64,000 nucleotides of DNA from positions 62,001-126,000 of the forward strand of contig JAGTXO010000016.1 in NCBI GenBank assembly GCA_019448385.1, read 5' to 3'. The translations under genes were made by a program, and so were the position numbers. Below the pieces are notes generated by a model that was not told the origin of the DNA, did not search any database, and worked only from the letters and a program-made list of their open reading frames with translations. The DNA comes from Diacronema lutheri. Its lineage: Eukaryota; Haptophyta; Pavlovophyceae; Pavlovales; Pavlovaceae. Positions 1 to 64,000 of this stretch are shown here, piece after piece (within the stretch, counting starts at the first letter, position 1; every line of letters begins with the position of its first letter).

Positions 1-3000
1 TGGTCGATCGGGATCGCCGATCGGCGCGCGTGGCTTTGAAGGACGCCGGTGAGGAACGCCTGCGTGAAGAAGAAGCCAGGCAGCCAGAAGCGCTCGGGCG
101 CGCCACGCGCGACCCACGCACGTACGAAGCCGAGCCTCTCGCGCAGGTTGCGCGCATAGCTACCGATCGGCTTTAGCGACGGGTACGAATGCGCGAGCCA
201 CCCGCCGGGCACGCGCCCGTCGCGCAGTGCCGACGCGACCGCGTCGAGCGCGCTGTCCATCACTTCAAGCCCGCGCAGCGCTGCGTGACAGCGCGCGCCA
301 GTGCCGTGTGGAGAGAAGGGCGGGCGCGCGGGGCATGGTTGGCGAAAGAAGGGCGGGCGCGCGGGGCATGGTTGGCGAAAGAAGGGCGGGCGCGCGGGGC
401 ATGGTTGGCGAAAGAAGGGCGGGCGCGCGGGGCATGGTTGGCGAAAGAAGGGCGGGCGCGCGGGGCATGGTTGGCGAAAGAAGGGCGGGCGCGCGGGGCA
501 TGGTTGGCGAAAGAAGGGCGGGCGCGCGGGGCATGGTTGGCGAAAGAAGGGCGGGCGCGCGGGGCATGGTTGGCGAAAGAAGGGCGGGCGCGCGGGGCAT
601 GGTTGGCGCGCGCCTCGCGCCTCGCGCCTCGCGCCGCGACGCCCATCCTTTGCCCGCCGCGCGCTGTGCTCGCGCGCGCACCTCTGCGCAGCGCTCGCAC
701 GCTCTCGCGTATCGTGCCGCTCAGCCGGTTGAAACGCGCGAGCTCCTGGATGAGCACCGTGTTCATCGACTGCGAGTAGGCGGGCGGGTAGCGGCGCAGA
801 GCAGCTTCAGTGTCAAAGGCGCTGCCCACCAGCTGGCGCTCGACGTTCTCGGCGATCAGGTCGATCGTCGCGTCCTCGCCGCGCAGCGCCACGTCATTGC
901 CGCCACTGCCACCGCCGCTGCCGCCGCCGTTCGCGGCGGGCGCGCCGGCGCCGTCGTCCATGCCGGCGGCCGTCGCGCCGGACGCCGGCGCGCCGCCCGC
1001 GCGCAGCAGCTCGGCGACGGACGCGCCCGCGCCGCCGCCAAAGCCGCGCGGCTGCGATGCGAGCAGGGCGTCAAAGAGCGCGCGCGCGCCCGCCACGTTG
1101 CGCGCGATGCTCGCGTTCGCGTGCAGCCCCACCAGCTCGGGCCCGCCGCCGTCGTCCGCCATTGCGCGCACGTGCTCGCGCGCGCGCTCGAGCGACGCGC
1201 CGATTGGAGGCGGTGCATGCTGCGCGGGCTGCGCGGGCTGCGCGGGCGGCGGCGGCGCGCCGTCAGCGAGCCCCGCGCGCCGCGCCGCGTCGAGCACGTC
1301 GGCATCGGGCTCTACCGTCGAGAGGCTGAAGCCGTCTGCGAGCGCGAGCGGGCTGACAAGGTGGTGCAGCAGCGCCGTCAGCGCGCGCCTGTCCATGTCA
1401 TCCGTCACCCTGCCGCCATAGTTGGACTCGCCCGCGGTGTAATGCAGCGCGTCGAACGGGATGAGCACGGCGCGCATGCGCTCGGAGAGCGCCGCTTCGT
1501 CGAGCGGCGGCGGCGGCGGCGCGGCGGCCGCCTTCGCGATGCGCTCGGCGGTGGCGGCCGCGCGCTCGGCGGCGGCGGCGGCGGCGGCGCGCGCGCCGGC
1601 GGCGCCCGAGCCGGCGGCGGTCAGCGCGCCGGCGGCGGCCTCGTCGCGCACGGAGCCGTCGGCCTCCGCCTCGGCGGGCGCCGCCGCGCGCGCCGCGGCG
1701 GCGGCGTCCGCCGCGGCAAGCTCTGCCGCGCGCCGCGCCGCGGCCGCATCGGCCGCCGCCGCCTTGCCCGCGCGCTCCGTCGCGTCGGCGAGGAAGAGGC
1801 GAAGCTGGCGCGCGGAGATGGCGAGGTCAGCGTGCGTGAACTCGTATGGCACGTTCCAGCCGAGCGGCCCGTAGCTGCTCGGCGACGGCGCGTCGGGGTG
1901 CGCGCGGCGCGCGTGCATGAGGCGGTGGCGCGCGGGGCGAGGCGCGGCGCGGATCGGCGCGGCGCGGCGGCGGCTGGCGAAGCTGCGCGCACGTGCGCCG
2001 CTCCTGCACGAGCGCGTGGAAGAAGGCCAGATTAAAAAGCAACCGGCGGTACGCGCACAGCGCCGGATCGGCCGTGCGGCCGCTGTCCGCGCCACCCGCC
2101 GTCGCGTGCACCTCACCGCCCGCGCGCGAGACGCGCCGCACGCGGCGCGGCGCGTCGGGCGCGACGATCGCTGCGCCGTCGGCGGCGACGAGCGGCCCGT
2201 CAAAGAAGGGCGCGTCGGAGAGCGGGCGCTGCTCGAGGGCAGCGAGAAGGCTCGCCTTGAGCCCGGACGGCGGCTCGAGCATCAGCTTGACACTGCGGTG
2301 CAGCACCGCGATCGGCACGTGGGCCGACGGCGCTGACGTCAGCCACAGCCGAAAGCTGAGCTGCACGCCGCCGTCATCGGCGAGCGCGCCAACGCGCCGC
2401 TCGAGCTCGGGCATGTACGACGCGGCGAGGTGGCAATTCTGCAGCACCGCCCAGGCGCCCGCCGCCGCCGCCTCGGCGATCGCCGCGGACGCAGCCGACG
2501 CCTGCCCCTGCCCGAGGGACAGCGCGTACACGCTGCTCGCGCCGATGCCGAGCTCGTCGGACAGGGTGAGGATGAGGTCGAGCGGGTCGGCGCCGGGCGC
2601 GAGCACAACCAGGATTGGCGTCGCCGCCGTCGAGTCGGCGAAGGCCGCGCGCAGCTCGAGCGGCGGCGGGCGCGAGAAGGCGTCGCCGAGCTCAGCGCCG
2701 ACGAGCGCGCGTGCGGCCGCGAGCGCGCACTCGGGCCGGAGGCAGCGGACGAGCGCGAGGCGGTCGAGCGCGCCGTCGAGCCGCGCGCCGAACGGCTCGG
2801 GCAACGGCGCGGCGTGCGGCTCACCCGACAGCGCCGCGCCGCGCCAGCCGCCCGTCGGATCGCGCGCGACCGCTTCGTGGATGCGCGCAAACTGCGGGCA
2901 CGAGGTGGCCATGCCCGCACCGCCGAGCAGCCTCAGCTGCGCCCAGCCCGCGGCGCTGAGCCACGCGGGGCGCGCGAGCTCGCCGTCACCGTCGGCGGCG

Positions 3001-6000
3001 CCGGCCGCGTCGGCGGCGCTAGCGTCGGCGGCGTCGTCGCCTTGGCTCGCGACCGCGTCCGAGCGCGCGCCCACGCCCGCGACGACCGGCTGCTGCGGCA
3101 CGTGATCGCCGGTCAGGATGAAGCGCCACAGCTGCCCGTTGAGCCGCCCCTCCGCCTCGCGCAGGCGCGCGAGCAGGTCGAGCGCGAACGGCAGGCAGTG
3201 CCGCGCGTGCAGCGCGCGCGCAACCTCCGTGTAGGCGGTCGCGCTGAGCTGCGCGCTCAGAGCGCCCAGCCGGCGCGAGAGCGCACCGTCCGCCGCCGCC
3301 GACGCGTGCTGCTGCGCGACGAATGGTGCTGCGCGCCGCGTCGTGCCGCCCGTCGCGAGCGCGACCGGCTGGCCCGCCTTGGCGAGTGCGGGCGGTACGG
3401 CGCCGGCCGCGTGGCCGCCGTCCGCGCCGCCGTCCGCGCCGCGCGGCGTGCGCGCGATCGTCCGCTCGAAGAGGGCGGCGAACCAGTCGAGCGAGAAGTG
3501 GTAGGTGGGCGAGAGCGCGGGCAGCCCGGCGATCGCGAAGAAGACCGTCGTGGCGCGCGCCGCGACCGGCGCGTACGCGGCGCGCGCGCCGTCGAGCGCC
3601 TTTGCGGCCGCGTGCGCGAGCCGATCCTTGGCGCTCACCTCGTCCGCGATGCGCTTGGAGGCGGAGAGGACGTCGACGGCGGTCACGTCGTCGAGCAGAT
3701 TGCCGCGCGCGGCAGAGAGCACGCCGAGTATCCGCGCCTCCACGTCCGCGAGCGCGCGCGCGTTGCTCGCCGCCTCGAGCACGAGCCGCGCGCGCTCCGC
3801 GTGCAACTCCGGCCGCTCCTTGCTGACGAGCGTGCCGAGCAGCTGGTCTTCGAGCCCCTCGCGCGTCACGCCAAAGTTGACGAGCGTCAGGCGCGCCACC
3901 ACCTCCGGCAGAAAGTGCGGCGAGACGAGCCGAGTGCACAGGTACAAACGAAAATCGGCGGAGACGGTCACCGGGCCCTCGCCCACGCGCACCGTGCGCG
4001 CGCCGCCGCCCGCGCTCAACGCGGCCGACGCGGGCGCGTTGGGAGCACCGGGCTCGCCGGGCGCCGTCGGATTGGGCAGCGCGCAGAGCTCGAGGAGCAA
4101 GCCATCGACCGCCTCGCCGATGCCCTCGACGAGCACCGCGCTGCCAAACTCGAGCGCCCCCTCGAGCGCGCGAGCGAGGTCGGCGTCGGACGGCGTGAGG
4201 GCGAGCACGCCGCCGCCGCCGCCGCCCTTGCCACCGCCACCACCGCCGCCGCCGCCCTTGCCGCCCTTACCGCCGCCGCCGCCCACCGTCGCAGCGGCGA
4301 GCGCCGCGGCGCGTCGCCGCTCCGTCGCGCGCACCCAGCGCGTCGCCTGCGCCTGCGGATCGATGAGCAGCGGCCAGCGGCGCGCGGTCTGCATGATGAG
4401 CGCGTTCTCGACGGAGAGCCTGTCGTTGGGCAGCCCGTCCGCAGCCCACTCGCTCAGCGTGAGCGGCTCGGCGAGGATGGCGGGCAGCGAGAAGAGCGCC
4501 AGCTGCTGCTCGAGCGCAGTGCCCGTGCGCTCGGCGCTGCGCCCGCCGGAAGGCAGCGCGGGCGGCGGCCCTGCACCATCGCCGCTGCCCGCGCCGCTCT
4601 CCCGCGCGCGCGCCGCGTCGTCGGCCGCCTCGCCGAGCGTGGGCGCGCGGCTGGCGCGCCGGCTCGGCGGCCTGCGCGCCGCCCGAGCGCCGGTGGCGAG
4701 CGCATCGGGCCCGCCCTCAAGGTTGAGACGCGCGTGCGCGCGCGCCGCCTCCTCCGCGACGGCCGAGCACGGCAGGTGCAGCCGCGCGCACAGTGCCGCC
4801 CACTCGTTCGCGCACGCCGCGCGCATCGGCGGCGCGTGCACGCCGAGGTATGCCACAAACGCGGCGGCGAGGAACATGTCGCCCACCAGGCACGCGTACT
4901 CAGCGCCGAGGCGCAGCGCGGTCGCCTCCCACCGCTCGCGCTCGCCACTCAGCCCGCCGACGAGCGTCTGCGCGCGCGCGAGGCGCGCGCCGCAGTCGTG
5001 CACCTGCGCGAGCAGGTCGGCCTTGCGCGCCTGCGTGTCGAGCAGCGTCGCCTGCAGCGACGCAAGGTGCGCCTCGACCGCGCCGAGCGCCGCCTTCTTC
5101 TCGGCGAGCGCGGCGGCGGCGGCGGCGTACTCGATCTCGGCCGCGCGCAGCGCCTCGCGCTTGGGCCGCACGGCCTTGGCGACGGCGTCATATTCGACCA
5201 CCGCGCGCACCCACAGGCACAGGCCCTCGCACGCGCGGTTGACCGTCCGGATCTTCTCCGGTAAGAAGTCGGCGGCGGCGCGCGTCAAGAAGGCGCTGAT
5301 CTTGTCGATGGTCACCTGCGGGATCGAGTCGCGCTCGTACGAGACCAGCCTCTCGAGGAACTTGCCGCCGGTCGCGAGCTGCCGCCGCGCGGGCTGCCAA
5401 TAAAGGTCGGAGGCGTCGCCGCCGTCGCCGTCGGTGCCGCCGCCGCCGCCGCCGCCCGCGGGCTTGTGCGGCTTGCCGGGTGCGACGCCGATCATGATGC
5501 ACACGGCCTCCATCGTGAGCCGCACGCCCATTGGCGGCGCCTTGAGCGACTTGACCTCGATCAGGTCCTCCTTCTTGAGCGTGCCGAGCGCGCGCACGGC
5601 GGCGGCGAGCGCTGGCTCCGCGCCGGCGAGCTCAGCCTCGCACTCGGCGGTGATCGCCTTGGCCGCGGCGGCCTGCTCATTGGCCGCGGCCTCCTCCGCC
5701 TCGACGAGCGCTCGCGTGCGCTGCGCGTCCGCCTCCTCGCGCTGAATCTGCACGAGCAGCGCCTCCGCCTCTGCCTGCGCGGCGCGCAGCTGCGGCTGCA
5801 GCGCGCTCAGCTCTTCGCCCATCGCGCCGACCTGCGCCGCAGTCGCCGCGAGCCGCTCGAGACCGACGTCATACCGCCGCTTGCGCGAGTCGAGCGCGTC
5901 GCGCCGCGCGCGCAGCAGCGCCGAGAAGGTGTGCAGCAGCTCGAGGTAACGCGTGGGCGTCACGTACGTGACGCTGCCGCGCGACATGGCGCCCGCCGCC

Positions 6001-6599
6001 GCCGCCGCGCGCTGCGCGCACTCGTGCGCCGCGCACAGCGCGGTGCACAGCGCGGCGCGCGGCAGCGTCGCGGGCACGCCCGCCGCGGGCGCGTCGAGGA
6101 ACGCCGCCGCGACCGACGCGAGCGCCTCCGCCGGCCACGCGTCGAACCAGTCGACCGTGCAGCACGCGACGAGCGACGGGAACGCGCGCAGCCGCGCGCG
6201 CAGCGAATCGCCGACGGGCGAGAGGGCAAGGACGAGGCGCAGACGCACGCGCACGAGCTGCGAGAAGAGCGCCCACAGCTGCGCCGCGCCGCGCTCTGCG
6301 CCCTTGGCCGGCGCGTCGGCGCCGCCGTCGGCGCCGTCCGCCGCCGCACCGCCGCCGCCCGGCGCGGCCGCGCCGCCGCCCGCGCCGCCCGGTAGCGCCG
6401 CGCCGTCCGCCGCGCACGCCTTGACGAAGGCGCCCACCTCCTCGAGCAGCGCGCTGCGCTCCTCTGCGGAGAAAAGTCCGGGCACCTCGCCAAGGTTGAG
6501 GAGACCGTTGATGTCCTCCACGAACGCGTCGTCGCTCAGGTCCGAGTCGGAGAGGCACAGCACGACGGGCGCCGCGCGCTCGCGCGCCGAGCCAAATGA

Positions 6600-6658
<59 letters not shown>

Positions 6659-9638
6659 CGCCGTCGCCGCCGCCGCCGAGCGCGCCGGCTGCGGACGACG
6701 CGCCACCCGACGTGCGCGGCCGCGCGCCACCGCCCGCGAGAGCGAGGACGCGCTTGAGGTCGTCGCGCCATTCGGCGGCGCCGTACGAGCGCGCGGCATT
6801 CTGTGGCCGGTGAAAGCTGCCGCCAACGACGTGCGTCGCGAGCTTTGCGAGCGACTGCCGGCCCGAGCCGCCCAGCCCGACAAGCAGCGCGTGGCCGTGC
6901 GGCGTGCCGAGCAGCCGCGTCAGCCTGCACACGTGCACCGCCGCGTACTCAAAGAGGACGAGCGCGGGCGCCTCGCGCGGCGACTGCGCGTTCTGCTCGG
7001 CAAGGAAGGCGTGCAGCACGACGAGTGCCGCGCGCGCGCCGCCCTCGGCGTGCGCGTACGGCGGCGGCTCGGCGGACGTGGTGCGCGCGCGCGCAACCGC
7101 GCGCCTCGCCTCGTCGGCGAGCGCCGCGCTCGCGGCCGCGCCGGCCGGCCGCTCCGAGGGCGTGGACGCGGATGCCAGCAATGGCGGCATTGATGCGCCC
7201 GTGGCGGCCGTGGCGGCGGCCGCGCCAAAGCTCGGCGGCACAAACGACGTGAAGAGGAGCGAGTCGCCACCGTCGTCACCGGTGCCGCCGCCACCGCCGC
7301 TGCCGTCGCCATTGCCGTTGCCGTCGCCGTCGCCGCCGCCGCCGCCGCCGCGCCCGCCCGCCACGAGCGCGGTGTAGCTCGACGCAAAATGCGCGCGCAG
7401 CGCGCCGTCGAGCAGCGCGCGGAAGGTCTGACGGTCGGGCACGTCAACGAGGCGATCGGCGTACACGCGCTCGGCCTCGTGCGCCCACAGCCGGACGAGC
7501 GACTCGGCGGTGCGGTAGGGCGCGGACGGCGTCGCGCGGCAGACGCCGAGCACGAGCCGCCGCGCGTCGCGCAGGCTGAAGGTGTAGTGCGAGCGGCTGG
7601 GCGTGGGCAGCAGCGAGGCGGCCACGGCCGCGTGCAGGCGGACGGTCGCGAGAGAGAGCCTCGCGCGCAGCGAGCGGACGGGCAGCTCGAACGACGACCG
7701 CTCCGCGCCGCCGCGCTCGGCGCCGCCGGCGGGCGCAACGCCCTGCTCGAGGTGCGCCGTGTAGATCGTGTCGAAGATCGAGCAGAGCGCGCGCTCGTCA
7801 GGCTCGACCGCGGCGATCGCGTGCAGCGCGCGCGAGAACCTCGCGCTGATCCGGTTGCGCCCCCCTCCGGCGGGCGCCATCGCGCAGAGCAGCTGCACGT
7901 CGAGCAGCGCGCGGAAGCTGCCGCCCTTTCGCTCGTACCAGCCGCCCTGCTCGAGCAGCTGGCGGAGCAGCTCGAGCGGCGGCTGCGCGCCGTACGCGCC
8001 CATCGCGGGCATTGCACAGTCGTCGCACGAGACGAGCGCGCGCCAGCCGTGCGGTGGGCCGTACACGCCCTTGCGCCGCTTGTCTACAATGCCGTCCACC
8101 TGGCCTTGCACGTCTGCCGACGCCGTGCGCGCGGAGAAGTGCAGGCGCACAGAGCGGAAGCGGATGGGGCCGGTGGCCCCGCCGGCAGCGCCGCCGCCTG
8201 CGGCGCGCACGCCCGCGGCGCTCGCCGCGCCGCCGGCACCTTCGTCGCCAGCGGCGTCGGGCGCTGCAGGCGGCGGGCAGCACTGCGCGTACGCGCGCCG
8301 CCGGCCGCCGCCGTCTGCGCCGGCGGGTGCGGGCGTGGTGGAGAGCACGCCGTCGAGCAGCGCGTGCATGGCGCACGTCTTGCCCGCCCCCGTCGGCCCG
8401 ACGAGCAGCGCGCTCCCGCCCGCCGCGACGATCGTACGCAGGTGGTAGGCAAGGGCGATCGAGGCGCTGGTTGGGACAATGAGCACGTGCAGCGGCTCGG
8501 GCGACGGCTGCGAGGCGAAAGGCGCCGTCTCGCGCCACATCACCCACAAGCCGGCCGCGCCGCCTCGGCCGCTCTCGTCTAGCCGGTAGCAGAAGTCAAA
8601 GACGGACGAGCCTGATGCCGATGAGGGCGGGGGGGGGGGGGGGGGGGGAGGAAGAGCGTTAGGAGTGGCGGGGGCAGGGCGCAGCCGGAATCGGGATGAA
8701 CTATGGCGGCAGCTGGGCACGCGGGTACGCGAGAGCAAAGGCGTGACACTGCGCGCCATGCGCCGCGCGCCGCGCGCCGTGCGGGCGCGCCGTGCCGCGC
8801 CGCTCGCGCGCGCGCACCGGGTGCCGACGCGAGGCCCGCCGCCGCGGCGCCGCCACTTGAGCTGAGAGGCGTGCGCGGCGCGCCCGCGAGCAGGCCCTCG
8901 GCGTCTACCGGCGGCATCGGCAGCGCGTCGATGCCCGGCGGGAAGACGAGCTCAAAGCCGAGCGCGGCCGTGTCGAACCTGGCGCCGTCGACGGCGCGCG
9001 CGGGCTGCCGGGTGCCACCGCCGCGCCCACCGGCCGCGGTGCTCGGCCGGCGCGAGCGGCCGGCGCCGTCGGCCGGCGGCTCGAAGGAGAGCAGCGCGGG
9101 CTGCGACGGTGCAGGCAGAGCGATCAGCGGCGCGCCGTCGTCGCCGCCGCCGCCGCCGCCGCCGGCGCGTCCCGGCGCGGTGCTGCCGGCGGCGCTCGAC
9201 CGGCGCGAGTGCTCGGCGGCGGACGCGGCGGACGGCCTGCGCATGCGCCCCGCCGCCTCGTCCGCCGCCCACTCCACCTCCGCCGCCAGCGCAGCCGGCA
9301 CCTCGCGCCGCGCGAGCGCTCGCACGAACTCGTCGAAGGGCGCGCGGCCCGCCGCATCGATTGGCGCTCCGACGGACCAGACGAGGCAAAAGGCGAAGAG
9401 CGACGAGAGCGTGTCGAGCAGCTGCGCCTCCGTGCTCACGCCCGTCGGCAGCGCCGGCGGCTCGCTCGGCGCCGCCGACGCCGTCGCGCCGCCGTCCGCC
9501 GCGGCCGCGTCCGCCGCCGCGCCGGCCGCGCTGCGCCCGCCGCCGGCGCGCGGCGGCTCGGCCTGCGTGCCGGACGCAGCGGACGCGTGCCGCCGAGAGG
9601 GCGACTTGGCAACGGATGCCGGTGGCGCCACTGCCGCC

Positions 9639-9677
<39 letters not shown>

Positions 9678-10289
9678 TCCGCCGCCGACGCCGCCACGCC
9701 GGCGATACCCGCGCCGCGCCGCGCGCCCGCGCGCGGCGGCGGCGGCTGCGTGGGGCGCCTGAGCGACGCGGGCGCGTGGCCGAGCCAGCCGTAGAGGTGC
9801 GCGGAGAGGGCGCGGAGCAGCGCGCCGACGAGCACGTTGTCGCCAAGCGACGCCCAGCCGAGCGGCGATGAGGTACGCGTGCGCACAAACCAAAGGGTCG
9901 GGGGCAAAAGCCACAACGCAATGGCGCGCAGATGAGCGGCCACCGCCGGCCGCGCGGCGAGCAAAGGCGGCAGCTCGGCGTCGAGCCACGAGGCGAGGAG
10001 CGAGCGCCAGCCGAGCGCCGCGGGCTCGACGAAGACCATCCCGCACCGCGAGACCGTCGCGGGCGACGCGTGCGCGAGCGAGTCCGTCTCGAAGAGCACG
10101 GACATCCGCGCGCTCATCGCGATGATCTCTCCCGAGACGAGGCACAGCTTCTTGTTGTCGTCGAGCACCGTGTTCATCGACTCGATCCACTCGGCGTCGA
10201 TTGGGCCGTCGAGCACGAGCCAAAAGCGGTCGGGGCCACGGTCGGCCGCACACAGCCGGAACTGCGCGCGCGCGGTGGTGGTGGTGGTG

Positions 10290-10328
<39 letters not shown>

Positions 10329-13300
10329 TGCCGATTCGGTGAGCCGCGGCGGCGGCGCGCGCGCGCCACTCGGCGCGCGGCCGCGCACCTGCGCGGCAAG
10401 CACGCCGTCGGACCACTCGTGGCTCGCCTTGTCGAACTCGCCATACAGCCTGCCGAGCGAGATGGCCTTTGGGAAGAGCGTCCGCGTGTGCGCGCGTGCG
10501 TAGCGCGTCGCGACGCCGCCGCCACCATCGCGATTTGCCGGCTCGCGCACGGCGGCGCCCGACGAGGCGGCGGGCGGCGGGGCGGCAGCGGACGAGCGGC
10601 GGCGGCCGTCGCCCGCGCCGCTTGCGCCGCCCCTCCGGCCGGAGCCCGATGAGCGCCGCCGGCCGTTCACGCCCACCTCGGCGGGCGCGAGGCCGGCAGC
10701 GGCGGTGGCAGCAGCGGCGGGACTGGCGGACGCCGAGGCTGCGAGGCCGTCGCCGATGAACGGCGGCAGCTGCGCGACCAGCTCGTCATGCGCCTCCTCA
10801 AGCGCCGCGAGCTCCTCCGCCCTCGCGTCGGCCGCCGCGCGCGCGTGCGCGGTGGCGTCGGCACGCTCCTGCTCGGTCGCAAGCGCGTCGAGCGCCGCGG
10901 CGAGCGTCTTGTACGCGCACGTCTTGCCGCCGGCGGGCGGGCCGACAAGCATGAGCCCGTGCCGCACGGCGAGCATGTCGGCGAGCTCGAGCACCTTTGC
11001 GCTGAACGCGTTCGTCGGCTGCAGCTCGAGCCGCGCCGCGGCCGCCTCGACCGCGCCGCCCAGCCGCTCGTCCGCCGTGTCGAGCGGCACAACGCCGGGG
11101 AAGAGATCGCACGCGATGCCGTCGAAGAGCGCGATGTCGCGCGAGAGGAACTTGGGCACGTTCACGTCGCGCAGCGCGCGCAGGCACAGCCGCGCCTCGT
11201 CCGCGCCGTCGGGCGCGCGCCGCTTGAGCGCGGCCGCGGCGCCGAGGACGGCCTTGACCGCGCGCATGCCGTAGTCGTAGTGGTCCTGCGACGAGAGCTG
11301 CTCGGAGCAGAGCTTGTACGTCTGCACGATCTTGCGCGCGAGCGCGCGCGCGTCCGAGAAGCCCGCCGAGTAGAGCGAGACCTCGGCGATGAGCGCGTAG
11401 TCCGGGACCATCATCGCGACGGGGCGGAAGAGCGCCTTGAGGTTGTCCGGCAGCTCGGCGCGGCCGGCGTAGCCCGGGTTCATCGTGATGAAGATGCCGC
11501 ACGTCGGGTCGAGCGGCAGCAGCGTACCCTCGAACGAGAAGGTGCCGCCGACGCCGCCGACGCCGGCCGCGCGAGCGGCGAGCGCCCGCTGCACGGCGAG
11601 GATCTGCTGCGCGACGACGGAGAGCACCTCCACGTCGATGCGGTTGAATTCGTCGAAGCACGCCCACGCGCCGCACGCGGCGATGCCCTTGAACATCCGG
11701 CCCATCGACGTGTGGTCGAGGCCGTCCGAGCAGTTGAAGACGACGCACTGCTTGGCGAGCGCCTTGGCGAGGTCCTTGGTCGTCTCCGTCTTGCCCGTCC
11801 CCGCCGGCCCCTCGGGCGCACCGCCCAGGTCGAGCTGCAGCGCTGCCATGAGCGTGCGGTAGCAGCGGTCGGTGAGCGGCGTCACGACGAGGCGCGGGCT
11901 GTTACCAAGGTACTCGTACCCGTACTCGGCGGATGCGTTGACCATCCGTACCTCGAGCCGCGCGAGCGCACCGCCGACGCCAAGCTGCGCCGCGTCGAGC
12001 GCAGCGTCGGCGTGGCGCGACGCGGCGGACGACCGCCGGCGGGCGGGCGCGGGTGCGGGCGCACCACCCGCGCTGCCGTCGCCGGGCGTGGACGGCGCGT
12101 GGCTCGAGCTGCGCCTCGACGGCGTGGCCGCCGCGCCCACGGCGGGCGCCATGGGCGGCAGGCGTGGCGTCGCGGCCGAATCGCCGAGCAATGCATCGCC
12201 GTCCAGAGGCGGCGCGCCCGACGCGCGCCGGCCATCGGCGGCGCCGGCGCGGGCGGCGGCCGCCGCCGCGTCTGCGGCGGCGTGCGCGCCAGCCGGCCGG
12301 CTGGCGCGCCTGCCGCTCGAGGCGCCGTGCGAGCCGCCGCGCGCGGTGTGCAGCGCGGGCAGCTCGCCGTTCCAATAGACGCGCAGCTGCGCGAGCCATG
12401 CGAACTCTGCGGCGGACTCGACGCGCTGCGCGCGCAGCTCGTCGGCCACGTCGCGCGCGTGCACGTCGAGGGTGACGAGCGCCTCGAGCGTCAGCCGCTG
12501 CGAGCGCTGCAGCCGCGAGCGCACGAGCGTGACGAGCCGCGCGAGCGACCGACGCTGCGCCTCGCAAAAGGCGCCGAGCCCATCGCCGTCACCGCCGCCG
12601 TCGCCTCCGCCGGCGGCAGCGGCGGCGCGCACAGCGGGCTCGGCGCGCGCGAGCGCGAGCTCGGCGCCGCGCGTCCACTCGGCGCGCGTAACGGCAATCA
12701 CCGCCTGGCCCGCCCAGCCGAGCAGAAACTGGTCGCGCGCGGCCGTGCCGACCGGCGCGCGCGCGGCGGCGAGCGCGGCGCGCACGCACGTCGCGCGGAG
12801 CGCCGCGCGCATCGACGCCTCGACCTGCGCGAGCCACACCTCGACGAGGCCGCGCGCGTCGGCCGGGCGCACCGGCGCGAGCAGCTCGACCACCTCGCCC
12901 TCGTCCGAGCAGAGGGCGCCGACCGTCCGCTCGGTCTCGTCGCCGTCAAAGCGCAGCGTCTCGACGCCATCGAAGCACTTGCGCACGTGCGGCTGGACGC
13001 GCTCGGCGTCGGCGGTTTGTGCGAGGATCTGCAGCAGCTCGTCGTTGGCGAGGAAGAAGAGGCGGCAGAAGGCGAGGCGCTTCGTCTCGAGGTAGGCGGT
13101 GAGGCCGCGCTGCACGCCCTCGAGGCTGCGCGCACACTCGGCGAGCGTCTGCTGCAGCCCGTCCTGGCCGAGGCACTCGAGCACCTGCGGGCGCGAGACG
13201 GTCTCGCCCATCAGCTTGCGCCACGCGCCGTCCGCCTGCGCGAAGCGCGCCGCCTCCGCGGGCATCTGCAGCGCAATGTCCGCCGACTCGAAGATGGGCG

Positions 13301-16300
13301 CGAGGTAGAGCCACACCGCCTGCACGCGCACCCACACGTCGAGCCGCTCCTGCGCTGCGAGCAGCGCCGCCTCCCATTGGCGCAGCCGGCGCTCGAAGGG
13401 CCGGATGAAGGCCGACGAGCGCATCGCCTGCGCCTTGAGCACGTGCTCGTCGAGTAGCGCCTGCGCGCGGTGCGGCGCGACGCGCGTGCGCGCGCGCGCG
13501 AGCGCCGCGCCGGTGGGCGCGCCGCGCGCACGCGGCGCGCACGCGCACGAGCACGGCGCGCGAGGCGCGTGGCGCGGCGCCGCGCGGCGCGCCGCGCGCT
13601 CGCCTGGACGGGCTCGAGCTGCGCAAGCATGGCGATGCCGGACGCGCGGTGCTCGGCGAGGGCAAACGCGACGCCCGCCCACTCGGAGACCATCTTGTCG
13701 AGGGCGCGCTCGAGCGCGTGCTCCTTGGACGCGACGAGCGACACCTCCTCGATCAGCGGCAGGTGGTCGAGCAGGCCCGCGTCGACGAGCGCGCGCAGCG
13801 TCGCCATCGCGGACGGCGCGCGGATCACACCCGCGGCGGCCGTGAGCGCCGACCAGTGGCGTTCGCGCATGCCCGGGTTGAGCAGCGCGCCGATGAGCGG
13901 CAGCACCGCGCGCGTCTCTCCGAGCCGCTTGTTCAGCTCGTCGACAACGCGCAGCGGCGGCGCGCAGCCCGCGAGCGCGGTCGTCGCGCGCGCCATCTCG
14001 CGCTCGCACGCCACCACGCCCTCCTCGACGAGGGCGGCGGAGACGTTGAGAAGCGGCCCGTCGAACCAGACGGGGTAGGCCTTTGCAAACTCGTTGGCCG
14101 CGTGCCACATGGCGGCGAAGGGCTCGAGCGCCGCGCTCAGCTCGTCGAGCCTCCCCCAGTCCGTCTGCGCCCACCCAAAGATCGACTCTCGCGATGCGAT
14201 CACGCGCGCGCGCGCGCGCGCGTCGGCGACGCGCGCGGCGAAGGCGAGCGCGACGGGCGCGGTCTCGTCGATGTTGCACTCCGCACCACCCAGCCGCGCG
14301 ATGCTCGCGCTGAACTCCGCCTGCGCCGCGTCCAGCTCGTCGGCGAACGCGAGACGCTCGTCGACGAGCTCGGCCTTCGCGCGCGCGCGCGCGCGCTCGA
14401 GGCGGAGGGCCGCATCGTCGTGCGCGGCGGCGAGGCGCTCGGGCCAGCGCGAGAGCGCGACGACGGCGACGAGCGCCTCGTCCGACAGCGCGCGGCGCAC
14501 GCCGTCGAGCAACGCGACGTTGTCGAGCACGTCCGCGCCGACGCGCGCCTCGAGGGCGATCACCGTCTCGGGGTAGGTGTCCAGCTGCGCGCCCATTGCC
14601 GCGACGGCCTCTGCGTCGGGTGCGTCCTGCGTGAGCGTCGCGTGCAGCGACGCGAATTGCGCCGACAGGCGCAGCGCGCGCGACGCGAGCCGCTTCGAGA
14701 CGAGGCCGCAGACCGCGTCGCACAGGCGGTCGGCGCGCGAGGCGAGCGCGTCGCGCGCGCGCGCCGTGCGCACGAGGAGGAGGCCGGCGCTCACGTCGGC
14801 GACGGCGAGCGTGCGCGCGCGTGCGCCGAGCGCGTCGAGCGCGACCGCGCGCGCGTGCAGCTCGGCGACTGTCGCACCGCTCCGCCCGCGCCACGGCGTG
14901 CATGCGGCGAACAGCGCGCGCTCGACAGGCACGGACGCGACGCGCGCGCCGCCGTCCGATCCGGCGCTGCCCTCGTCGTCGGAGCGGGTGGCGTCATCGC
15001 TCTCGCCCTCGCTGCTGCTGCTGCTGCTGCATTCCTCGTCTGAGCGGCCCGCACCGCCGCCGTCTCGCGCGCGCGCGGCGCAGCGCGCGGCCGCCGCGGG
15101 TGCGCCCTCGTCGAGCGCGCGAAGAAAGTCGCTCTCGTCGAGCGCGGCGAGCGGCGCGAACGCTTCGAACGCGCGGAGCAGCGCCGCCGGTCCTGCGCAC
15201 GCCGACGCGACCACCTCGCACACCGCCTGCCGCGCGCGCGCGCGCGCCGGCTCGCGCGACGATGGCGCGGGCAGCGCGGCCTCCGGCAGCTGCAGCAGCG
15301 AGAGGGCCCGTGGCGGCGCGGCGGGCACGCCGCGCGCCGCGTCGGCCGCCACGTCGACCGCGCGCGCGCACACGGCCATCACCTCGTCGAGCGACGGCTC
15401 GAAGCGGAAGCATCCGACGAACTGCGGCACCGCGCGCGCGGCTGCCGCGCACGCATCGCGCGCGGCCGCCTCGGCCGCCGCGTCGGGGTCGGCGGTCGCG
15501 CGCGCCTCGCGCGTGCGAGCGCGCGCCGCGCCGCTGCGCGTCGACGCCGCGCCGAGCGAGCGCGGCGTCGTCGGCAGCTCGATGGCAAGCTCACCGCCAA
15601 TGCCGTCGCGCACCGCGCCGCCGCTTGCAGCCGCGTCTGCGCCGGCGGCCGCGTCCGCGTCCGCGCCGGCGTCGGCGTCAAGCCACTCGCCGTCGGAGCC
15701 GTTACTGTCCGAAGCGCTCAGCGATGCACTCGCGCCGAGCGCCGCCACGCCCTTCTTCGCCGACGGCGACGCGGCGTCGCCAACGCCGTCGCTGTCGCCA
15801 ACGCTGTCGCCGTCGCCAGGCGCGCCGCCGCGCACGCGGCCGACGATGACGGCCGGCGCGGCCGCGTGCAGCTGCGCCCGCCGCGGCGGCGGCGGCGGCG
15901 GCGGCATGCCAAACGTGACGGTGAGCGTGACGAAGAGCAGCGGCGCTGCGTGCGACGTCGATGCGCCCGCGCGCAGCAGCGTGCGCTCGCGCTCGGCGCG
16001 CGGCGCGCGCGAGCCGTCGGCTGTCGCGCGCGCGCACGCGGCGGCCGCGCGCGCCTCGTCGCCAAACGCGAGCGCGCCGTCGCCCTCGTCGATCAGCGGC
16101 AGCGGCGCGGGCTGCTCGGCGCGGTGCGCGGCGAACGCGCTGACCAGCCTGTCGAGCGCGGCATGCACCGCCTGACGGAGGCACGAGGCCATGATCGCGT
16201 CGACGAGGCGCATCAGACGCTCGCCCTCAGAACCCGCGTAGTCGGCGGGGTCCATCGTCTGCGCGCCGTGCGCGAGGCGACGGTGGCGCGCGGTGCGGGC

Positions 16301-18472
16301 GGCGGTGGCGCGCGCACGGGTTGGCTCGCCAGCGGAGCACAAGCGACCGGGCAAGACCCCGCCCACACGGCACGGCGCGCGCGGGCGCAACGGCGGCTGC
16401 CGCGGCGCGGCGTGCACACGCGCGCACGCGCGCGCACGCACGTTGAACACGGGGTGGGCGCGCAAGCCGCCGACGAGCGCGGCCTCGCAAAAGGCGGACC
16501 AATGGTTGACGAGGTGCGCGTGGTACCGGCGCGCCGTCTCGGCTTGCACGCGCGCAAACGCGTCGAGCGAAACCGCACCGCCCACGAGCTCCTCCGCGCC
16601 ATCGTCACGAACGCCACCAAACTCATCAACCGTGGCGCGCGCACCGCCACGCGCCGACGGCGGAACCGACACGTCGGCCGCCACGCCGAGCGCGCCATCC
16701 GCCGGCCCGAGCGCGTACACGCCGTCGGCCAGCCCGCCGCCCTTCGCGCCCGCGCCCCCATCCGCGCCGGACGGCGCCTCTGCGCCCGCGCCGGCGGCGG
16801 CCGCGCGCCGGTGCTTGGCGGCGCGCGCGTCGCGCGCGCCGACGATCGCGCCAGGCTGCGGCTCAAAAGGCGCGCCGCTACGAAACTCGGCGAGCCCAAC
16901 GCTCTCCACGTGGATCGCAACGAGCGCAGGCCGCAGCGCAGGCCGAGCGCTCAGGAGGCGCGCGGCGATGAGCGCGCGCGCGCTCGCGTACCGCTCGGCG
17001 TGCGCGCGGCGCCGCGCGGCCGCGCGCGCGCGCTCGGCGATGGCGTCAGGCGAGTCCGGCTCGTCGCTTTCCGCGTCCGGCTCGTCGCTTTCCGCATCGG
17101 AGCGCGAAGCCGCCGCGCTGTCCGGCGAGCGGGCCGCGCCGCGCCGCGCGAGCGAGCGCGCGGCCGCGTCGCCTGCCGCCGACGGCGCAGGCCGTGCCGT
17201 GCCGGCGGCCTTGCCGTCGGCGTCGAGCGCGCGCGCGCTCTCGCCGATGCCGCGCCGCGCGCGCGAGACCGACGCCGGGCGCTCGACGCCCGGCGAGCGC
17301 GCTGCGCGCGCGCGCGCCGCGCTGTGCGCGCGCGCGCCGCGCTGCGCGTCGACGGCGGCGCGCACGTCGATCGTCGCGTACGCGGCGGCGGGCGGCCTGC
17401 ACGCGCGCATCGCAAAGAGCGCGCCGCTGCGGTAGTCAAGGATCGTCTCCTCGAGCGCGGCGGCGTACTCCGCCTCGACCTGCCCGAGCAGCGACGCCGT
17501 CGCGCCGGCGAGCGCGGCCGCGGCAGCCGCGGCGCCGCGCGAGGGCGGCTGCCCAGGCGGCGGCCGCTGCGCGCCCACGCCGGCGACGGTCGCATCAAGG
17601 AGCGCGCGGTGCGCGCGCGAGCGCGGGCTCATCGGTCGGTGGCCGGGGCTCGCCGGCCGGCGGTTTGGGCTGAGCGGACGTGCGGCCTTGCCCGGGCTCG
17701 GCAGCTGGCGCGCGCCCGCGCCGGCGTCGGGTGCGGCCACCGCGTCGTGGTCGGGCTCGGCAACGACGCGGCCAGCGCGCAGCCAGAGGGCACGCCGCTG
17801 CGCGTCGCGCGGCACGAGGACCGAACGCTCGCGCAGCCGGCGCGCCCACTCGTCTGGGAACGGCGCGACGTCGCGCGCGCCGACGCGCGCGCTCGCCCGC
17901 TCGATGAGCCGTCGCATCGCCTCGGCGCGGCGCGCGCGCGCGCGCCTCCTGCGCTCATTAAACTGCGCCACACTCTCGGCGGCGAAGCGCAGGTTGAGCC
18001 GGCGCACCCATTTGCGCCCACGCGCGCGCGCATCGGCCGCGTCCCACTCGATGAAAAAGAGGCGCCGGCCCGCATCGTACCCGAGCACAATGGCGGGCGC
18101 CCACTCCACGAGTGGCGCGCGCCCCGCCTCGTCACCCTCGTCGTTCCCATCCGACTCCCAGCCGCCGCCGCCGCCGCCGCCGCCGCCGTCGCCGTCGCCG
18201 GCATTTTCGCGCGCGCGGCCGGCGGCGTGCGCGCCCGCCGCCGGCAGGTGCGCGCCATCGCTCGCATGACCCACCGGACGGGGCGGGGCGAGCGTGTGGA
18301 ACTGCGAGTGCGCGCGGATGTGCGCCGGGCGCGCGCGCAGGTCGCCGCCGGCGTGCACGCGGGCGCGTGAGCGCGACTCGGTGCGAGCCGCGTCGTCCGC
18401 ATTGCAAGCCCGCGCCGCGCCCTCGCCCTCCTCGCCCGCGCGCGCGCTCACGCGCCCGCCGCCCTCGCCGCC

Positions 18473-18509
<37 letters not shown>

Positions 18510-19786
18510 CCTCCAAGCGCCAGCGCCATGTCGAGCGTCGGCGCGCGGCGCGCGTCGAGCGCGGCCGCGCGCGCGGCGGCTACGGTCGTACGCCACTCGC
18601 CAAGCACCGCGCCGACGGCGAGCGCTGCCGACGCGGAGAGCAACGCCGCCTCGTCGACGCACGTCGGCTCGCGCACGTCGTCATAGTCGTCAAGCGTCGT
18701 CACGGGGGAAGGCGCGCCAGCGGTCGCAGACGTTACGAGCGCATGCGGCGAGGCGCGCGCGCGTGTGCGCGCAGAGGCGGTCTCGGCTGCGTCCGCGTCC
18801 GCGGCCGCGCTGGCCGCCTCGAGCGCGGCCGCGGTCGAGGCGCCGTCGCGCAGGTCGCGCGCCCGCACGCCGAGCAGCGCGCGCGAGAAGGATGCGCCGA
18901 TCCGTGTGGACGGCGAGACGAGGAGCGCGTCGAGCGCGCGATTGGCGGGCGAGAAGGGCGGCACGCTCGCCGCCGCGGCCGCGAGCTGTGCCGGCGGCGG
19001 GAGCGGAAGCGGCGGCGGCGGCGGGAGCGGCAGCGGCGGCGCGGCTGAGCGCCCCGCTGTTACGGCTCGCCCGCCGCGTTCCGAAAAAGGGCGCAGGCCC
19101 GGCGCGCGCGCGCCGACGGCGACGACATCAGACGTGTCGTCGCCAAGCACGAGCGCGGCTGTCGACGCGAACGCCAATGCGCCGCTCTCACCGCCCGCAC
19201 CCGCGCCGCCGAGCGGCGGCTGCGCATGGAGGCAGTGCGACGGCGCCGTGCCGAGCCGGCCGCAGAAACGCGCGGGCTGCGTGTAGCACGCGTGGCGGTA
19301 GTCGGGGCCGGGCTTTGCGCCCTCCTCGGTGAGCAGCAGCCACGAGTGCTTGGGCATGGACGCGTCGCGCACCGGCGCCGCCGGCGCCGCGCGCGAGACG
19401 AACGGCCGAGCCGGCCGGCCGGCAAGCGGGTGCGGCGCAGCGGGCGGCGTGGGCTCGCCGTACGCGCCACGCAGCGCACAGGCGCGCGGGCTCGTGCGCG
19501 CGGCGGAAGTGCCCGGCCGCGGCGCCGCTGGCGCGGCGGGCGAGCTGGGCGCCGGCCGCGCCGGCGAGCCTCGCCGGCCGGGCGGTACGTCGTGCGCCGC
19601 GCGCGGCGGCGCATCGTGCGTGTTGTGCGGCGGCGCGCCAGGCGGCTGATCGAGCACGCGCAAGGCGTGCGGCACGCGCAAGGTTGTGCTCGAGGTGGGG
19701 CGGCGCGGTGCCGAGTAAGAGTGGGGCGGCGGCGTGTGCACCGGCGCGGGCACCGGCAAGTCGATGACGGCCGGCTGTTCCTCCAT
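1..19786 (-). CDS. DNAH: axonemal dynein heavy chain (C-terminus cut by window edge)
   Basis: Force-generating ATPase subunit of a flagellar dynein arm. Proposed exons, in order of transcription: 19786-16442, 16258-13604, 13460-10389, 10261-8818, 8611-1993, 1874-682, 280-1; every junction keeps phase. AAA1 has GPAGTGKT and Walker B CFDEFNRI near 11800-11640. AAA2 has GPPAGGKT near 10945, AAA3 GPTGAGKT near 8400, and AAA4 the degenerate GLGGSGRQ near 6880. A coiled-coil stalk with the microtubule-binding region spans about 5850-4930. The C-terminal domain is clear ([36 protein letters not shown]). [12 protein letters not shown] in AAA1 suggests a single-headed inner-arm class (inference). About 6200 residues are present, against roughly 4000-4600 usual. 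The excess is a long N-terminal region and Gly/Ala-rich inserts. The start is the first Met in a frame with a short divergent promoter, and the N-terminus is less certain than the motor. Confidence 0.93.
315..608. repeat. 33-bp minisatellite in dynein intron (about 9 copies)
   Basis: Near-perfect tandem copies of a 33-bp unit, visible by its core gcgggcgcgcggggcatggt. They fill most of the 401-bp intron 681-281 of the dynein gene. The unit length is a multiple of three and has no stop in several frames, so repetitive proteins appear on both strands. None is credible as a gene. Confidence 0.95.
8612..8817 (-). other. dynein intron with C-homopolymer before acceptor
   Basis: The donor is ccg|gtgcgc and the acceptor catcag|gctcg. 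On the coding strand a run of about 20 C (8648-8629) lies roughly 17 bases before the acceptor, where a polypyrimidine tract would be. The phase-1 join gives ...SAPG|SSVFDF. Confidence 0.8.
10262..10388 (-). other. dynein intron with very long C-homopolymer
   Basis: The 127-bp intron has donor gcgcag|gtgcgc and acceptor gcgcag|ttccgg, and joins VLAAQ to FRLC in AAA2. The coding strand carries more than 30 consecutive C (about 10327-10292), followed by CCA repeats up to the acceptor. Confidence 0.8.
13461..13603 (-). other. probable GC-AG intron in dynein
   Basis: The family alignment ...EPVQ|ALLDEH fits a donor cag|gcgagc and acceptor gcgcag|gcgcta, both in phase 0. A GT alternative six bases upstream (ccc|gtccag) is also in phase and would remove two residues, so the GC donor is likely but not certain. 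Confidence 0.55.
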
Positions 19787-19848
19787 TTTTTGGTTACTTA
19801 GGAACCCCCATGCTTGCTGGACGGCAAACAGACATTTCCGGACGGGCC
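19787..19848. promoter_or_regulatory. 62-bp divergent promoter region
   Basis: Only 62 bp separate the start codons of the dynein gene (-) and the secreted cysteine-pair protein (+). The stretch is locally AT-richer than its surroundings (a T-run and ttactta near 19785-19800). Any core promoter and both 5' UTRs must overlap here or extend into the opposite gene. Confidence 0.4.
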
Positions 19849-20661
19849 ATGGCGTTCTGCGCGGCCCTCGTGCTCCTCGCCACGGCTCAGGCGGCCGCGG
19901 AGGGCGTGGAGCACCTGCGGCGCGACGGCTCGCGGCTCGAGGACACGCCCGTTTTCTGGTGGTGCAACCAGGCCGGCCGCGAAGACTCACCCGTTTGCAA
20001 GAAGCTCAGATTCAAGAGCGAGCTGCGGTCGATCGACGACCCGGCCGAGCGTGCGCGCGTGATCGCCGAGCGGCGCGACGAGGCAATGGTCCGGCCGAGC
20101 CCTGAGCAGCTCGTGGCGATGCGCTCTGAGGAGCGCGAGATGCTCGCCGCGTTCTGCGCCCTCCCCGAAAAGGCCGATCACCCATTCTGCGCGCGCGAGT
20201 CGATCACTGCGATGCGCGGGCACGACCACGCCGAGCGCGACGCGAGGGAGCGGCTCACGAGGCACGGGGTCGAGGAGCGGCCGATCGTCGAGTACGACAA
20301 GGCCGTCGAGTGGTTCTGCCGCACGGACGGCACCGGTCACGCCGACGGCGCCGCCAACGCGGCATCGTCGATGATCTGCGCGTCGTGGCGGTACCGTTCG
20401 GCAATGCACGGCGCCTCGTCGCACGGCGACGCCGCCGAGCGCAAAGCGGCGATCGTCGACGAGTACCGCAAGGTGAAGGAGGCGCACAGGGAAGTGCACG
20501 ACATCAAGGGGCACATGGCCGAGCAGCAACGCATGCTCGCGGAGTTTTGCGCGCTCGAAGAGAAGCAGGCGACGAAGCTGTGCGTCAAACACCTCGCGCG
20601 CGCGCGCAAGACGGAGCTCAGACGCGAGCTGGCGGGCGCGCGCGACGCGGGGGCGCGCTGA
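19849..20661 (+). CDS. secreted protein with repeated cysteine-pair modules
   Basis: 270 residues starting at the Met of MAFCAALVLLATAQAAA, a typical signal peptide. An in-frame Met 13 codons upstream would bury the signal, so I chose the inner one. No known family is recognised. Four modules each hold an aromatic-Cys pair: WCNQAGREDSPVC, FCALPEKADHPFC, a longer FC...MIC, and FCALEEKQATKLC. Three of the four have exactly ten residues between the cysteines. The linkers are long, charged and probably helical. Secretion to the ER, cell surface or medium is likely, and disulfides within each pair are an inference. Single exon. It is head-to-head with the dynein gene, 62 bp apart. Confidence 0.75.
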   Translation: MAFCAALVLLATAQAAAEGVEHLRRDGSRLEDTPVFWWCNQAGREDSPVCKKLRFKSELRSIDDPAERARVIAERRDEAMVRPSPEQLVAMRSEEREMLAAFCALPEKADHPFCARESITAMRGHDHAERDARERLTRHGVEERPIVEYDKAVEWFCRTDGTGHADGAANAASSMICASWRYRSAMHGASSHGDAAERKAAIVDEYRKVKEAHREVHDIKGHMAEQQRMLAEFCALEEKQATKLCVKHLARARKTELRRELAGARDAGAR

Positions 20662-20991
20662 GGCCAGCGATGGCACACGGAACGTGCTCTCCTCACACTC
20701 TCGACTATCGCCGTGGGAGGGGAGGGGGGGGGGGGAGGTTGCGCTCCCAAAAACGAATAAAACTATAAAGGCGCGAGCTGGCGTCACCTTTCCACGCTTA
20801 GCCTGTCGTTGCAGCCGCGATGCGCCCTTGCGCGCAGCAAGTCAAGCTCCGTGGCCGGGCGCGTGCCAAGGAAGCGGTGGCAAAGCCTGCCAACCCTTGG
20901 CGCAAGGAGTGACATTTGCGTTGGCGCTGGCAAGCGCAGGTCAAGCTCCCCCCCCCCCCCCCCCCCCCCCCCCCACCCTCCCTCACTCGTA
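20662..20991. other. intergenic region between convergent genes, with G and C homopolymers
   Basis: Holds the 3' ends of the secreted-protein gene (+) and the H-NOX/TIR-like gene (-). A G-rich run lies near 20722-20739 and a run of about 27 C near 20948-20974. I see no gene. Confidence 0.7.
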
Positions 20992-23852
20992 CTATTGACG
21001 GGTGCGGGTCGGCGCCGTAGGCCCCTCATCACCGTCGCGTGTCGCGTCGCGCTCGCAGCCAGCGCGCGCCGGCTCTGTCCGACCTGCGCTGCTTCTTTCC
21101 TCGTGCGCGAGGCTGTCGACGCTCGACAACGGCGTGACGTGCGTTGGCCTGCGCGCGTGCGCAGCGAGCGCGCTATTGCTTCCGCCTTTTCCCGGCGTAA
21201 GCCCCTCGACGCTGCTCGGTACGAGCGAGTTTGCGCGCCCACGGCGTCTGGCGGATGCGGGCTCAACGACCAAGTCCTCGAGCGACGGCTTGCGGCCTCG
21301 GCTTGGCGTCGGTGGCTCCCCAACGTGAGCTCGGGACGCACCTGTCGCGGTGCGCACCTCGTGCACCACGCCTGTCTCGACAGACGACAGCGAGCACATC
21401 GACGCAATCGATTCGCGGCGCACCGGCGGCGCCCGCACGGCCTGCTCGCCGTGCGCACCGTCGCCGAGCGTGGCGTGCGTGCTGCTCGCCAAGCGGCACG
21501 CGTACGCGCTGCGCGCGGCGGCTTGCCATTCCGTTGCCGTGAGTGGGCTGGGCGACTTGAGGTCGAGGAACGCGGGCCGCACGGCGAGCGCGCGGCTCGC
21601 GCAAAACAGCGGCTTGAGCTCGTGTTGGTACCACGAGTCGACGCGGCTAGCAAGGTGCGCGCGCCACGTCTTGCCGCCGACCATCCAGCGCATGCGAGCA
21701 CTCACGCCACCGCCCTCTGCCGGCGCGCCGTGCGCGAGCCACGCGGCCGGTCGCGCGCGAGCGAGCACGTCCGCGAGCTGCGCGAAGCCAAGCTCAGCCG
21801 CGAGGCGTGCCCACACGAGCAGGTCGTTCTCCGCCGAGGCGGCCTCGGGGATGGGACTGGCGCGCTTTGCGACGACGACGGCGATCAGCGAGATCACGGC
21901 GAGCTGCACAAAACGCTCAAAATGCTCGACAGACTGGTACATGGCCTCGATGCGCTCGCGCATAAGGCCAATGTCGCTCGTATAGTAGGTGCGCGCGCGC
22001 GCGAGCTTGAATTCGCGGATCGCGGCCACGTAGCGCTGCAGCGTGCGCTCGGAGAGGAAAAAGTCGACGCACAGCTGCACGTGCTCCGTGTCGTGCAGCA
22101 CAAGGAAGAGCGCCCACTCGTACACGCACCTGGCTCGGCGCAGCGCACGGCAGGACGACGCGCGTGAGCGTGCCGCACGCAACGCACGCGGCACGCAGTG
22201 TGCGCCCGGCCGCACAATGCCGCCGCTGCGGCGCACCAGAGGCGCTCGAAGAAGTCCCACGTGAAGAGCACGATCATCCCCTCGCACCTACGCACAAACT
22301 GCTCGAGCATCGCGATCGTCGGCACCATGATCGGGTGCTGCTGCGCGACGCAGCACTTGTCGACCCACAGCGTCACGTCCTGCCACCGCTCGATTGGCGC
22401 GGGCTGCTGCGCGAGCCGCGCGTCGTCCGCCGCGGGGGAGGCGCCGGGCGCACGCGTGGGCGGCGCATCGCCGCGCGATGCGTGGCCAGACGCGAGCACG
22501 CGCGCGCGGCCGACGTGCCGCCGGCGCTCCCACACAACGTCTCGCGCGGCCGACGCGAGCACGGCCGCCTTCACGTCCGAGTAGTCGAGCTTGGCGCCCA
22601 TCAGCTCGCGCCAGTCGGCGGGCGGCAGCCACGTGTGCGAGACGAAGCGCGTCGCAAAGCTGGCCGGCGCCGAGAGCTCGTAGTCGGCGATCGTGCCCAC
22701 ATTGGTGCGCCAGAAGGCAGACGCGCGCGCTAGCTCGCCAACGTCGACAAAGTCGGCAGCCACCTTCCCGCACCGCACGGCGCGCATGAGCGCCGCGCCC
22801 GGGTCGGCGAGGCCGGGCAGCGCCAGGAGCAGCTGGTCGAGCTGCTCTACGAGCGTCGGCTCCTCGAGGCCGCGCGAGGCGGTGCTCGCTCTGGCCGACG
22901 CGCTGTGTGACACCCTCGCCAGCGCCGCGAGGGCCAGATTGTGGAAGGGCACCCATCGCGCTGAGAATGCCGGGCTCACATCGCGCGCGCTCGACGGGCG
23001 GGTGGCAACTGCGGTCTGTGTGCTCGAGGGCCGAGACACGGACGCTTCGCGCGTCCACCACGCCCATCGCGCGCGCGGCTGTGGCGCAGGCGGCGCGGGC
23101 GGTGCGCCTGCACAGCAGGACTCGATGAGTGCGTGGTGCCAGCCGCGCGACACGCGAACCTCGCGCGCCGTGCGAGCGCGAGCGTTGGGTGATGGCGCCA
23201 GCGGTGGATCGTCGGCGACGAGCGTGCACGCCCACGTCGCGTCGAAGCCGGCGTGCGGCGCGTCCAGCCGGCGCATGCCAAGCGCTGCTCCCGTGACGAG
23301 CCTCGCGACGGCGCGCACGACGCCTGCGGCAAAAGGGACGAATACCTCGCCGCGGCTCGACGCGTACCTGGCGCGGGCAGGGCGCGGTACGTACGCACGT
23401 ATGATGAGCGCGAGTTGCGGCCGGTCGTGCGCGCGCGCACGGCCACCCGCCGCGACGCACGAGATGACAAGCGTGCCGTCGGCCGAGCGGCCGTCGACCT
23501 TGAGGATTGGGAAATGCGCGCCGCGGTGCGTGCGCCAAAAGTTGTGGTGCAGCGTATTGACGTTGCGGAGCACGTCGTCGAGTGTCGTGCCGAGCGCGTC
23601 GAGCATGCGCATGTGCCCCATCTCGGCGAGCCAGTCGACGAAGTGCTCACCGAGCGCGCCGAGCGCGGCGCTCGGATCGAGGTTGCGTTCGGCAGCCGTC
23701 GCGCGGAACAGGGCGAGCGTCGTGGCGTCGGCGTACTGCACGGCATCGAGAATAGCATCCTCGTCGACCACGCCCGCTTCGCGCAAAACCGACTGCCATG
23801 CGGCATCATCGGCGACAAACGCGCGCAGCGCGAGGTGTACGATCCCATGCAT
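20992..23852 (-). CDS. H-NOX heme-sensor domain fused to TIR-like domain
   Basis: Exons 23852-23461, 23367-22237, 22129-20992; 886 residues. The N-terminus (about 1-190) is an H-NOX (heme NO/O2-binding) domain. It starts MHGIVHLALRAF, has a His at about 102 (NTLHHNF) at the proximal heme-ligand position, and a YASSR match to the YxSxR propionate-binding motif. That motif is only contiguous after removing a 93-bp intron (23460-23368), which supports the splice. After a linker come FVSHTW (about 372), LWVDKCC (about 465) and RLWCVYEW (about 508-513), a TIR-like fold with the WCxxE element. A hydrophobic stretch VQLAVISLIAVVV follows, then a Ser/Arg-rich tail. Inference: a gas (NO/O2) sensor controlling a TIR-like effector. 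A further in-frame intron in the linker at 440-490 cannot be excluded. Confidence 0.8.
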
Positions 23853-24340
23853 CAGGGCGTCCCGATCCCTTTACTCGCGTCAAGGCGTCGCGAGCGTCGA
23901 GCCGTGCGTATCCCGCGCGTCGAGGCGGGGCGGCCGTTCTATTTATCGTGTGTGCTGAATGACGAATGAATATAACAGCATATAGGCACATCGAGGACTA
24001 TCATGGTTTAAATTGGTTTTCGTCTATTTCTTAGGAGAAGTGGAGAAGACATCTCGTTTTTGGGACAGTCCTCCACGTGGAGAGACGTCGGAGAAGACGT
24101 CGGGGAGGGGGGGGGGGAGGGAGGGGCAAATCTCTCACCGGGCTCTCGTCATGGACCGAATTAAGATGCGTCGGACAGCTTATCACGAGCAGCGGCGCAC
24201 CCGCGGCGCGCGGCCAAGCAACTTTGACTCTGCGTCGAGCAGCTGGGCCCGAGCTTGGTTGGGACTTGGGGCCATTGGCGGGGCACAACTCACAAGCCGT
24301 GCAATGCAACCCGCCACCCCCCTCCTCCTTGCGCCCAAAC

Positions 24341-24373
<33 letters not shown>

Positions 24374-24489
24374 CCCCCCTGCGCCCGCCTAGTGCCGGTA
24401 CGCTGCGTGCTCTCGCGCGCTCACCCCGCCCCCCCTCTTCCTGCCCTTTTGCCAACGGCCGTTCACGGAAGGATCCGAACTCGGAAGGG
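23853..24489. other. intergenic region between divergent genes
   Basis: Upstream of both the H-NOX/TIR-like gene (-) and the papain-like gene (+). An AT-richer patch at about 23938-24065 is the best candidate for promoter sequence. It is followed by a G-run near 24100-24126 and a run of more than 30 C near 24342-24380. I see no gene. Confidence 0.6.
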
Positions 24490-27400
24490 ATGGCGCGCTC
24501 TCACTTTTCACCCTCGCGCCTCGCGGCCTGCGCGCTGCTGGCGGCCGTTGGCACGTGGGCGGCCGCGCGCCCGACGCGCACGCGGGCAGATATGAGCGCT
24601 CCCGACTTTGCCGCATGGAAGGCCACGTACGCCAAGACATACCTCACGCCCGCCGAGGACGCTGAGGCGCTGGCCAACTTTATGCGCAACTCGCAGCTGA
24701 TCGCAAACCACAACGCGCAGCCGCTCGCCTTCAGCCTCGGGCACAACCAGTTCTCGGACATGTCGCCGATCGAGGTTCGCCGTTCCGTCGCCTCCTTCAT
24801 ACCCCCCTCACCCCCCATCCCCCCCCTTGCCCCCCGATCCCCCGGCGAGCGGCGTCGGTGCCTGCGCGCCCGGCCGAGCGCGGCGGCGCGTGCGCGCGGC
24901 GGCGCGCCGCGCGCAGCGAGATCGGCGAATGCGGTCCGCAGAGTTTGACTGCGATTGGGACGGGCGAATTATCGCTCGAACGCGCCGCCCTGCGCCTGTG
25001 GCTGCGATCCCGCTGCCGACGCGGGGCCCCGGCGCAGCACGGTGGTGGGCTCGTCAATCTCGCTGACGGCGGGAGGGCGGACACCCGCCGACGCGTGGGC
25101 GCGCGGCGTGTGACTGGGCGTGCGCGGGCCCCTGTCTACCGCCGCCTCGCACGCGCGCGCTCACGCGCATCCGCGCGCCACGCGCCGCGCAGTTCCGCGA
25201 CCGAATGCTCACGCCAGACCTCGAGCGGCGCAAGATTGCCCTCGATCTCGCGACGAAGAAGAAGGTGCGCGACGGCGGCGGCGGCGGCGTGCACGCTCGA
25301 CCGCTTGCGCGCCGCAGCGCGCGCCGCGCGCGCCGCGCGCGCCTGCCGACGCGCGGCACGATGGCGTGGCGGCGTGGTGGCGTGGCAGGTGGCGGTGCAC
25401 AAGAAGGGCGACTACGGGATGAAGGAGATGCTGCCGCAGGCCGTCGACTGGGTGGCGATGGGCGGCGTCTCGCCTGTCGAGGACCAGGGCATGGTGCGCG
25501 CTGCCGCCGCCGCCACCCCCGCCGCCACCGCCGTGGTTCTTGCCCGTCGCTCACCGCTCGGCGTTCGCGCGTCGTCCTCGTCGCGTTTCTCCCGCCCCCG
25601 CGTGCGCGGGCGGACCAACGCACGCCGCGCAGTGCGCCGGCTCGTGGGCCTTTGCGTCCGCCGCGGCGATGGAGTCCGCCAGTTTCATCGCCGGCGGGAT
25701 GAAGGAGCCCCTGCAGCGGCTCAGCCGGCAGCAGCTTCTCGATTGCGACCATGGCGCCGCAACGTCGTATATGACCGGTGCGCGCACAACAGGGGAGGGG
25801 GGGGGGGGGGGGGGGGAGGGAGCGCTCCACAGTCCGGACCGCGCCCTATACAGGAGCGACGGAGCGGGAGGGGAGAGGCGGAGCGCGCGCTGTGCGCAGG
25901 CCAGCGCACGCCGCGCGCGCGCGGTCGCATGTCGCCACACGCGGGAGTGCGCGCGCCCGACGATGGGGCCGCCGGCCGGCCGCGCGCGTGCCGCGCAGAC
26001 CACGGCTGCCACGGCGGCCTGCCTGACAAGGCGTTCGGCTGGACGTCCATGCACGGAGGGCTGTGCACCGAGGCGGACTACCCGTTCCTCTCGTCGCAGG
26101 TGCGAGCGCGTGACCGGCGGTTGGGCCCGCCCATGCGCGGGCAGGCGCGTGACCGGCGGTTGGGCCCGCCCTTGCGCGGGCAGTCGCGTGACCGGCGGTT
26201 GGGCCCGCCCTTGCGCGGGCAGGCGCGTGACCGGCGCGGGCAGGCGCGTGCCGGCGCGCGGCGTGGAGGGTGCGGCTGCGCGGCTGCGCGGTGCGCGGTG
26301 CGCGCCCGCGCGCGCGCGCGCGCTCACGCCGGCGCGCCGCGCGCCGACGCGCCGCGCGCAGGGCCGGCGTTACGACTGCCGGGTGCTCTCGTGCGAGCCG
26401 AGCGTAACGGTTGCCGGGTACAAGGACGTGGCGCACCTCGACGAGGACGCGTTGCAGGACGCGGTCGCGCAGCAGCCCGTCGCCGCGGCCATCTCCGCCT
26501 CGCACCCCGTCTTCCAGGTACGGGGGGGCTGCTGCGCAGCTGCGCGCGCGCCGAAGACACGCGCCACTTAGTGGTCGCAACGCTGCGCGGGGCGCACACG
26601 CTCCACCGGGGTCTGGCCAACCGCCCGCTCCACCGGGGTCCGGCCAACCGCCCGCTCCACCGTGGTCCGGCCAACCGCCCGCTCCACCGGGGTCCGGCCA
26701 ACCGCCCGCTCCACCGGGGTCCGGCCAACCGCCCGCTCCACCGGGATCTGGCCAACCGCCCGCTCCACTGTGGTCCGGCCAACCGCCCGCCCTGCGCCTC
26801 CACGCGCCTCTGTGCGCCTCTGTGCGCAGCTGTACAAGTCGGGCGTCTTCGACCACCCGCTCGCGTCTGACGGCGCGCTCGACCACGTCGTGCTCATCGT
26901 CGGGTACGGCACGACCGACGCGGGCGTCAACTACTGGAAGCTGAAGAACTCGTGAGGCGCCGCACGCCCCTACTTCATGCGCCCGCCACCAGGCCTGCTC
27001 GCCGCGCGCGCGCCCACCGGTGTTCCTGCGCGTCAACCCGCCGCCCGCCCTCGCGCGCGCGCGCTCAGCTCCCGCCGCGTCGGCGCCGCGCGGCGCGCGG
27101 CGCCTCCGCAGCTGGGGCACGACGTGGGGCATGGACGGTTATGTCCTCCTGCGGCGGAACGTCAACATGGCGGGGATCGCGTCTATGCCCGCCTACCCGA
27201 TCGGCGTCGGCGCGCCCGAGCCCAAGAAGCTGACGCCCGCGGAGGAGGTCCACCAGCTCGGCCCGCACATTCACGGACCCGACATGGCACGCCCGACCAT
27301 TCCCCGCGCCCCCCCCCCCCCCCCCCCCCTCCCCCCCCCCCCCCCCCCCCCCCCCCCGCCGCCGCGCTCGCTGCGCCGCCGAGCGCTCTCGCCGATGGCG

Positions 27401-28420
27401 CGCCGCGCCGACCAGCGGGCACGCGCGCCCGCGCGCCCGCCCACGCCGCGCCGCGCCGCGCCGCGCCGCAGGTGCCGCAACCAACCGCGTACGATGGCAA
27501 CTGCCACACGCCGGTGCCGGGCGACGTCAAGCTGACGGCCTACCCGTCGGGGCACGTGCTCATGTGGTACGATGGTGAATGGCACACCGTCTGTCAGCAG
27601 GCGGCGAACGCCATGTTCGCGCAGGTGCGAGCACGACGAGCGCGCGCGCGCGCGCGCGGGCCGGCGGGCGCCCGCGCCGGCGCCTGCGTCGACGCGCCGC
27701 GCGCGCCGCGGCCGTCGCGCGCCGCGCGCCGCGCCGCGCCGCGCCGCGCCGCGCCGCGCGGTGCGAGCAGGTGGTGTGCAAGATGCTCGGCTTCAAGCGC
27801 GTCGTCTACCAGGGCGACGTGTCCGCGCCGCAGTCGTATCCGATGGTCTCATCGCCGCACTGCATCGGCAACGAGGAGAGTTTGATGGCGTGCCGATTCG
27901 ACCCGACCTACAAGGACCAGGCATGCTCCACCTACCGCAACATGCTCGCCATGTACGAGCCCACTGCGCGCGCGACGGCTCCGAGCCCTCCGCCTCGCTC
28001 ACCCCATTCCCCCATCCCCCCCCCCCCCCCCCCCCCCCCCTTCCAACCATCGCCAGGTACGTCACGTGCGCCAACGGCGAGATGAGCAATTACACATACC
28101 ACTGCGGCTTCAAGTCGCCCGGTATGCGCGCGCGCGACACCCGTCCGCCGCTCGCGCGCGCCGGTGCATCCGCTCGGTGGCCTCGCTCACACGCGCGTGC
28201 GTCTGCTGCTGCCACCACCATCCTCCTCGCGTGGCGCGCAGGCGCAGCGCTTGCTGCCGAGATGCCGAGCGCGGCCGCGCCGCGCGCGATAGCGGCGGGC
28301 GCGGCCGCTCCGCTGATCGCCCTTGCCGTGGCCGCGCTCGCGGCGCTGGCGCTCGCCGTGGGCGCGCGCTCTGCGCGCGCAGCGCGCGGCGCGGAGCCGC
28401 CGCATGTGCCGCTCGCGTGA
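24490..28420 (+). CDS. papain-like (C1A) protein with Cys-to-Ser change, SRCR-like domain and C-terminal anchor
   Basis: Exons 24490-24774, 25193-25264, 25389-25493, 25633-25777, 25999-26099, 26362-26517, 26830-26951, 27112-27247, 27472-27624, 27771-27952, 28057-28121, 28242-28420; 566 residues. A signal peptide is followed by an I29-type propeptide ([12 protein letters not shown]...HNQFSDMSP). The mature domain keeps the oxyanion Gln (VEDQGM), GCHGG, the catalytic His ([11 protein letters not shown], about 307) and Asn (YWKLKNSWGTTWG, about 328). The active-site segment reads CAGSWAF where papains have CGSCWAF, putting Ser158 at the nucleophile. It may be inactive or a serine variant, as in some parasite and animal family members. 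An SRCR-like module follows ([20 protein letters not shown]...VVCKMLGF), then a hydrophobic C-terminal segment suggesting membrane anchoring. The exon 8 donor (gag|gtccac) is the least certain. Confidence 0.8.
25796..25820 (+). repeat. G-homopolymer in papain-like gene intron
   Basis: A run of about 20 G within intron 25778-25998. It is on the coding strand as G, unlike the C-runs of other introns here, so it cannot serve as a pyrimidine tract. Confidence 0.8.
26107..26240 (+). repeat. 39-bp tandem repeat in intron (about 3.5 copies)
   Basis: Units of 39 bp with core gcgtgaccggcggttgggcc lie in intron 26100-26361 of the papain-like gene. The unit is a multiple of three and stop-free, so the intron looks open. 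Confidence 0.9.
26600..26788 (+). repeat. 27-bp tandem repeat in intron (7 copies)
   Basis: Seven copies of a 27-bp unit (core ccggccaaccgcccgctcca) with a few substitutions, inside intron 26518-26829 of the papain-like gene. Confidence 0.92.
27309..27357 (+). repeat. C-homopolymer in papain-like gene intron
   Basis: Nearly 50 bases of C interrupted by one T, within intron 27248-27471. A similar run at about 28015-28040 lies 16 bases before the acceptor of intron 27953-28056. Confidence 0.85.
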
Positions 28421-28636
28421 GTGGGGAGCCCTCCGACCCCGGCCGTCCGGCAATGCGCGTATGGGAACGTTGACTGACGGACTGAGCACAATATGCAACC
28501 GTTGACAAAAAAAAAAAAAAAAAAGGGGGGGCGGGGGGGCGGGACTGCCGAGGCAGTTCGGCGCCAATATTCGACGCGCAGGGCCAGGACGAACTGCCCC
28601 TCCTGGCCCTGCGCCTCGATCGCGGTCACGCACGAG
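28421..28636. other. intergenic region between convergent genes with A18-G7 run
   Basis: Contains 18 consecutive A (about 28507-28524) followed directly by G-runs, an unusual composition for this window. The minus strand across this stretch is open and reads plausibly (for instance SCVTAIEAQGQEG), but I could not splice it convincingly onto the neighbouring coiled-coil gene. Confidence 0.5.
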
Positions 28637-29569
28637 TCAAGCTCCGGCGCCAAGCAGAGCATCGCCCGGTGCCTCCGACGCCGCCCCGTCCACTGCCACA
28701 GGGAAGCCCTCCGGCTCCTCGCTGGGCCTGCGCGAGGCGGCGCGCGCGCGAACTGGCCCCTGCGCGAGGCCGCTAACCATCGCCGTCGCCGCGTCGGCCA
28801 GCACGGCGACGGGCTCGACGGCCTGCCCGCCAATCGGGCGCACATCGCCTGTCTCCATCGGCAGCCTCACATGCGCCAGCTGGCCCGGTTGGTCCGCAGA
28901 CGAGTGCCCTCGCCACGCGTCCTCTGTGCGCTCGGTCGAGTGTGTCGACGCGCACGCGCCCGCGCAGTCGCCGCGCGCGCCCACGCCGCCGCTTCCGCCG
29001 CCCGTCAGGAAATCAGCCGCGCGGTCAGCCCATGGCGCGTTCGGCGCCGCGCTGCTGCCGCCGCAAGCCGCCGCGGGTGGTGGCAAAACGGCGTGCGGCG
29101 CAAGCGCAGCGAGCTGTGCGCGCAACGAGAGCGACTCTGCGCGCGCACGCTCCGACTCGACGCCCACGCGGCGCACTTGCGCGCGCAGCGCATCGAGCTG
29201 CGCCTCGTGCTGTGCGCGCTCCGCGCCGCTCGGCGCGACGCGCGCCGCGGGCGCGCTCGCCTCGCTCCGCGCAAGGGCCGCGTCCGCCTCGGCGAGCTGC
29301 GCGCGCGAGAGCGCGCTATCGCGTTCGCCGTAAGCACGCGCGAGCTGCGCGCGCACCGCGGCGAGCTCGTTGTCGCCCGTCGACGCGCGTGCCGCGGCGG
29401 CCGCGCCTTCCGCCCGCCGGCTGCGCTGCGCAGCTCGGAGCTGCGCACGCATCTCCGCCGCGTCTGAGCGGAGCGCGCGGTTCTCCGCGCGCAGCTCGGT
29501 GATCAGCCGCGCCGTCTGGTCCGTGAGCGCGTCCACCTCGCGCTCGAGCGCCTCCGCCCTGGGACTCAT
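28637..29569 (-). CDS. coiled-coil protein of unknown function
   Basis: 310 residues in a single exon, from Met at 29569 to TGA at 28637. The first 170 residues form a long amphipathic coiled coil (EALEREVDALTDQTARLITE and following heptads, rich in Ala, Arg and Glu). A Gly/Ser/Pro-rich, probably disordered second half follows. No family motif is recognised. The gene is convergent with the papain-like gene, with a poly-A/poly-G stretch between them, and divergent from the polycystin-like gene 262 bp away. A structural or scaffold role is only an inference from the coiled coil. Confidence 0.65.
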   Translation of the reverse strand: MSPRAEALEREVDALTDQTARLITELRAENRALRSDAAEMRAQLRAAQRSRRAEGAAAAARASTGDNELAAVRAQLARAYGERDSALSRAQLAEADAALARSEASAPAARVAPSGAERAQHEAQLDALRAQVRRVGVESERARAESLSLRAQLAALAPHAVLPPPAAACGGSSAAPNAPWADRAADFLTGGGSGGVGARGDCAGACASTHSTERTEDAWRGHSSADQPGQLAHVRLPMETGDVRPIGGQAVEPVAVLADAATAMVSGLAQGPVRARAASRRPSEEPEGFPVAVDGAASEAPGDALLGAGA

Positions 29570-29831
29570 TTTCGCGCCATTTTTGAAATGGACTCAGCCT
29601 CGCCTCTGCGTCGCAGCGTCCCGCGACCGCGAGGACGCCCTCCGCGGTCGCAGGTATTTTGCCTGCTCCCATCGTGGCAGGCAGCGCGACCGCCAGGAGG
29701 TTGTCGAGCTGCAGCGCATGCGCGCCCGCCGGGCTTCCGCAGGACTTGCGGAGCCCGGGCCCCGCAACTGGGGGGCGGGGGCAGCGGCGTAACGAATGCC
29801 TTAAAAACGGCACAACGCTCACCTTTAAACC

Positions 29832-32800
29832 ATGGTGGAGTGGCCCAGGCTCGCGCGCTGCGCGCCGCGGCTAGCGCTGCTGCTCGCCGCTTTGCAGGAC
29901 GGCGCGCGCGCGGGGTGCGCGCAGAGCGCGCTTGACGCCTTTTGCGCCCGTCAGGCCGTCGGCATGGTCGCGCGCTTCGAAAGCAACCAGTGGGCGTGCT
30001 ACCCGGCCGTGCTCGACTCGCTTGCGCTGCAGTGCGCGGCCGATGGCGCGGGCTTCGAGCTGTGCCGTGAGCACGCGCCAATGCCGAGCACATGGCGCGA
30101 CACGAACCACTACCAGATCTCGCGCGTCCGCCGTTTCGAGGCCGACTGCGCGATTCGCCCGTCACCGCCGCCGCTGCCACCGCCGCCGCCGCCAGAACCG
30201 CCAAAGCCGCCGCCGGCCGCCGCGCTCGCGCCAGCCGAGCGCGCGACGACGCGCGCGCGCTCGCCCGCCCCGCCTCCACCGCCGCCGTCGCCGCCCGGGA
30301 TTGTGCCGCCGACCGTCGTTCTCTCGCCGGCCAAGCACGCGACGGCCGACGGAGTGCGCGTCGCGTCGCCGTCGGCGCGCTTCCGCATCGGCTCGGCGCT
30401 CGACGCGCGCTCGGAGGACGCCGAGGCGCGCGGTCGCGTCGTGTGGGAGTATGCGTGGACTGCGCGGCACGACGCCGAGGCGCGCGGCGCGCCGGCGGCG
30501 CGCGCGGGCGTGCCGCTCAACCTCAACGACCCGGCCGTCTCGCCGGCGGGCGCGCGCACGCCAAACCTGATTGTCAATCGCGGCGTGCTGCAGCCCGGCC
30601 GCGAGTACGCGTTCACGCTGACCGTCACGGCGCGCGGTGCGCCCGCGATCGCCGCCGTCGTGCGCACCGCCGCCGTGCGCGTCAACCGGCCGCCGGCGGG
30701 CGGCTCGCTCGCCGTGTCACCGCCCGACGGCGTCGAGCTCTCTACGCGCTTTGAGCTCGCAGCGGCGGGCTGGGCGGACGAGCAGAGCCCGCTGCAATAC
30801 GAGTTTGCGCACGCGCGCTCGACGCGCGCCAACGCCAACGACGACGTGGTCCTCGTCGAGCTCGGCGCGTCGAGCACGGCGAGCGCGTACATGCCCGCCG
30901 GCCACTACCACTTTGTCGTGCGCGTGCACGACGCGCTCGGCGCGTACGTGCGGCACGTGCTCGCGAGCGAGACGGCGGTGCGCGCGCAGGAGCTCACGGC
31001 GGCGGTTGTTGACGGCGTGCTCGACGCGGCCGTTGGCGCCGACCTGGAGCAGCAGCAGCAGCTGTGCAGCGCGCTCGCCGAGAAGTTGAACCTCGAGGCC
31101 GCCGAGCCGCCGCCGACGGGCCACGAGGGGCCGCACTCGCGTCCGCTCGGATCAGATGAGCTCGAGCGGCAGGCGAGCGCCCGCGCGCGCATGCTCGACA
31201 TCCTCGCCGCCGCCGCCGCGGGCGGCGCGCCCGGCGGCGACGGCGCCGGCGACGGCGCTGCTAGCCCGCACGGCGCTGTGCCCCCGTCCAGCTCTGCGAT
31301 CGGGCAGCACGCCGCGACGGTTGCGGCGGTGACCGCGCGGCCCGAGCAGCTCACGCCAAGCGCGCAGGTCACGGCGGCGGGGCTCATCGGCGCGCTCGCC
31401 GGCGCGTCCGCCGCCGTCGGCATCGGCGAGGGCACATCCACCGCGCACTCGCTCGTCACGTCGCTCTCATCGCTGCTCTCGACCAACTCGAGCGACCTCG
31501 CGCAGGACGAGGACGAGACCATCTCCGCGGCGGTGCTCGCCGCGGCCAAGCACGTGGGCAGCGGCGTTCTGCGCGAGCTGGTGCCGGGCGAGGCGCCCGT
31601 CAGCGTCGGCTCGGCCAAGCTCAACGTGACCGCCGCGCGCGCCGCGCCGCACCTGATTGGCGAGGGCGGCCTCTCCCGCCTTGATGGTGCGGGCGGCGGT
31701 CACGGCGGCGCGCTGCAGCTGCCGAGCGGCGTCGTCGACATGCACGCCGAGGACACGCGCGCCGGCGTCGACGTGAAGATGGTCTCGTACGGGCGCAACG
31801 TGCACAAGGACCCGGCCGTCATCGCGGCCGAAGCGCTCGCCGCGCGTGGCGCGGCGGCGGACGGCTCCGACAGCGGCGCCGATGCGGACGCGCTGCGCCA
31901 GCAGGTGTCGACGCAGGTTTTTGCGGTCGAGATCGCGTCGGCGCAGCACGGGCACGCGCTACCCGTGCGCGCGCTGCACGAGCCGCTCATCGTCGAGCTC
32001 TACCTGAGCGCATCGGCCGCCGCGCAGCGCACCGCCGACCCGCTGTCGCGCGCGCAGAACGAGGAATGCGTGCGCGCGCACATGCGCGCGCACGCCGCGT
32101 CGATGCGCGGCCGCTGGCTCTGGTTCAACGGCACGGCGGTCGCGACGCCGCTCGACTTTTGGACGCTGCGCGCGCGCGCGCTCGCCGACGTGTCAAGCGC
32201 GGCCGACGCGGCCGCGCGGTACGGCGACGCGAACGCGTCGCTCGCGCGCGCGCCCTTCGACCTACCGGTGGGCGCGGACGGCGAGGCGCTCGAGCTCGCG
32301 CGCGCGGCCGCCGAGGTGCTCTCGTCGCGCGCGCTCGTGCACGCGATGGCGCTCGTCTGCCCCGAGCCGCCCGCCGCGTCATGCACGTACTGGGACGAGC
32401 CGACCGGCCGCTGGTCGACGGACGGGTGCGTCGCGCTGCCGCGCTCGCCCGAGTTCTCGTACGGCCTGCACCTCCTCGACGGCGGCGAGGGCGCGGACGC
32501 GCGCGGCGCGCGCGTCGTGCGCTGCGCGTGCACGCACTTGACCGACTTCGCCGGCCTGTCGATCCCGCTGAGCAAGGAGGAGCTGCTCGCGCAGATCTCG
32601 GCGGTGCACGTCAACACCTTCTCCTTCCACGACTTTGGGCACGCGCTCACCCACTTCGACTACGCGGCGAACCAGGCGATCTACGACCTCGTCTTCTCGC
32701 TCGCGATCGCGAACGCGCTCGTGCTCGCGCTCGGTTGTGGCTGGGACTGGCGCGCGGCCGCCGCGCGGCGCGCCGAGCAGCAGAAGAAGGTGGCCGCGGC

Positions 32801-34397
32801 GATCGCCACGCGGCGCGCCGCGCGGCTGCGCGACGAGGCGCACGAGCGCGACGCGGCGGCGCGCGCGCTCGACGAGGGCGGCGGCGCGGTCCGGCGCGCC
32901 TCTCGCGGCGCGGCCGGCGGCGAGTGGACGTCCGTGCGCGGGCGCGTCGGCACCAAGGAGCTACTCGACGAGGTGCGCGGTGAGGTTGGCGGCAAGCTGC
33001 GCGACGAGCACACGCTCGTCGCCGTCTTCCTCTCGTCGAACCGCTCCTACTCGCGTGCGCAGCTCGTGCAGATCTTCTTCAACGTGATCGCCGTCGAGCT
33101 CGTGTGCGAGTGCATGCTCTACTCGGCGCCGTCCAACAGCGCGCACGCCGAGGCGGCCGCGCTCGACGAGGCGGTGTCCGGGCTCATCGAAACGGGCGTG
33201 CCGCCCGACAGCGCCTACTCGCGCGTGCGCGCGCACCCGCCCAGCGTGGCCGACGCGTCGGGGCACGACGTCGTCACGTTCATCCTCACGTCGCTCATCA
33301 CGTCGGCGGTGTGCCTGCCGGCGATGATCACGTTCAAGCAGCTCTGGTTCTTGTACGAGGCGTGGCCGTTCCGCCGCTGCCTGCGCGCGCCGAGCCGCGC
33401 CGACCGCGCGCTCGCCGCGACGCGCATCCAGGCCGAGCAGCGCGCCCGGCTCGCGCGCCGCGAGCTCGCGCGCCGGCGGCGCAGCGCACGCACCGCGCGC
33501 CGCTCGACCGCGCCGACCGCGGCCGACGTCGCCGCGCTCACCGCCGAGGTGCGCCGGCTCACGCTGCGCGAGGAGGAGCTGCTCGGCGAGGCGGCACGCC
33601 ACAGCCGCGCGCGCCGCGTCGGCCAGCTCGACGACGCGCTGCGCGAGGCCAAGGCGGTGCAGGTGCAGCTGCTCGCCGCAAGGCGCGCGCGCGACGACGC
33701 GGCGCGGCTGCTCGTCGAGGCGGCGAAGGCGGGGAAGGAGCAGCAGCAGCAGCAGCCGCGCGTGGCCCCCAGCCGCGGCTACCCCGCGGCGCTCGCGGCC
33801 GAGGCGCACGGCGCGCCCGCGTCCGAGCTGCCGACGCTGCCGCCGCTGCCGGCGGCCAACGCGCGCGCGCCGCAGCTCGCGCTCATCTCGCGCGGCGCGC
33901 GCGTCGCGCCGGCCGACGGCGCGGGCGGCCGCGCGTACGCGCGGCTCGACGACGAGCCGGTCGCGGGCGCGAACGCGGCGCGCACCCGCGCGCAGCGCGT
34001 CGCCACGCGCTCGCGCGAGCGTAAGCGCCGCCGGCTCGCAGCGATGGCCGAGGACGAGCACAAGCGGTGGGCGCACCTGCCGCTCATCTACTTCCAGGTG
34101 CTCGCGTGGTGCGCCATGTGGACGTGCTTCGCCGTGTGCTGCACGGTGATCATCACGTACGGGCAGGTGATGGGCGAGAGCGCGAGCCGCTCGATGCTCA
34201 CCTCGTGGAGCGTCGCGCTCGGCCAGACATTCTTCGTGCACGAGCCGCTCATGCTCGCGCTCTCGGCGGCGGTGCCCGTGCTCCTCAAGGCGCTCGCAAC
34301 GCTCTCGTGCGTCGGCGCTGTCTTCGACCGCTTCCACGGCTGGCGCGACTGGCTCGACTCGTTTTGGGAGTGCCTCGACTACTACTCGCAGTGCTGA
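29832..34397 (+). CDS. polycystin-1/REJ-like membrane receptor
   Basis: 1521 residues in one exon. A signal peptide (MVEWPRLARCAPRLALLLAA) is followed by a Cys-containing segment and two proline-rich stretches. A REJ/PKD-like ectodomain follows (about 150-850; for example PGREYAFTLTVTA and YEFAHARSTR). A GPS-like autoproteolysis motif lies near 32515-32570: paired cysteines CACTHLTDFAGL, typical of polycystin-1 and adhesion receptors. After that come at least five hydrophobic segments (near 32680, 33070, 33275, 34080 and 34240) separated by a long Arg/Ala-rich, coiled-coil-prone cytoplasmic loop (33400-34050). SRSMLTSWSVALGQTFFVHEPL resembles the polycystin-1 transmembrane region. I see no PLAT domain between TM1 and TM2. 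Ciliary or flagellar mechanosensing or gamete recognition is known for the family and only inferred here. Confidence 0.75.
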   Translation: MVEWPRLARCAPRLALLLAALQDGARAGCAQSALDAFCARQAVGMVARFESNQWACYPAVLDSLALQCAADGAGFELCREHAPMPSTWRDTNHYQISRVRRFEADCAIRPSPPPLPPPPPPEPPKPPPAAALAPAERATTRARSPAPPPPPPSPPGIVPPTVVLSPAKHATADGVRVASPSARFRIGSALDARSEDAEARGRVVWEYAWTARHDAEARGAPAARAGVPLNLNDPAVSPAGARTPNLIVNRGVLQPGREYAFTLTVTARGAPAIAAVVRTAAVRVNRPPAGGSLAVSPPDGVELSTRFELAAAGWADEQSPLQYEFAHARSTRANANDDVVLVELGASSTASAYMPAGHYHFVVRVHDALGAYVRHVLASETAVRAQELTAAVVDGVLDAAVGADLEQQQQLCSALAEKLNLEAAEPPPTGHEGPHSRPLGSDELERQASARARMLDILAAAAAGGAPGGDGAGDGAASPHGAVPPSSSAIGQHAATVAAVTARPEQLTPSAQVTAAGLIGALAGASAAVGIGEGTSTAHSLVTSLSSLLSTNSSDLAQDEDETISAAVLAAAKHVGSGVLRELVPGEAPVSVGSAKLNVTAARAAPHLIGEGGLSRLDGAGGGHGGALQLPSGVVDMHAEDTRAGVDVKMVSYGRNVHKDPAVIAAEALAARGAAADGSDSGADADALRQQVSTQVFAVEIASAQHGHALPVRALHEPLIVELYLSASAAAQRTADPLSRAQNEECVRAHMRAHAASMRGRWLWFNGTAVATPLDFWTLRARALADVSSAADAAARYGDANASLARAPFDLPVGADGEALELARAAAEVLSSRALVHAMALVCPEPPAASCTYWDEPTGRWSTDGCVALPRSPEFSYGLHLLDGGEGADARGARVVRCACTHLTDFAGLSIPLSKEELLAQISAVHVNTFSFHDFGHALTHFDYAANQAIYDLVFSLAIANALVLALGCGWDWRAAAARRAEQQKKVAAAIATRRAARLRDEAHERDAAARALDEGGGAVRRASRGAAGGEWTSVRGRVGTKELLDEVRGEVGGKLRDEHTLVAVFLSSNRSYSRAQLVQIFFNVIAVELVCECMLYSAPSNSAHAEAAALDEAVSGLIETGVPPDSAYSRVRAHPPSVADASGHDVVTFILTSLITSAVCLPAMITFKQLWFLYEAWPFRRCLRAPSRADRALAATRIQAEQRARLARRELARRRRSARTARRSTAPTAADVAALTAEVRRLTLREEELLGEAARHSRARRVGQLDDALREAKAVQVQLLAARRARDDAARLLVEAAKAGKEQQQQQPRVAPSRGYPAALAAEAHGAPASELPTLPPLPAANARAPQLALISRGARVAPADGAGGRAYARLDDEPVAGANAARTRAQRVATRSRERKRRRLAAMAEDEHKRWAHLPLIYFQVLAWCAMWTCFAVCCTVIITYGQVMGESASRSMLTSWSVALGQTFFVHEPLMLALSAAVPVLLKALATLSCVGAVFDRFHGWRDWLDSFWECLDYYSQC

Positions 34398-34553
34398 CCG
34401 AAAAGATGCGTGCACAACCTCGACTACTACTCGCAGTGCTGACCGAAAAGATGCGTGCACAACCTCGACTACTACTCGCAGTGCTGACCGAAAAGATGCG
34501 TGCACAACCTCGACTACTACTCGCAGTGCTGACCGAAAAGATGCGTGCACCAC
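34374..34553 (+). repeat. 45-bp tandem repeat duplicating the 3' end of the polycystin-like CDS (4 copies)
   Basis: Four copies of a 45-bp unit containing actactcgcagtgctgaccg. The first copy spans the last codons (LDYYSQC) and the stop of the upstream gene; the next three repeat the same ending and stop in the 3' region. Confidence 0.95.
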
Positions 34554-35068
34554 CACTGCTCGCAGCGCGTCAAAGAGCGGGCTCACGACGGCTGCGTGCG
34601 AGCCGATTGTGCGAGTGCTCGGGCCCGAGGCGGCGCGCCGGCGCGGACTGGACGCACCGCGCGATCCTGGCGGACGGTGCGTGTGCGCGCGAGCCGACGA
34701 CGACGCGCCGGCACGGGGGCAGCGGCGGAGCTGGATATGAGCTGTTTAGCATGCGCTGGACGCGGTCGGCCCGTGGGCCATTGGACGCCCCCCGCCGCGG
34801 GGGTCGCGGGCCGCTCGGAGAGCGACTTCTCGACGTCAGGTATTATCGTCACTTTTTGCCGAACTGGAGGAAAGGTTACGCAAAGCCACCAGGAAGTACT
34901 GTGCGAACAGTATATACTAACGACGCTTACAGGCGGGTCAGCAGGAGGGGCGCGCACGGGGCCGAGATATGGGGCTAAAGCCTAAACCAAAACCAGTATC
35001 CGCGGTCATCACACGCTCGCTCGCGCCCGCGAGCCGCCAGGGCGGTCGTCAGGGGGCAAGCGTCCGAG
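34554..35068. other. intergenic region upstream of the 7TM-TIR-like gene
   Basis: No credible gene. The segment around 34840-34930 is less GC-rich (it includes agtatatactaac) and is the best place for the promoter of the downstream gene. Confidence 0.5.
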
Positions 35069-38000
35069 ATGCCGTACCGTCCGTTGACGGAGGTGGACGG
35101 CGGTGCAGTCGCACGCGCGGCGCGAGGCCAGAGCGCGACGTGGGACAAGCGGGTCGCCGCGTTCATGCTGGTCCGCGTGCCCGTCTCGGACGCGGCCAGC
35201 GTGCATTACTGGGAGGCGTGGGTGGTCGTCACGGCGCTCTCGACGGTGGCTGTCACGTGCGTGCTCGCGCTCATCCTCTCGCGGCGCCGGCTCAGGGCGA
35301 GCGTGTACAACCACTTCATCGTCGGGCTCGCGATCCCCGACCTCGTCTTCTCGCTCCTCTGCCTGGCGACGTGCGGCCTGCACGTCGCGCACGGGCACTG
35401 GTACGACGGCGACGCACTATGGCACGGCGACTGGATGTGTGACTTTCAGGCATGGTACACAGTTTTCGGCTCGGCGGGCTCAATGTGGATCAACGTGCTC
35501 ATCACGGCCGAGTTCTTCCGCGTCACGTCGTCGGTCCGCCGGCTGCACACGTACACGCCGCCGCGCGTGCGCACCATCTGGCACCGGCTGCTCGCCGTGT
35601 ACGCGCTCGTCGCCGTGTACGCGTGGGTGCCCACGTTTGGCTACCGCTTTTGGCCGCAGCTACCGATGCGCGCGTACGCCGTGCGCGGGCTCAACTGCCT
35701 GCCCGTCCCGTTTGACGACACATCCAACGCCGTGCAGATCTGCTACATCTACGGGCTGATGGCTTTCTTGCCGTTCGCGATCATGCTCGTCCTCACGACG
35801 TGCATCTTCCGCCCGTCGCTTGGCGCGGACGGTGGGCGCGGGGGCGCGGACCTGCCGACGCAGCGCCCGTCTGCCAAGGTTGTAGCACGCCGCGCTCGCG
35901 CCGCCACCGTCGAGGACGTGCGCCACGGCGCAGATTCGAGCCCGTCGCCACACGTGTTGCCAAGCCCGTCGCGGCTGCCCGCGCCACCCGACGCGACCGG
36001 CATCCGCGTGAGGGCGCCATCCTTGCCCGGCGCCCTCCCGCAGCCCACGCATGCGCTCAACGGTGCGCCGGCGGACGAGACGTACGCACTCGACGTCGTC
36101 GACGAGCGCACGTCCGCGGCGCTGCTCGTCTTCTTCTCGCGGCTCTTCCTCATCATCGCCTTGTGCTGGGCGCCCTTCTTCGCCGTGTGGGCGACGCAGC
36201 TGCCGTACGACAAGGCGGGTGCGCAGTGGGCGTGGCTTGCGGGCACGTGGGCGCATATGCAGGGCTTCGTGTCGTCGATCACATATATGATGAAGGAGGA
36301 CCTGCACGCAGAGCTGAGGCTGCTCGGCGCCGACGCGCGCGGCTGGCTCGCGCGCCGCTGCGGCACAACGCGCGGCGAGGGCGGTGGCACGCGCGCGTTA
36401 CGCCTCGCGCAGCGCGAGAAACGAATCCGCGGCATCATTGGCGGCGGCCAACCGTACGCGCAGCTCAGCGACGACGACAGAACGTCGGCCATCGACATGG
36501 CGGCACTGAGCGGCGACCTGGAGGCGGCGATGGCGGCCGTCGCGCTCGACGCCGAAGCAAACATCATCGCGCGCGAGCGCACGCCGATGCTCGTCGTTGG
36601 CTGGACGGCGTGGCTGCTCTCCGACGAGATCCCGCGCCACTCGCGCGGCATCTGGCGCGAGCGCAAGCCGACGGACACGATCATCTTCATCTCGCACCGA
36701 TGGTGGCGCACCGACGCGCAGCGGCCGGACGACGACGAGCACACCAAGTACCACCTGATCACCGAGGGCGTGCGCATGCTGATGGCCAAGCACGCCATCG
36801 CCGAGGATCAAGCCGCAATCTGGATCGAGTGCGCACGCGCGGCGCGGCGCCGTCGCGCGCGCCGACGCCGCGCGCGAGCCGCCCCCCCCCCCCCCCCCCC
36901 CCCCCCCTCCCCCGCTTGCACCACCCCTCGATCGCGCCTGCACGGCGCGCGAGCGCGGCGCTCGTTGGCTCGCGCGCGCGCGGGCCGCCATGCTTGCACG
37001 ACGGGTCGAGGGGCGATGCGGGCTCAGGCCGCGTCGCCGTGCCGCATTGCGCCGCCTGCCGTGCGCCGCCGTCTGCCGCCATGCGCACAGCTACTCGTGC
37101 ATCGACCAGGACGACACGGCGCAGCAGCGCCTCGGCATCTCGTCGCTCATCACGTACGCGGCCCGCTCGTCCTTCGTGCTCATCCCCGTCGAGCCAACGG
37201 ACGAGGCGATGAGCGCGCTGCACGCGGCGCGCCACCCGATCGACCTGATCGATTACGGCGAGCGCGCGTGGTGCCGCTGCGAGATCTACGTGTTCGTCTG
37301 CCTCGCCGAGGTGACGCGCCGCGCGGTCGCCGTGTACGGCTACTGCAATGCCGACGTTCCTGCGGCAGCGGCGAGGGGCAGGCGCGGCTCGGCCACGCGG
37401 CTCGCGCGGAGAAGCGCGGCGCGCAACTCGACCGTCGCGCACCCGCCTCCACACGGCGACGCGCCTCTTCGCGCCACGCCCACCTTGAGCGGGGCCATGG
37501 GCACCGCCGAGTCGCTGCGCGCGGGTGGGATCAACGTGCTGCGCGCGCTCGGGCTCTTGACGAGTCCGCCCCGAGAGCAGTTGCGCGCGCTGCTCACGAC
37601 GGGCTCTGCGCTCGCGCAACGCTCGCTCGGCGCGCGCGCGCACGGCGGGGGCGGCGTGCGCTTCGCGTTCGACGAGATGCCATCGTCCGGTGAGGTCACG
37701 CTCGAAGCCGACCGCGACACAATCCGCGCCATCGAGGACGACGTGCGCAGCTGGTTTGTGCACTCGGCCGTGCTCGACGAGAAAATCCGCTTCGACCTCG
37801 TCGCCGCCGGCCGCCGGCAGCTCGCGTTCGCGCTCGACGGCAAGCAGGTGGACGTGCAACACGTGCCACTCATCGCGGCGGTGCTCACCTCGTCCGCAAA
37901 TCTCGCGTATCTCACCTGCCTCTCGCTCAGGTCCAACCTGCTCTCGAGCGAGGCGGTGCGCGCCGTCGTCGCGCGGCTCGTCCTCGCCGAGCCGATGGCG

Positions 38001-38411
38001 GCGCTCGTCGAGCTGGACCTCTCGTACAACGCGCACATCGGCGTGGCGGGCGTCAAGGCGCTCGCAAGGGCAGCGGCGCACGCGCGCTTCAACCTCGAGC
38101 AGCTCGGGCTGCGCGGCTGCGAGCTCGAGCCCGACGCGGGCGCGCCGCTCGCGCGGCTCGTGCGCAGAGCGCGCCGACTCGCGCACCTTGATGTGCGCGA
38201 CAACGCGCTTGACGACGGGGCGATCAGCGCGGTGGTCGACGCGTCGTCGGGCACGTGCTTCCTCGTCGACGGCAACCCGATCTCGGCGCGCGTCTTCCAG
38301 CTCGTCGCGCTCGTGCAGATGCGCGCGGCGGGCTTTGCCTTCGACGCGCACCAGCCTGCAACGGGCAAATCTGGGAGCGGCAGCTCATCGTACGGCAGCG
38401 GCTCACCGTGA
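35069..38411 (+). CDS. 7TM (GPCR-like) receptor fused to TIR-like domain and leucine-rich repeats
   Basis: Exons 35069-36828 and 37091-38411; 1026 residues. Seven hydrophobic segments span about 50-410 (for example NHFIVGLAIPDLVFSLLCL, SMWINVLITAEFFRV and FFSRLFLIIALCWAPFFAVW). A long loop lies before TM6, and the layout resembles cAMP-receptor-like or family E GPCRs. Cytoplasmic part: IIFISHRWW (about 538-546), IWIDYSCIDQDD (about 584-595) and RAWCRCEIYVFV (about 646), a TIR-like fold with the WCxxE glutamate (about 651). WIDYSC is only formed by the proposed splice (ga|gtgcgc ... acag|ctac), which supports it. The C-terminus has RI-type leucine-rich repeats (about 860-970; LTCLSLRSNLL, LVELDLSYN, LEQLGLRG, LAHLDVRDN). 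Inference: a surface receptor signalling through a TIR-like effector. Confidence 0.82.
36882..36907 (+). repeat. C-homopolymer in intron of 7TM-TIR-like gene
   Basis: About 25 C in intron 36829-37090. It lies some 180 bases before the acceptor, too far to act as a normal pyrimidine tract. Confidence 0.85.
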
Positions 38412-38545
38412 TCGCCTCGGCGCGGCGCCCTCGGTGCCGCGCAGCGCGAACCGCGCGGAAGAATTTAGAGTCGATGTGCGAATACACTGGCGTCGTCGGG
38501 CGCCCGCTTGGGCTGTAGCTAAGCGCACAGACGCGAGCACGCCGC

Positions 38546-39667
38546 TCACGCGAGCTGGTCGGCCGCGCCGCCCGCGTACGCCACTAGACGCGCCGCTGGC
38601 CGAGCGATCCCGCCGACCGCGAGCACAGCCGCACCAACGACGCCGAGCGCGCCGATGGCGAGGAGCGGCGCACTGGGCGCACTGGCCGTGCGCCGCCCGA
38701 GGTTGGTGTGCTGTGGGCCTGCGCGGCGCGAACCAAAGCGGCGCGCGCGCGGCGGCACGTCGGCGGGTGGGCCACGCGGCGCGGGAGCGCGAGGCCGCGC
38801 GGCGCGGCGGCGCGGCGCGCGCGCACCGTGCGCAGGCCGGGTGGGCTGAGCGGCAGCTTGCGCCTCGGCGAGCGCGGCCCCTATCGCGCCGCCGTCGGCC
38901 GCCGGCTCGAGCAGCGCGCCGGCCGAGCCGCACGCCGGGTAGTCGGGGACGTAGGCGCCGCCGCACGTGACGGCGAGCGCGTCTGCAGGCGTGCAACCAC
39001 AGTGGATGTGCTTGCATACGTGCGAGTGGCAATCGGCGAGGCGGGGAACGCGCGTCGGGCTGGTCGGCGCATCGACGCTCGCGCTCCCATCCTCGCCGCC
39101 GCTCGCGCGCGCGTGTCCGCGCGCGGCGGTGAGCGCGCGCCCGCGCCCCGCGCGGCACTCGACCGCCCAGAGATTAATAGGCAGCGTCGACGTGTCCTCC
39201 TCGGAGATGCGCTGCTCGATGGCGGCCTCGTAGCCGAGCTGGCGGCAAAGGACGTGCGCACTCTCGAGCGTGTCCTGCGTATAGTGCCTGCACACTGTCC
39301 CCCACCTCCCGTCCTTGTAGAAGAGCATCGTGCCGGACGGGTACGACGTCAGCGACACGTCGCCGTCAACCGGCGGCGCGCAGCGCACGGGCGCGGGCGA
39401 GGGAGGCGGAAGCGCGGGCGGAGGTGGCGCACCGGGCGCGGCGGGCGGCTCGCCGCCGAGCGGCGCGTCCGAGAAGAGCTGCGTCGGAGTCGGCGCCGTC
39501 CACGGTGTCGCCGATGGGTCGCCGCCGCCGCCCGACGACCGCCCGAGTGCGCCCGTGGGCGCGGCGGAGGCCGCGCGGTTCGCGCTCGCCTCGGCGCGGC
39601 GCTCTGCGGGCGTTGTTCGCGCACTGCCGAGCAGCAGCGCGCTCATGAGGGCCGTCAGCTGCGGCAT
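38546..39667 (-). CDS. SRCR-like domain membrane protein
   Basis: 373 residues from the Met of MPQLTALMSALLLGSA, which makes a plausible signal peptide. An in-frame Met 18 codons upstream (39721) would precede it and is less likely. A Pro/Gly-rich spacer is followed by an SRCR-like domain: CAPPVDGDVSLTSYPSGTML, YKDGRWGTVC, HVLCRQLGYEAA and LWAVEC. A Cys/His-rich stretch comes next (ADCHSHVCKHIHCGC). A hydrophobic segment near the C-terminus (APLLAIGALGVVGAAVLAVG) suggests a type I membrane protein with a very short tail. The SRCR part resembles the one fused to the papain-like protein at 27472-28121 ([14 protein letters not shown]). Extracellular ligand or pathogen binding is known for the family; the ligand here is unknown. 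Single exon. Confidence 0.75.
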   Translation of the reverse strand: MPQLTALMSALLLGSARTTPAERRAEASANRAASAAPTGALGRSSGGGGDPSATPWTAPTPTQLFSDAPLGGEPPAAPGAPPPPALPPPSPAPVRCAPPVDGDVSLTSYPSGTMLFYKDGRWGTVCRHYTQDTLESAHVLCRQLGYEAAIEQRISEEDTSTLPINLWAVECRAGRGRALTAARGHARASGGEDGSASVDAPTSPTRVPRLADCHSHVCKHIHCGCTPADALAVTCGGAYVPDYPACGSAGALLEPAADGGAIGAALAEAQAAAQPTRPAHGARAPRRRAARPRAPAPRGPPADVPPRARRFGSRRAGPQHTNLGRRTASAPSAPLLAIGALGVVGAAVLAVGGIARPAARLVAYAGGAADQLA

Positions 39668-39771
39668 CTGCTGCGCCGCGCTCCCGCTGCGGAGATCGGC
39701 TGCTGGGCAGCGGCCGCACAAATCGGCGCCCGGCGCCCGTTTGTCCTATTCCGGATTTCGACGGTTTCATC
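39668..39771. promoter_or_regulatory. 104-bp divergent promoter region
   Basis: Separates the start codons of the SRCR protein (-) and the SF-assemblin-like protein (+). A less GC-rich patch (cctattccggatttcgacgg) sits just before the plus-strand start. Confidence 0.4.
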
Positions 39772-40803
39772 ATGGTCGCCATGAAGAGCGCCTCGCTGCT
39801 CAGCAAGCCGCGGAGCGCGACGTCGCGCGCGGGGTCGACGGCGAGCTCGGCCATCGGTGGGGCCAGCGCGCTCACGCGCCCTTCCAACTCGCTCGTCCGC
39901 CCGTCAGCCGCGCAATTTGGCTCGTCGGCGTTTGCGGGCGCCGGCGCGCGTGCGCCGCGCGCGCCCGGGCCGAGTGGCGGCGGCGGTGCGGACGCAGCCG
40001 AGCTGCGCGCGCTGCGCGCGCAGGTGCGCTCGGACGAGCGGGTTGGTAAGCTGAACGCGCTCGTCGACGAGATTGGCGTTTTTAATGACGAGCTGCACGG
40101 CGCCGAGTGGGCCGAGCGCGAAGCGGCCGAGGCGCGGCTGCAGGCGGCCGAGCGGACGATCGAGCGGCTGCAGCGCGGCGTGGCCGCAGAAGTGGAGGCG
40201 CGGATCGCGGTGATGGACGACGTCAGCATCAACCTTGCCGCGCAGGCCGACAATCTCGACCGCGCGCAGGCCGCGCGCCTCGTGGACGCGCGCCGCGCGG
40301 TCGACGTCGACATCGCCTCGACCAGAAGCCGGCTCGAGCTCGCCGACGTCGTCTTCGAGCAAGAGCGCGTGGCGTCGCACCGCGTGATTGAGCGCGCGCA
40401 CGCCGCGCTGCTTAAGACGCTCCGCGAGCTGCGCGACGCGCTCGGCGTCGAGATCGCCGCGCGGATCGAGCGCGAGGCGGCGTGCGCGCAGCAGGTGGCG
40501 GCGCAGGCGTTCGCGCTGCAGGAGCTGCTGCAGGGCGAGGCGGGCGCGTTCCAGGCGAGCCTTGGACAGCTGCGCGACGCGCAGGAGCAGGCGCGCGCGC
40601 TGCTCGTCAAGTCGGACGACGCGTTCAAGCACAGCCTGATGACGCAGCTCACAGGATGCCAGCGCGCGCTCAAGGCGGAGTGCGAGGAGCGGTACGCGGT
40701 CGAGAAGCAGTTTGTCGCCAACTTGCAGGATTACGCCGGCGGGCTGATCGACGGGCTGAAGAACGTCAACCTGCGCGTGCACGACGACGGCGTGATCCGG
40801 TGA
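39772..40803 (+). CDS. SF-assemblin / beta-giardin-like flagellar-root coiled-coil protein
   Basis: 343 residues in a single exon. A Ser/Ala/Arg-rich non-helical head (about 1-75) is followed by a continuous coiled coil to the C-terminus. This two-part layout and length fit SF-assemblins, which build the striated fibres around algal basal bodies. The end (EERYAVEKQFVANLQDYAGG then LIDGLKNVN) matches the family's closing pattern of a charged heptad, an NDY-like motif, GL and VN. I recognise it by pattern only. With the dynein gene it indicates a flagellated cell. Confidence 0.6.
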   Translation: MVAMKSASLLSKPRSATSRAGSTASSAIGGASALTRPSNSLVRPSAAQFGSSAFAGAGARAPRAPGPSGGGGADAAELRALRAQVRSDERVGKLNALVDEIGVFNDELHGAEWAEREAAEARLQAAERTIERLQRGVAAEVEARIAVMDDVSINLAAQADNLDRAQAARLVDARRAVDVDIASTRSRLELADVVFEQERVASHRVIERAHAALLKTLRELRDALGVEIAARIEREAACAQQVAAQAFALQELLQGEAGAFQASLGQLRDAQEQARALLVKSDDAFKHSLMTQLTGCQRALKAECEERYAVEKQFVANLQDYAGGLIDGLKNVNLRVHDDGVIR

Positions 40804-40905
40804 GCTGAAGTCAACCCCAGTGTCTTCCCTCTTGATAACTGAAGTCAATAGGGCAGACGCTGTCGTCGAAGAGGCGCGCGCCTTTGCAGGAAGACGCCTG
40901 CCAGT

Positions 40906-43900
40906 ATGCTCGCGCTCAGACGAGCGGCGGCGCCGCGCGGCGCGCTTGCGCGCGCGGCGGCGCGGCGCCTGTGCGCACCGAGCGGTGGCGAGCCGCGCCA
41001 TCCCGTGCCGCGCGGCTTCGAGCGCTTCTTCCCGCCCGGCGCGCGCGACATGCCTGCGGGCGCCGCAGTCCGAGGGTCGTCGCCGCCGCGGGCCAAGCCC
41101 GCAGCGTCCGAGCCGGGCGGCGATGGCGGGGGCGGCGGCGGCAGCGGTGGCGGCGGCGGCGCGGGCGGTGGCCCGAAGCGCGACAAGGACGGTGCGCGCA
41201 GCCCGACGCCCGCCGAGCTCGTGATGGCGGCGGGCGCCGGGCTGTTGCTCGCGAGCGCGTTTGACTGGCCGCGCATCCTCGGCTTTGAGGGCGCGGGCGG
41301 CGCGGGCGCGCGCCGCGAGATCTCGATGCAGCAGTTCCTCGCGCAGGTGCTGCCGTCTGGTCGCGTCCGCCGCCTCGTCGTCGTCAACGGCTCGCAGGTG
41401 CGTGTGTACCTCGGCGACTACCCGGCGCACGCGCCGCCGGTCGTCGACGGTGCTCCGCCCGTTCAGCCGGCCGCGTCGTCGGCAGGGCAGCGCGGCGCGC
41501 CGGCCGATTCGCCGCTGCTGATGCGCCGGCGCGCCGACGGCACGGGTGGCGCGAGCGTCTCGCCCGGCGAAGATGAGGTCCTCGCCTTCGTCTTCTCTAT
41601 CGGTGACTGGCAGCACCGCGCGCCGCGCCGCGCCCTGCCCTGCCCGTCCGTCGGCGCGCGCGCTGCCCACCCGCGCGCGGTGTGAGGGCGGACGCGCCAC
41701 GTGACGGGCGCGCACACGCTCACCACGTGCACGCCCCGGCCCGCGCTTCCGGCGCGCGGCAGGCTCGGTCGACCAGTTTGAAGAGAGGCTCGACGCGGCG
41801 CAGCGCGAGCTCGGCGCCGAGCCGTCTCAGTGCGTGCCCGTGCGGTACGTGACGGCGACGAGCGCGGCCGCGGAGGCGGTGCGCTGGCTGCCCACGCTGC
41901 TCGTGCTCGGCCTGATGGTCTTCGCGTATCGGAACGCTGCGAGCGGTGCGATGGGCGGGGGCGCCGGCCAAATCTTCTCCGTGGGCAAGTCGAAGGCCAA
42001 GCGCGCGGGCAAGGTCGACACGCGCTTCACCGACGTGGCCGGGCTGCAGGAGGCCAAGGGCGAGGTGATGGAGTTTGTCGACTTCTTGAAGAACCCCGCG
42101 CGTTACACGCGGCTCGGCGCCAAGATCCCGAAGGGCGCGCTGCTCGTCGGCCCGCCGGGCTGCGGCAAGACGCTGCTCGCCAAGGCCGTTGCCGGCGAGT
42201 CTGAGCGCCCCTTCTTTTCCGTCTCGGGATCTGACTTCATCGAGATGTTCGTCGGCGTAGGGCCCGCGCGCGTGCGCGACATGTTTGCCGAGGCGCGCAG
42301 GGCAGCGGTGCGTGCGCGCGCCCGCCGGCGCGAGCGGCGTTGCGACCGCGCGCTCGCACGCAGCCCTCCAGCCCTCTCGCGCGGCGGCCAGCTCACGCGC
42401 CTCATCCTCCCGCCCGCCCGCCCGCCCGCCCGCCCGCCCGCCCGCCCGCCCCACGGCAGCCATGCCTCATCTTCATCGACGAAATCGATGCCGTCGGGCG
42501 CGCGCGCGGGCGCGGCGGCGTTGCGGGCGGCGGCAACGACGAGCGCGAGAACACGCTCAACCAGCTGCTCGTCGAGATGGACGGCTTTGCGTCGAGCGCG
42601 GGCGTGATCATCCTCGCGGGCACGAACAGGCCCGACGTGCTCGACAATGCGCTCACGCGGCCCGGCCGCTTTGACCGCCAGATCTCGGTGGACAAGCCCG
42701 ACATCTCGTGCGCGCCGAGCGGCGGGGTCAGAGTCCCGCGCCAAGCGCGTCAGCTGCGCCGAGCGCTTCCATTGGCGCGCGCTTGCGCGCACGCGCCGCT
42801 CACCCGCCCGCCGCCGCGCGCCCGTCCGTGCCCCTTCCCCTTCCCCCAGCGGTCGCGAGCAAATCTTTCGGCTGCACCTGACGCCGCTCACACTCAACGG
42901 TGGGCAGGAGCGCTCGCCCGAGCTTGCGAACCGGCTGGCGGCACTCACGCCGGGGATGAGCGGCGCTGAGATCGCAAACGTGTGCAACGAGGCGGCGCTG
43001 ATCGCCGCGCGAGAGGGCGCGGGCTCTGTCGGCATGTCACACCTCGACCGCGCCGTCGACCGCGTGCTCGGCGGTCTCGAGAAGAAGACACGCACGCAGC
43101 TGCAGCGCGAGCGCGTCACCGTCGCGTGGCACGAGGCGGGGCACGCGGTCGCCGGCTGGTTCCTGCCGTACGCCGACCCGGTGATGAAGGTGAGCATCGT
43201 GCCGCGCGGCCGCGGCTCGCTCGGCTACTCGCAGTCGCTGCCGCGCGAGATCGCACTCTACTCGGAGGAGCACCTCGAGGACATGGTGCGCATGGCGCTC
43301 GGTGGGCGCGCGGCCGAGCAGCTCGTGCTCGGCGAGGTGAGCACCGGCGCGCAGAACGACATGGAGCGCGTGACCGCCATCGCGCAGCAGTGCGTTTCGG
43401 CGTTTGGCTTCTCCGAAAAGATTGGCCACGTCTCCTTCGCGCAGCAGCGCGGCGGCGACAACGAGAGCAACGAGCTCTTCAAGCCATACTCCGAGGTGCG
43501 CGCGCGCGCGCGTGTGGCGCGCGCGCTGCGCTGCTGGCGCCGGATCGCCGTCGACTGTGCACGTCGCGCTCTCACACGCGCGCGCGCGGCGCTCGGCGCG
43601 GCGGTGCACGCGCCCTCGCCGCCGCAGGCGACGGCGCAGGTGATCGACGCGGAGGTGCGCCAGCGCGTGGCGGCTTCGTACGAGGCCGTCCTCGCGCTGC
43701 TGCGCGACAAGAGGCCGCAGCTCGACGCGCTCGCCGAGCGGCTGCTCCTGAAGGAGGTGGTCGGCGTTGAGGACCTTGTCGAGCTGCTCGGCCCGCGCAA
43801 GAGCGTCGTCGGCGATTCGCGCTACGACGAGTACCTCTCAAAGATGATCCGGCCGGACGAGAAGGCGAGCGGCGCGCAGCCGCCGCCGCCCTCGCCCTCG

Positions 43901-43939
43901 TCGCCGCCATCGGGCGAGGGCGCACCCGCACCCGCGTGA
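40906..43939 (+). CDS. AFG3: mitochondrial m-AAA protease, AFG3/FtsH family
   Basis: ATP- and Zn-dependent protease of the inner mitochondrial membrane. Exons 40906-41602, 41763-42307, 42460-42707, 42850-43495, 43628-43939; 815 residues. It has an Arg/Ala-rich presequence ([20 protein letters not shown]) and a Gly-rich spacer. An FtsH_ext domain follows, with [13 protein letters not shown] across the first splice. A TM segment precedes the AAA+ module: Walker A GPPGCGKT, Walker [24 protein letters not shown] and RPGRFDR. The zinc site is [10 protein letters not shown] (about 592), and the conserved C-terminal KPYSE|ATAQVID is also present. FtsH_ext and the presequence favour AFG3 over plastid FtsH. 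All five exons are needed to restore the family sequence. Confidence 0.93.
42411..42451 (+). repeat. (CCCG)n microsatellite in AFG3 intron
   Basis: About ten copies of cccg inside intron 42308-42459, ending just before the acceptor acggcag. Confidence 0.9.
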
Positions 43940-44064
43940 TGATCAGACTGACTCAGTGCATTCGCGCTTCAGACAGCTGGCACTGCCACACATCGACAAG
44001 AGCCGTCTGCGCGAATTGTTCAGTGGTGTTGCCCGCCGAGGCGAAGTGTAACGTGTCCCAACTC

Positions 44065-44724
44065 TCACCACACCGCCTCGCCTTCCACCAGCTTCGCGGC
44101 GACCACGCGCGAGTCTGTCGGCCTGAAGCGGAATGCGCAGAGCGTCGACGCGAGCAGCTCGACCGGGAACGCCGACAGCTCGGGCAGCATGCCCGCGCGG
44201 CCGATGCGCTGGACGAGCTGCGCGAGCGCGCCGCTCGGCGGCTCGCGCACGGGCACCTCCGCGCCCGGGCTCCACCAGATGTCCTCCCAGATCACGCGCA
44301 CCGTCCGCGCGTCGAGCGGCGCCCATGCGCCGCGCGCGGACAAAAAGCCGCCGCCAGTTAGCGCGCCGCCGTACCGAACATGCGAGCTGATGCCGTCGCG
44401 CGCGTCCAGCTCGTACGTCACGTCAAACTCCACGCCGAGCACTCGGCCGAGCTGCTCGATGTGCGGCGCGTGCACCACGCGCCACGTGCCGCGCGCGAGC
44501 TCGCCACGCGCCGCGTGCGCAGGATCGATTGGCGGGTGCGCGGCGATGTACTGGTCGAGCAGGCGCTCAACGTCGGCGGGCAACAGGCCACCAAGCGTGG
44601 GCGCCGCGCGTCGTGCGATGAGCGCGCGGCGGAGCTCGGTGGACGACGGGACGGACGACAGGCCGAGCGCGGGCGCGAGCAGCAAGCTGAGCGTACAAAC
44701 CCGGGCAGGAAAAAGGGACGCCAT
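44065..44724 (-). CDS. PAP/fibrillin-like, probably plastid-targeted protein
   Basis: 219 residues in a single exon. It begins with a signal-peptide-like MASLFPARVCTLSLLLAPALG followed by a Ser-containing basic stretch, as in bipartite plastid targeting. The core GTWRVVHAPHIEQLGRVLG, FDVTYELD, SHVRYGG, GFLSARG and VRVIWEDIWW looks like the beta-barrel lipid-associated proteins of plastids (PAP/fibrillin). That assignment rests on the GTW start and the alternating strands, so it is moderate. It is convergent with the AFG3 gene (125 bp between stops) and 112 bp upstream of the end of the next minus-strand gene. Confidence 0.6.
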   Translation of the reverse strand: MASLFPARVCTLSLLLAPALGLSSVPSSTELRRALIARRAAPTLGGLLPADVERLLDQYIAAHPPIDPAHAARGELARGTWRVVHAPHIEQLGRVLGVEFDVTYELDARDGISSHVRYGGALTGGGFLSARGAWAPLDARTVRVIWEDIWWSPGAEVPVREPPSGALAQLVQRIGRAGMLPELSAFPVELLASTLCAFRFRPTDSRVVAAKLVEGEAVW

Positions 44725-44836
44725 CTTTCGACGGTTATGACGAGCGATCTATCATCATACTAACGTAGGGGTCAGCACCAGCTGCGGGGGAATCGAGTAG
44801 CCACCAATGTCGTCGATTCATCATGACCATCATGAG

Positions 44837-47800
44837 TCATGACCGATCGGCCCTGCCTTGGTCGTCGGCGGCGCCGGCCGCACCGTCGATTGCGGCGGCT
44901 GCCAATTCGGCCGCGTGCGCCACCCGCGCGAGCTCGTCTAGCACGGTGGGGTAGAGCGCGCGCACGGTCTCGTTGAACGCGGACGTGCTCGCGATCTCGA
45001 CCAGCCTCAAGACGAGCCGCCGGTCGCTTGCGCGTGGCTCGTCGCAGTACATGACATGGAACGCGTCGACCGCCGCGAGCAGCGCGCTGCGCCCGCGCTC
45101 GTCGGCAACGACGGGCAGTACGCGCACCATGTCCTGCCCGCCGCCCGTCAGCCACCAGACGAAGATCTCCATCGTCGGCCACAGCCGCTCGAAGAGCGAT
45201 GGCGACGCGAGGACGAGCAGCCGCGACGAGCGCGCGAGCCGCACGGGCAGGTGCTCGAGCGAGCGGAGCGCGGCCGCGTGGCTCCGCTCCGCAGCGCCCG
45301 CGGCGGTAATCTCGCCATCTGCACGCTGCGCCGACGAGGCGAAGGCTCGCGACGTACGCGCTGCCGCCAGCCGCGCAGCGTGCACGGCGCCACCCGTGTC
45401 GCCGTTGCGACCCGCTGCCTCCGAAACGGGTCGCGAGCCGCTCGCCGCCGGTGTGGGCGCGTGCGGCTGACACGCCGGCGGCGGGTCGCAGAGGCTGCTG
45501 ACGAACGCGACGGGTGGCCTGCCCTTGGCCTGCTCAAAGTCGCGCGCAAACTGGCGCAGAGCGGCGAGCTTGAGGTGCGCTTCGTCCTCACCGTGCACGA
45601 CGTAGCCGTCGTAGGTGCGCACCGCCACTGTGTGCGTGCGCGCGAGCGCGCCGAGCTGCTCGTCGCGCTCCGTCATCAGAGCGGCAGTCTGCGCCGGCGT
45701 GTTGGCAGGGGGCGGCGCTGCCTCCTGGCGCGCAGCGGCGCCCGTCACACGGCCCTCGACGCTCGCCGAGCGCAACAGCGCGGGCACGGCCCTGCGCATC
45801 GAAGCGGGCGTGCTCGTGAGCGCGGACGGGCGTTTGGACGCGCTGTCGGCGGATCGGCGCGGCGCGGTGTGCAGCCCGCGTGCCGAGTCGCTCGTTCTGC
45901 TCCTCGCCCTGGCCGGCCGCGCGTACGGGCGCGCGGCGTCAACCGCCGCCCACGCTTTGCCCACGGCGTCGAGCCCGGCGGCGTCGAGCACGACGCCGCG
46001 CAATGCCGCGCGCGCCAAGGCGTGCAGCTCGGCCACGTCTCGCGCGCCCTCGGCCGAACCGTACCCAACGAGCGGCGCTAGCGACGCGACGACGCCCTGC
46101 ACGCCGCTGCCCGGCGCCGCGATCAGCGCCTGCGCGCGCCGCTGCAGCCGCGGCGACGCGGCGAAGGCGGCGAAGAGCACCTCGGCCGGGATCGGCGCGA
46201 AGACGAGGAAGACAACCAGCGCGCCGCGCGCGTCGCCCTCGGCGGCGATGGTCTCGCGCAGACTGCCGCTCAACGCTCGGCCAATGAAGGCCACCGCATG
46301 CACGAGCGCGACACCTGAGAAGAGGAGAACGAGGCTCCGCCATTGTGCGGGCAACAGTCGCTGCACGTCCGTTCGGTACCGCCAGAGCCACACGTGCCGG
46401 CACACGAGCACGACAGCGTTGGTGGCGATCTGCAGCAGCGCCGCGAGCGCGATGGTACGCTCGTCCGCGTCATGTGCGTCCCCAGCCGCCCAGCCGGCCC
46501 ACAGGCTGGGTGCGAGGCGTGCGACCGTGAGGGCGTACGGCACGGTCGCGCCGACAATCATCGCGTCGCCAAAGAGGATGGCGGCGATCAGGCGCGTGAG
46601 GTGCTCGGGCACGGGCTGGAAGCAAAGCGTGATCAGGTTGCCCGTCACGCCGAACCCGACCACAAGCACGAGCGCGCGCGCGCGGTCAAACACAACGTTC
46701 GACGCGCGCGCGAGCGCAACGCCTGATTGCGCGACGGGCGCGGCTCGCAGCCCGCCAGAACCGCTCGTGTCGGTCGTCGAGATGAAGAGCGCGAGCACGG
46801 CCGCTCACACGGACACCGCGAGCGCGAGCACGCGCAGCATCACGACCGTCTGGCGCACGCGCGCTGCGGCGACAGACTGCGCGAGCAGCTCGGCGGTGAG
46901 CTCATGCGACGCCGTGCCGTCGGCCGAGCGCAGTCGGTCGGCGTGGAGCAGCTCGACGATGGCTGCGGAGGAGAGGCGCGGGGCCAACGGGCCGCGCAGC
47001 TGCTCCTGCTGCATGGCGATGGACTGCTGCCAGCCCGAGGCGCGCTGCCGCCCCGTGCCGGCGCGAAGGGACGCGCGGCCCATGGCTGCACTCGGGGAAC
47101 TGATTTCTGGTGGCAGCACGCTGAGCACGGCACTGGACGAGCCGTCCGCCGCATCGACAAGGCCGCGTGCGCGCGTGCGCAGCGCGGCAGCTGACTGCGC
47201 CCCCCGCCGCCGCGTCAGCGGCGGCGTGCCGCGCGCAGACGGCGCGGGCGTGGCGCACGGCTCCGACGGCTGCGCGCCGCACGCGCTGGGGCACGCGCGC
47301 GGCTGCGGCGGGCTGGCGCTTGGCGCGCCCGGGCAGCGCTGCTCGCCGTGCGCCGCCAAAGCAAAGCTCGCGCCTAGCGGATGCACGGCTGCGCCGGCGC
47401 GCGCGCGCGCGCTGAGCTGCCACGAGTGCGGCGATGCGCGGTGTGGCGCGGCGGGGTCACTGTCGATGAGAGCCACCGAGTGGTACGTCTCGCGCAGCAG
47501 GTTGTGCACCGATCGCACGTCGATCGCGTGCGCGGCACTGAGCAGCAGCCGGTGCGAGACGCCCTTCACGACCACCTCGGCGCCGGGCGAGAACCAGTCG
47601 GATGTTGACGGCAAGACGGTCATCGCCGCGATCACTGCGTGGCACGCGGCGCGCGCGCGCGAGTGGTGAGCGCGCGGGCGGCGCGCACAGCGGCAGTGCA
47701 ACAACAGCGTCCGGCGAGCCAAGCGCCGGGCATCGCTCACTGCAGGGCAGACACCAACGCGCGGTGGGCGGTGCGCGGCGAGCGGCGCGCAAAGGCACGG

Positions 47801-48804
47801 GGCGCAGCGAGGCGCACCGTCGTACGGCTTGACGAAACCGTTGAGATGGGCGAGGATGTTTGCGCCCTCGCCGAGCCCAGCGAGCGCCTTGCGCTCAAAG
47901 TCGGCGCCATTGACGCCGCAAAAGGTGGCAAAGTACCACGCTTTGTCGCAACGGGCGGGCAGCTGGCCGGCACACAGCTTCTTCCACAAGCCCGCCAGGC
48001 CCAAGAACTGCGCGTTGGCGAGGTAGCGCAACACCTCCGATTTGGTGCGCACGGCGAAGGAGCGCGCGAGCTGCATCGGCAGCAGCTGCGCGCGCGCGAC
48101 GGCGTGGAGGCGCAGTGAGGCCCGGGGCAGGACGCGGCCGGGGCGCGCGCGCGCGCGTGCACGCACCGGCACCGCGTCGCGGCTGACGATGCTCATCCGG
48201 ATGCCGTGCGCGAAGGAAAAGTTGTACACCACGTCGGCCGCGGCCGGGTCAAAGGCGTTGTTTTGCGACGTGTCAGGCGCGTAGCCGTACGGCGCGGCGG
48301 CGTCGAGGATGAGGCCGCCCTGGATGGCGACGGCGCACACCTTGCGCCGCACGAGCGCCGGCTGTGCGATCACGAGGTCGGCAAAGTCGCGCAGCCCCGA
48401 GATGAGCAGCATCGTGATCGCGCGCGGCGCGGCGCGCGCGAGCGTGCGCGAGAGGAGCGCCGCGCCATCGAGCAGGCGCGACGGGTCGACGGCGTCAAAG
48501 CCGCGCATCGCGCACTCGTGCGGCTGCTCGGCCTGCACGACGCCGAGCGAGCCGATGCCGACGGGCACGGCCGGCTCGCCGACGCGGTCGAGGATGAGCC
48601 GCGCGAGTTGCGCGCGCCGCGCGGGCTGGCCGCCGCCGTTCGCGACAACAGCAGCAAGGCGGATGCGCCCACGGCGGTGCGGATGCGCCCACGGCGGTGC
48701 GCCATTGCGAGCACGAGCAGCGCCTTCACGTCGTCGGGGTCGGGGCCCAGGTCGGTCACGAGCGCGACCTCCGCGACCGGGGGCGCGAAGGTGCTGTCCC
48801 ACAT
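44837..48804 (-). pseudogene. disrupted nucleoside hydrolase-TM-TIR-like gene
   Basis: Segments 48804-48167, 48085-47818 and 47634-44837 match the gene at 55583-59591 along its length. The N-terminus has VTDLGPDPDDVKALLVLA (nucleoside hydrolase Asp cluster). Conserved downstream elements are NGGGQP, LRYLANAQFLGL, VKPYD|VIAAM, LLRETYHSVAL, several TM segments and a TIR-like end (RLLVLASPSLF, RLWPTMEIFVWW). Two lesions are visible. A perfect 20-bp tandem duplication (48661-48700) shifts the frame; removing one copy restores MAHRRGRIRLAAVVANGGGQ. An in-frame TGA at 46807-46805 sits inside a TM segment whose reading continues on both sides (VLALAVSV * AAVLALFIS). It could be a pseudogene, two assembly errors, or, for the TGA alone, recoding. 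Confidence 0.7.
48661..48700. repeat. perfect 20-bp tandem duplication causing a frameshift
   Basis: ggatgcgcccacggcggtgc occurs twice back to back. Twenty bases is not a multiple of three, so one copy puts the rest of the nucleoside hydrolase-like gene out of frame. Confidence 0.97.
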
Positions 48805-49348
48805 GCGGCCGATTCGGTGCGCTCGGCAGCGCAGGGTGAGGCCAGGGACGCGTCCGAGACCTCGCCGCCGCGCGACGGGCAGCGCGGGGCGCCCTCGGTC
48901 GTTGGGGCAGTGCGAGGCTCGATCACTAATAAGGCCCGTTGCTACTCACATGCTTCGTCCCGATTTGCAAGGACAATGTCATAACAGTCATACTGTTATC
49001 GGGTAATTCTTGATGGGGTGTATTTGTTGGATCGCCAGCAATAATCAGGGATTGCAGTTTGCACGGCTCCTATACAAAGGCGCACAGGGTCGAGGCGACT
49101 CTGTGAACGTTCGTCGCGCCAGATGACGAGTCCGCGGCCGGCGCTCGTGCGTGCCGCCGTCGCGTTTGCAGGCGTGGACAACGCCGGCGACAACCCAGTC
49201 TACCACTCCGTCCGCAGGAGCGGCGCTGTCCCCCGCTGATCCGGCGCTACCTGTCGCGCGGCTGTTGAAGTCAGCCCCTCGGGGACGCCGGCTTTGAAAC
49301 CGACCTTCTCACGGGGAGAAGGCCGCGGAGAGTTGGGCGCCGGGCGTG
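48805..49348. other. intergenic region between divergent genes
   Basis: Lies between the disrupted nucleoside hydrolase-like gene (-) and the kinase-LOV gene (+). The stretch 48920-49060 is clearly AT-richer than the rest of the window and carries a perfect palindrome at 48981-48999. No gene is seen. Confidence 0.6.
48981..48999. promoter_or_regulatory. perfect 8-bp inverted repeat in divergent promoter region
   Basis: ataacagt-cat-actgttat: eight paired bases around a three-base centre, in an AT-rich island between two divergent signalling genes. Shape and place suit a binding site for a dimeric regulator. No factor can be named. Confidence 0.35.
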
Positions 49349-52281
49349 ATGCCCAGCCTCACGGCGGCGCCGGCGCACCCACAGCGGGCGCTGACGCGCG
49401 ACGACTTTGAGACGCTCTCGCTCTGCGGCTCGGGCGAGTACGGCCGCGTCCTGATGGTCCGCTGCGTCTTCAACGGCCAGATCTACGCGATGAAGGCGCG
49501 GCGCGCCGGCGCGCGCGCGGCGGGGTATCGGGGCGGAGGATGCGGGCGAGGCTCACCGGCTGCGCGAACCAGCATCGCGTGCACGCAGCCACCCGCTCAT
49601 GCGCGCTTCTCCGCCCTCCGCCATAACGCGCGCGCCTGCTGCGCCTCAGGTGATCGCGAAGACCAACCTCGTGCTGCGCGGGCAGACGTCGATCGCGCAG
49701 GCGATCGCCGAGTCGGAGATCTTGCAGACGGTTCGCCACCCGTACATCGTCTCGCTCCATTTCGCCTTTCAGGACCAGGAGCACCTCTACCTCGTGATGG
49801 ACTATGCGGGCGGAGGCGACCTCTTTGCCCTCATCGAGGCAAGACACACGCGCGCGCGCGCGCGCGCGCGTGCGCGCACGCGGCGGCGGTGGCGGTTGCG
49901 GCGGCGCTTCCGCCGCCCGCCGCCCACGCGCCCGGCACCACGTCTCGCGCACTTGCCCCGCGCGTCGCGCCGCCGACCGCCGCGCCGCCAGGCGAAACGG
50001 TCGTTGCCCGAGGCGTGGGTGAAGCTGTATGCCGCCGAGGTGGTGCTCGCGATCGACCACTGCCACCAGCAGGGGATCGTGTACCGCGACCTCAAGCCGG
50101 AGAACGTCATGGTTGGACTTGATGGGCACTTGATGCTCACCGACTTTGGCCTCGCCAAGCGGCTGCGCGGCGGCGCCAACTCGGCCAACGCCGACACGCG
50201 CGCGGCGGCCGCCGGCGCGGCGGTTGCAGCGGGCGGCGCGCCGCTCTCCGCCGAGGCGATGGCGGCGCTGTACGTGCAGGAGTCGGACGACCGGCGTGGC
50301 TCGACGACGGGCACGATCTGCGGCACGCCCTCGTACCTCGCACCCGAGATTTTGAAAGGCGACAAATACGGCTTCGCCGTTGATTGGTGGACCATAGGTT
50401 GCCTCATCTACGAGATGGCTACCGGCGAGACGCCGTTCCGCGGCTCGACGCTCGCGCAGATGGCGCAGAAGATTTGCGCGGGCGAGCTCTTCTTGCACTC
50501 GTCGCTCCCGCCCACGCTCTCGTCCCTCGTCCGCATGTTCTTGCGCACCGACCCGGCGAAGCGGCTCGGCGTTGGCAAGGAGGGCCTTGCGCGCATCCAG
50601 GGCCACCCCTTCTTCCACGGCGTCGACTGGGACCGGCTGCGCGCCAAGACGCTCGCCGCGCCGTACGTGCCGCAGTCGGACGACGCGCTGCCCGGCGCGC
50701 GCGGCTCCAAGGCCGACAAGGCCGTCGCGCAGCTCGACCCGGCGCTCGGCGGCGGCGCGGACGCGGACGGCGCGGCCGCCGGCGGTGGCGCAAAGGGCAC
50801 GCGCCACGTGCCGCGCGCCGAGGACGGGTACCAGATGCTCGAGGCGAATTTCAAGGACTTTGCCGCGGCGGACACGGCGGCGGCGGCGCGCGACGGCGCC
50901 GGCGGCGCTGCCGCCGACGGCCACGCGTCCGAGTTTGCGTCCGAGTACGATGGCGGCGGCGAGGCGCGGTCGGAGCTGGGCGCGCTCTCGCTCGAGCTGT
51001 CGCTTGGCGGCAATCTGATCGCGCTCTCGGCGGGGCTGCTCCGGCTGCTCAGGTGGGGCGACAAGGAGTGCCGCGACGAGCTGGTGGGCACGCCCCTCCT
51101 CGCCGCGCCCTTCATCGTGCCGCACGACCGGCCGGCGCTCGAGCGCGCCCTCACCGCGTCCGTCGAGCGCGCGCGCTCGCTCGGCGCGCGCGACGCGCAC
51201 TCGATCGCGCTCCTCGCGTCCGAGGCGACGCCCGAGGCGCTGATCCGCGTGCGACCGCGCGACGCGCTCGCGCTGGGTGGCGCGCCGGCCGCTGCCGCCG
51301 ACGCGCCGCCCGCGCCCCCCGCCGCTGTCGGCGCCGACGCGGGCGCGGCGGATGGCGGCGCGCACGGCGAGGCGGGCGCGGCTGTGGCCGCGGCCGAGTC
51401 GGCGCGCCTCGACGCGGAGCTCGCGGACGGCGCGCAGCGCTGGCTACACTGCACGCTCGACGTGCTCCTCGTCGACCACCGCACCAGGCGCGCCTCGAAC
51501 GTGCTCGACGCCAAGGCCGCCAAGGCGGCCGCTGACGGCGACAACGCGACGGTGGGCGGCGAGCGCGTGCTTCGCATCATCGTGCACGCCACCGACCGCA
51601 CGCTGCACGAGCGGAACAAGGCGATCGTTGCGCGGCGGTACCGGTGGGCGTACATCGAGAAGCGGCAGGGCGACGACCTTGCCGCGCTTCTCGATCCGGC
51701 GCTCGCCTTCAACGAGTCGCGCACGCGCGCGGCGCTCGCCGTGCGCGGCGGCAACCAGTCCAAGGGCGGCTTCGACTCGTACGTCGCACGGCGCGACCGC
51801 TTCGTGACGGCCTTCCCGGACATGGTCCACTCGCTCCTCTCCCTCGATGTATCGGACGACGGTTCGCAGGTCGTAACGCACTGGACATGGTCCGGTACGC
51901 ACCTCGGCGCGTACAGGGCACCGGACTATGACGGCCGGCCGCTCGTGATGCCCGCGACGGGCGCGCGCGTGCAGTGCTCGGGCGTGTCGATCGACAACGT
52001 GAAGAACGGGCTGATCACGCAGCACTCGGCCTTCTACGACGAGGCGGACCTGCGCGCACAGATCATGCGCCACCTGCCCCTCGCCTCGCCCGCGCTCCGC
52101 GCGCTCGGCGCGCCCACCAACGCCGGCGGCGCGGCGTACGCGGCCCCGCAGCGCGCGCTCGCGCACCTCAAACGCGAGCGTGTGCGCACGGCGCACATGG
52201 ATTCGGTCATGCACGCGCGCCTGGCGGCGAGCGCGGCGAATGAACGCACGAGCGGCGGCGGCGGCGGCACCGCCGCGCCCA

Positions 52282-52318
<37 letters not shown>

Positions 52319-55303
52319 GAGCAGCCCGCTCGTCAGCCTCGGCTCCTTCTCGGCGATGCTCGCGGGGCCGACGGTCGGCGGAGGCGGGCACGCGCAGGAC
52401 TGGGGGCTCGCGACGGCGACGACGCCCGTCGCGCGCGCGCGCACGGACTCTGCGCATCTGTCCGGACAGGGTATGGCGCCGATGCTCCTCCCGCCCGGAT
52501 TGTCCGGACACATGGGCACGGGCGGAGGCGGCGCGCTTGGCAGCGGCCACGCGTCGCCGTCCGCGCTGCCCACGCACGCGGCGGCGGGCGCGCCCGCCGC
52601 CGACGACGGCGGCGCGCTCGCGCTCGCGCTGCCGCCCGCGCTCGGCGCCGAGCCGCAGGCGTCCGACGTCGTCGCGCTGCCCGCGCGCGCCGTGCTCGCG
52701 ATGGTTGCGGCGAGCTGCGGCGATGGTCTAACCGTCGTCGACGGATCGGGCACGGCACCCATCGTGCGCGCCGCGTGCGAGTGGGCGCGTGTGCGCGTGT
52801 GCGCGTGTGCGCGTGTGCGCGTGTGCGCGTGTGCGCGTGTGCGAGTGTGCGAGTGTGCGGGTGTGCGGGTGTGCGGGTGTGCGAGTGTGCGGGTGTGCGG
52901 GTGTGCGAGTGTGCGGGTGTGCGAGTGTGCGGGTGTGCTGGTGTGCGGGTGTGCGTGCGCGCGCGCGGCCGGCGTCACGCGCGCGCCGTGCGCGGTGCGC
53001 GCCGACGCGCGCCTCCCGCCACCCCTCCCGCCCCCCCCCCCCCCCCCCCCCCCTCCCCCGCTTCCATCCATACACACACCGCGCATCGCGGTAGATCCTC
53101 TTTGCGAACCGCGCGTTCGAGCAGATGAGCGGGTACACGGCCGCTGAGCTGAAAGCGAGTCCGCTCGGCCTTGGGTTGCTCACCGGGCACGACACGTCCG
53201 TCGCCGCGCTCGCGCAGCTCAGCCGCGGGCTGCGTTCGGGCCAGCCGGCGCGCGTGCTGCTCGTGCATTACGACCGCTCGCGCCGCCGCTTCCTCAACCT
53301 CGTCTCCGCCTCGCCCGTCGGGCCGAGCGACGCGCTCGTCGGCGCCTTCCGCCGGCGCGCGGCCATCTCCGCCGCGGCGGCGGCCGAGGCGATCGCCAAC
53401 GACGACGACGAGGAGAACGCGCTGCAGAACGCGGACGCGCTCCTCGAGGCGAGCCGCACCGACGCGCGCTCACTCAAGCTGCTCTCGCGCGGGCAGCTCT
53501 TCTGCGTGTCGCATCAGGACCTGTCGCACACGCCGCTCGAGGAGGAGGCGCGTGGGCACGTGCAGCAGCACCCGCACTACCACGCGCTCGCCGCCGCGGC
53601 CGCGCAGCCGCCGCCCGGCCTGCCCGTCGAGCGGCCGCCGCGCGTGCCCTCGCGCTGGGGCTCGGGCACCGAGCCGCCGGCCGCCGCCGCCAAGCCCGCG
53701 TCGCTCCACGCGCAGCCTTTGGACGCGCACGGCGTGCGCACGGGCGCACTCGTGCCAATCACGCGCGCCGTCTCTGCCAACGGCTTGGCGTGCGCTCCGC
53801 TGGCGTCGGCCGCGGCGATCGCCGCGACGGCGGCGCTGAGCGCGCCCCTCGCCCGGCCGCCGACCACGCCGCCGCACCCCTTGCCGGGCGCACCGCCCAG
53901 CTGCGGCGCGATCACGAGCAAGACAGTCCTGCCACCCGGCTCAGCGATGGCGCCGGGTACGCACGCGCGCGGCACGCCCAATGGCGGCGTGAAGCCGCCG
54001 CGCTCTGCCGGCGTCGCGTCGGCCGCCGCGCTCGCCGCCGAGGCGGCAAAGGTGCACCCGCTCGGCGTGCCGCGCAGGATGGGCGCGGTGCTCTCCGCGG
54101 CGCTGTTGCAGAGGCTCGTCGCCGACGGCCTGCCCGAGCTCGACGCGGCGGACGCGGCGTCGAGCGCGCAGCTCTCGTCGCTCGGCGTCGTGCGCTCCGC
54201 CTCGCACGCGTCGCACGGCACGCGCGCCGCCGCCGCTGCCGTCGCCGTCGCCTGCAGCGCGCCGTCAACGGGCTGCGCCAGCGAACCGCGCGAGCACGAC
54301 GCGTGCGTGGAGGGCAGCACGCGGTCGGTGGCGGGCGCGCCGCTGCCCGTGCAGCTCGACGAGCTGCTGCTGCGCGCGTGCCTCGAGGGCTCGCGCCTGT
54401 CGGTCGTCGTCTCGCGCGTCGCCGCGCCCGACCAGCTCGGCAGCGCGGAGCAGCCGATCGTCGCTGTCAACGAGGGATTCGAGGTGCTGCGCGACGCGCG
54501 CGCCCGCGGCGGCAGCGTTCGCTCCGCGCGGCCGGGCCGCGCCGCGGGCGCGCGCGTCGCGCCGCTCAGCGCGCCGCGCCCTCGCCGCGCCCTCGCCGCG
54601 CCCTCGCCGCGCCCTCACCACGCCCTCGCCGCGCCCTCGCCGCGCCCTCGCCGCGCCCTCGCCGCGCCCTCGCCGCGCCCTCGCCGCGCCCTCGCCGCGC
54701 TGTGCCGCTCGCGCGCTAGGCGCTGACGGGTTATTTGTCCGAGGAGGCGGTTGGGCGCAACTGCCGCTTCCTGCAGACGGACGCAACGGACCCGCTCGCG
54801 GTTGGCGCGGTCAAGGGTGCCGTCACCTCGCACTCGGTGACGCGCGTGCACCTGCACAACGCCACCTATGGTGCGCGCGCGCACGCGCGCGCGGAGAGCC
54901 GGCGGAGAGCCGGGGGAGGGCCGTGTGACGTGCGTGCGCGCGCGGCTTGGTGGGCGCTGCACGCGCTCACCACGCGCTTTCTTCCCCATCCCCCCCCCCC
55001 CCCCCCCCCCCCTTCCCCTTCTCAGAGGGGCGTGGCTTCTGGAATGTGCTCTCGCTGCACCCCGTCAATCTCAACCGTGCAGACGAGGATGGCGGTTGGC
55101 GGCTGCCGAGCGCGCGCTCAGACTCTGGCGCTGCGCTCGCCGCCGATAGGCACGGGTCGGTCGCCGAGCGCGCCGAGCGCGCGGCTAGGGCCGACTACAT
55201 GGTTGGCATCCAAACGGAGGTTTCGCGCTCCGAGTTGGGCGACATCCTCGCTGAAGCCGCACGATGGCGCACGCGCGCTGACATTTTGCCGCCGCTCTTG
55301 TAG
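49349..55303 (+). CDS. AGC kinase with PAS, SnoaL-like, LOV-like and LOV domains (kinase-first LOV receptor)
   Basis: Exons 49349-49495, 49650-49838, 49992-52763, 53095-54483, 54720-54870, 55026-55303; 1641 residues. Kinase: GSGEYG (28-33), YAMK (Lys49), YRDLKPEN (143-150), DFG (163-165), an enlarged activation loop, CGTPSYLAPE and a C-tail with NFKDF. A PAS-like region follows (about 446-660; LLRLLRWGDKECRDELVG). Next is a SnoaL-like domain (about 695-800; THWTWSGTHLG, PATGARVQ). A PAS/LOV-like domain (ILFANRAFEQMSGYTAAEL) lacks the photoactive Cys. The last domain is a canonical LOV: ALTGYLSEEAVGRNCRFLQ (Cys1514), VHLHNATYEGRGFWNVL and MVGIQTEV keep the Cys, two Asn and Gln flavin contacts. 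Inference: a blue-light-controlled kinase with the reverse order to phototropins. The atg at 49349 is the first good start. Confidence 0.88.
49496..49649 (+). other. GC-AG intron in kinase-LOV gene
   Basis: Donor atgaag|gcgcgg, acceptor cctcag|gtgatc, phase 0. The join YAMK|VIAKTNLVLRGQ restores the ATP-binding strand. No GT lies where it could keep the conserved Lys. Confidence 0.8.
49839..49991 (+). other. GC-AG intron in kinase-LOV gene
   Basis: Donor atcgag|gcaaga matches the usual GC-AG donor consensus; acceptor gccag|gcgaaa. The join ALIE|AKRSLPEAWVKLY restores the family spacing. The intron is a multiple of three and open, so retention would insert an Arg-rich stretch. Confidence 0.75.
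52787..52956 (+). repeat. gtgtgcg-type microsatellite in kinase-LOV intron
   Basis: An eight-base pattern gtgtgcgn in which the last base changes from c to a and g along the array. It lies within intron 52764-53094, which also has a C-run near 53030-53058 before the acceptor. Confidence 0.9.
54578..54704 (+). repeat. 11-bp tandem repeat in kinase-LOV intron
   Basis: About eleven copies of gccctcgccgc (one variant, ccctcaccacg) in intron 54484-54719. This intron splits the LOV core between GFE and ALTGY. Confidence 0.9.
54991..55012 (+). repeat. C-homopolymer as polypyrimidine tract of LOV intron
   Basis: About 20 C followed by ttccccttctcag and the acceptor of intron 54871-55025. This is the clearest case of a C-run at the normal pyrimidine-tract position. 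Confidence 0.85.
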
Positions 55304-55582
55304 ACGCCGCAGTGACCGCACGTGCGCGGGTGCAAGCTGCATTTGCGCGGGTGTGCCATCAGGCGCGCGTCCTGGGTGCGAACCCATGCGCCTGAGGCGC
55401 CTTGTCACTTTCGCGGCGCCCTTTGCGGCCACGGGAATGTCAGCCCTCGTTGTCGAGCATGCGGAAAATGGGCGGGGGCCGCCATGGTCCACTCTAACTG
55501 ACCCGCTTATTCATCCAATAATGTGGGGGTACACACCCATCTCCCTTTACGACCCTATCCACGAAATTCATCAGCGAGCAGG

Positions 55583-58500
55583 ATGCAGACGACGTTGTAC
55601 GCGCCACGTTCCCCGCTGGGCTTGCCGACGCGCACCTCGGCTCGCCGACGCTCAGCGTCGACCTTTGTCTTGCCGTCATCCAGGCGGCCGAATATTCTGT
55701 TGGTCACGGACCCGGGACCGGACCCCGACGACGGTGCGCGCGGGGGCCCCGGCGCTGTGCGCGCCAGCGCCGCTCACGCGCCGTTGGCGTGCGCTCGTTG
55801 ACCGTCCCGATGGAATACCGTTTCCTCTCCTCGGCCCTGCCCATCGCGCCCTCGCGTTGCTCCGCACGCGCGCAGTCAAGGCGCTGCTCGTGCTTGCGAC
55901 GCTGCACCGCGATGGCGCCATCACGTTTGTAGGCGCGGTGTGCAACGGCGGCGGCCAGCCGGAGAAGCGCGCGCGGCTCGCGCGCTGCTTGCTCGACAAG
56001 CTCGGCGTGCCCGACGTGCCGGTCGCCATCGGCTCGCATGGCCAGCCATACGACGCGCAGCCGCACGAGTACGCGCTGAGCGGGTTCGACGCCGTGGACG
56101 CGTCGCGGCTCCGGCCCGCGTCTGAGCTTGTGCTCTCCATCCTGCAAACGTCGGAGCCAGGTGCGCTCACCGTCGTGCTGATCAGCTCGCTGCGCGATTT
56201 TGCCGATGCCATCCTCGCCTACCCGCAGCTCGTGCGCCGCGCTGTCGGCTCGGTCAGCGTGATGGGCGGGCTCGAGCGCGACGAGCGCGCGCGCTTCGGC
56301 TGGGCGGCGGACTCGTCGGTGAACAACGGCTTCGACATGGCGGGCGCGCAGGCGGTGTACGACTGGTGCTTCGCCGAGGGCGTGCCGCTCGCCGTCGTCT
56401 CGCGCTTTGCCGTGCCGCTCCTGCCCATGTCGCTCGCGCGCTCCTTCGCCGAACGGAGCAACTCGGATGTGCTCCGCTACTTGGCCGAGGCGCAGTTCTT
56501 GGGCCTCGAGGGGCTGTGGCACAAGCTGTGCGCGGGCAAGCTACCGGCGCGCTGCACCAAGCAGGTGCGCGCCGCGCGCCACCGCGTGCGCCCAATCACC
56601 TCCCCTCGGCCACCGCCGCTCGGCCGGCCTCACGCGACCCGACCGACCGCGTCCGCACGCGCGCCGCATCGGCGCGCGCGTCGCGCCGTGCGCAGTGGTT
56701 CTGCGAGACCTTCTGCGGCATCGACGCGGCGCAGTACGAAGCGCAGGGTCTCGAGACGCGGCTCGGGCCGAGCTCGGAGATCCGCAGGCGCCTCAACGGC
56801 AACGTGAAGCCATACGGTGGGCGCGCGCGCGCTTCGCACGTGCGGCCGCTCGCCCGCCCGGCGCGCGCGTGGCGCTGACCAGTGCCGCGCCGGACGCCGC
56901 GCGCCGGACGCCGCGCGCCGCCGCGCGGTGGCGGCAGACGTGATCGCGCTGATGGCGGCGCTCCCGCACACGCGTGCGCTTGTGGCGCCGAGCGAGCACG
57001 AGGCCGCCGCGTCCGACGGTGCGCCGCCCGAGCGTCCGCCGATCGCCTCGAGCCGCGTGGTCAGCGTGACGGCGGCGGATGGGCGGATTGTCCGCCACCT
57101 GCTGCTCCTCGAGCCTGACCACGCGCCCGAGCTCGAGCACGTGGTTGGGCTGTTGCGCGAGACGTACCACAAAGTCGCCTTCCTCACTCGCGCGCGCGTC
57201 AACCACGGCGAGTCAGCGAGTGCAATTGACCCTCGCTTGCTCAGCTGGAGGGTTGAGCACGCACCCGGCGGTATGGCGCTCAGCGCGACGACGCTCGCGA
57301 GCCCTGCGCGTGGCGCGGCGCACAAGGCGGTGGGCCCGGCGCCAACATCGGGCGCGCCCGACGCCAGCGCGGCGGGCGCTCGGTTCGTGGACGTGGGCGC
57401 CGCCACCACCGCGACGGCACTCGGCCGCGACGGTTACGGCCTTCTCTCGCAGAGTCGCCTCGCTGCGCGCCTCGATGCGACGCTCGACGTCGCGCGCGCG
57501 ATGGACGCGCGCGCGTCGGGGCGAGTCGTCGCGCTGCTCGTCGGGCTCATCGTGCTCGCCGTGGCCAACGGCGTGTGGTCCTACTCGTCGGACACGGCGT
57601 CGGGCCAGATCGCCTTTGCGTTCACCTTCCCCCTCGTGACGCTCGCGATGCTCGTCGTCGTCGCGTGGCTGCGCGACGACCGCGCGCACGCGTGCGCCGC
57701 GCGCCTCGCGCTGGTGGCGGTCGTGCTGGTGCTCACCTTCCAGCTCGTCGTCGCGCTCGGGTACGCGCTCGAGAGCGTGGACGCGCTCGTGTGGATGCAG
57801 GCGCGCACGGCGGTGGACGTGACGACCGCTGTGACCGAGCGCTTCTCGTCGCCCGCCGGCGAAAGCGGCCGAGCGCTCGGCACCGCGCGCACGACCGTGG
57901 CGTGGGCCATGGTCGCATTCCTCGCGCTCGCAATCGCCCAGCTGGCGCCCTTTGCGCATGTGCGCGCCGCGCGTGCGGACGGCAATGCGGGGCTCGCAGC
58001 TCGGTTGTGGAGCTCAGTGCGCGCCTTCACGGGCGCGCCGAGTGCCTATGTGCTCTTCCGCGAGTCGACTTGCTTGGCCACGCGCTGCGACGACCGGCGG
58101 CAGCCGGGCGTGGGCGCAGGCTTGATGGCGGTCGCGTGTGCTTATGTGCTCACCGCCGCGGCGATGTGCCTCCCGCGCGCACGGCCGCGGCTGCGCGCGC
58201 TGCTTATGCGGCTTGTGCGATGGAAAGTGGTCGCAGTTCACTTGCCCCTCATCGCGCTCCTTGGCCTCGACGAGGCGCGCGCAGCCGGCGGCGCGCGCCC
58301 GCGCGAGGCGGCGGACGTGATGGCCGCAGCCGCGCGCGCCTTCTCTGTGACCTCGATCGTTGACCTCGCCGACGCGGTTCGCTCGGGCGACGAGGAGGCG
58401 GCCAGCGGCGAGGGCGCGCTCTCGCGCGTGTCGATCTGGGAGCGCGGCGCCGGGCGCGACGCAGCTGATCGCGGCGTGGACGAGCCGCTCGGCGTGGGCG

Positions 58501-59591
58501 CGCGGCTGTGCGCGCTGATTCGGCCGGGCGGTGGCGCGGCCACGCGCGGCTCGCAGGGCGTCGCGCCCGAGATGATGCGACTGAGCACGACGACGGGCGG
58601 AAGCAGCGCGCAGCTTTTGCGCACGCAGCTCCACACGGGCGCCCTGTCGGAGACGGCGCAGGCGCTGGTGCAAAGCCTCCGGCAGGTGCGCCGTTCGCTC
58701 GACACGATCATGTCGAGCACGAGCGCCTCGTCTGACATCACGCCCCCGCCCAACGCGGCGATGGCGGCGTCCAAAATGAGCGCGCTCGCGCCACGCACCG
58801 CGCGCGGCGTGGAGCGCGCTCCGATCCCCGCGCAGCGCCATGCCGCCTCGTGCTTGGGGCAGGTGCGGCCGACGGAAGCGCTTTCGTGCCCGAGGCAGCA
58901 GCGAAGCAGGTCGTGGACGCCCTCGCCGACCATCGGCATCCACCCGTACCGCTCGTCCGAGCGCGCCAAGTGGAACGGTCGGGTCGAGGTCCGCCATCGT
59001 GAGCGCGACCCCACGATGGCGATGGCGCCGTCGCGCATCGCCGCCGCCGAGAGCTCGGTCGACTACTTTGTCGTCCACTCGCACCTCGACAGCGCCGAGC
59101 TGAAGCGCGAGGCGCTCGCGGATTGGTGCGCGCGCGATGAGCAGAGCGGCGCGACGGTCTGGCTCGACGTGCTCTCGGCGAGGGCGGATGCGGAGCCGAT
59201 CGAGCGCCTCGAGCACCTGCCCTTCCACCTCGCGCGCGCGCGCAAGCTGCTTGTGCTCATCGGCGTTGAGTTTGCGCGCTCGTTCGAGGCCGTCATGCAG
59301 CTCTACGTGTGGGCTGCGACGGGCGGCTCGCTCGACAAGGTCGAGGTGGTGCTGCTCGGCGGGCCGGAGTCGGCCGCGGCCGTGTACGCGTCGCTCGACG
59401 CGTTCCACGTCATGTGGGCGCAGCCCGCGCGCTGCAAGGCGTGCCAGGAGCGGCTTGTGCGCGCCGTCGAGATCGCGTCGGTCGGCGGCTTCAACGAGGT
59501 CGTGCGCGCCTACCTGCCGTGCGTGGGCAAGCTGCTGAGCACAGCGGGCGTGGTCGAGAGCGGCGAAAGCGGCAGGGGCGCGCAGGTGTGA
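55583..59591 (+). CDS. nucleoside hydrolase-like domain fused to multi-TM region and TIR-like domain
   Basis: Exons 55583-55733, 55876-56564, 56696-56816, 56938-59591; 1204 residues. The N-terminal region is basic and Ser/Thr-rich. A nucleoside hydrolase (IUNH)-like domain follows (about 37-420). It has NILLVTDPGPDPDDVKALL (ribose/Ca-binding Asp cluster), GAVCNGGGQP, SGFDAVDASRL, LTVVLISSLRDFADA and LRYLAEAQFLGLEGLW. At least four TM segments lie at about 520-760 (VVALLVGLIVLAVANGVW, FTFPLVTLAMLVVVAWL and others). The C-terminal TIR-like domain begins VDYFVVHSHLDSAELKREAL (about 1028) and continues ATVWLDVL and ARKLLVLIGVEF. The WCxxE position reads FEAVM, so that Glu is missing. All junctions are in phase. 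Inference: a membrane receptor or enzyme sensing nucleosides or NAD products. Confidence 0.82.
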
Positions 59592-59875
59592 GGTGAGCCA
59601 AGAGTCTGAGCGCGGAGTGCGCGTGACACTGGCGACCCCCTTCCAGATTGTGCAGAGTACTAGCGCCTCGCGTCATGGACGCGTGCCGCATGGCCGGCAG
59701 CGCGCCATCCACGTGTGACCGAGTCTCAGTCAACGGTGCCCGCGGCCGACAAGCCCGCGGGCCGCCAGCCAACGGTGCGGCGCCGGCCGACCACAGCGGC
59801 AAGAGTGCGGCGAAGAGCTTGCGCCGCCCTGTTGCCGCTCGGCGCACGCAGCGCCTTTCCTCGGCGCACGCAGCA

Positions 59876-60304
59876 TTATCTGCCCGGCGCGGACGCCGCG
59901 CGCGCGGCGTCCTCCGCTCGCTCAAGCCGCCGCTCGAGGCGCACGCGCATCAAACCCCCGCGCAGGAGCGGCCGCTGCAGCAGGAGCGGCACGCCCACGC
60001 GCGCTGCGTCCAGCGGAACGTCAACCTTGCCCAGAAAGGCGTTGGCGCCGCGCGGCGACGCCTGCGCGTCCCATACGTCCACCCACACGCGCAGTGGCGC
60101 GCCGCGAAACTCGACTGCGCCCGCGCCGCCGCGCCAGACAGCGCGCTGCTGCGCGCCGTCGTGCGCCTCCGCCATGGTCGAGCGCGCGCTGAGGCGGCGG
60201 CGGCCGAGCGGCTCTGCGAATGTGATGACGGCCAGCACCTCGCGCGCCGCGGAGAGCGCGTCGAGCACCTCGACGCGCACAAGCTCCGTCCTCAGCGCGT
60301 CCAT
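59876..60304 (-). CDS. small C2-domain protein
   Basis: 142 residues from the Met of MDALRTELVRVEVLDALSA. The pattern LVRVEVLDA, PLRVWVDVWDA, then NAFLGKVDVPLDAARVG is the usual core of C2 domains (Ca/phospholipid binding), which take about 120 residues. An Arg-rich helix closes the protein. Only some Ca-binding Asp residues are visible, so Ca dependence is unclear. The minus-strand frame stays open upstream across the PsbP-like gene, but that part is a shadow. The start is 45 bp from the PsbP-like start on the other strand. Confidence 0.6.
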   Translation of the reverse strand: MDALRTELVRVEVLDALSAAREVLAVITFAEPLGRRRLSARSTMAEAHDGAQQRAVWRGGAGAVEFRGAPLRVWVDVWDAQASPRGANAFLGKVDVPLDAARVGVPLLLQRPLLRGGLMRVRLERRLERAEDAARAASAPGR

Positions 60305-60349
60305 GGGGCCCGTTTCAAACCCCGCGGCGAGCGCGAGAGCCGCACAATT
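60305..60349. promoter_or_regulatory. 45-bp divergent promoter region
   Basis: All that separates the C2-protein start (-) from the PsbP-like start (+). It ends in gccgcacaattatg, the only AT-rich bit. Confidence 0.4.
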
Positions 60350-61228
60350 ATGACGCCCGCGACACGGCTCGTCGCGTCCCTCGCGCTCGCGCTCCTCGCG
60401 GGCTGCGAGGCGCTGGCGCGCGGCGGATGCGCGGCAGTGCGCGGCGGCGCGCGGCAGCGCGCTGCGGTCTCGATGGGCGCGGCGCCCACGCCCACGCGCC
60501 GGTCCGTCCTCTCGGCGCTGCTCGCCGCGCCGGCCGCGCTCGCGCTCGCGCCGCCTAGCGCGGTCCTCGCCGAGTCGAAGGCCAACGTGCGGCTCGCTTC
60601 GCTCGGCTTCGCGCCGCTGCCGTCCGTCGGCGGGTACATCCAGCTCGCCGAGTTCCTCGGCCGCGCCTCCGCCGCCAACATTGACGGCGAGAAGACGCGC
60701 GGCTTCAAGCTGTCGTCGCCGCTCCTCGTCGCGTTCAACTACCCGCAGACGTGGGTGACGGCGCTGCCCACGATCTCGAGCAACGGCGAGTCGGGCACCG
60801 TGTCCGCAGGGAACTACATCAAGGGTGACTCTGCCGCCTTCGTCGTCTTCGATGCGCCGCGCTCCGCAAAGACGGCTGCCGATCTGCCCAAGGAGGTGCT
60901 CGCGCAGTCCGTCGTCGCGTCCGCCACTTCCGACGTGTACCAGGACGTCAAGGTGCGCGACGTGGCGAAGCGCGCGGGCGGCGCGGCGGGCGACTACGTC
61001 ACGTACGACTACACGTACACCCTCCTGACGCGCGCCGGCTTCGAGGTCGACCGCAAGGGCGTCGGCGCGGCGACGCTCGTGAACGGCCAGGTCGGCGCTC
61101 TCATCACCGCGACGACGGCGCTGCGCTGGAAGTCGGAGGAGTCGAAGCTGCGCGAGCTCACCAAGTCGTTCGTCGTGTACCCCGTCAAGAAGTCGGACGT
61201 CGTGCAGCTCGGCCAGCTCGACGAGTGA
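60350..61228 (+). CDS. PsbP-like thylakoid lumen protein
   Basis: 292 residues in one exon. The targeting region has three parts: an ER signal peptide (MTPATRLVASLALALLAGCE), an Arg/Ala-rich transit stretch, and a twin-arginine lumen signal (TRRSVLSALLAAPAALALA, cleavage after VLA). This arrangement is expected when the plastid has extra membranes. The mature part follows the PsbP fold: ADIDGEK-like NIDGEKTRGFKL, LLVAFNYPQTWVTALPTIS, VSAGNYIKGDSAAFVVFD, a tyrosine-rich YVTYDYTYTLLTRAGFEVDR and a C-terminal TKSFVVY. PsbP-family proteins assist photosystem II or NDH assembly in the lumen; which one here is unknown. Stop at 61226. Confidence 0.82.
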   Translation: MTPATRLVASLALALLAGCEALARGGCAAVRGGARQRAAVSMGAAPTPTRRSVLSALLAAPAALALAPPSAVLAESKANVRLASLGFAPLPSVGGYIQLAEFLGRASAANIDGEKTRGFKLSSPLLVAFNYPQTWVTALPTISSNGESGTVSAGNYIKGDSAAFVVFDAPRSAKTAADLPKEVLAQSVVASATSDVYQDVKVRDVAKRAGGAAGDYVTYDYTYTLLTRAGFEVDRKGVGAATLVNGQVGALITATTALRWKSEESKLRELTKSFVVYPVKKSDVVQLGQLDE

Positions 61229-61380
61229 GCGCGACACGTTGTGCGGTCGTCGTCGTTGGCCTTTGCTCGGCGTGGCTCTCCCTTGGAGCGACGTGCTTCG
61301 AGAGGAGGCCACGAAAAGAGGTGGCGAAGGACTGAGAACACTCCTCGAGCAGAAACGCTCTCCCTGTGATCCGCAGGACG

Positions 61381-63604
61381 TCAGCTGCTGAACCGAACGA
61401 TGACGGTCGTATTAACGGGCAGCGCTGGGTCAGTCACGATGAGGCTCGCACCGTCGCGCACGAGCTCGCGCATCGGCAGCTCGAGGTTGGCGCGCGTCGC
61501 GGCCTCGAGCGGCCCTCGCATGTAGAGCGTATCGCCGCGTAGCCCGCCCTCCGCGCGGATCGATGGTGCCTTGAAGCGCAGGCGGGCATCGTCGACCATG
61601 CGCTCGATCAGCGCATGCAGCGTCTCGCCTGGCGAGACGGCCAGCTCGACGCGCGCGGTCGAGCAGGCGACGCACGTCGGGTTGCGCTCGTAACAAAAGG
61701 TGGGCGTGTACAGGCCCTCGCCGCCCATGTACCTGCACGCACACGCGCATGGCACGGGGCAGAGCGCCTCAACGGAGCTTGTCGCGCGCGCGGCACACGG
61801 CGTCGCGCAGCTCCGGTCGCGCTGTCCGTACATGGCATTGTTGTTGAGATAGGCCGAGCAGTTGGTCACAATCTTGAAGGCCTCGGCAGCGCACATGGCG
61901 GAGATGATCGCGTTCGTCGATGCGATGGCCGGAATGATGTTCTTCATCACGCCCTGCCGGAAGGGACGCCCACCGCGCGGCAGCAAGCGCCGACAGCGGG
62001 TCAGCCGTCAGCGGGTCGGCCGTCAGCGGGTCAGCGCGCTGGGCCGTGCAACGGGGAGCGCCTGTGGCAGGCGGTGCGGTGCGCGCGCCCCTCGTCCTCG
62101 CCCGTCCGCGCGCGCACGGTGCAGCACGCGGGGCGCGTCGTGCCTGCGTCTGCGTGAGCGTAACGCCGGAAATGCCGAACGCCGCGGCGCGCTCAGCCGC
62201 CTTTAAATAGACCCACTGCTGATACTCCGGGTCGTCATTGTCCGGGCGCGGCGAGTCCGGGAAGTCGCGATCGCGCTGGATGAGGTGCGCGTAGAGCACG
62301 CAGTGCGCGGCGTTGCGCGGCGTCTCGGCGATCGTGCAGAGGGGCACCGCCACCTGCCGCGCGGCGGGCGGGCGGTCGGGTTGAGGCGGCGGGCGGTGCC
62401 ATGACGTCGCGCGGTGCAGCCGATGGGGGGCGGGTTGAGAAGGCGGGCGGTGCCATGACGTCGCGCGGTGCAGCCGATGGCGGTCGGGTTAAAGCGGCGC
62501 GCACGGCGCGGTGCGCGCGGGCATGCCAGCCGATGGGGCGATTGCGTCGCCGGGGCGCGCGGCAGTATGCCGTGCAGCGCGCGCGCGACGCGGCAAAGCA
62601 GCACGCAGTCGATAAAATTACTGTGCGTTACGCGTGCACGACGAGACGGGTGCGTGTACATGCGCACCTGTGGCGGGAAAAGGTCGAGGGTGCATTCAAA
62701 GCACGCACTCACGCGCGGAAAGATGACGCGCGCGTGGCCCTTGAGGCCCTCGGTGCCACCGTCGATCATCGGGATGACGGACGAAAGGTCCGGCGTGAGC
62801 GCACCGTCCGGACCCGCCTCGTACGTGACGAGCGAGCAGACCATCGAATTGATCCACCGGCGCGCTGCGGGCGGCGCGCGCCGGCGGTGCGCGCCGAGCG
62901 AGCGGAGCGGCAGCGCGCGAGCGCGGCGGCGCGTGTCGAGCCTCGCACAGGCGCGCCAGAGGATGCGCGCGCGCGCGCATCGCACGTCCGCCCGCCGCGT
63001 CGCATCGGCCGCCCGCCTGCGCTGTTCGCCGCGCGCCGCTCTCAGCTCTCGCGGCCGCGGGCTTGGCGCGCGCGCACCTTCGATCGAATCGAGGCCAAGG
63101 ACGATGATCTGAAACTTGCGGTAGAAGGAGGCATCCATGTCCTGGATCTTGCAGAAGTGGGCGGTGACCTTGACACCTTGCACACGCCGCATCACGAACT
63201 CAGCGGCCACCTGCGCGCGCCACGCCCGCGCCGAGTGGGTTCGGCGTGCGCCCGGCGCAGGCACGCGCGCGCGCGCCGCGGCTGACCTGCGACTTGGAGC
63301 GCCCGACATCTTTGCTGCGAAAGAGGAACTGGCGGTTCAGGTTGGACACGTCGATCGTGTCCATGTCGATCACCTCAATCTGCCCGAAGCCGAGCAGCGC
63401 GAGATCCTTGAGCAGCTCGCAGCCGAGGCCGCCCGCGCCGACGACGAGGATCTGCGCCGCGGTGCGGAGGAAAGGTAAGATGTCGGCGGAGGGCTCGAAC
63501 GGCACGTGCTCGGGAAAGATCGAGCCGTAATTGCCGTTGTTGGCGAGCGGGCCTGTGCGCACGAGCAGCCGGTTCACGTCTTGGAAGCGCTGGCCTTCGT
63601 CCAT
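61381..63604 (-). CDS. UBA3: NEDD8-activating enzyme E1 catalytic subunit UBA3
   Basis: Adenylates NEDD8 and carries it as a thioester for the cullin neddylation pathway. Exons 63604-63287, 63210-63078, 62864-62668, 62353-62144, 61953-61832, 61732-61381; 443 residues, close to animal UBA3. Motifs: nucleotide-binding [79 protein letters not shown], the catalytic Cys in [28 protein letters not shown] and Zn cysteines (FECT, TCVACS). A ubiquitin-fold domain ends the protein. The Met of [11 protein letters not shown] was chosen because the frame upstream overlaps another gene. One intron (62143-61954) is best read as GC-AG. It is convergent with the PsbP-like gene. Confidence 0.95.
61954..62143 (-). 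other. GC-AG intron in UBA3
   Basis: Donor acgcag|gcacga, acceptor cggcag|ggcgtg, phase 0, joining [16 protein letters not shown] as in the family (TQG...IIPA). The only GT nearby would delete the conserved LTQ segment. Short 10-15-bp repeats (gtcagcgggtcggcc type) fill part of the intron. Confidence 0.7.
62388..62495 (-). repeat. 54-bp tandem duplication in UBA3 intron
   Basis: Two near-identical 54-bp copies (core ggtgccatgacgtcgcgcgg) within intron 62667-62354. Confidence 0.9.
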
Positions 63605-63638
63605 TGCGCCGAGGTCGGAGGGGAGGCGGGTTTGGGCG
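63605..63638. promoter_or_regulatory. 34-bp divergent promoter region
   Basis: Separates the UBA3 start (-) from the start of the membrane-protein gene at the right edge (+). If both starts are right, this is the shortest head-to-head gap in the window. Confidence 0.3.
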
Positions 63639-64000
63639 ATGGCGGCGGCGCGAGCCGACCTCGGCGCGAGGGCGAGTGCCGAGGAGCGGGACGAGCGCAT
63701 GTTCGCTGCGTCGGAGACGTCGTCGGTAAGCTCGGAGGCGGAGCTGCTCGCACGTAGCGCGCCGATTGGCCCGCTCTTCGACCGCGGCCGCTCGGGCTCG
63801 CTCGACGTGACGGCGACCGACGACGATGATCCGCTCCACATCGGCGGGCTCGACCACATGGGCCGGCGGCCGTGGCACCCGCGCAGCTCGCGCTGGCGCC
63901 GCGCGGCGCGGTATGTGGGCGCCGCGCTCGCCATTGCGCTCCTCCTGGCACTCGCCCTCCGCGCCCTGCCCAGGCGGCGCACGGGTGTGGGCGCGCGCGT
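63639..64000 (+). CDS. putative single-pass membrane protein, N-terminal part (cut by window edge)
   Basis: The frame opens at the atg of [20 protein letters not shown] and is open to the last base. It encodes about 90 hydrophilic residues with Ser/Asp-rich stretches ([23 protein letters not shown]) and a basic patch ([17 protein letters not shown]). One clear hydrophobic segment follows ([19 protein letters not shown]). That is the layout of a type II membrane protein, such as many Golgi enzymes, but no catalytic part is within the window. The competing reading is an N-terminal extension of UBA3 on the other strand, which looks less natural. Confidence 0.5.

Follow-up and report, generated by a model that had tools for sequence, protein, structure and literature searches.

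Receptor-like genes of the haptophyte Diacronema lutheri appear to join varied sensors to a divergent TIR/HET-like output domain

Four genes whose C-terminal domains share one layout lie in the window, the 64-kb stretch of Diacronema lutheri DNA analysed here, and among them they use three kinds of front end. Gene 1 (20992-23852, minus strand) joins an H-NOX front end to a TIR-like domain. Gene 2 (35069-38411, plus strand) joins a 7TM front end to a TIR/HET-like domain and leucine-rich repeats (LRRs). Gene 3 (44837-48804, minus strand) and gene 4 (55583-59591, plus strand) both begin with a nucleoside-hydrolase-like front end and end in a TIR-like domain, with membrane segments in the former and a polytopic membrane region in the latter. 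Ten of the twelve short motifs quoted for these domains in the first-pass annotation are present in the raw frames, and the other two (IWIDYSC and RLWCVYE) emerge after splicing of one GT-AG intron each. The differing front ends described there also hold for H-NOX and 7TM, while "nucleoside hydrolase plus membrane" is refined below to a XopQ/HopQ1-like type. No Rfam family matches at gathering scores within the 64 kb.

Exon 1 of gene 1 (22237..23852) encodes the H-NOX domain (HNOB at about 23475-23846) and then, in the same frame, the opening portion of the TIR-like domain, with FVSHTW at 22629-22646; a single ORF (21894-23852) holds both the sensor and the beginning of the output domain. By sequence reading, a GT-AG intron (22130..22236) splits the W codon of RLWCVYE, and exon 2 (20992..22129) supplies the rest of the domain (WCVYEWALF) and a C-terminal region. 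The front end matches HNOB in Pfam (E 4.5e-15) and aligns with soluble guanylate cyclase (sGC) beta-1 (phmmer E 6e-9), placing His102 of gene 1 opposite chain residue His105, which we take to be the proximal heme ligand. A YASSR stretch, visible by eye, resembles the H-NOX motif YxSxR. By profile and by heme His column, gene 1 belongs with the H-NOX proteins, but its output is TIR-like where that of soluble guanylate cyclase is a cyclase, and no cyclase match is found on any contig of the genome bearing an H-NOX gene. A nitric-oxide-type sensor would thereby gain an output besides guanylate cyclase.

Gene 2 is built along similar lines. Its exon 1 (35069..36828) encodes the receptor (7tm_1 at about 35258-36193) and, from about 36623, the first half of the TIR/HET-like domain, including FISHRWW at 36686. 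A GT-AG intron read from the sequence (36829..37090, with a poly-C run inside) precedes exon 2 (37091..38411), which carries the remainder of the domain to about 37346 (RAWCRCE) and the LRRs (LRR_6 at about 38004-38066, E 7.7e-7), absent from the earlier description. Here too one ORF (35069-37693) spans the sensor and the beginning of the output domain. The 7tm_1 match (E 3.4e-12) exceeds the Pfam cut-off and places the front end with class A-like GPCRs; crude hydropathy finds five segments only, and among PDB chains aminergic-type GPCRs come closest (best E 1.4e-4).

Genes 3 and 4 encode the front end in exons of its own, apart from the TIR-like domain. The gene 4 front end (55691..56564, read as exons 55691-55733 and 55876-56564) contains DPGPDPDD, a DXXXDXDD motif. 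A further exon begins at 56696 by reading, and six hydrophobic segments by simple hydropathy (57525..58268) are followed by the domain predicted to be TIR-like by AlphaFold2 and Foldseek (59043..59546). At 13 other loci a gene 4-type front end and a TIR-like domain share one open frame, in phase and of equal frame length. Gene 3 appears to be an interrupted relative. Its front end (48487..48768), which by reading has the same motif, is found by the gene 4 front end in a search of the genome itself (C11:110488-110685 and 110664-110768), while Pfam gives no match on the stretch of gene 3 scanned. Hydropathy marks transmembrane segments at 46163..46675, and the TIR-like domain (44927..45622, with a long insertion) is 36% identical to that of gene 4 in alignment A1. 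A 20-bp tandem duplication (48661-48700) shifts the frame within the front end and an in-frame TGA (46805-46807) interrupts an earlier hydrophobic stretch, so gene 3 may be a pseudogene.

The front end of genes 3 and 4 presents a choice of ligand. The gene 4 match to IU_nuc_hydro (E 3.8e-7) is under the Pfam cut-off, and together with the membrane segments it would fit fusions for nucleoside sensing or salvage, in which the TIR-like part merely signals that nucleosides are present. We regard this as unlikely. Against the PDB, the gene 4 front end finds 4kl0/4p5f at E 8e-23 and XopQ (7jlu) at 1.6e-21, and true nucleoside hydrolases far more poorly, at 6e-5. The NCBIfam XopQ model gives E 2.5e-17 with 62.7 bits where the cut-off is 500, which makes the domain a relative of XopQ rather than a XopQ. 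In place of the calcium motif DXDXXXDD, genes 3 and 4 have by reading DXXXDXDD, the form given for the XopQ/HopQ1 type in PMC11685791. It recurs in all 16 TIR-linked front ends fetched (one, on C44, sits 6.5 kb from its TIR-like match) and in two of four unlinked ones, of which one is canonical and one has neither form; a canonical hydrolase carries the canonical motif. XopQ itself is reported, in PMC8910321, to bind ADP-ribose and to lack activity on common nucleosides, and that paper and PMC11685791 also describe cleavage of 2',3'-cAMP. The earlier term "nucleoside-linked" should thus be narrowed, as the resemblance to XopQ/HopQ1 points to a ligand among TIR-type nucleotides and away from plain nucleosides. 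XopQ is a secreted bacterial protein (PMC8910321), whereas the algal version connects by way of membrane segments with a TIR-like domain, and does so at about 65 loci of this one genome. Crude hydropathy over 19 loci gives from one to six segments, too irregular a picture to position the front end.

The output domains themselves score poorly against TIR models. Pfam TIR (PF01582) matches nothing in the whole genome, and all four domains fall below the curated TIR cut-offs. TIR_2 gives weak matches (gene 1, E 0.015; 8 of 36 A1 members at E<=1, best 2.9e-5), and a PADLOC scan of A1 yields three families, each matched by one or two A1 members (best 1.8e-4). In a PDB profile search A1 finds SIGIRR (E 0.059) and TLR15 (E 0.17) at the top, values at which TIR identity is not reached from sequence alone; gene 1- and gene 2-type profiles searched alone (A2 and A4) find no TIR in the PDB. 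(A1 has 36 rows, drawn from 40 fetched candidates of 110 matches, 30 loci and 10 more, plus L062, L063, L065 and gene 3; L018, L024, L029, L041, L042, L043, L045 and L074 are omitted as near copies or cut, and L016 is gene 4.) One could therefore suspect short motifs arising by chance or convergence in four unrelated domains, since long spurious frames abound at so high a GC content (the window has 96 ORFs of 250 aa or more) and no domain clears a TIR cut-off. That explanation is scarcely credible and is rejected on profile links, fold, and recurrent pairing, at locus after locus, with the same kinds of front end. One-to-one hhalign comparisons tie the domain types together at 97.1%, 97.6% and 98.3%: the gene 4 type to the gene 2 type, the gene 1 type to the gene 4 type (97.6%, covering the second half of the domain only), and the gene 1 type to a mixed alignment containing the gene 2 type.

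Structure prediction supports the first-pass term "TIR-like" for gene 4 directly. The AlphaFold2 model of its domain (pLDDT 91.4, pTM 0.87) has the TIR fold by prediction: TIR proteins make up all 50 Foldseek matches listed, of 1351 (12 of them at E<=1e-3), with modest TMq (0.36-0.51) and large rmsd (3.4-15.9). Genes 1 and 3 follow through homology to gene 4, but gene 2 is closer to Pfam HET. Its spliced domain passes the HET cut-off (PF06985, 23.0 bits against 22.5), and HET has no match in the domains of genes 1, 3 and 4 and weak ones in 4 of 36 A1 and 3 of 7 A2 members. The gene 2-type model (pLDDT 75) is weaker and not specific to TIR; its best Foldseek matches are nucleoside 2'-deoxyribosyltransferases, with caspases also present, TIRs lower, and no match at E<=1e-3. 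It could be argued from this that the domains, or gene 2's at any rate, are HET domains or nucleoside-2'-deoxyribosyltransferase-like enzymes and not TIR. We consider this decidedly unlikely, given that the listed matches for gene 4 are TIR without exception, that the types are homologous by profile, and that HET has itself been proposed in PMC4986451 as a remote relative of TIR with homologs in Haptophyceae. Taken together, the predicted fold of gene 4, the HET match of gene 2 and the profile homology argue for one divergent TIR/HET family, which would supply sequences intermediate between TIR and HET.

This family is not the local set of receptors first described. At E<=0.01, three queries find 148 loci across the genome (14,446 annotated genes), including weak matches and possible assembly duplicates, and a purely local set is thereby ruled out. 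With its four loci the window is about 18-fold richer than the genome at large, where the mean is 0.22 per 64 kb, and other clusters occur. Queries from genes 1 and 4 both match 27 of the 148; that from gene 2 has no locus in common with either. Sensor and output are coupled throughout the genome. On the same strand and no more than 6 kb downstream, an output domain follows 9 of 11 H-NOX matches (9 of 10 genes), 7 of 7 matches to 7tm_1 and 34 of 41 to IUNH, and 66 of 76 matches to the gene 4 front end are likewise followed by one, where chance would give 0.9% (about 1%) in each case. The H-NOX, 7tm_1 and IUNH counts took 110, 34 of 63 and 15 domain matches from three lists; the motif batch drew on part of the 110-match list, and a repeat with all 110 left 66/76 unchanged.

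One glutamate bears on whether the family is catalytic. Plant TIRs carry it in a WCxxE motif, with Cys beside Trp. The first-pass annotation cited this helix Glu for plant TIRs. In the algal domains the Glu after beta-C is present in genes 1 (WCVYE), 2 (WCRCE) and 3 (RLWPTME), while the third motif of gene 4 has Gln in that column (Gln86 of the model, codon 59298-59300). In the gene 4 model the column falls on the helix that connects strands C and D, the location given for the NADase Glu in PMC7075850. Glu occupies it in 25 of 36 A1 rows and in all 16 A3 rows that reach it (A3 has 17 rows; L014 stops short, and nine of the 16 are also in A1). The A1 rows that lack it are gene 4 and 10 others, all among the 25 with a XopQ-like front end. 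These losses would suit domains that are TIR/HET-fold scaffolds only, self-associating on sensor activation and recruiting TIR/HET proteins or kinases with no catalysis. Two precedents point the same way: Glu or NADase activity is not universal among TIRs (PMC9153377), and HET has been proposed to work by recruiting HET proteins (PMC4986451). A scaffold role for the whole family is possible, if somewhat unlikely: outside the XopQ-like group, 11 of 11 A1 rows retain the Glu, as do 4 of 4 gene 1-type rows and the 7 gene 2-type rows reaching it, and Cys adjoins Trp in genes 1 and 2, as in plant TIRs. NAD cleavage by the Glu-bearing members, put forward in the first-pass annotation as an inference, keeps that standing.

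The analysis shows how the genes are built, that their output domains are homologous, that the gene 4 domain has a predicted TIR fold, and that sensors and outputs are coupled across the genome. It is more likely than not that these findings reflect a large receptor-like family with ligand-driven signalling, NAD-type cleavage and XopQ-like readers. A gas at the H-NOX domain, or an extracellular ligand at the 7TM receptor, would cluster the TIR-like domains, in the manner of plant TIR receptors, and the members keeping Glu (genes 1, 2, and 3 if expressed) could in turn cleave NAD+ or some related nucleotide, giving a second messenger or cell death. Membrane-bound XopQ/HopQ1-like members (genes 3 and 4) might bind these nucleotides or hydrolyse them. 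As the Glu is missing from many such members, part of their action would go through a TIR-like domain serving as a scaffold without catalysis. A complete TIR-nucleotide circuit made from one domain family, in which H-NOX and 7TM fusions that sense a gas or an extracellular ligand write a TIR-derived nucleotide signal, the roughly 65 XopQ/HopQ1-like membrane fusions read or erase it, and their often catalytically dead TIR-like domain is an adaptor, is more speculative and on balance doubtful. If true, the nucleoside-hydrolase-like protein with which plant pathogens destroy TIR signals would have its counterpart in a normal receptor domain inside one cell.

Immune and cell-death receptors use TIR and HET domains as their outputs, and it would appear that this unicellular alga employs one such family as a general output for gas-, GPCR- and nucleotide-type receptors. 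Plant TIR-NLRs (RPS4, RUN1, RPP1, RPV1) share the Foldseek fold of gene 4, the WCxxE-type helix with Glu of genes 1 and 2, and the LRRs of gene 2. Unlike them, the algal genes have no NB-ARC match in the parts scanned by Pfam, use H-NOX, 7TM or nucleoside-hydrolase-like sensors, and fall below TIR cut-offs. Fungal proteins of the HET-E type combine HET with NACHT and WD40 (PMC4986451), whereas gene 2, with its HET-passing domain, has a GPCR-like 7TM and LRRs as partners. SARM1 and the bacterial TIR NADases Thoeris ThsB, SPARTA TIR-APAZ, AbTir and BtTir appear in the Foldseek lists with partners different from those of the algal genes. The XopQ/HopQ1-like domain, known from plant-pathogen proteins, is here placed with TIR in one protein. 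Searches of the PMC open subset return no report of an H-NOX and TIR-domain fusion, no matching fusion by title for TIR domains in haptophytes, and for nucleoside hydrolase with TIR, by title, bacterial effectors. Sensor-TIR/HET fusions of these kinds were thus not found in the literature searched, but diverged eukaryotic TIR clades are already in print. A 2026 atlas (PMC13142454) describes clades 10-13 as highly diverged, common across eukaryotes and uncharacterised, and the algal family could belong to one of them; a term search of its main text finds no mention of haptophytes, H-NOX, GPCR, nucleoside hydrolase or the HET domain. Scans with two short patterns give 27 viral matches, none confirmed, and 31 bacterial or archaeal matches with one confirmed case, a contig of a Chitinophagia MAG, which could itself be contaminating eukaryotic DNA.

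The four genes in the window that the first-pass annotation proposed as fusions of a sensor to a TIR-like domain (gene 1, 20992-23852; gene 2, 35069-38411; gene 3, 44837-48804; gene 4, 55583-59591) prove to be real: 10 of the 12 motifs it quoted can be read directly in the sequence, and the remaining two are recovered once one GT-AG intron each is spliced out. Pfam scans identify the N-terminal front end of gene 1 as HNOB, that of gene 2 as 7tm_1 (with LRR_6 in the same gene), and that of gene 4 as IU_nuc_hydro with a score under the Pfam cut-off. One reading frame spans the sensor and the beginning of the C-terminal output domain in genes 1 and 2, introns separate front end from output domain in genes 3 and 4, and a comparison of the front-end and output-domain match tables places both halves within a single open frame at 13 further loci. 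Because gene 3 is interrupted by an in-frame TGA (46805-46807) and frameshifted by a 20-bp tandem duplication (48661-48700), it is plausibly, judging from its sequence, a pseudogene or an assembly error. A long poly-C run lies inside a gene 2 intron (36829-37090), and a short tandem repeat at about 54600-54720 of the window has a translated unit near PSPRPRRALAA.

In profile scans, none of the four output domains passes the TIR model cut-off. By hhalign, the profiles of three domain types (those of genes 1, 2 and 4) align to each other at 97-98% probability. The match between the gene 1 and gene 4 types spans the second half of the domain only, and the gene 1-type link to gene 2 uses an alignment of eight gene 2-type rows and nine other rows. 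An AlphaFold2 model of the gene 4 domain, built from its alignment with gene 3 and 34 loci elsewhere in the genome, reaches pLDDT 91.4 and pTM 0.87. Foldseek against PDB returns 1351 matches to this model at E<=10 (12 at E<=1e-3). The best 50 of the 1351, which have modest TM-scores of 0.36-0.51, are all TIR proteins, including plant resistance proteins, SPARTA, TRIF, TRAM, MAL, AbTir, BtTir and ThsB2; a few are full-length chains with titles lacking "TIR", which we take to be TIR proteins. At E<=1, Pfam matches among the 36 members of the gene 4-type alignment, which includes gene 3, are to TIR_2 (8/36, best 2.9e-5), HET (4/36), TIR (2/36) and ThsB_TIR (1/36).

The gene 2 domain exceeds the Pfam HET cut-off. 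A model of its type (paralog L001, pLDDT 75) has no structural match in PDB at E<=1e-3 by Foldseek; among the matches listed, nucleoside 2'-deoxyribosyltransferases are on top, TIR proteins rank 8 (SPARTA TIR), 37 (ThsB) and 45 (SARM1), and caspases and lumazine synthases likewise appear. HET has earlier been proposed as a remote relative of TIR and is reported in Haptophyceae, according to passages of PMC4986451. We conclude that the output domains of genes 1-4 constitute one divergent TIR/HET family, in which the membership of gene 2 depends more on homology than on its own model. The kind of output domain is already known, and the D. lutheri family may fall within the highly diverged, uncharacterised eukaryotic TIR clades described in parts of a 2026 atlas (PMC13142454). 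Six TIR_2 matches above cut-off occur elsewhere in the D. lutheri genome. A Chitinophagia MAG contig (locus L085) codes for a relative of the output domain at 41% identity, and is possibly eukaryotic contamination.

Across the genome (43,492,796 bases, 103 contigs), three output-domain queries yield 110, 63 and 15 matches at E<=0.01, merging to 148 loci, a count from an exon-wise search in which weak matches may be false and some pairs resemble assembly duplicates. On C76/C77, C69/C72 and C34, matches come in pairs of identical score, and some of those on C34 mirror each other. This pattern suggests that the copies arose recently or are assembly duplicates, and the number of copies may therefore be overestimated. 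Coupling, taken as an output-domain match within 6 kb downstream on the same strand (0.9% by chance), is found for 9/11 H-NOX matches (9/10 genes), 7/7 7tm_1 matches and 34/41 IUNH matches. With the gene 4 front end as query, 66 of 76 matches are coupled, to 65 output-domain matches. Other front ends are an ANF_receptor region (L012; the genome has two ANF_receptor matches), a Big_9/cadherin-like region (L014) and hydrophobic regions (L062). The six guanylate-cyclase matches at E<=0.001 lie on contigs different from those of the H-NOX genes. The sole uncoupled H-NOX gene (G000:C40:165358-165948) has no TIR-like match nearby, and G000:C54:32245-33807 holds an ANF_receptor region and a weak gene 4 front-end match, both in frames of 815 codons, with no TIR-like match.

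The joined front-end exons of gene 4 match PDB entries 4kl0, 4p5f and 7jlu at 8e-23 to 1.6e-21, versus 6e-5 or worse for true nucleoside hydrolases. The PDB match table gives 7jlu as XopQ, a bacterial plant-pathogen protein; 4kl0 and 4p5f are presumably XopQ entries too, an assumption consistent with references in PMC8910321. XopQ is also the sole NCBIfam match of this front end, scoring 62.7 bits where the model's cut-off is 500. HopQ1-like proteins carry DXXXDXDD in place of DXDXXXDD, according to sections of PMC11685791, and DXXXDXDD can be read in genes 3 and 4. In a sample of 20 short front-end stretches, it occurs in 16/16 picked as TIR-linked (15 of them within 6 kb of a TIR-like match); the four unlinked stretches show DXXXDXDD (two), DXDXXXDD (one, a hydrolase) or neither (one). 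Parts of the published accounts describe XopQ as binding ADP-ribose and not acting on common nucleosides (PMC8910321), and as cleaving 2',3'-cAMP/cGMP, possibly plant-receptor signals (PMC11685791); TIRs are described, again in portions of the sources, as makers of ADPR and 2',3'-cNMP (PMC9963460, PMC9153377). Together these reports suggest, by analogy, that the XopQ-like front end may handle TIR-made nucleotides.

The column matching the catalytic Glu falls in the helix at residues 81-92 of the gene 4 model, between strands 66-73 and 100-104; gene 4 has Gln in this column, and the other three genes have Glu. Glu is kept in 4/4 gene 1-type rows, in all seven gene 2-type rows that reach the position in a 17-row mixed alignment, and in 25/36 gene 4-type rows. 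Among the latter, rows with a nucleoside-hydrolase-like front end (within 6 kb for 24, at 6.5 kb for one on C44) have Glu in 14/25 and the remaining rows in 11/11, a difference (Fisher p 0.015) that is only indicative because the rows are related. Beyond the architecture, output-domain homology, predicted fold of one domain and sensor coupling that this analysis establishes, a mechanism can be proposed in which sensors would drive association of the TIR-like domains, those retaining Glu would act catalytically, Glu-less domains would serve as scaffold, and the XopQ-like domain would act on nucleotides.

Searches of the open-access PMC literature, mostly at the level of paper listings, turned up no H-NOX/TIR-like, 7TM/TIR-HET-like/LRR or XopQ-like/membrane/TIR-like combination; the three are described here from the D. 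lutheri genome. Elsewhere in that genome, a TIR-like gene stands in five tandem copies spaced by about 2,694 bases (G000:C9:281883-293132), and five TIR-like copies with open frames of 559-591 codons lie within about 10 kb at G000:C48:342373-351998.
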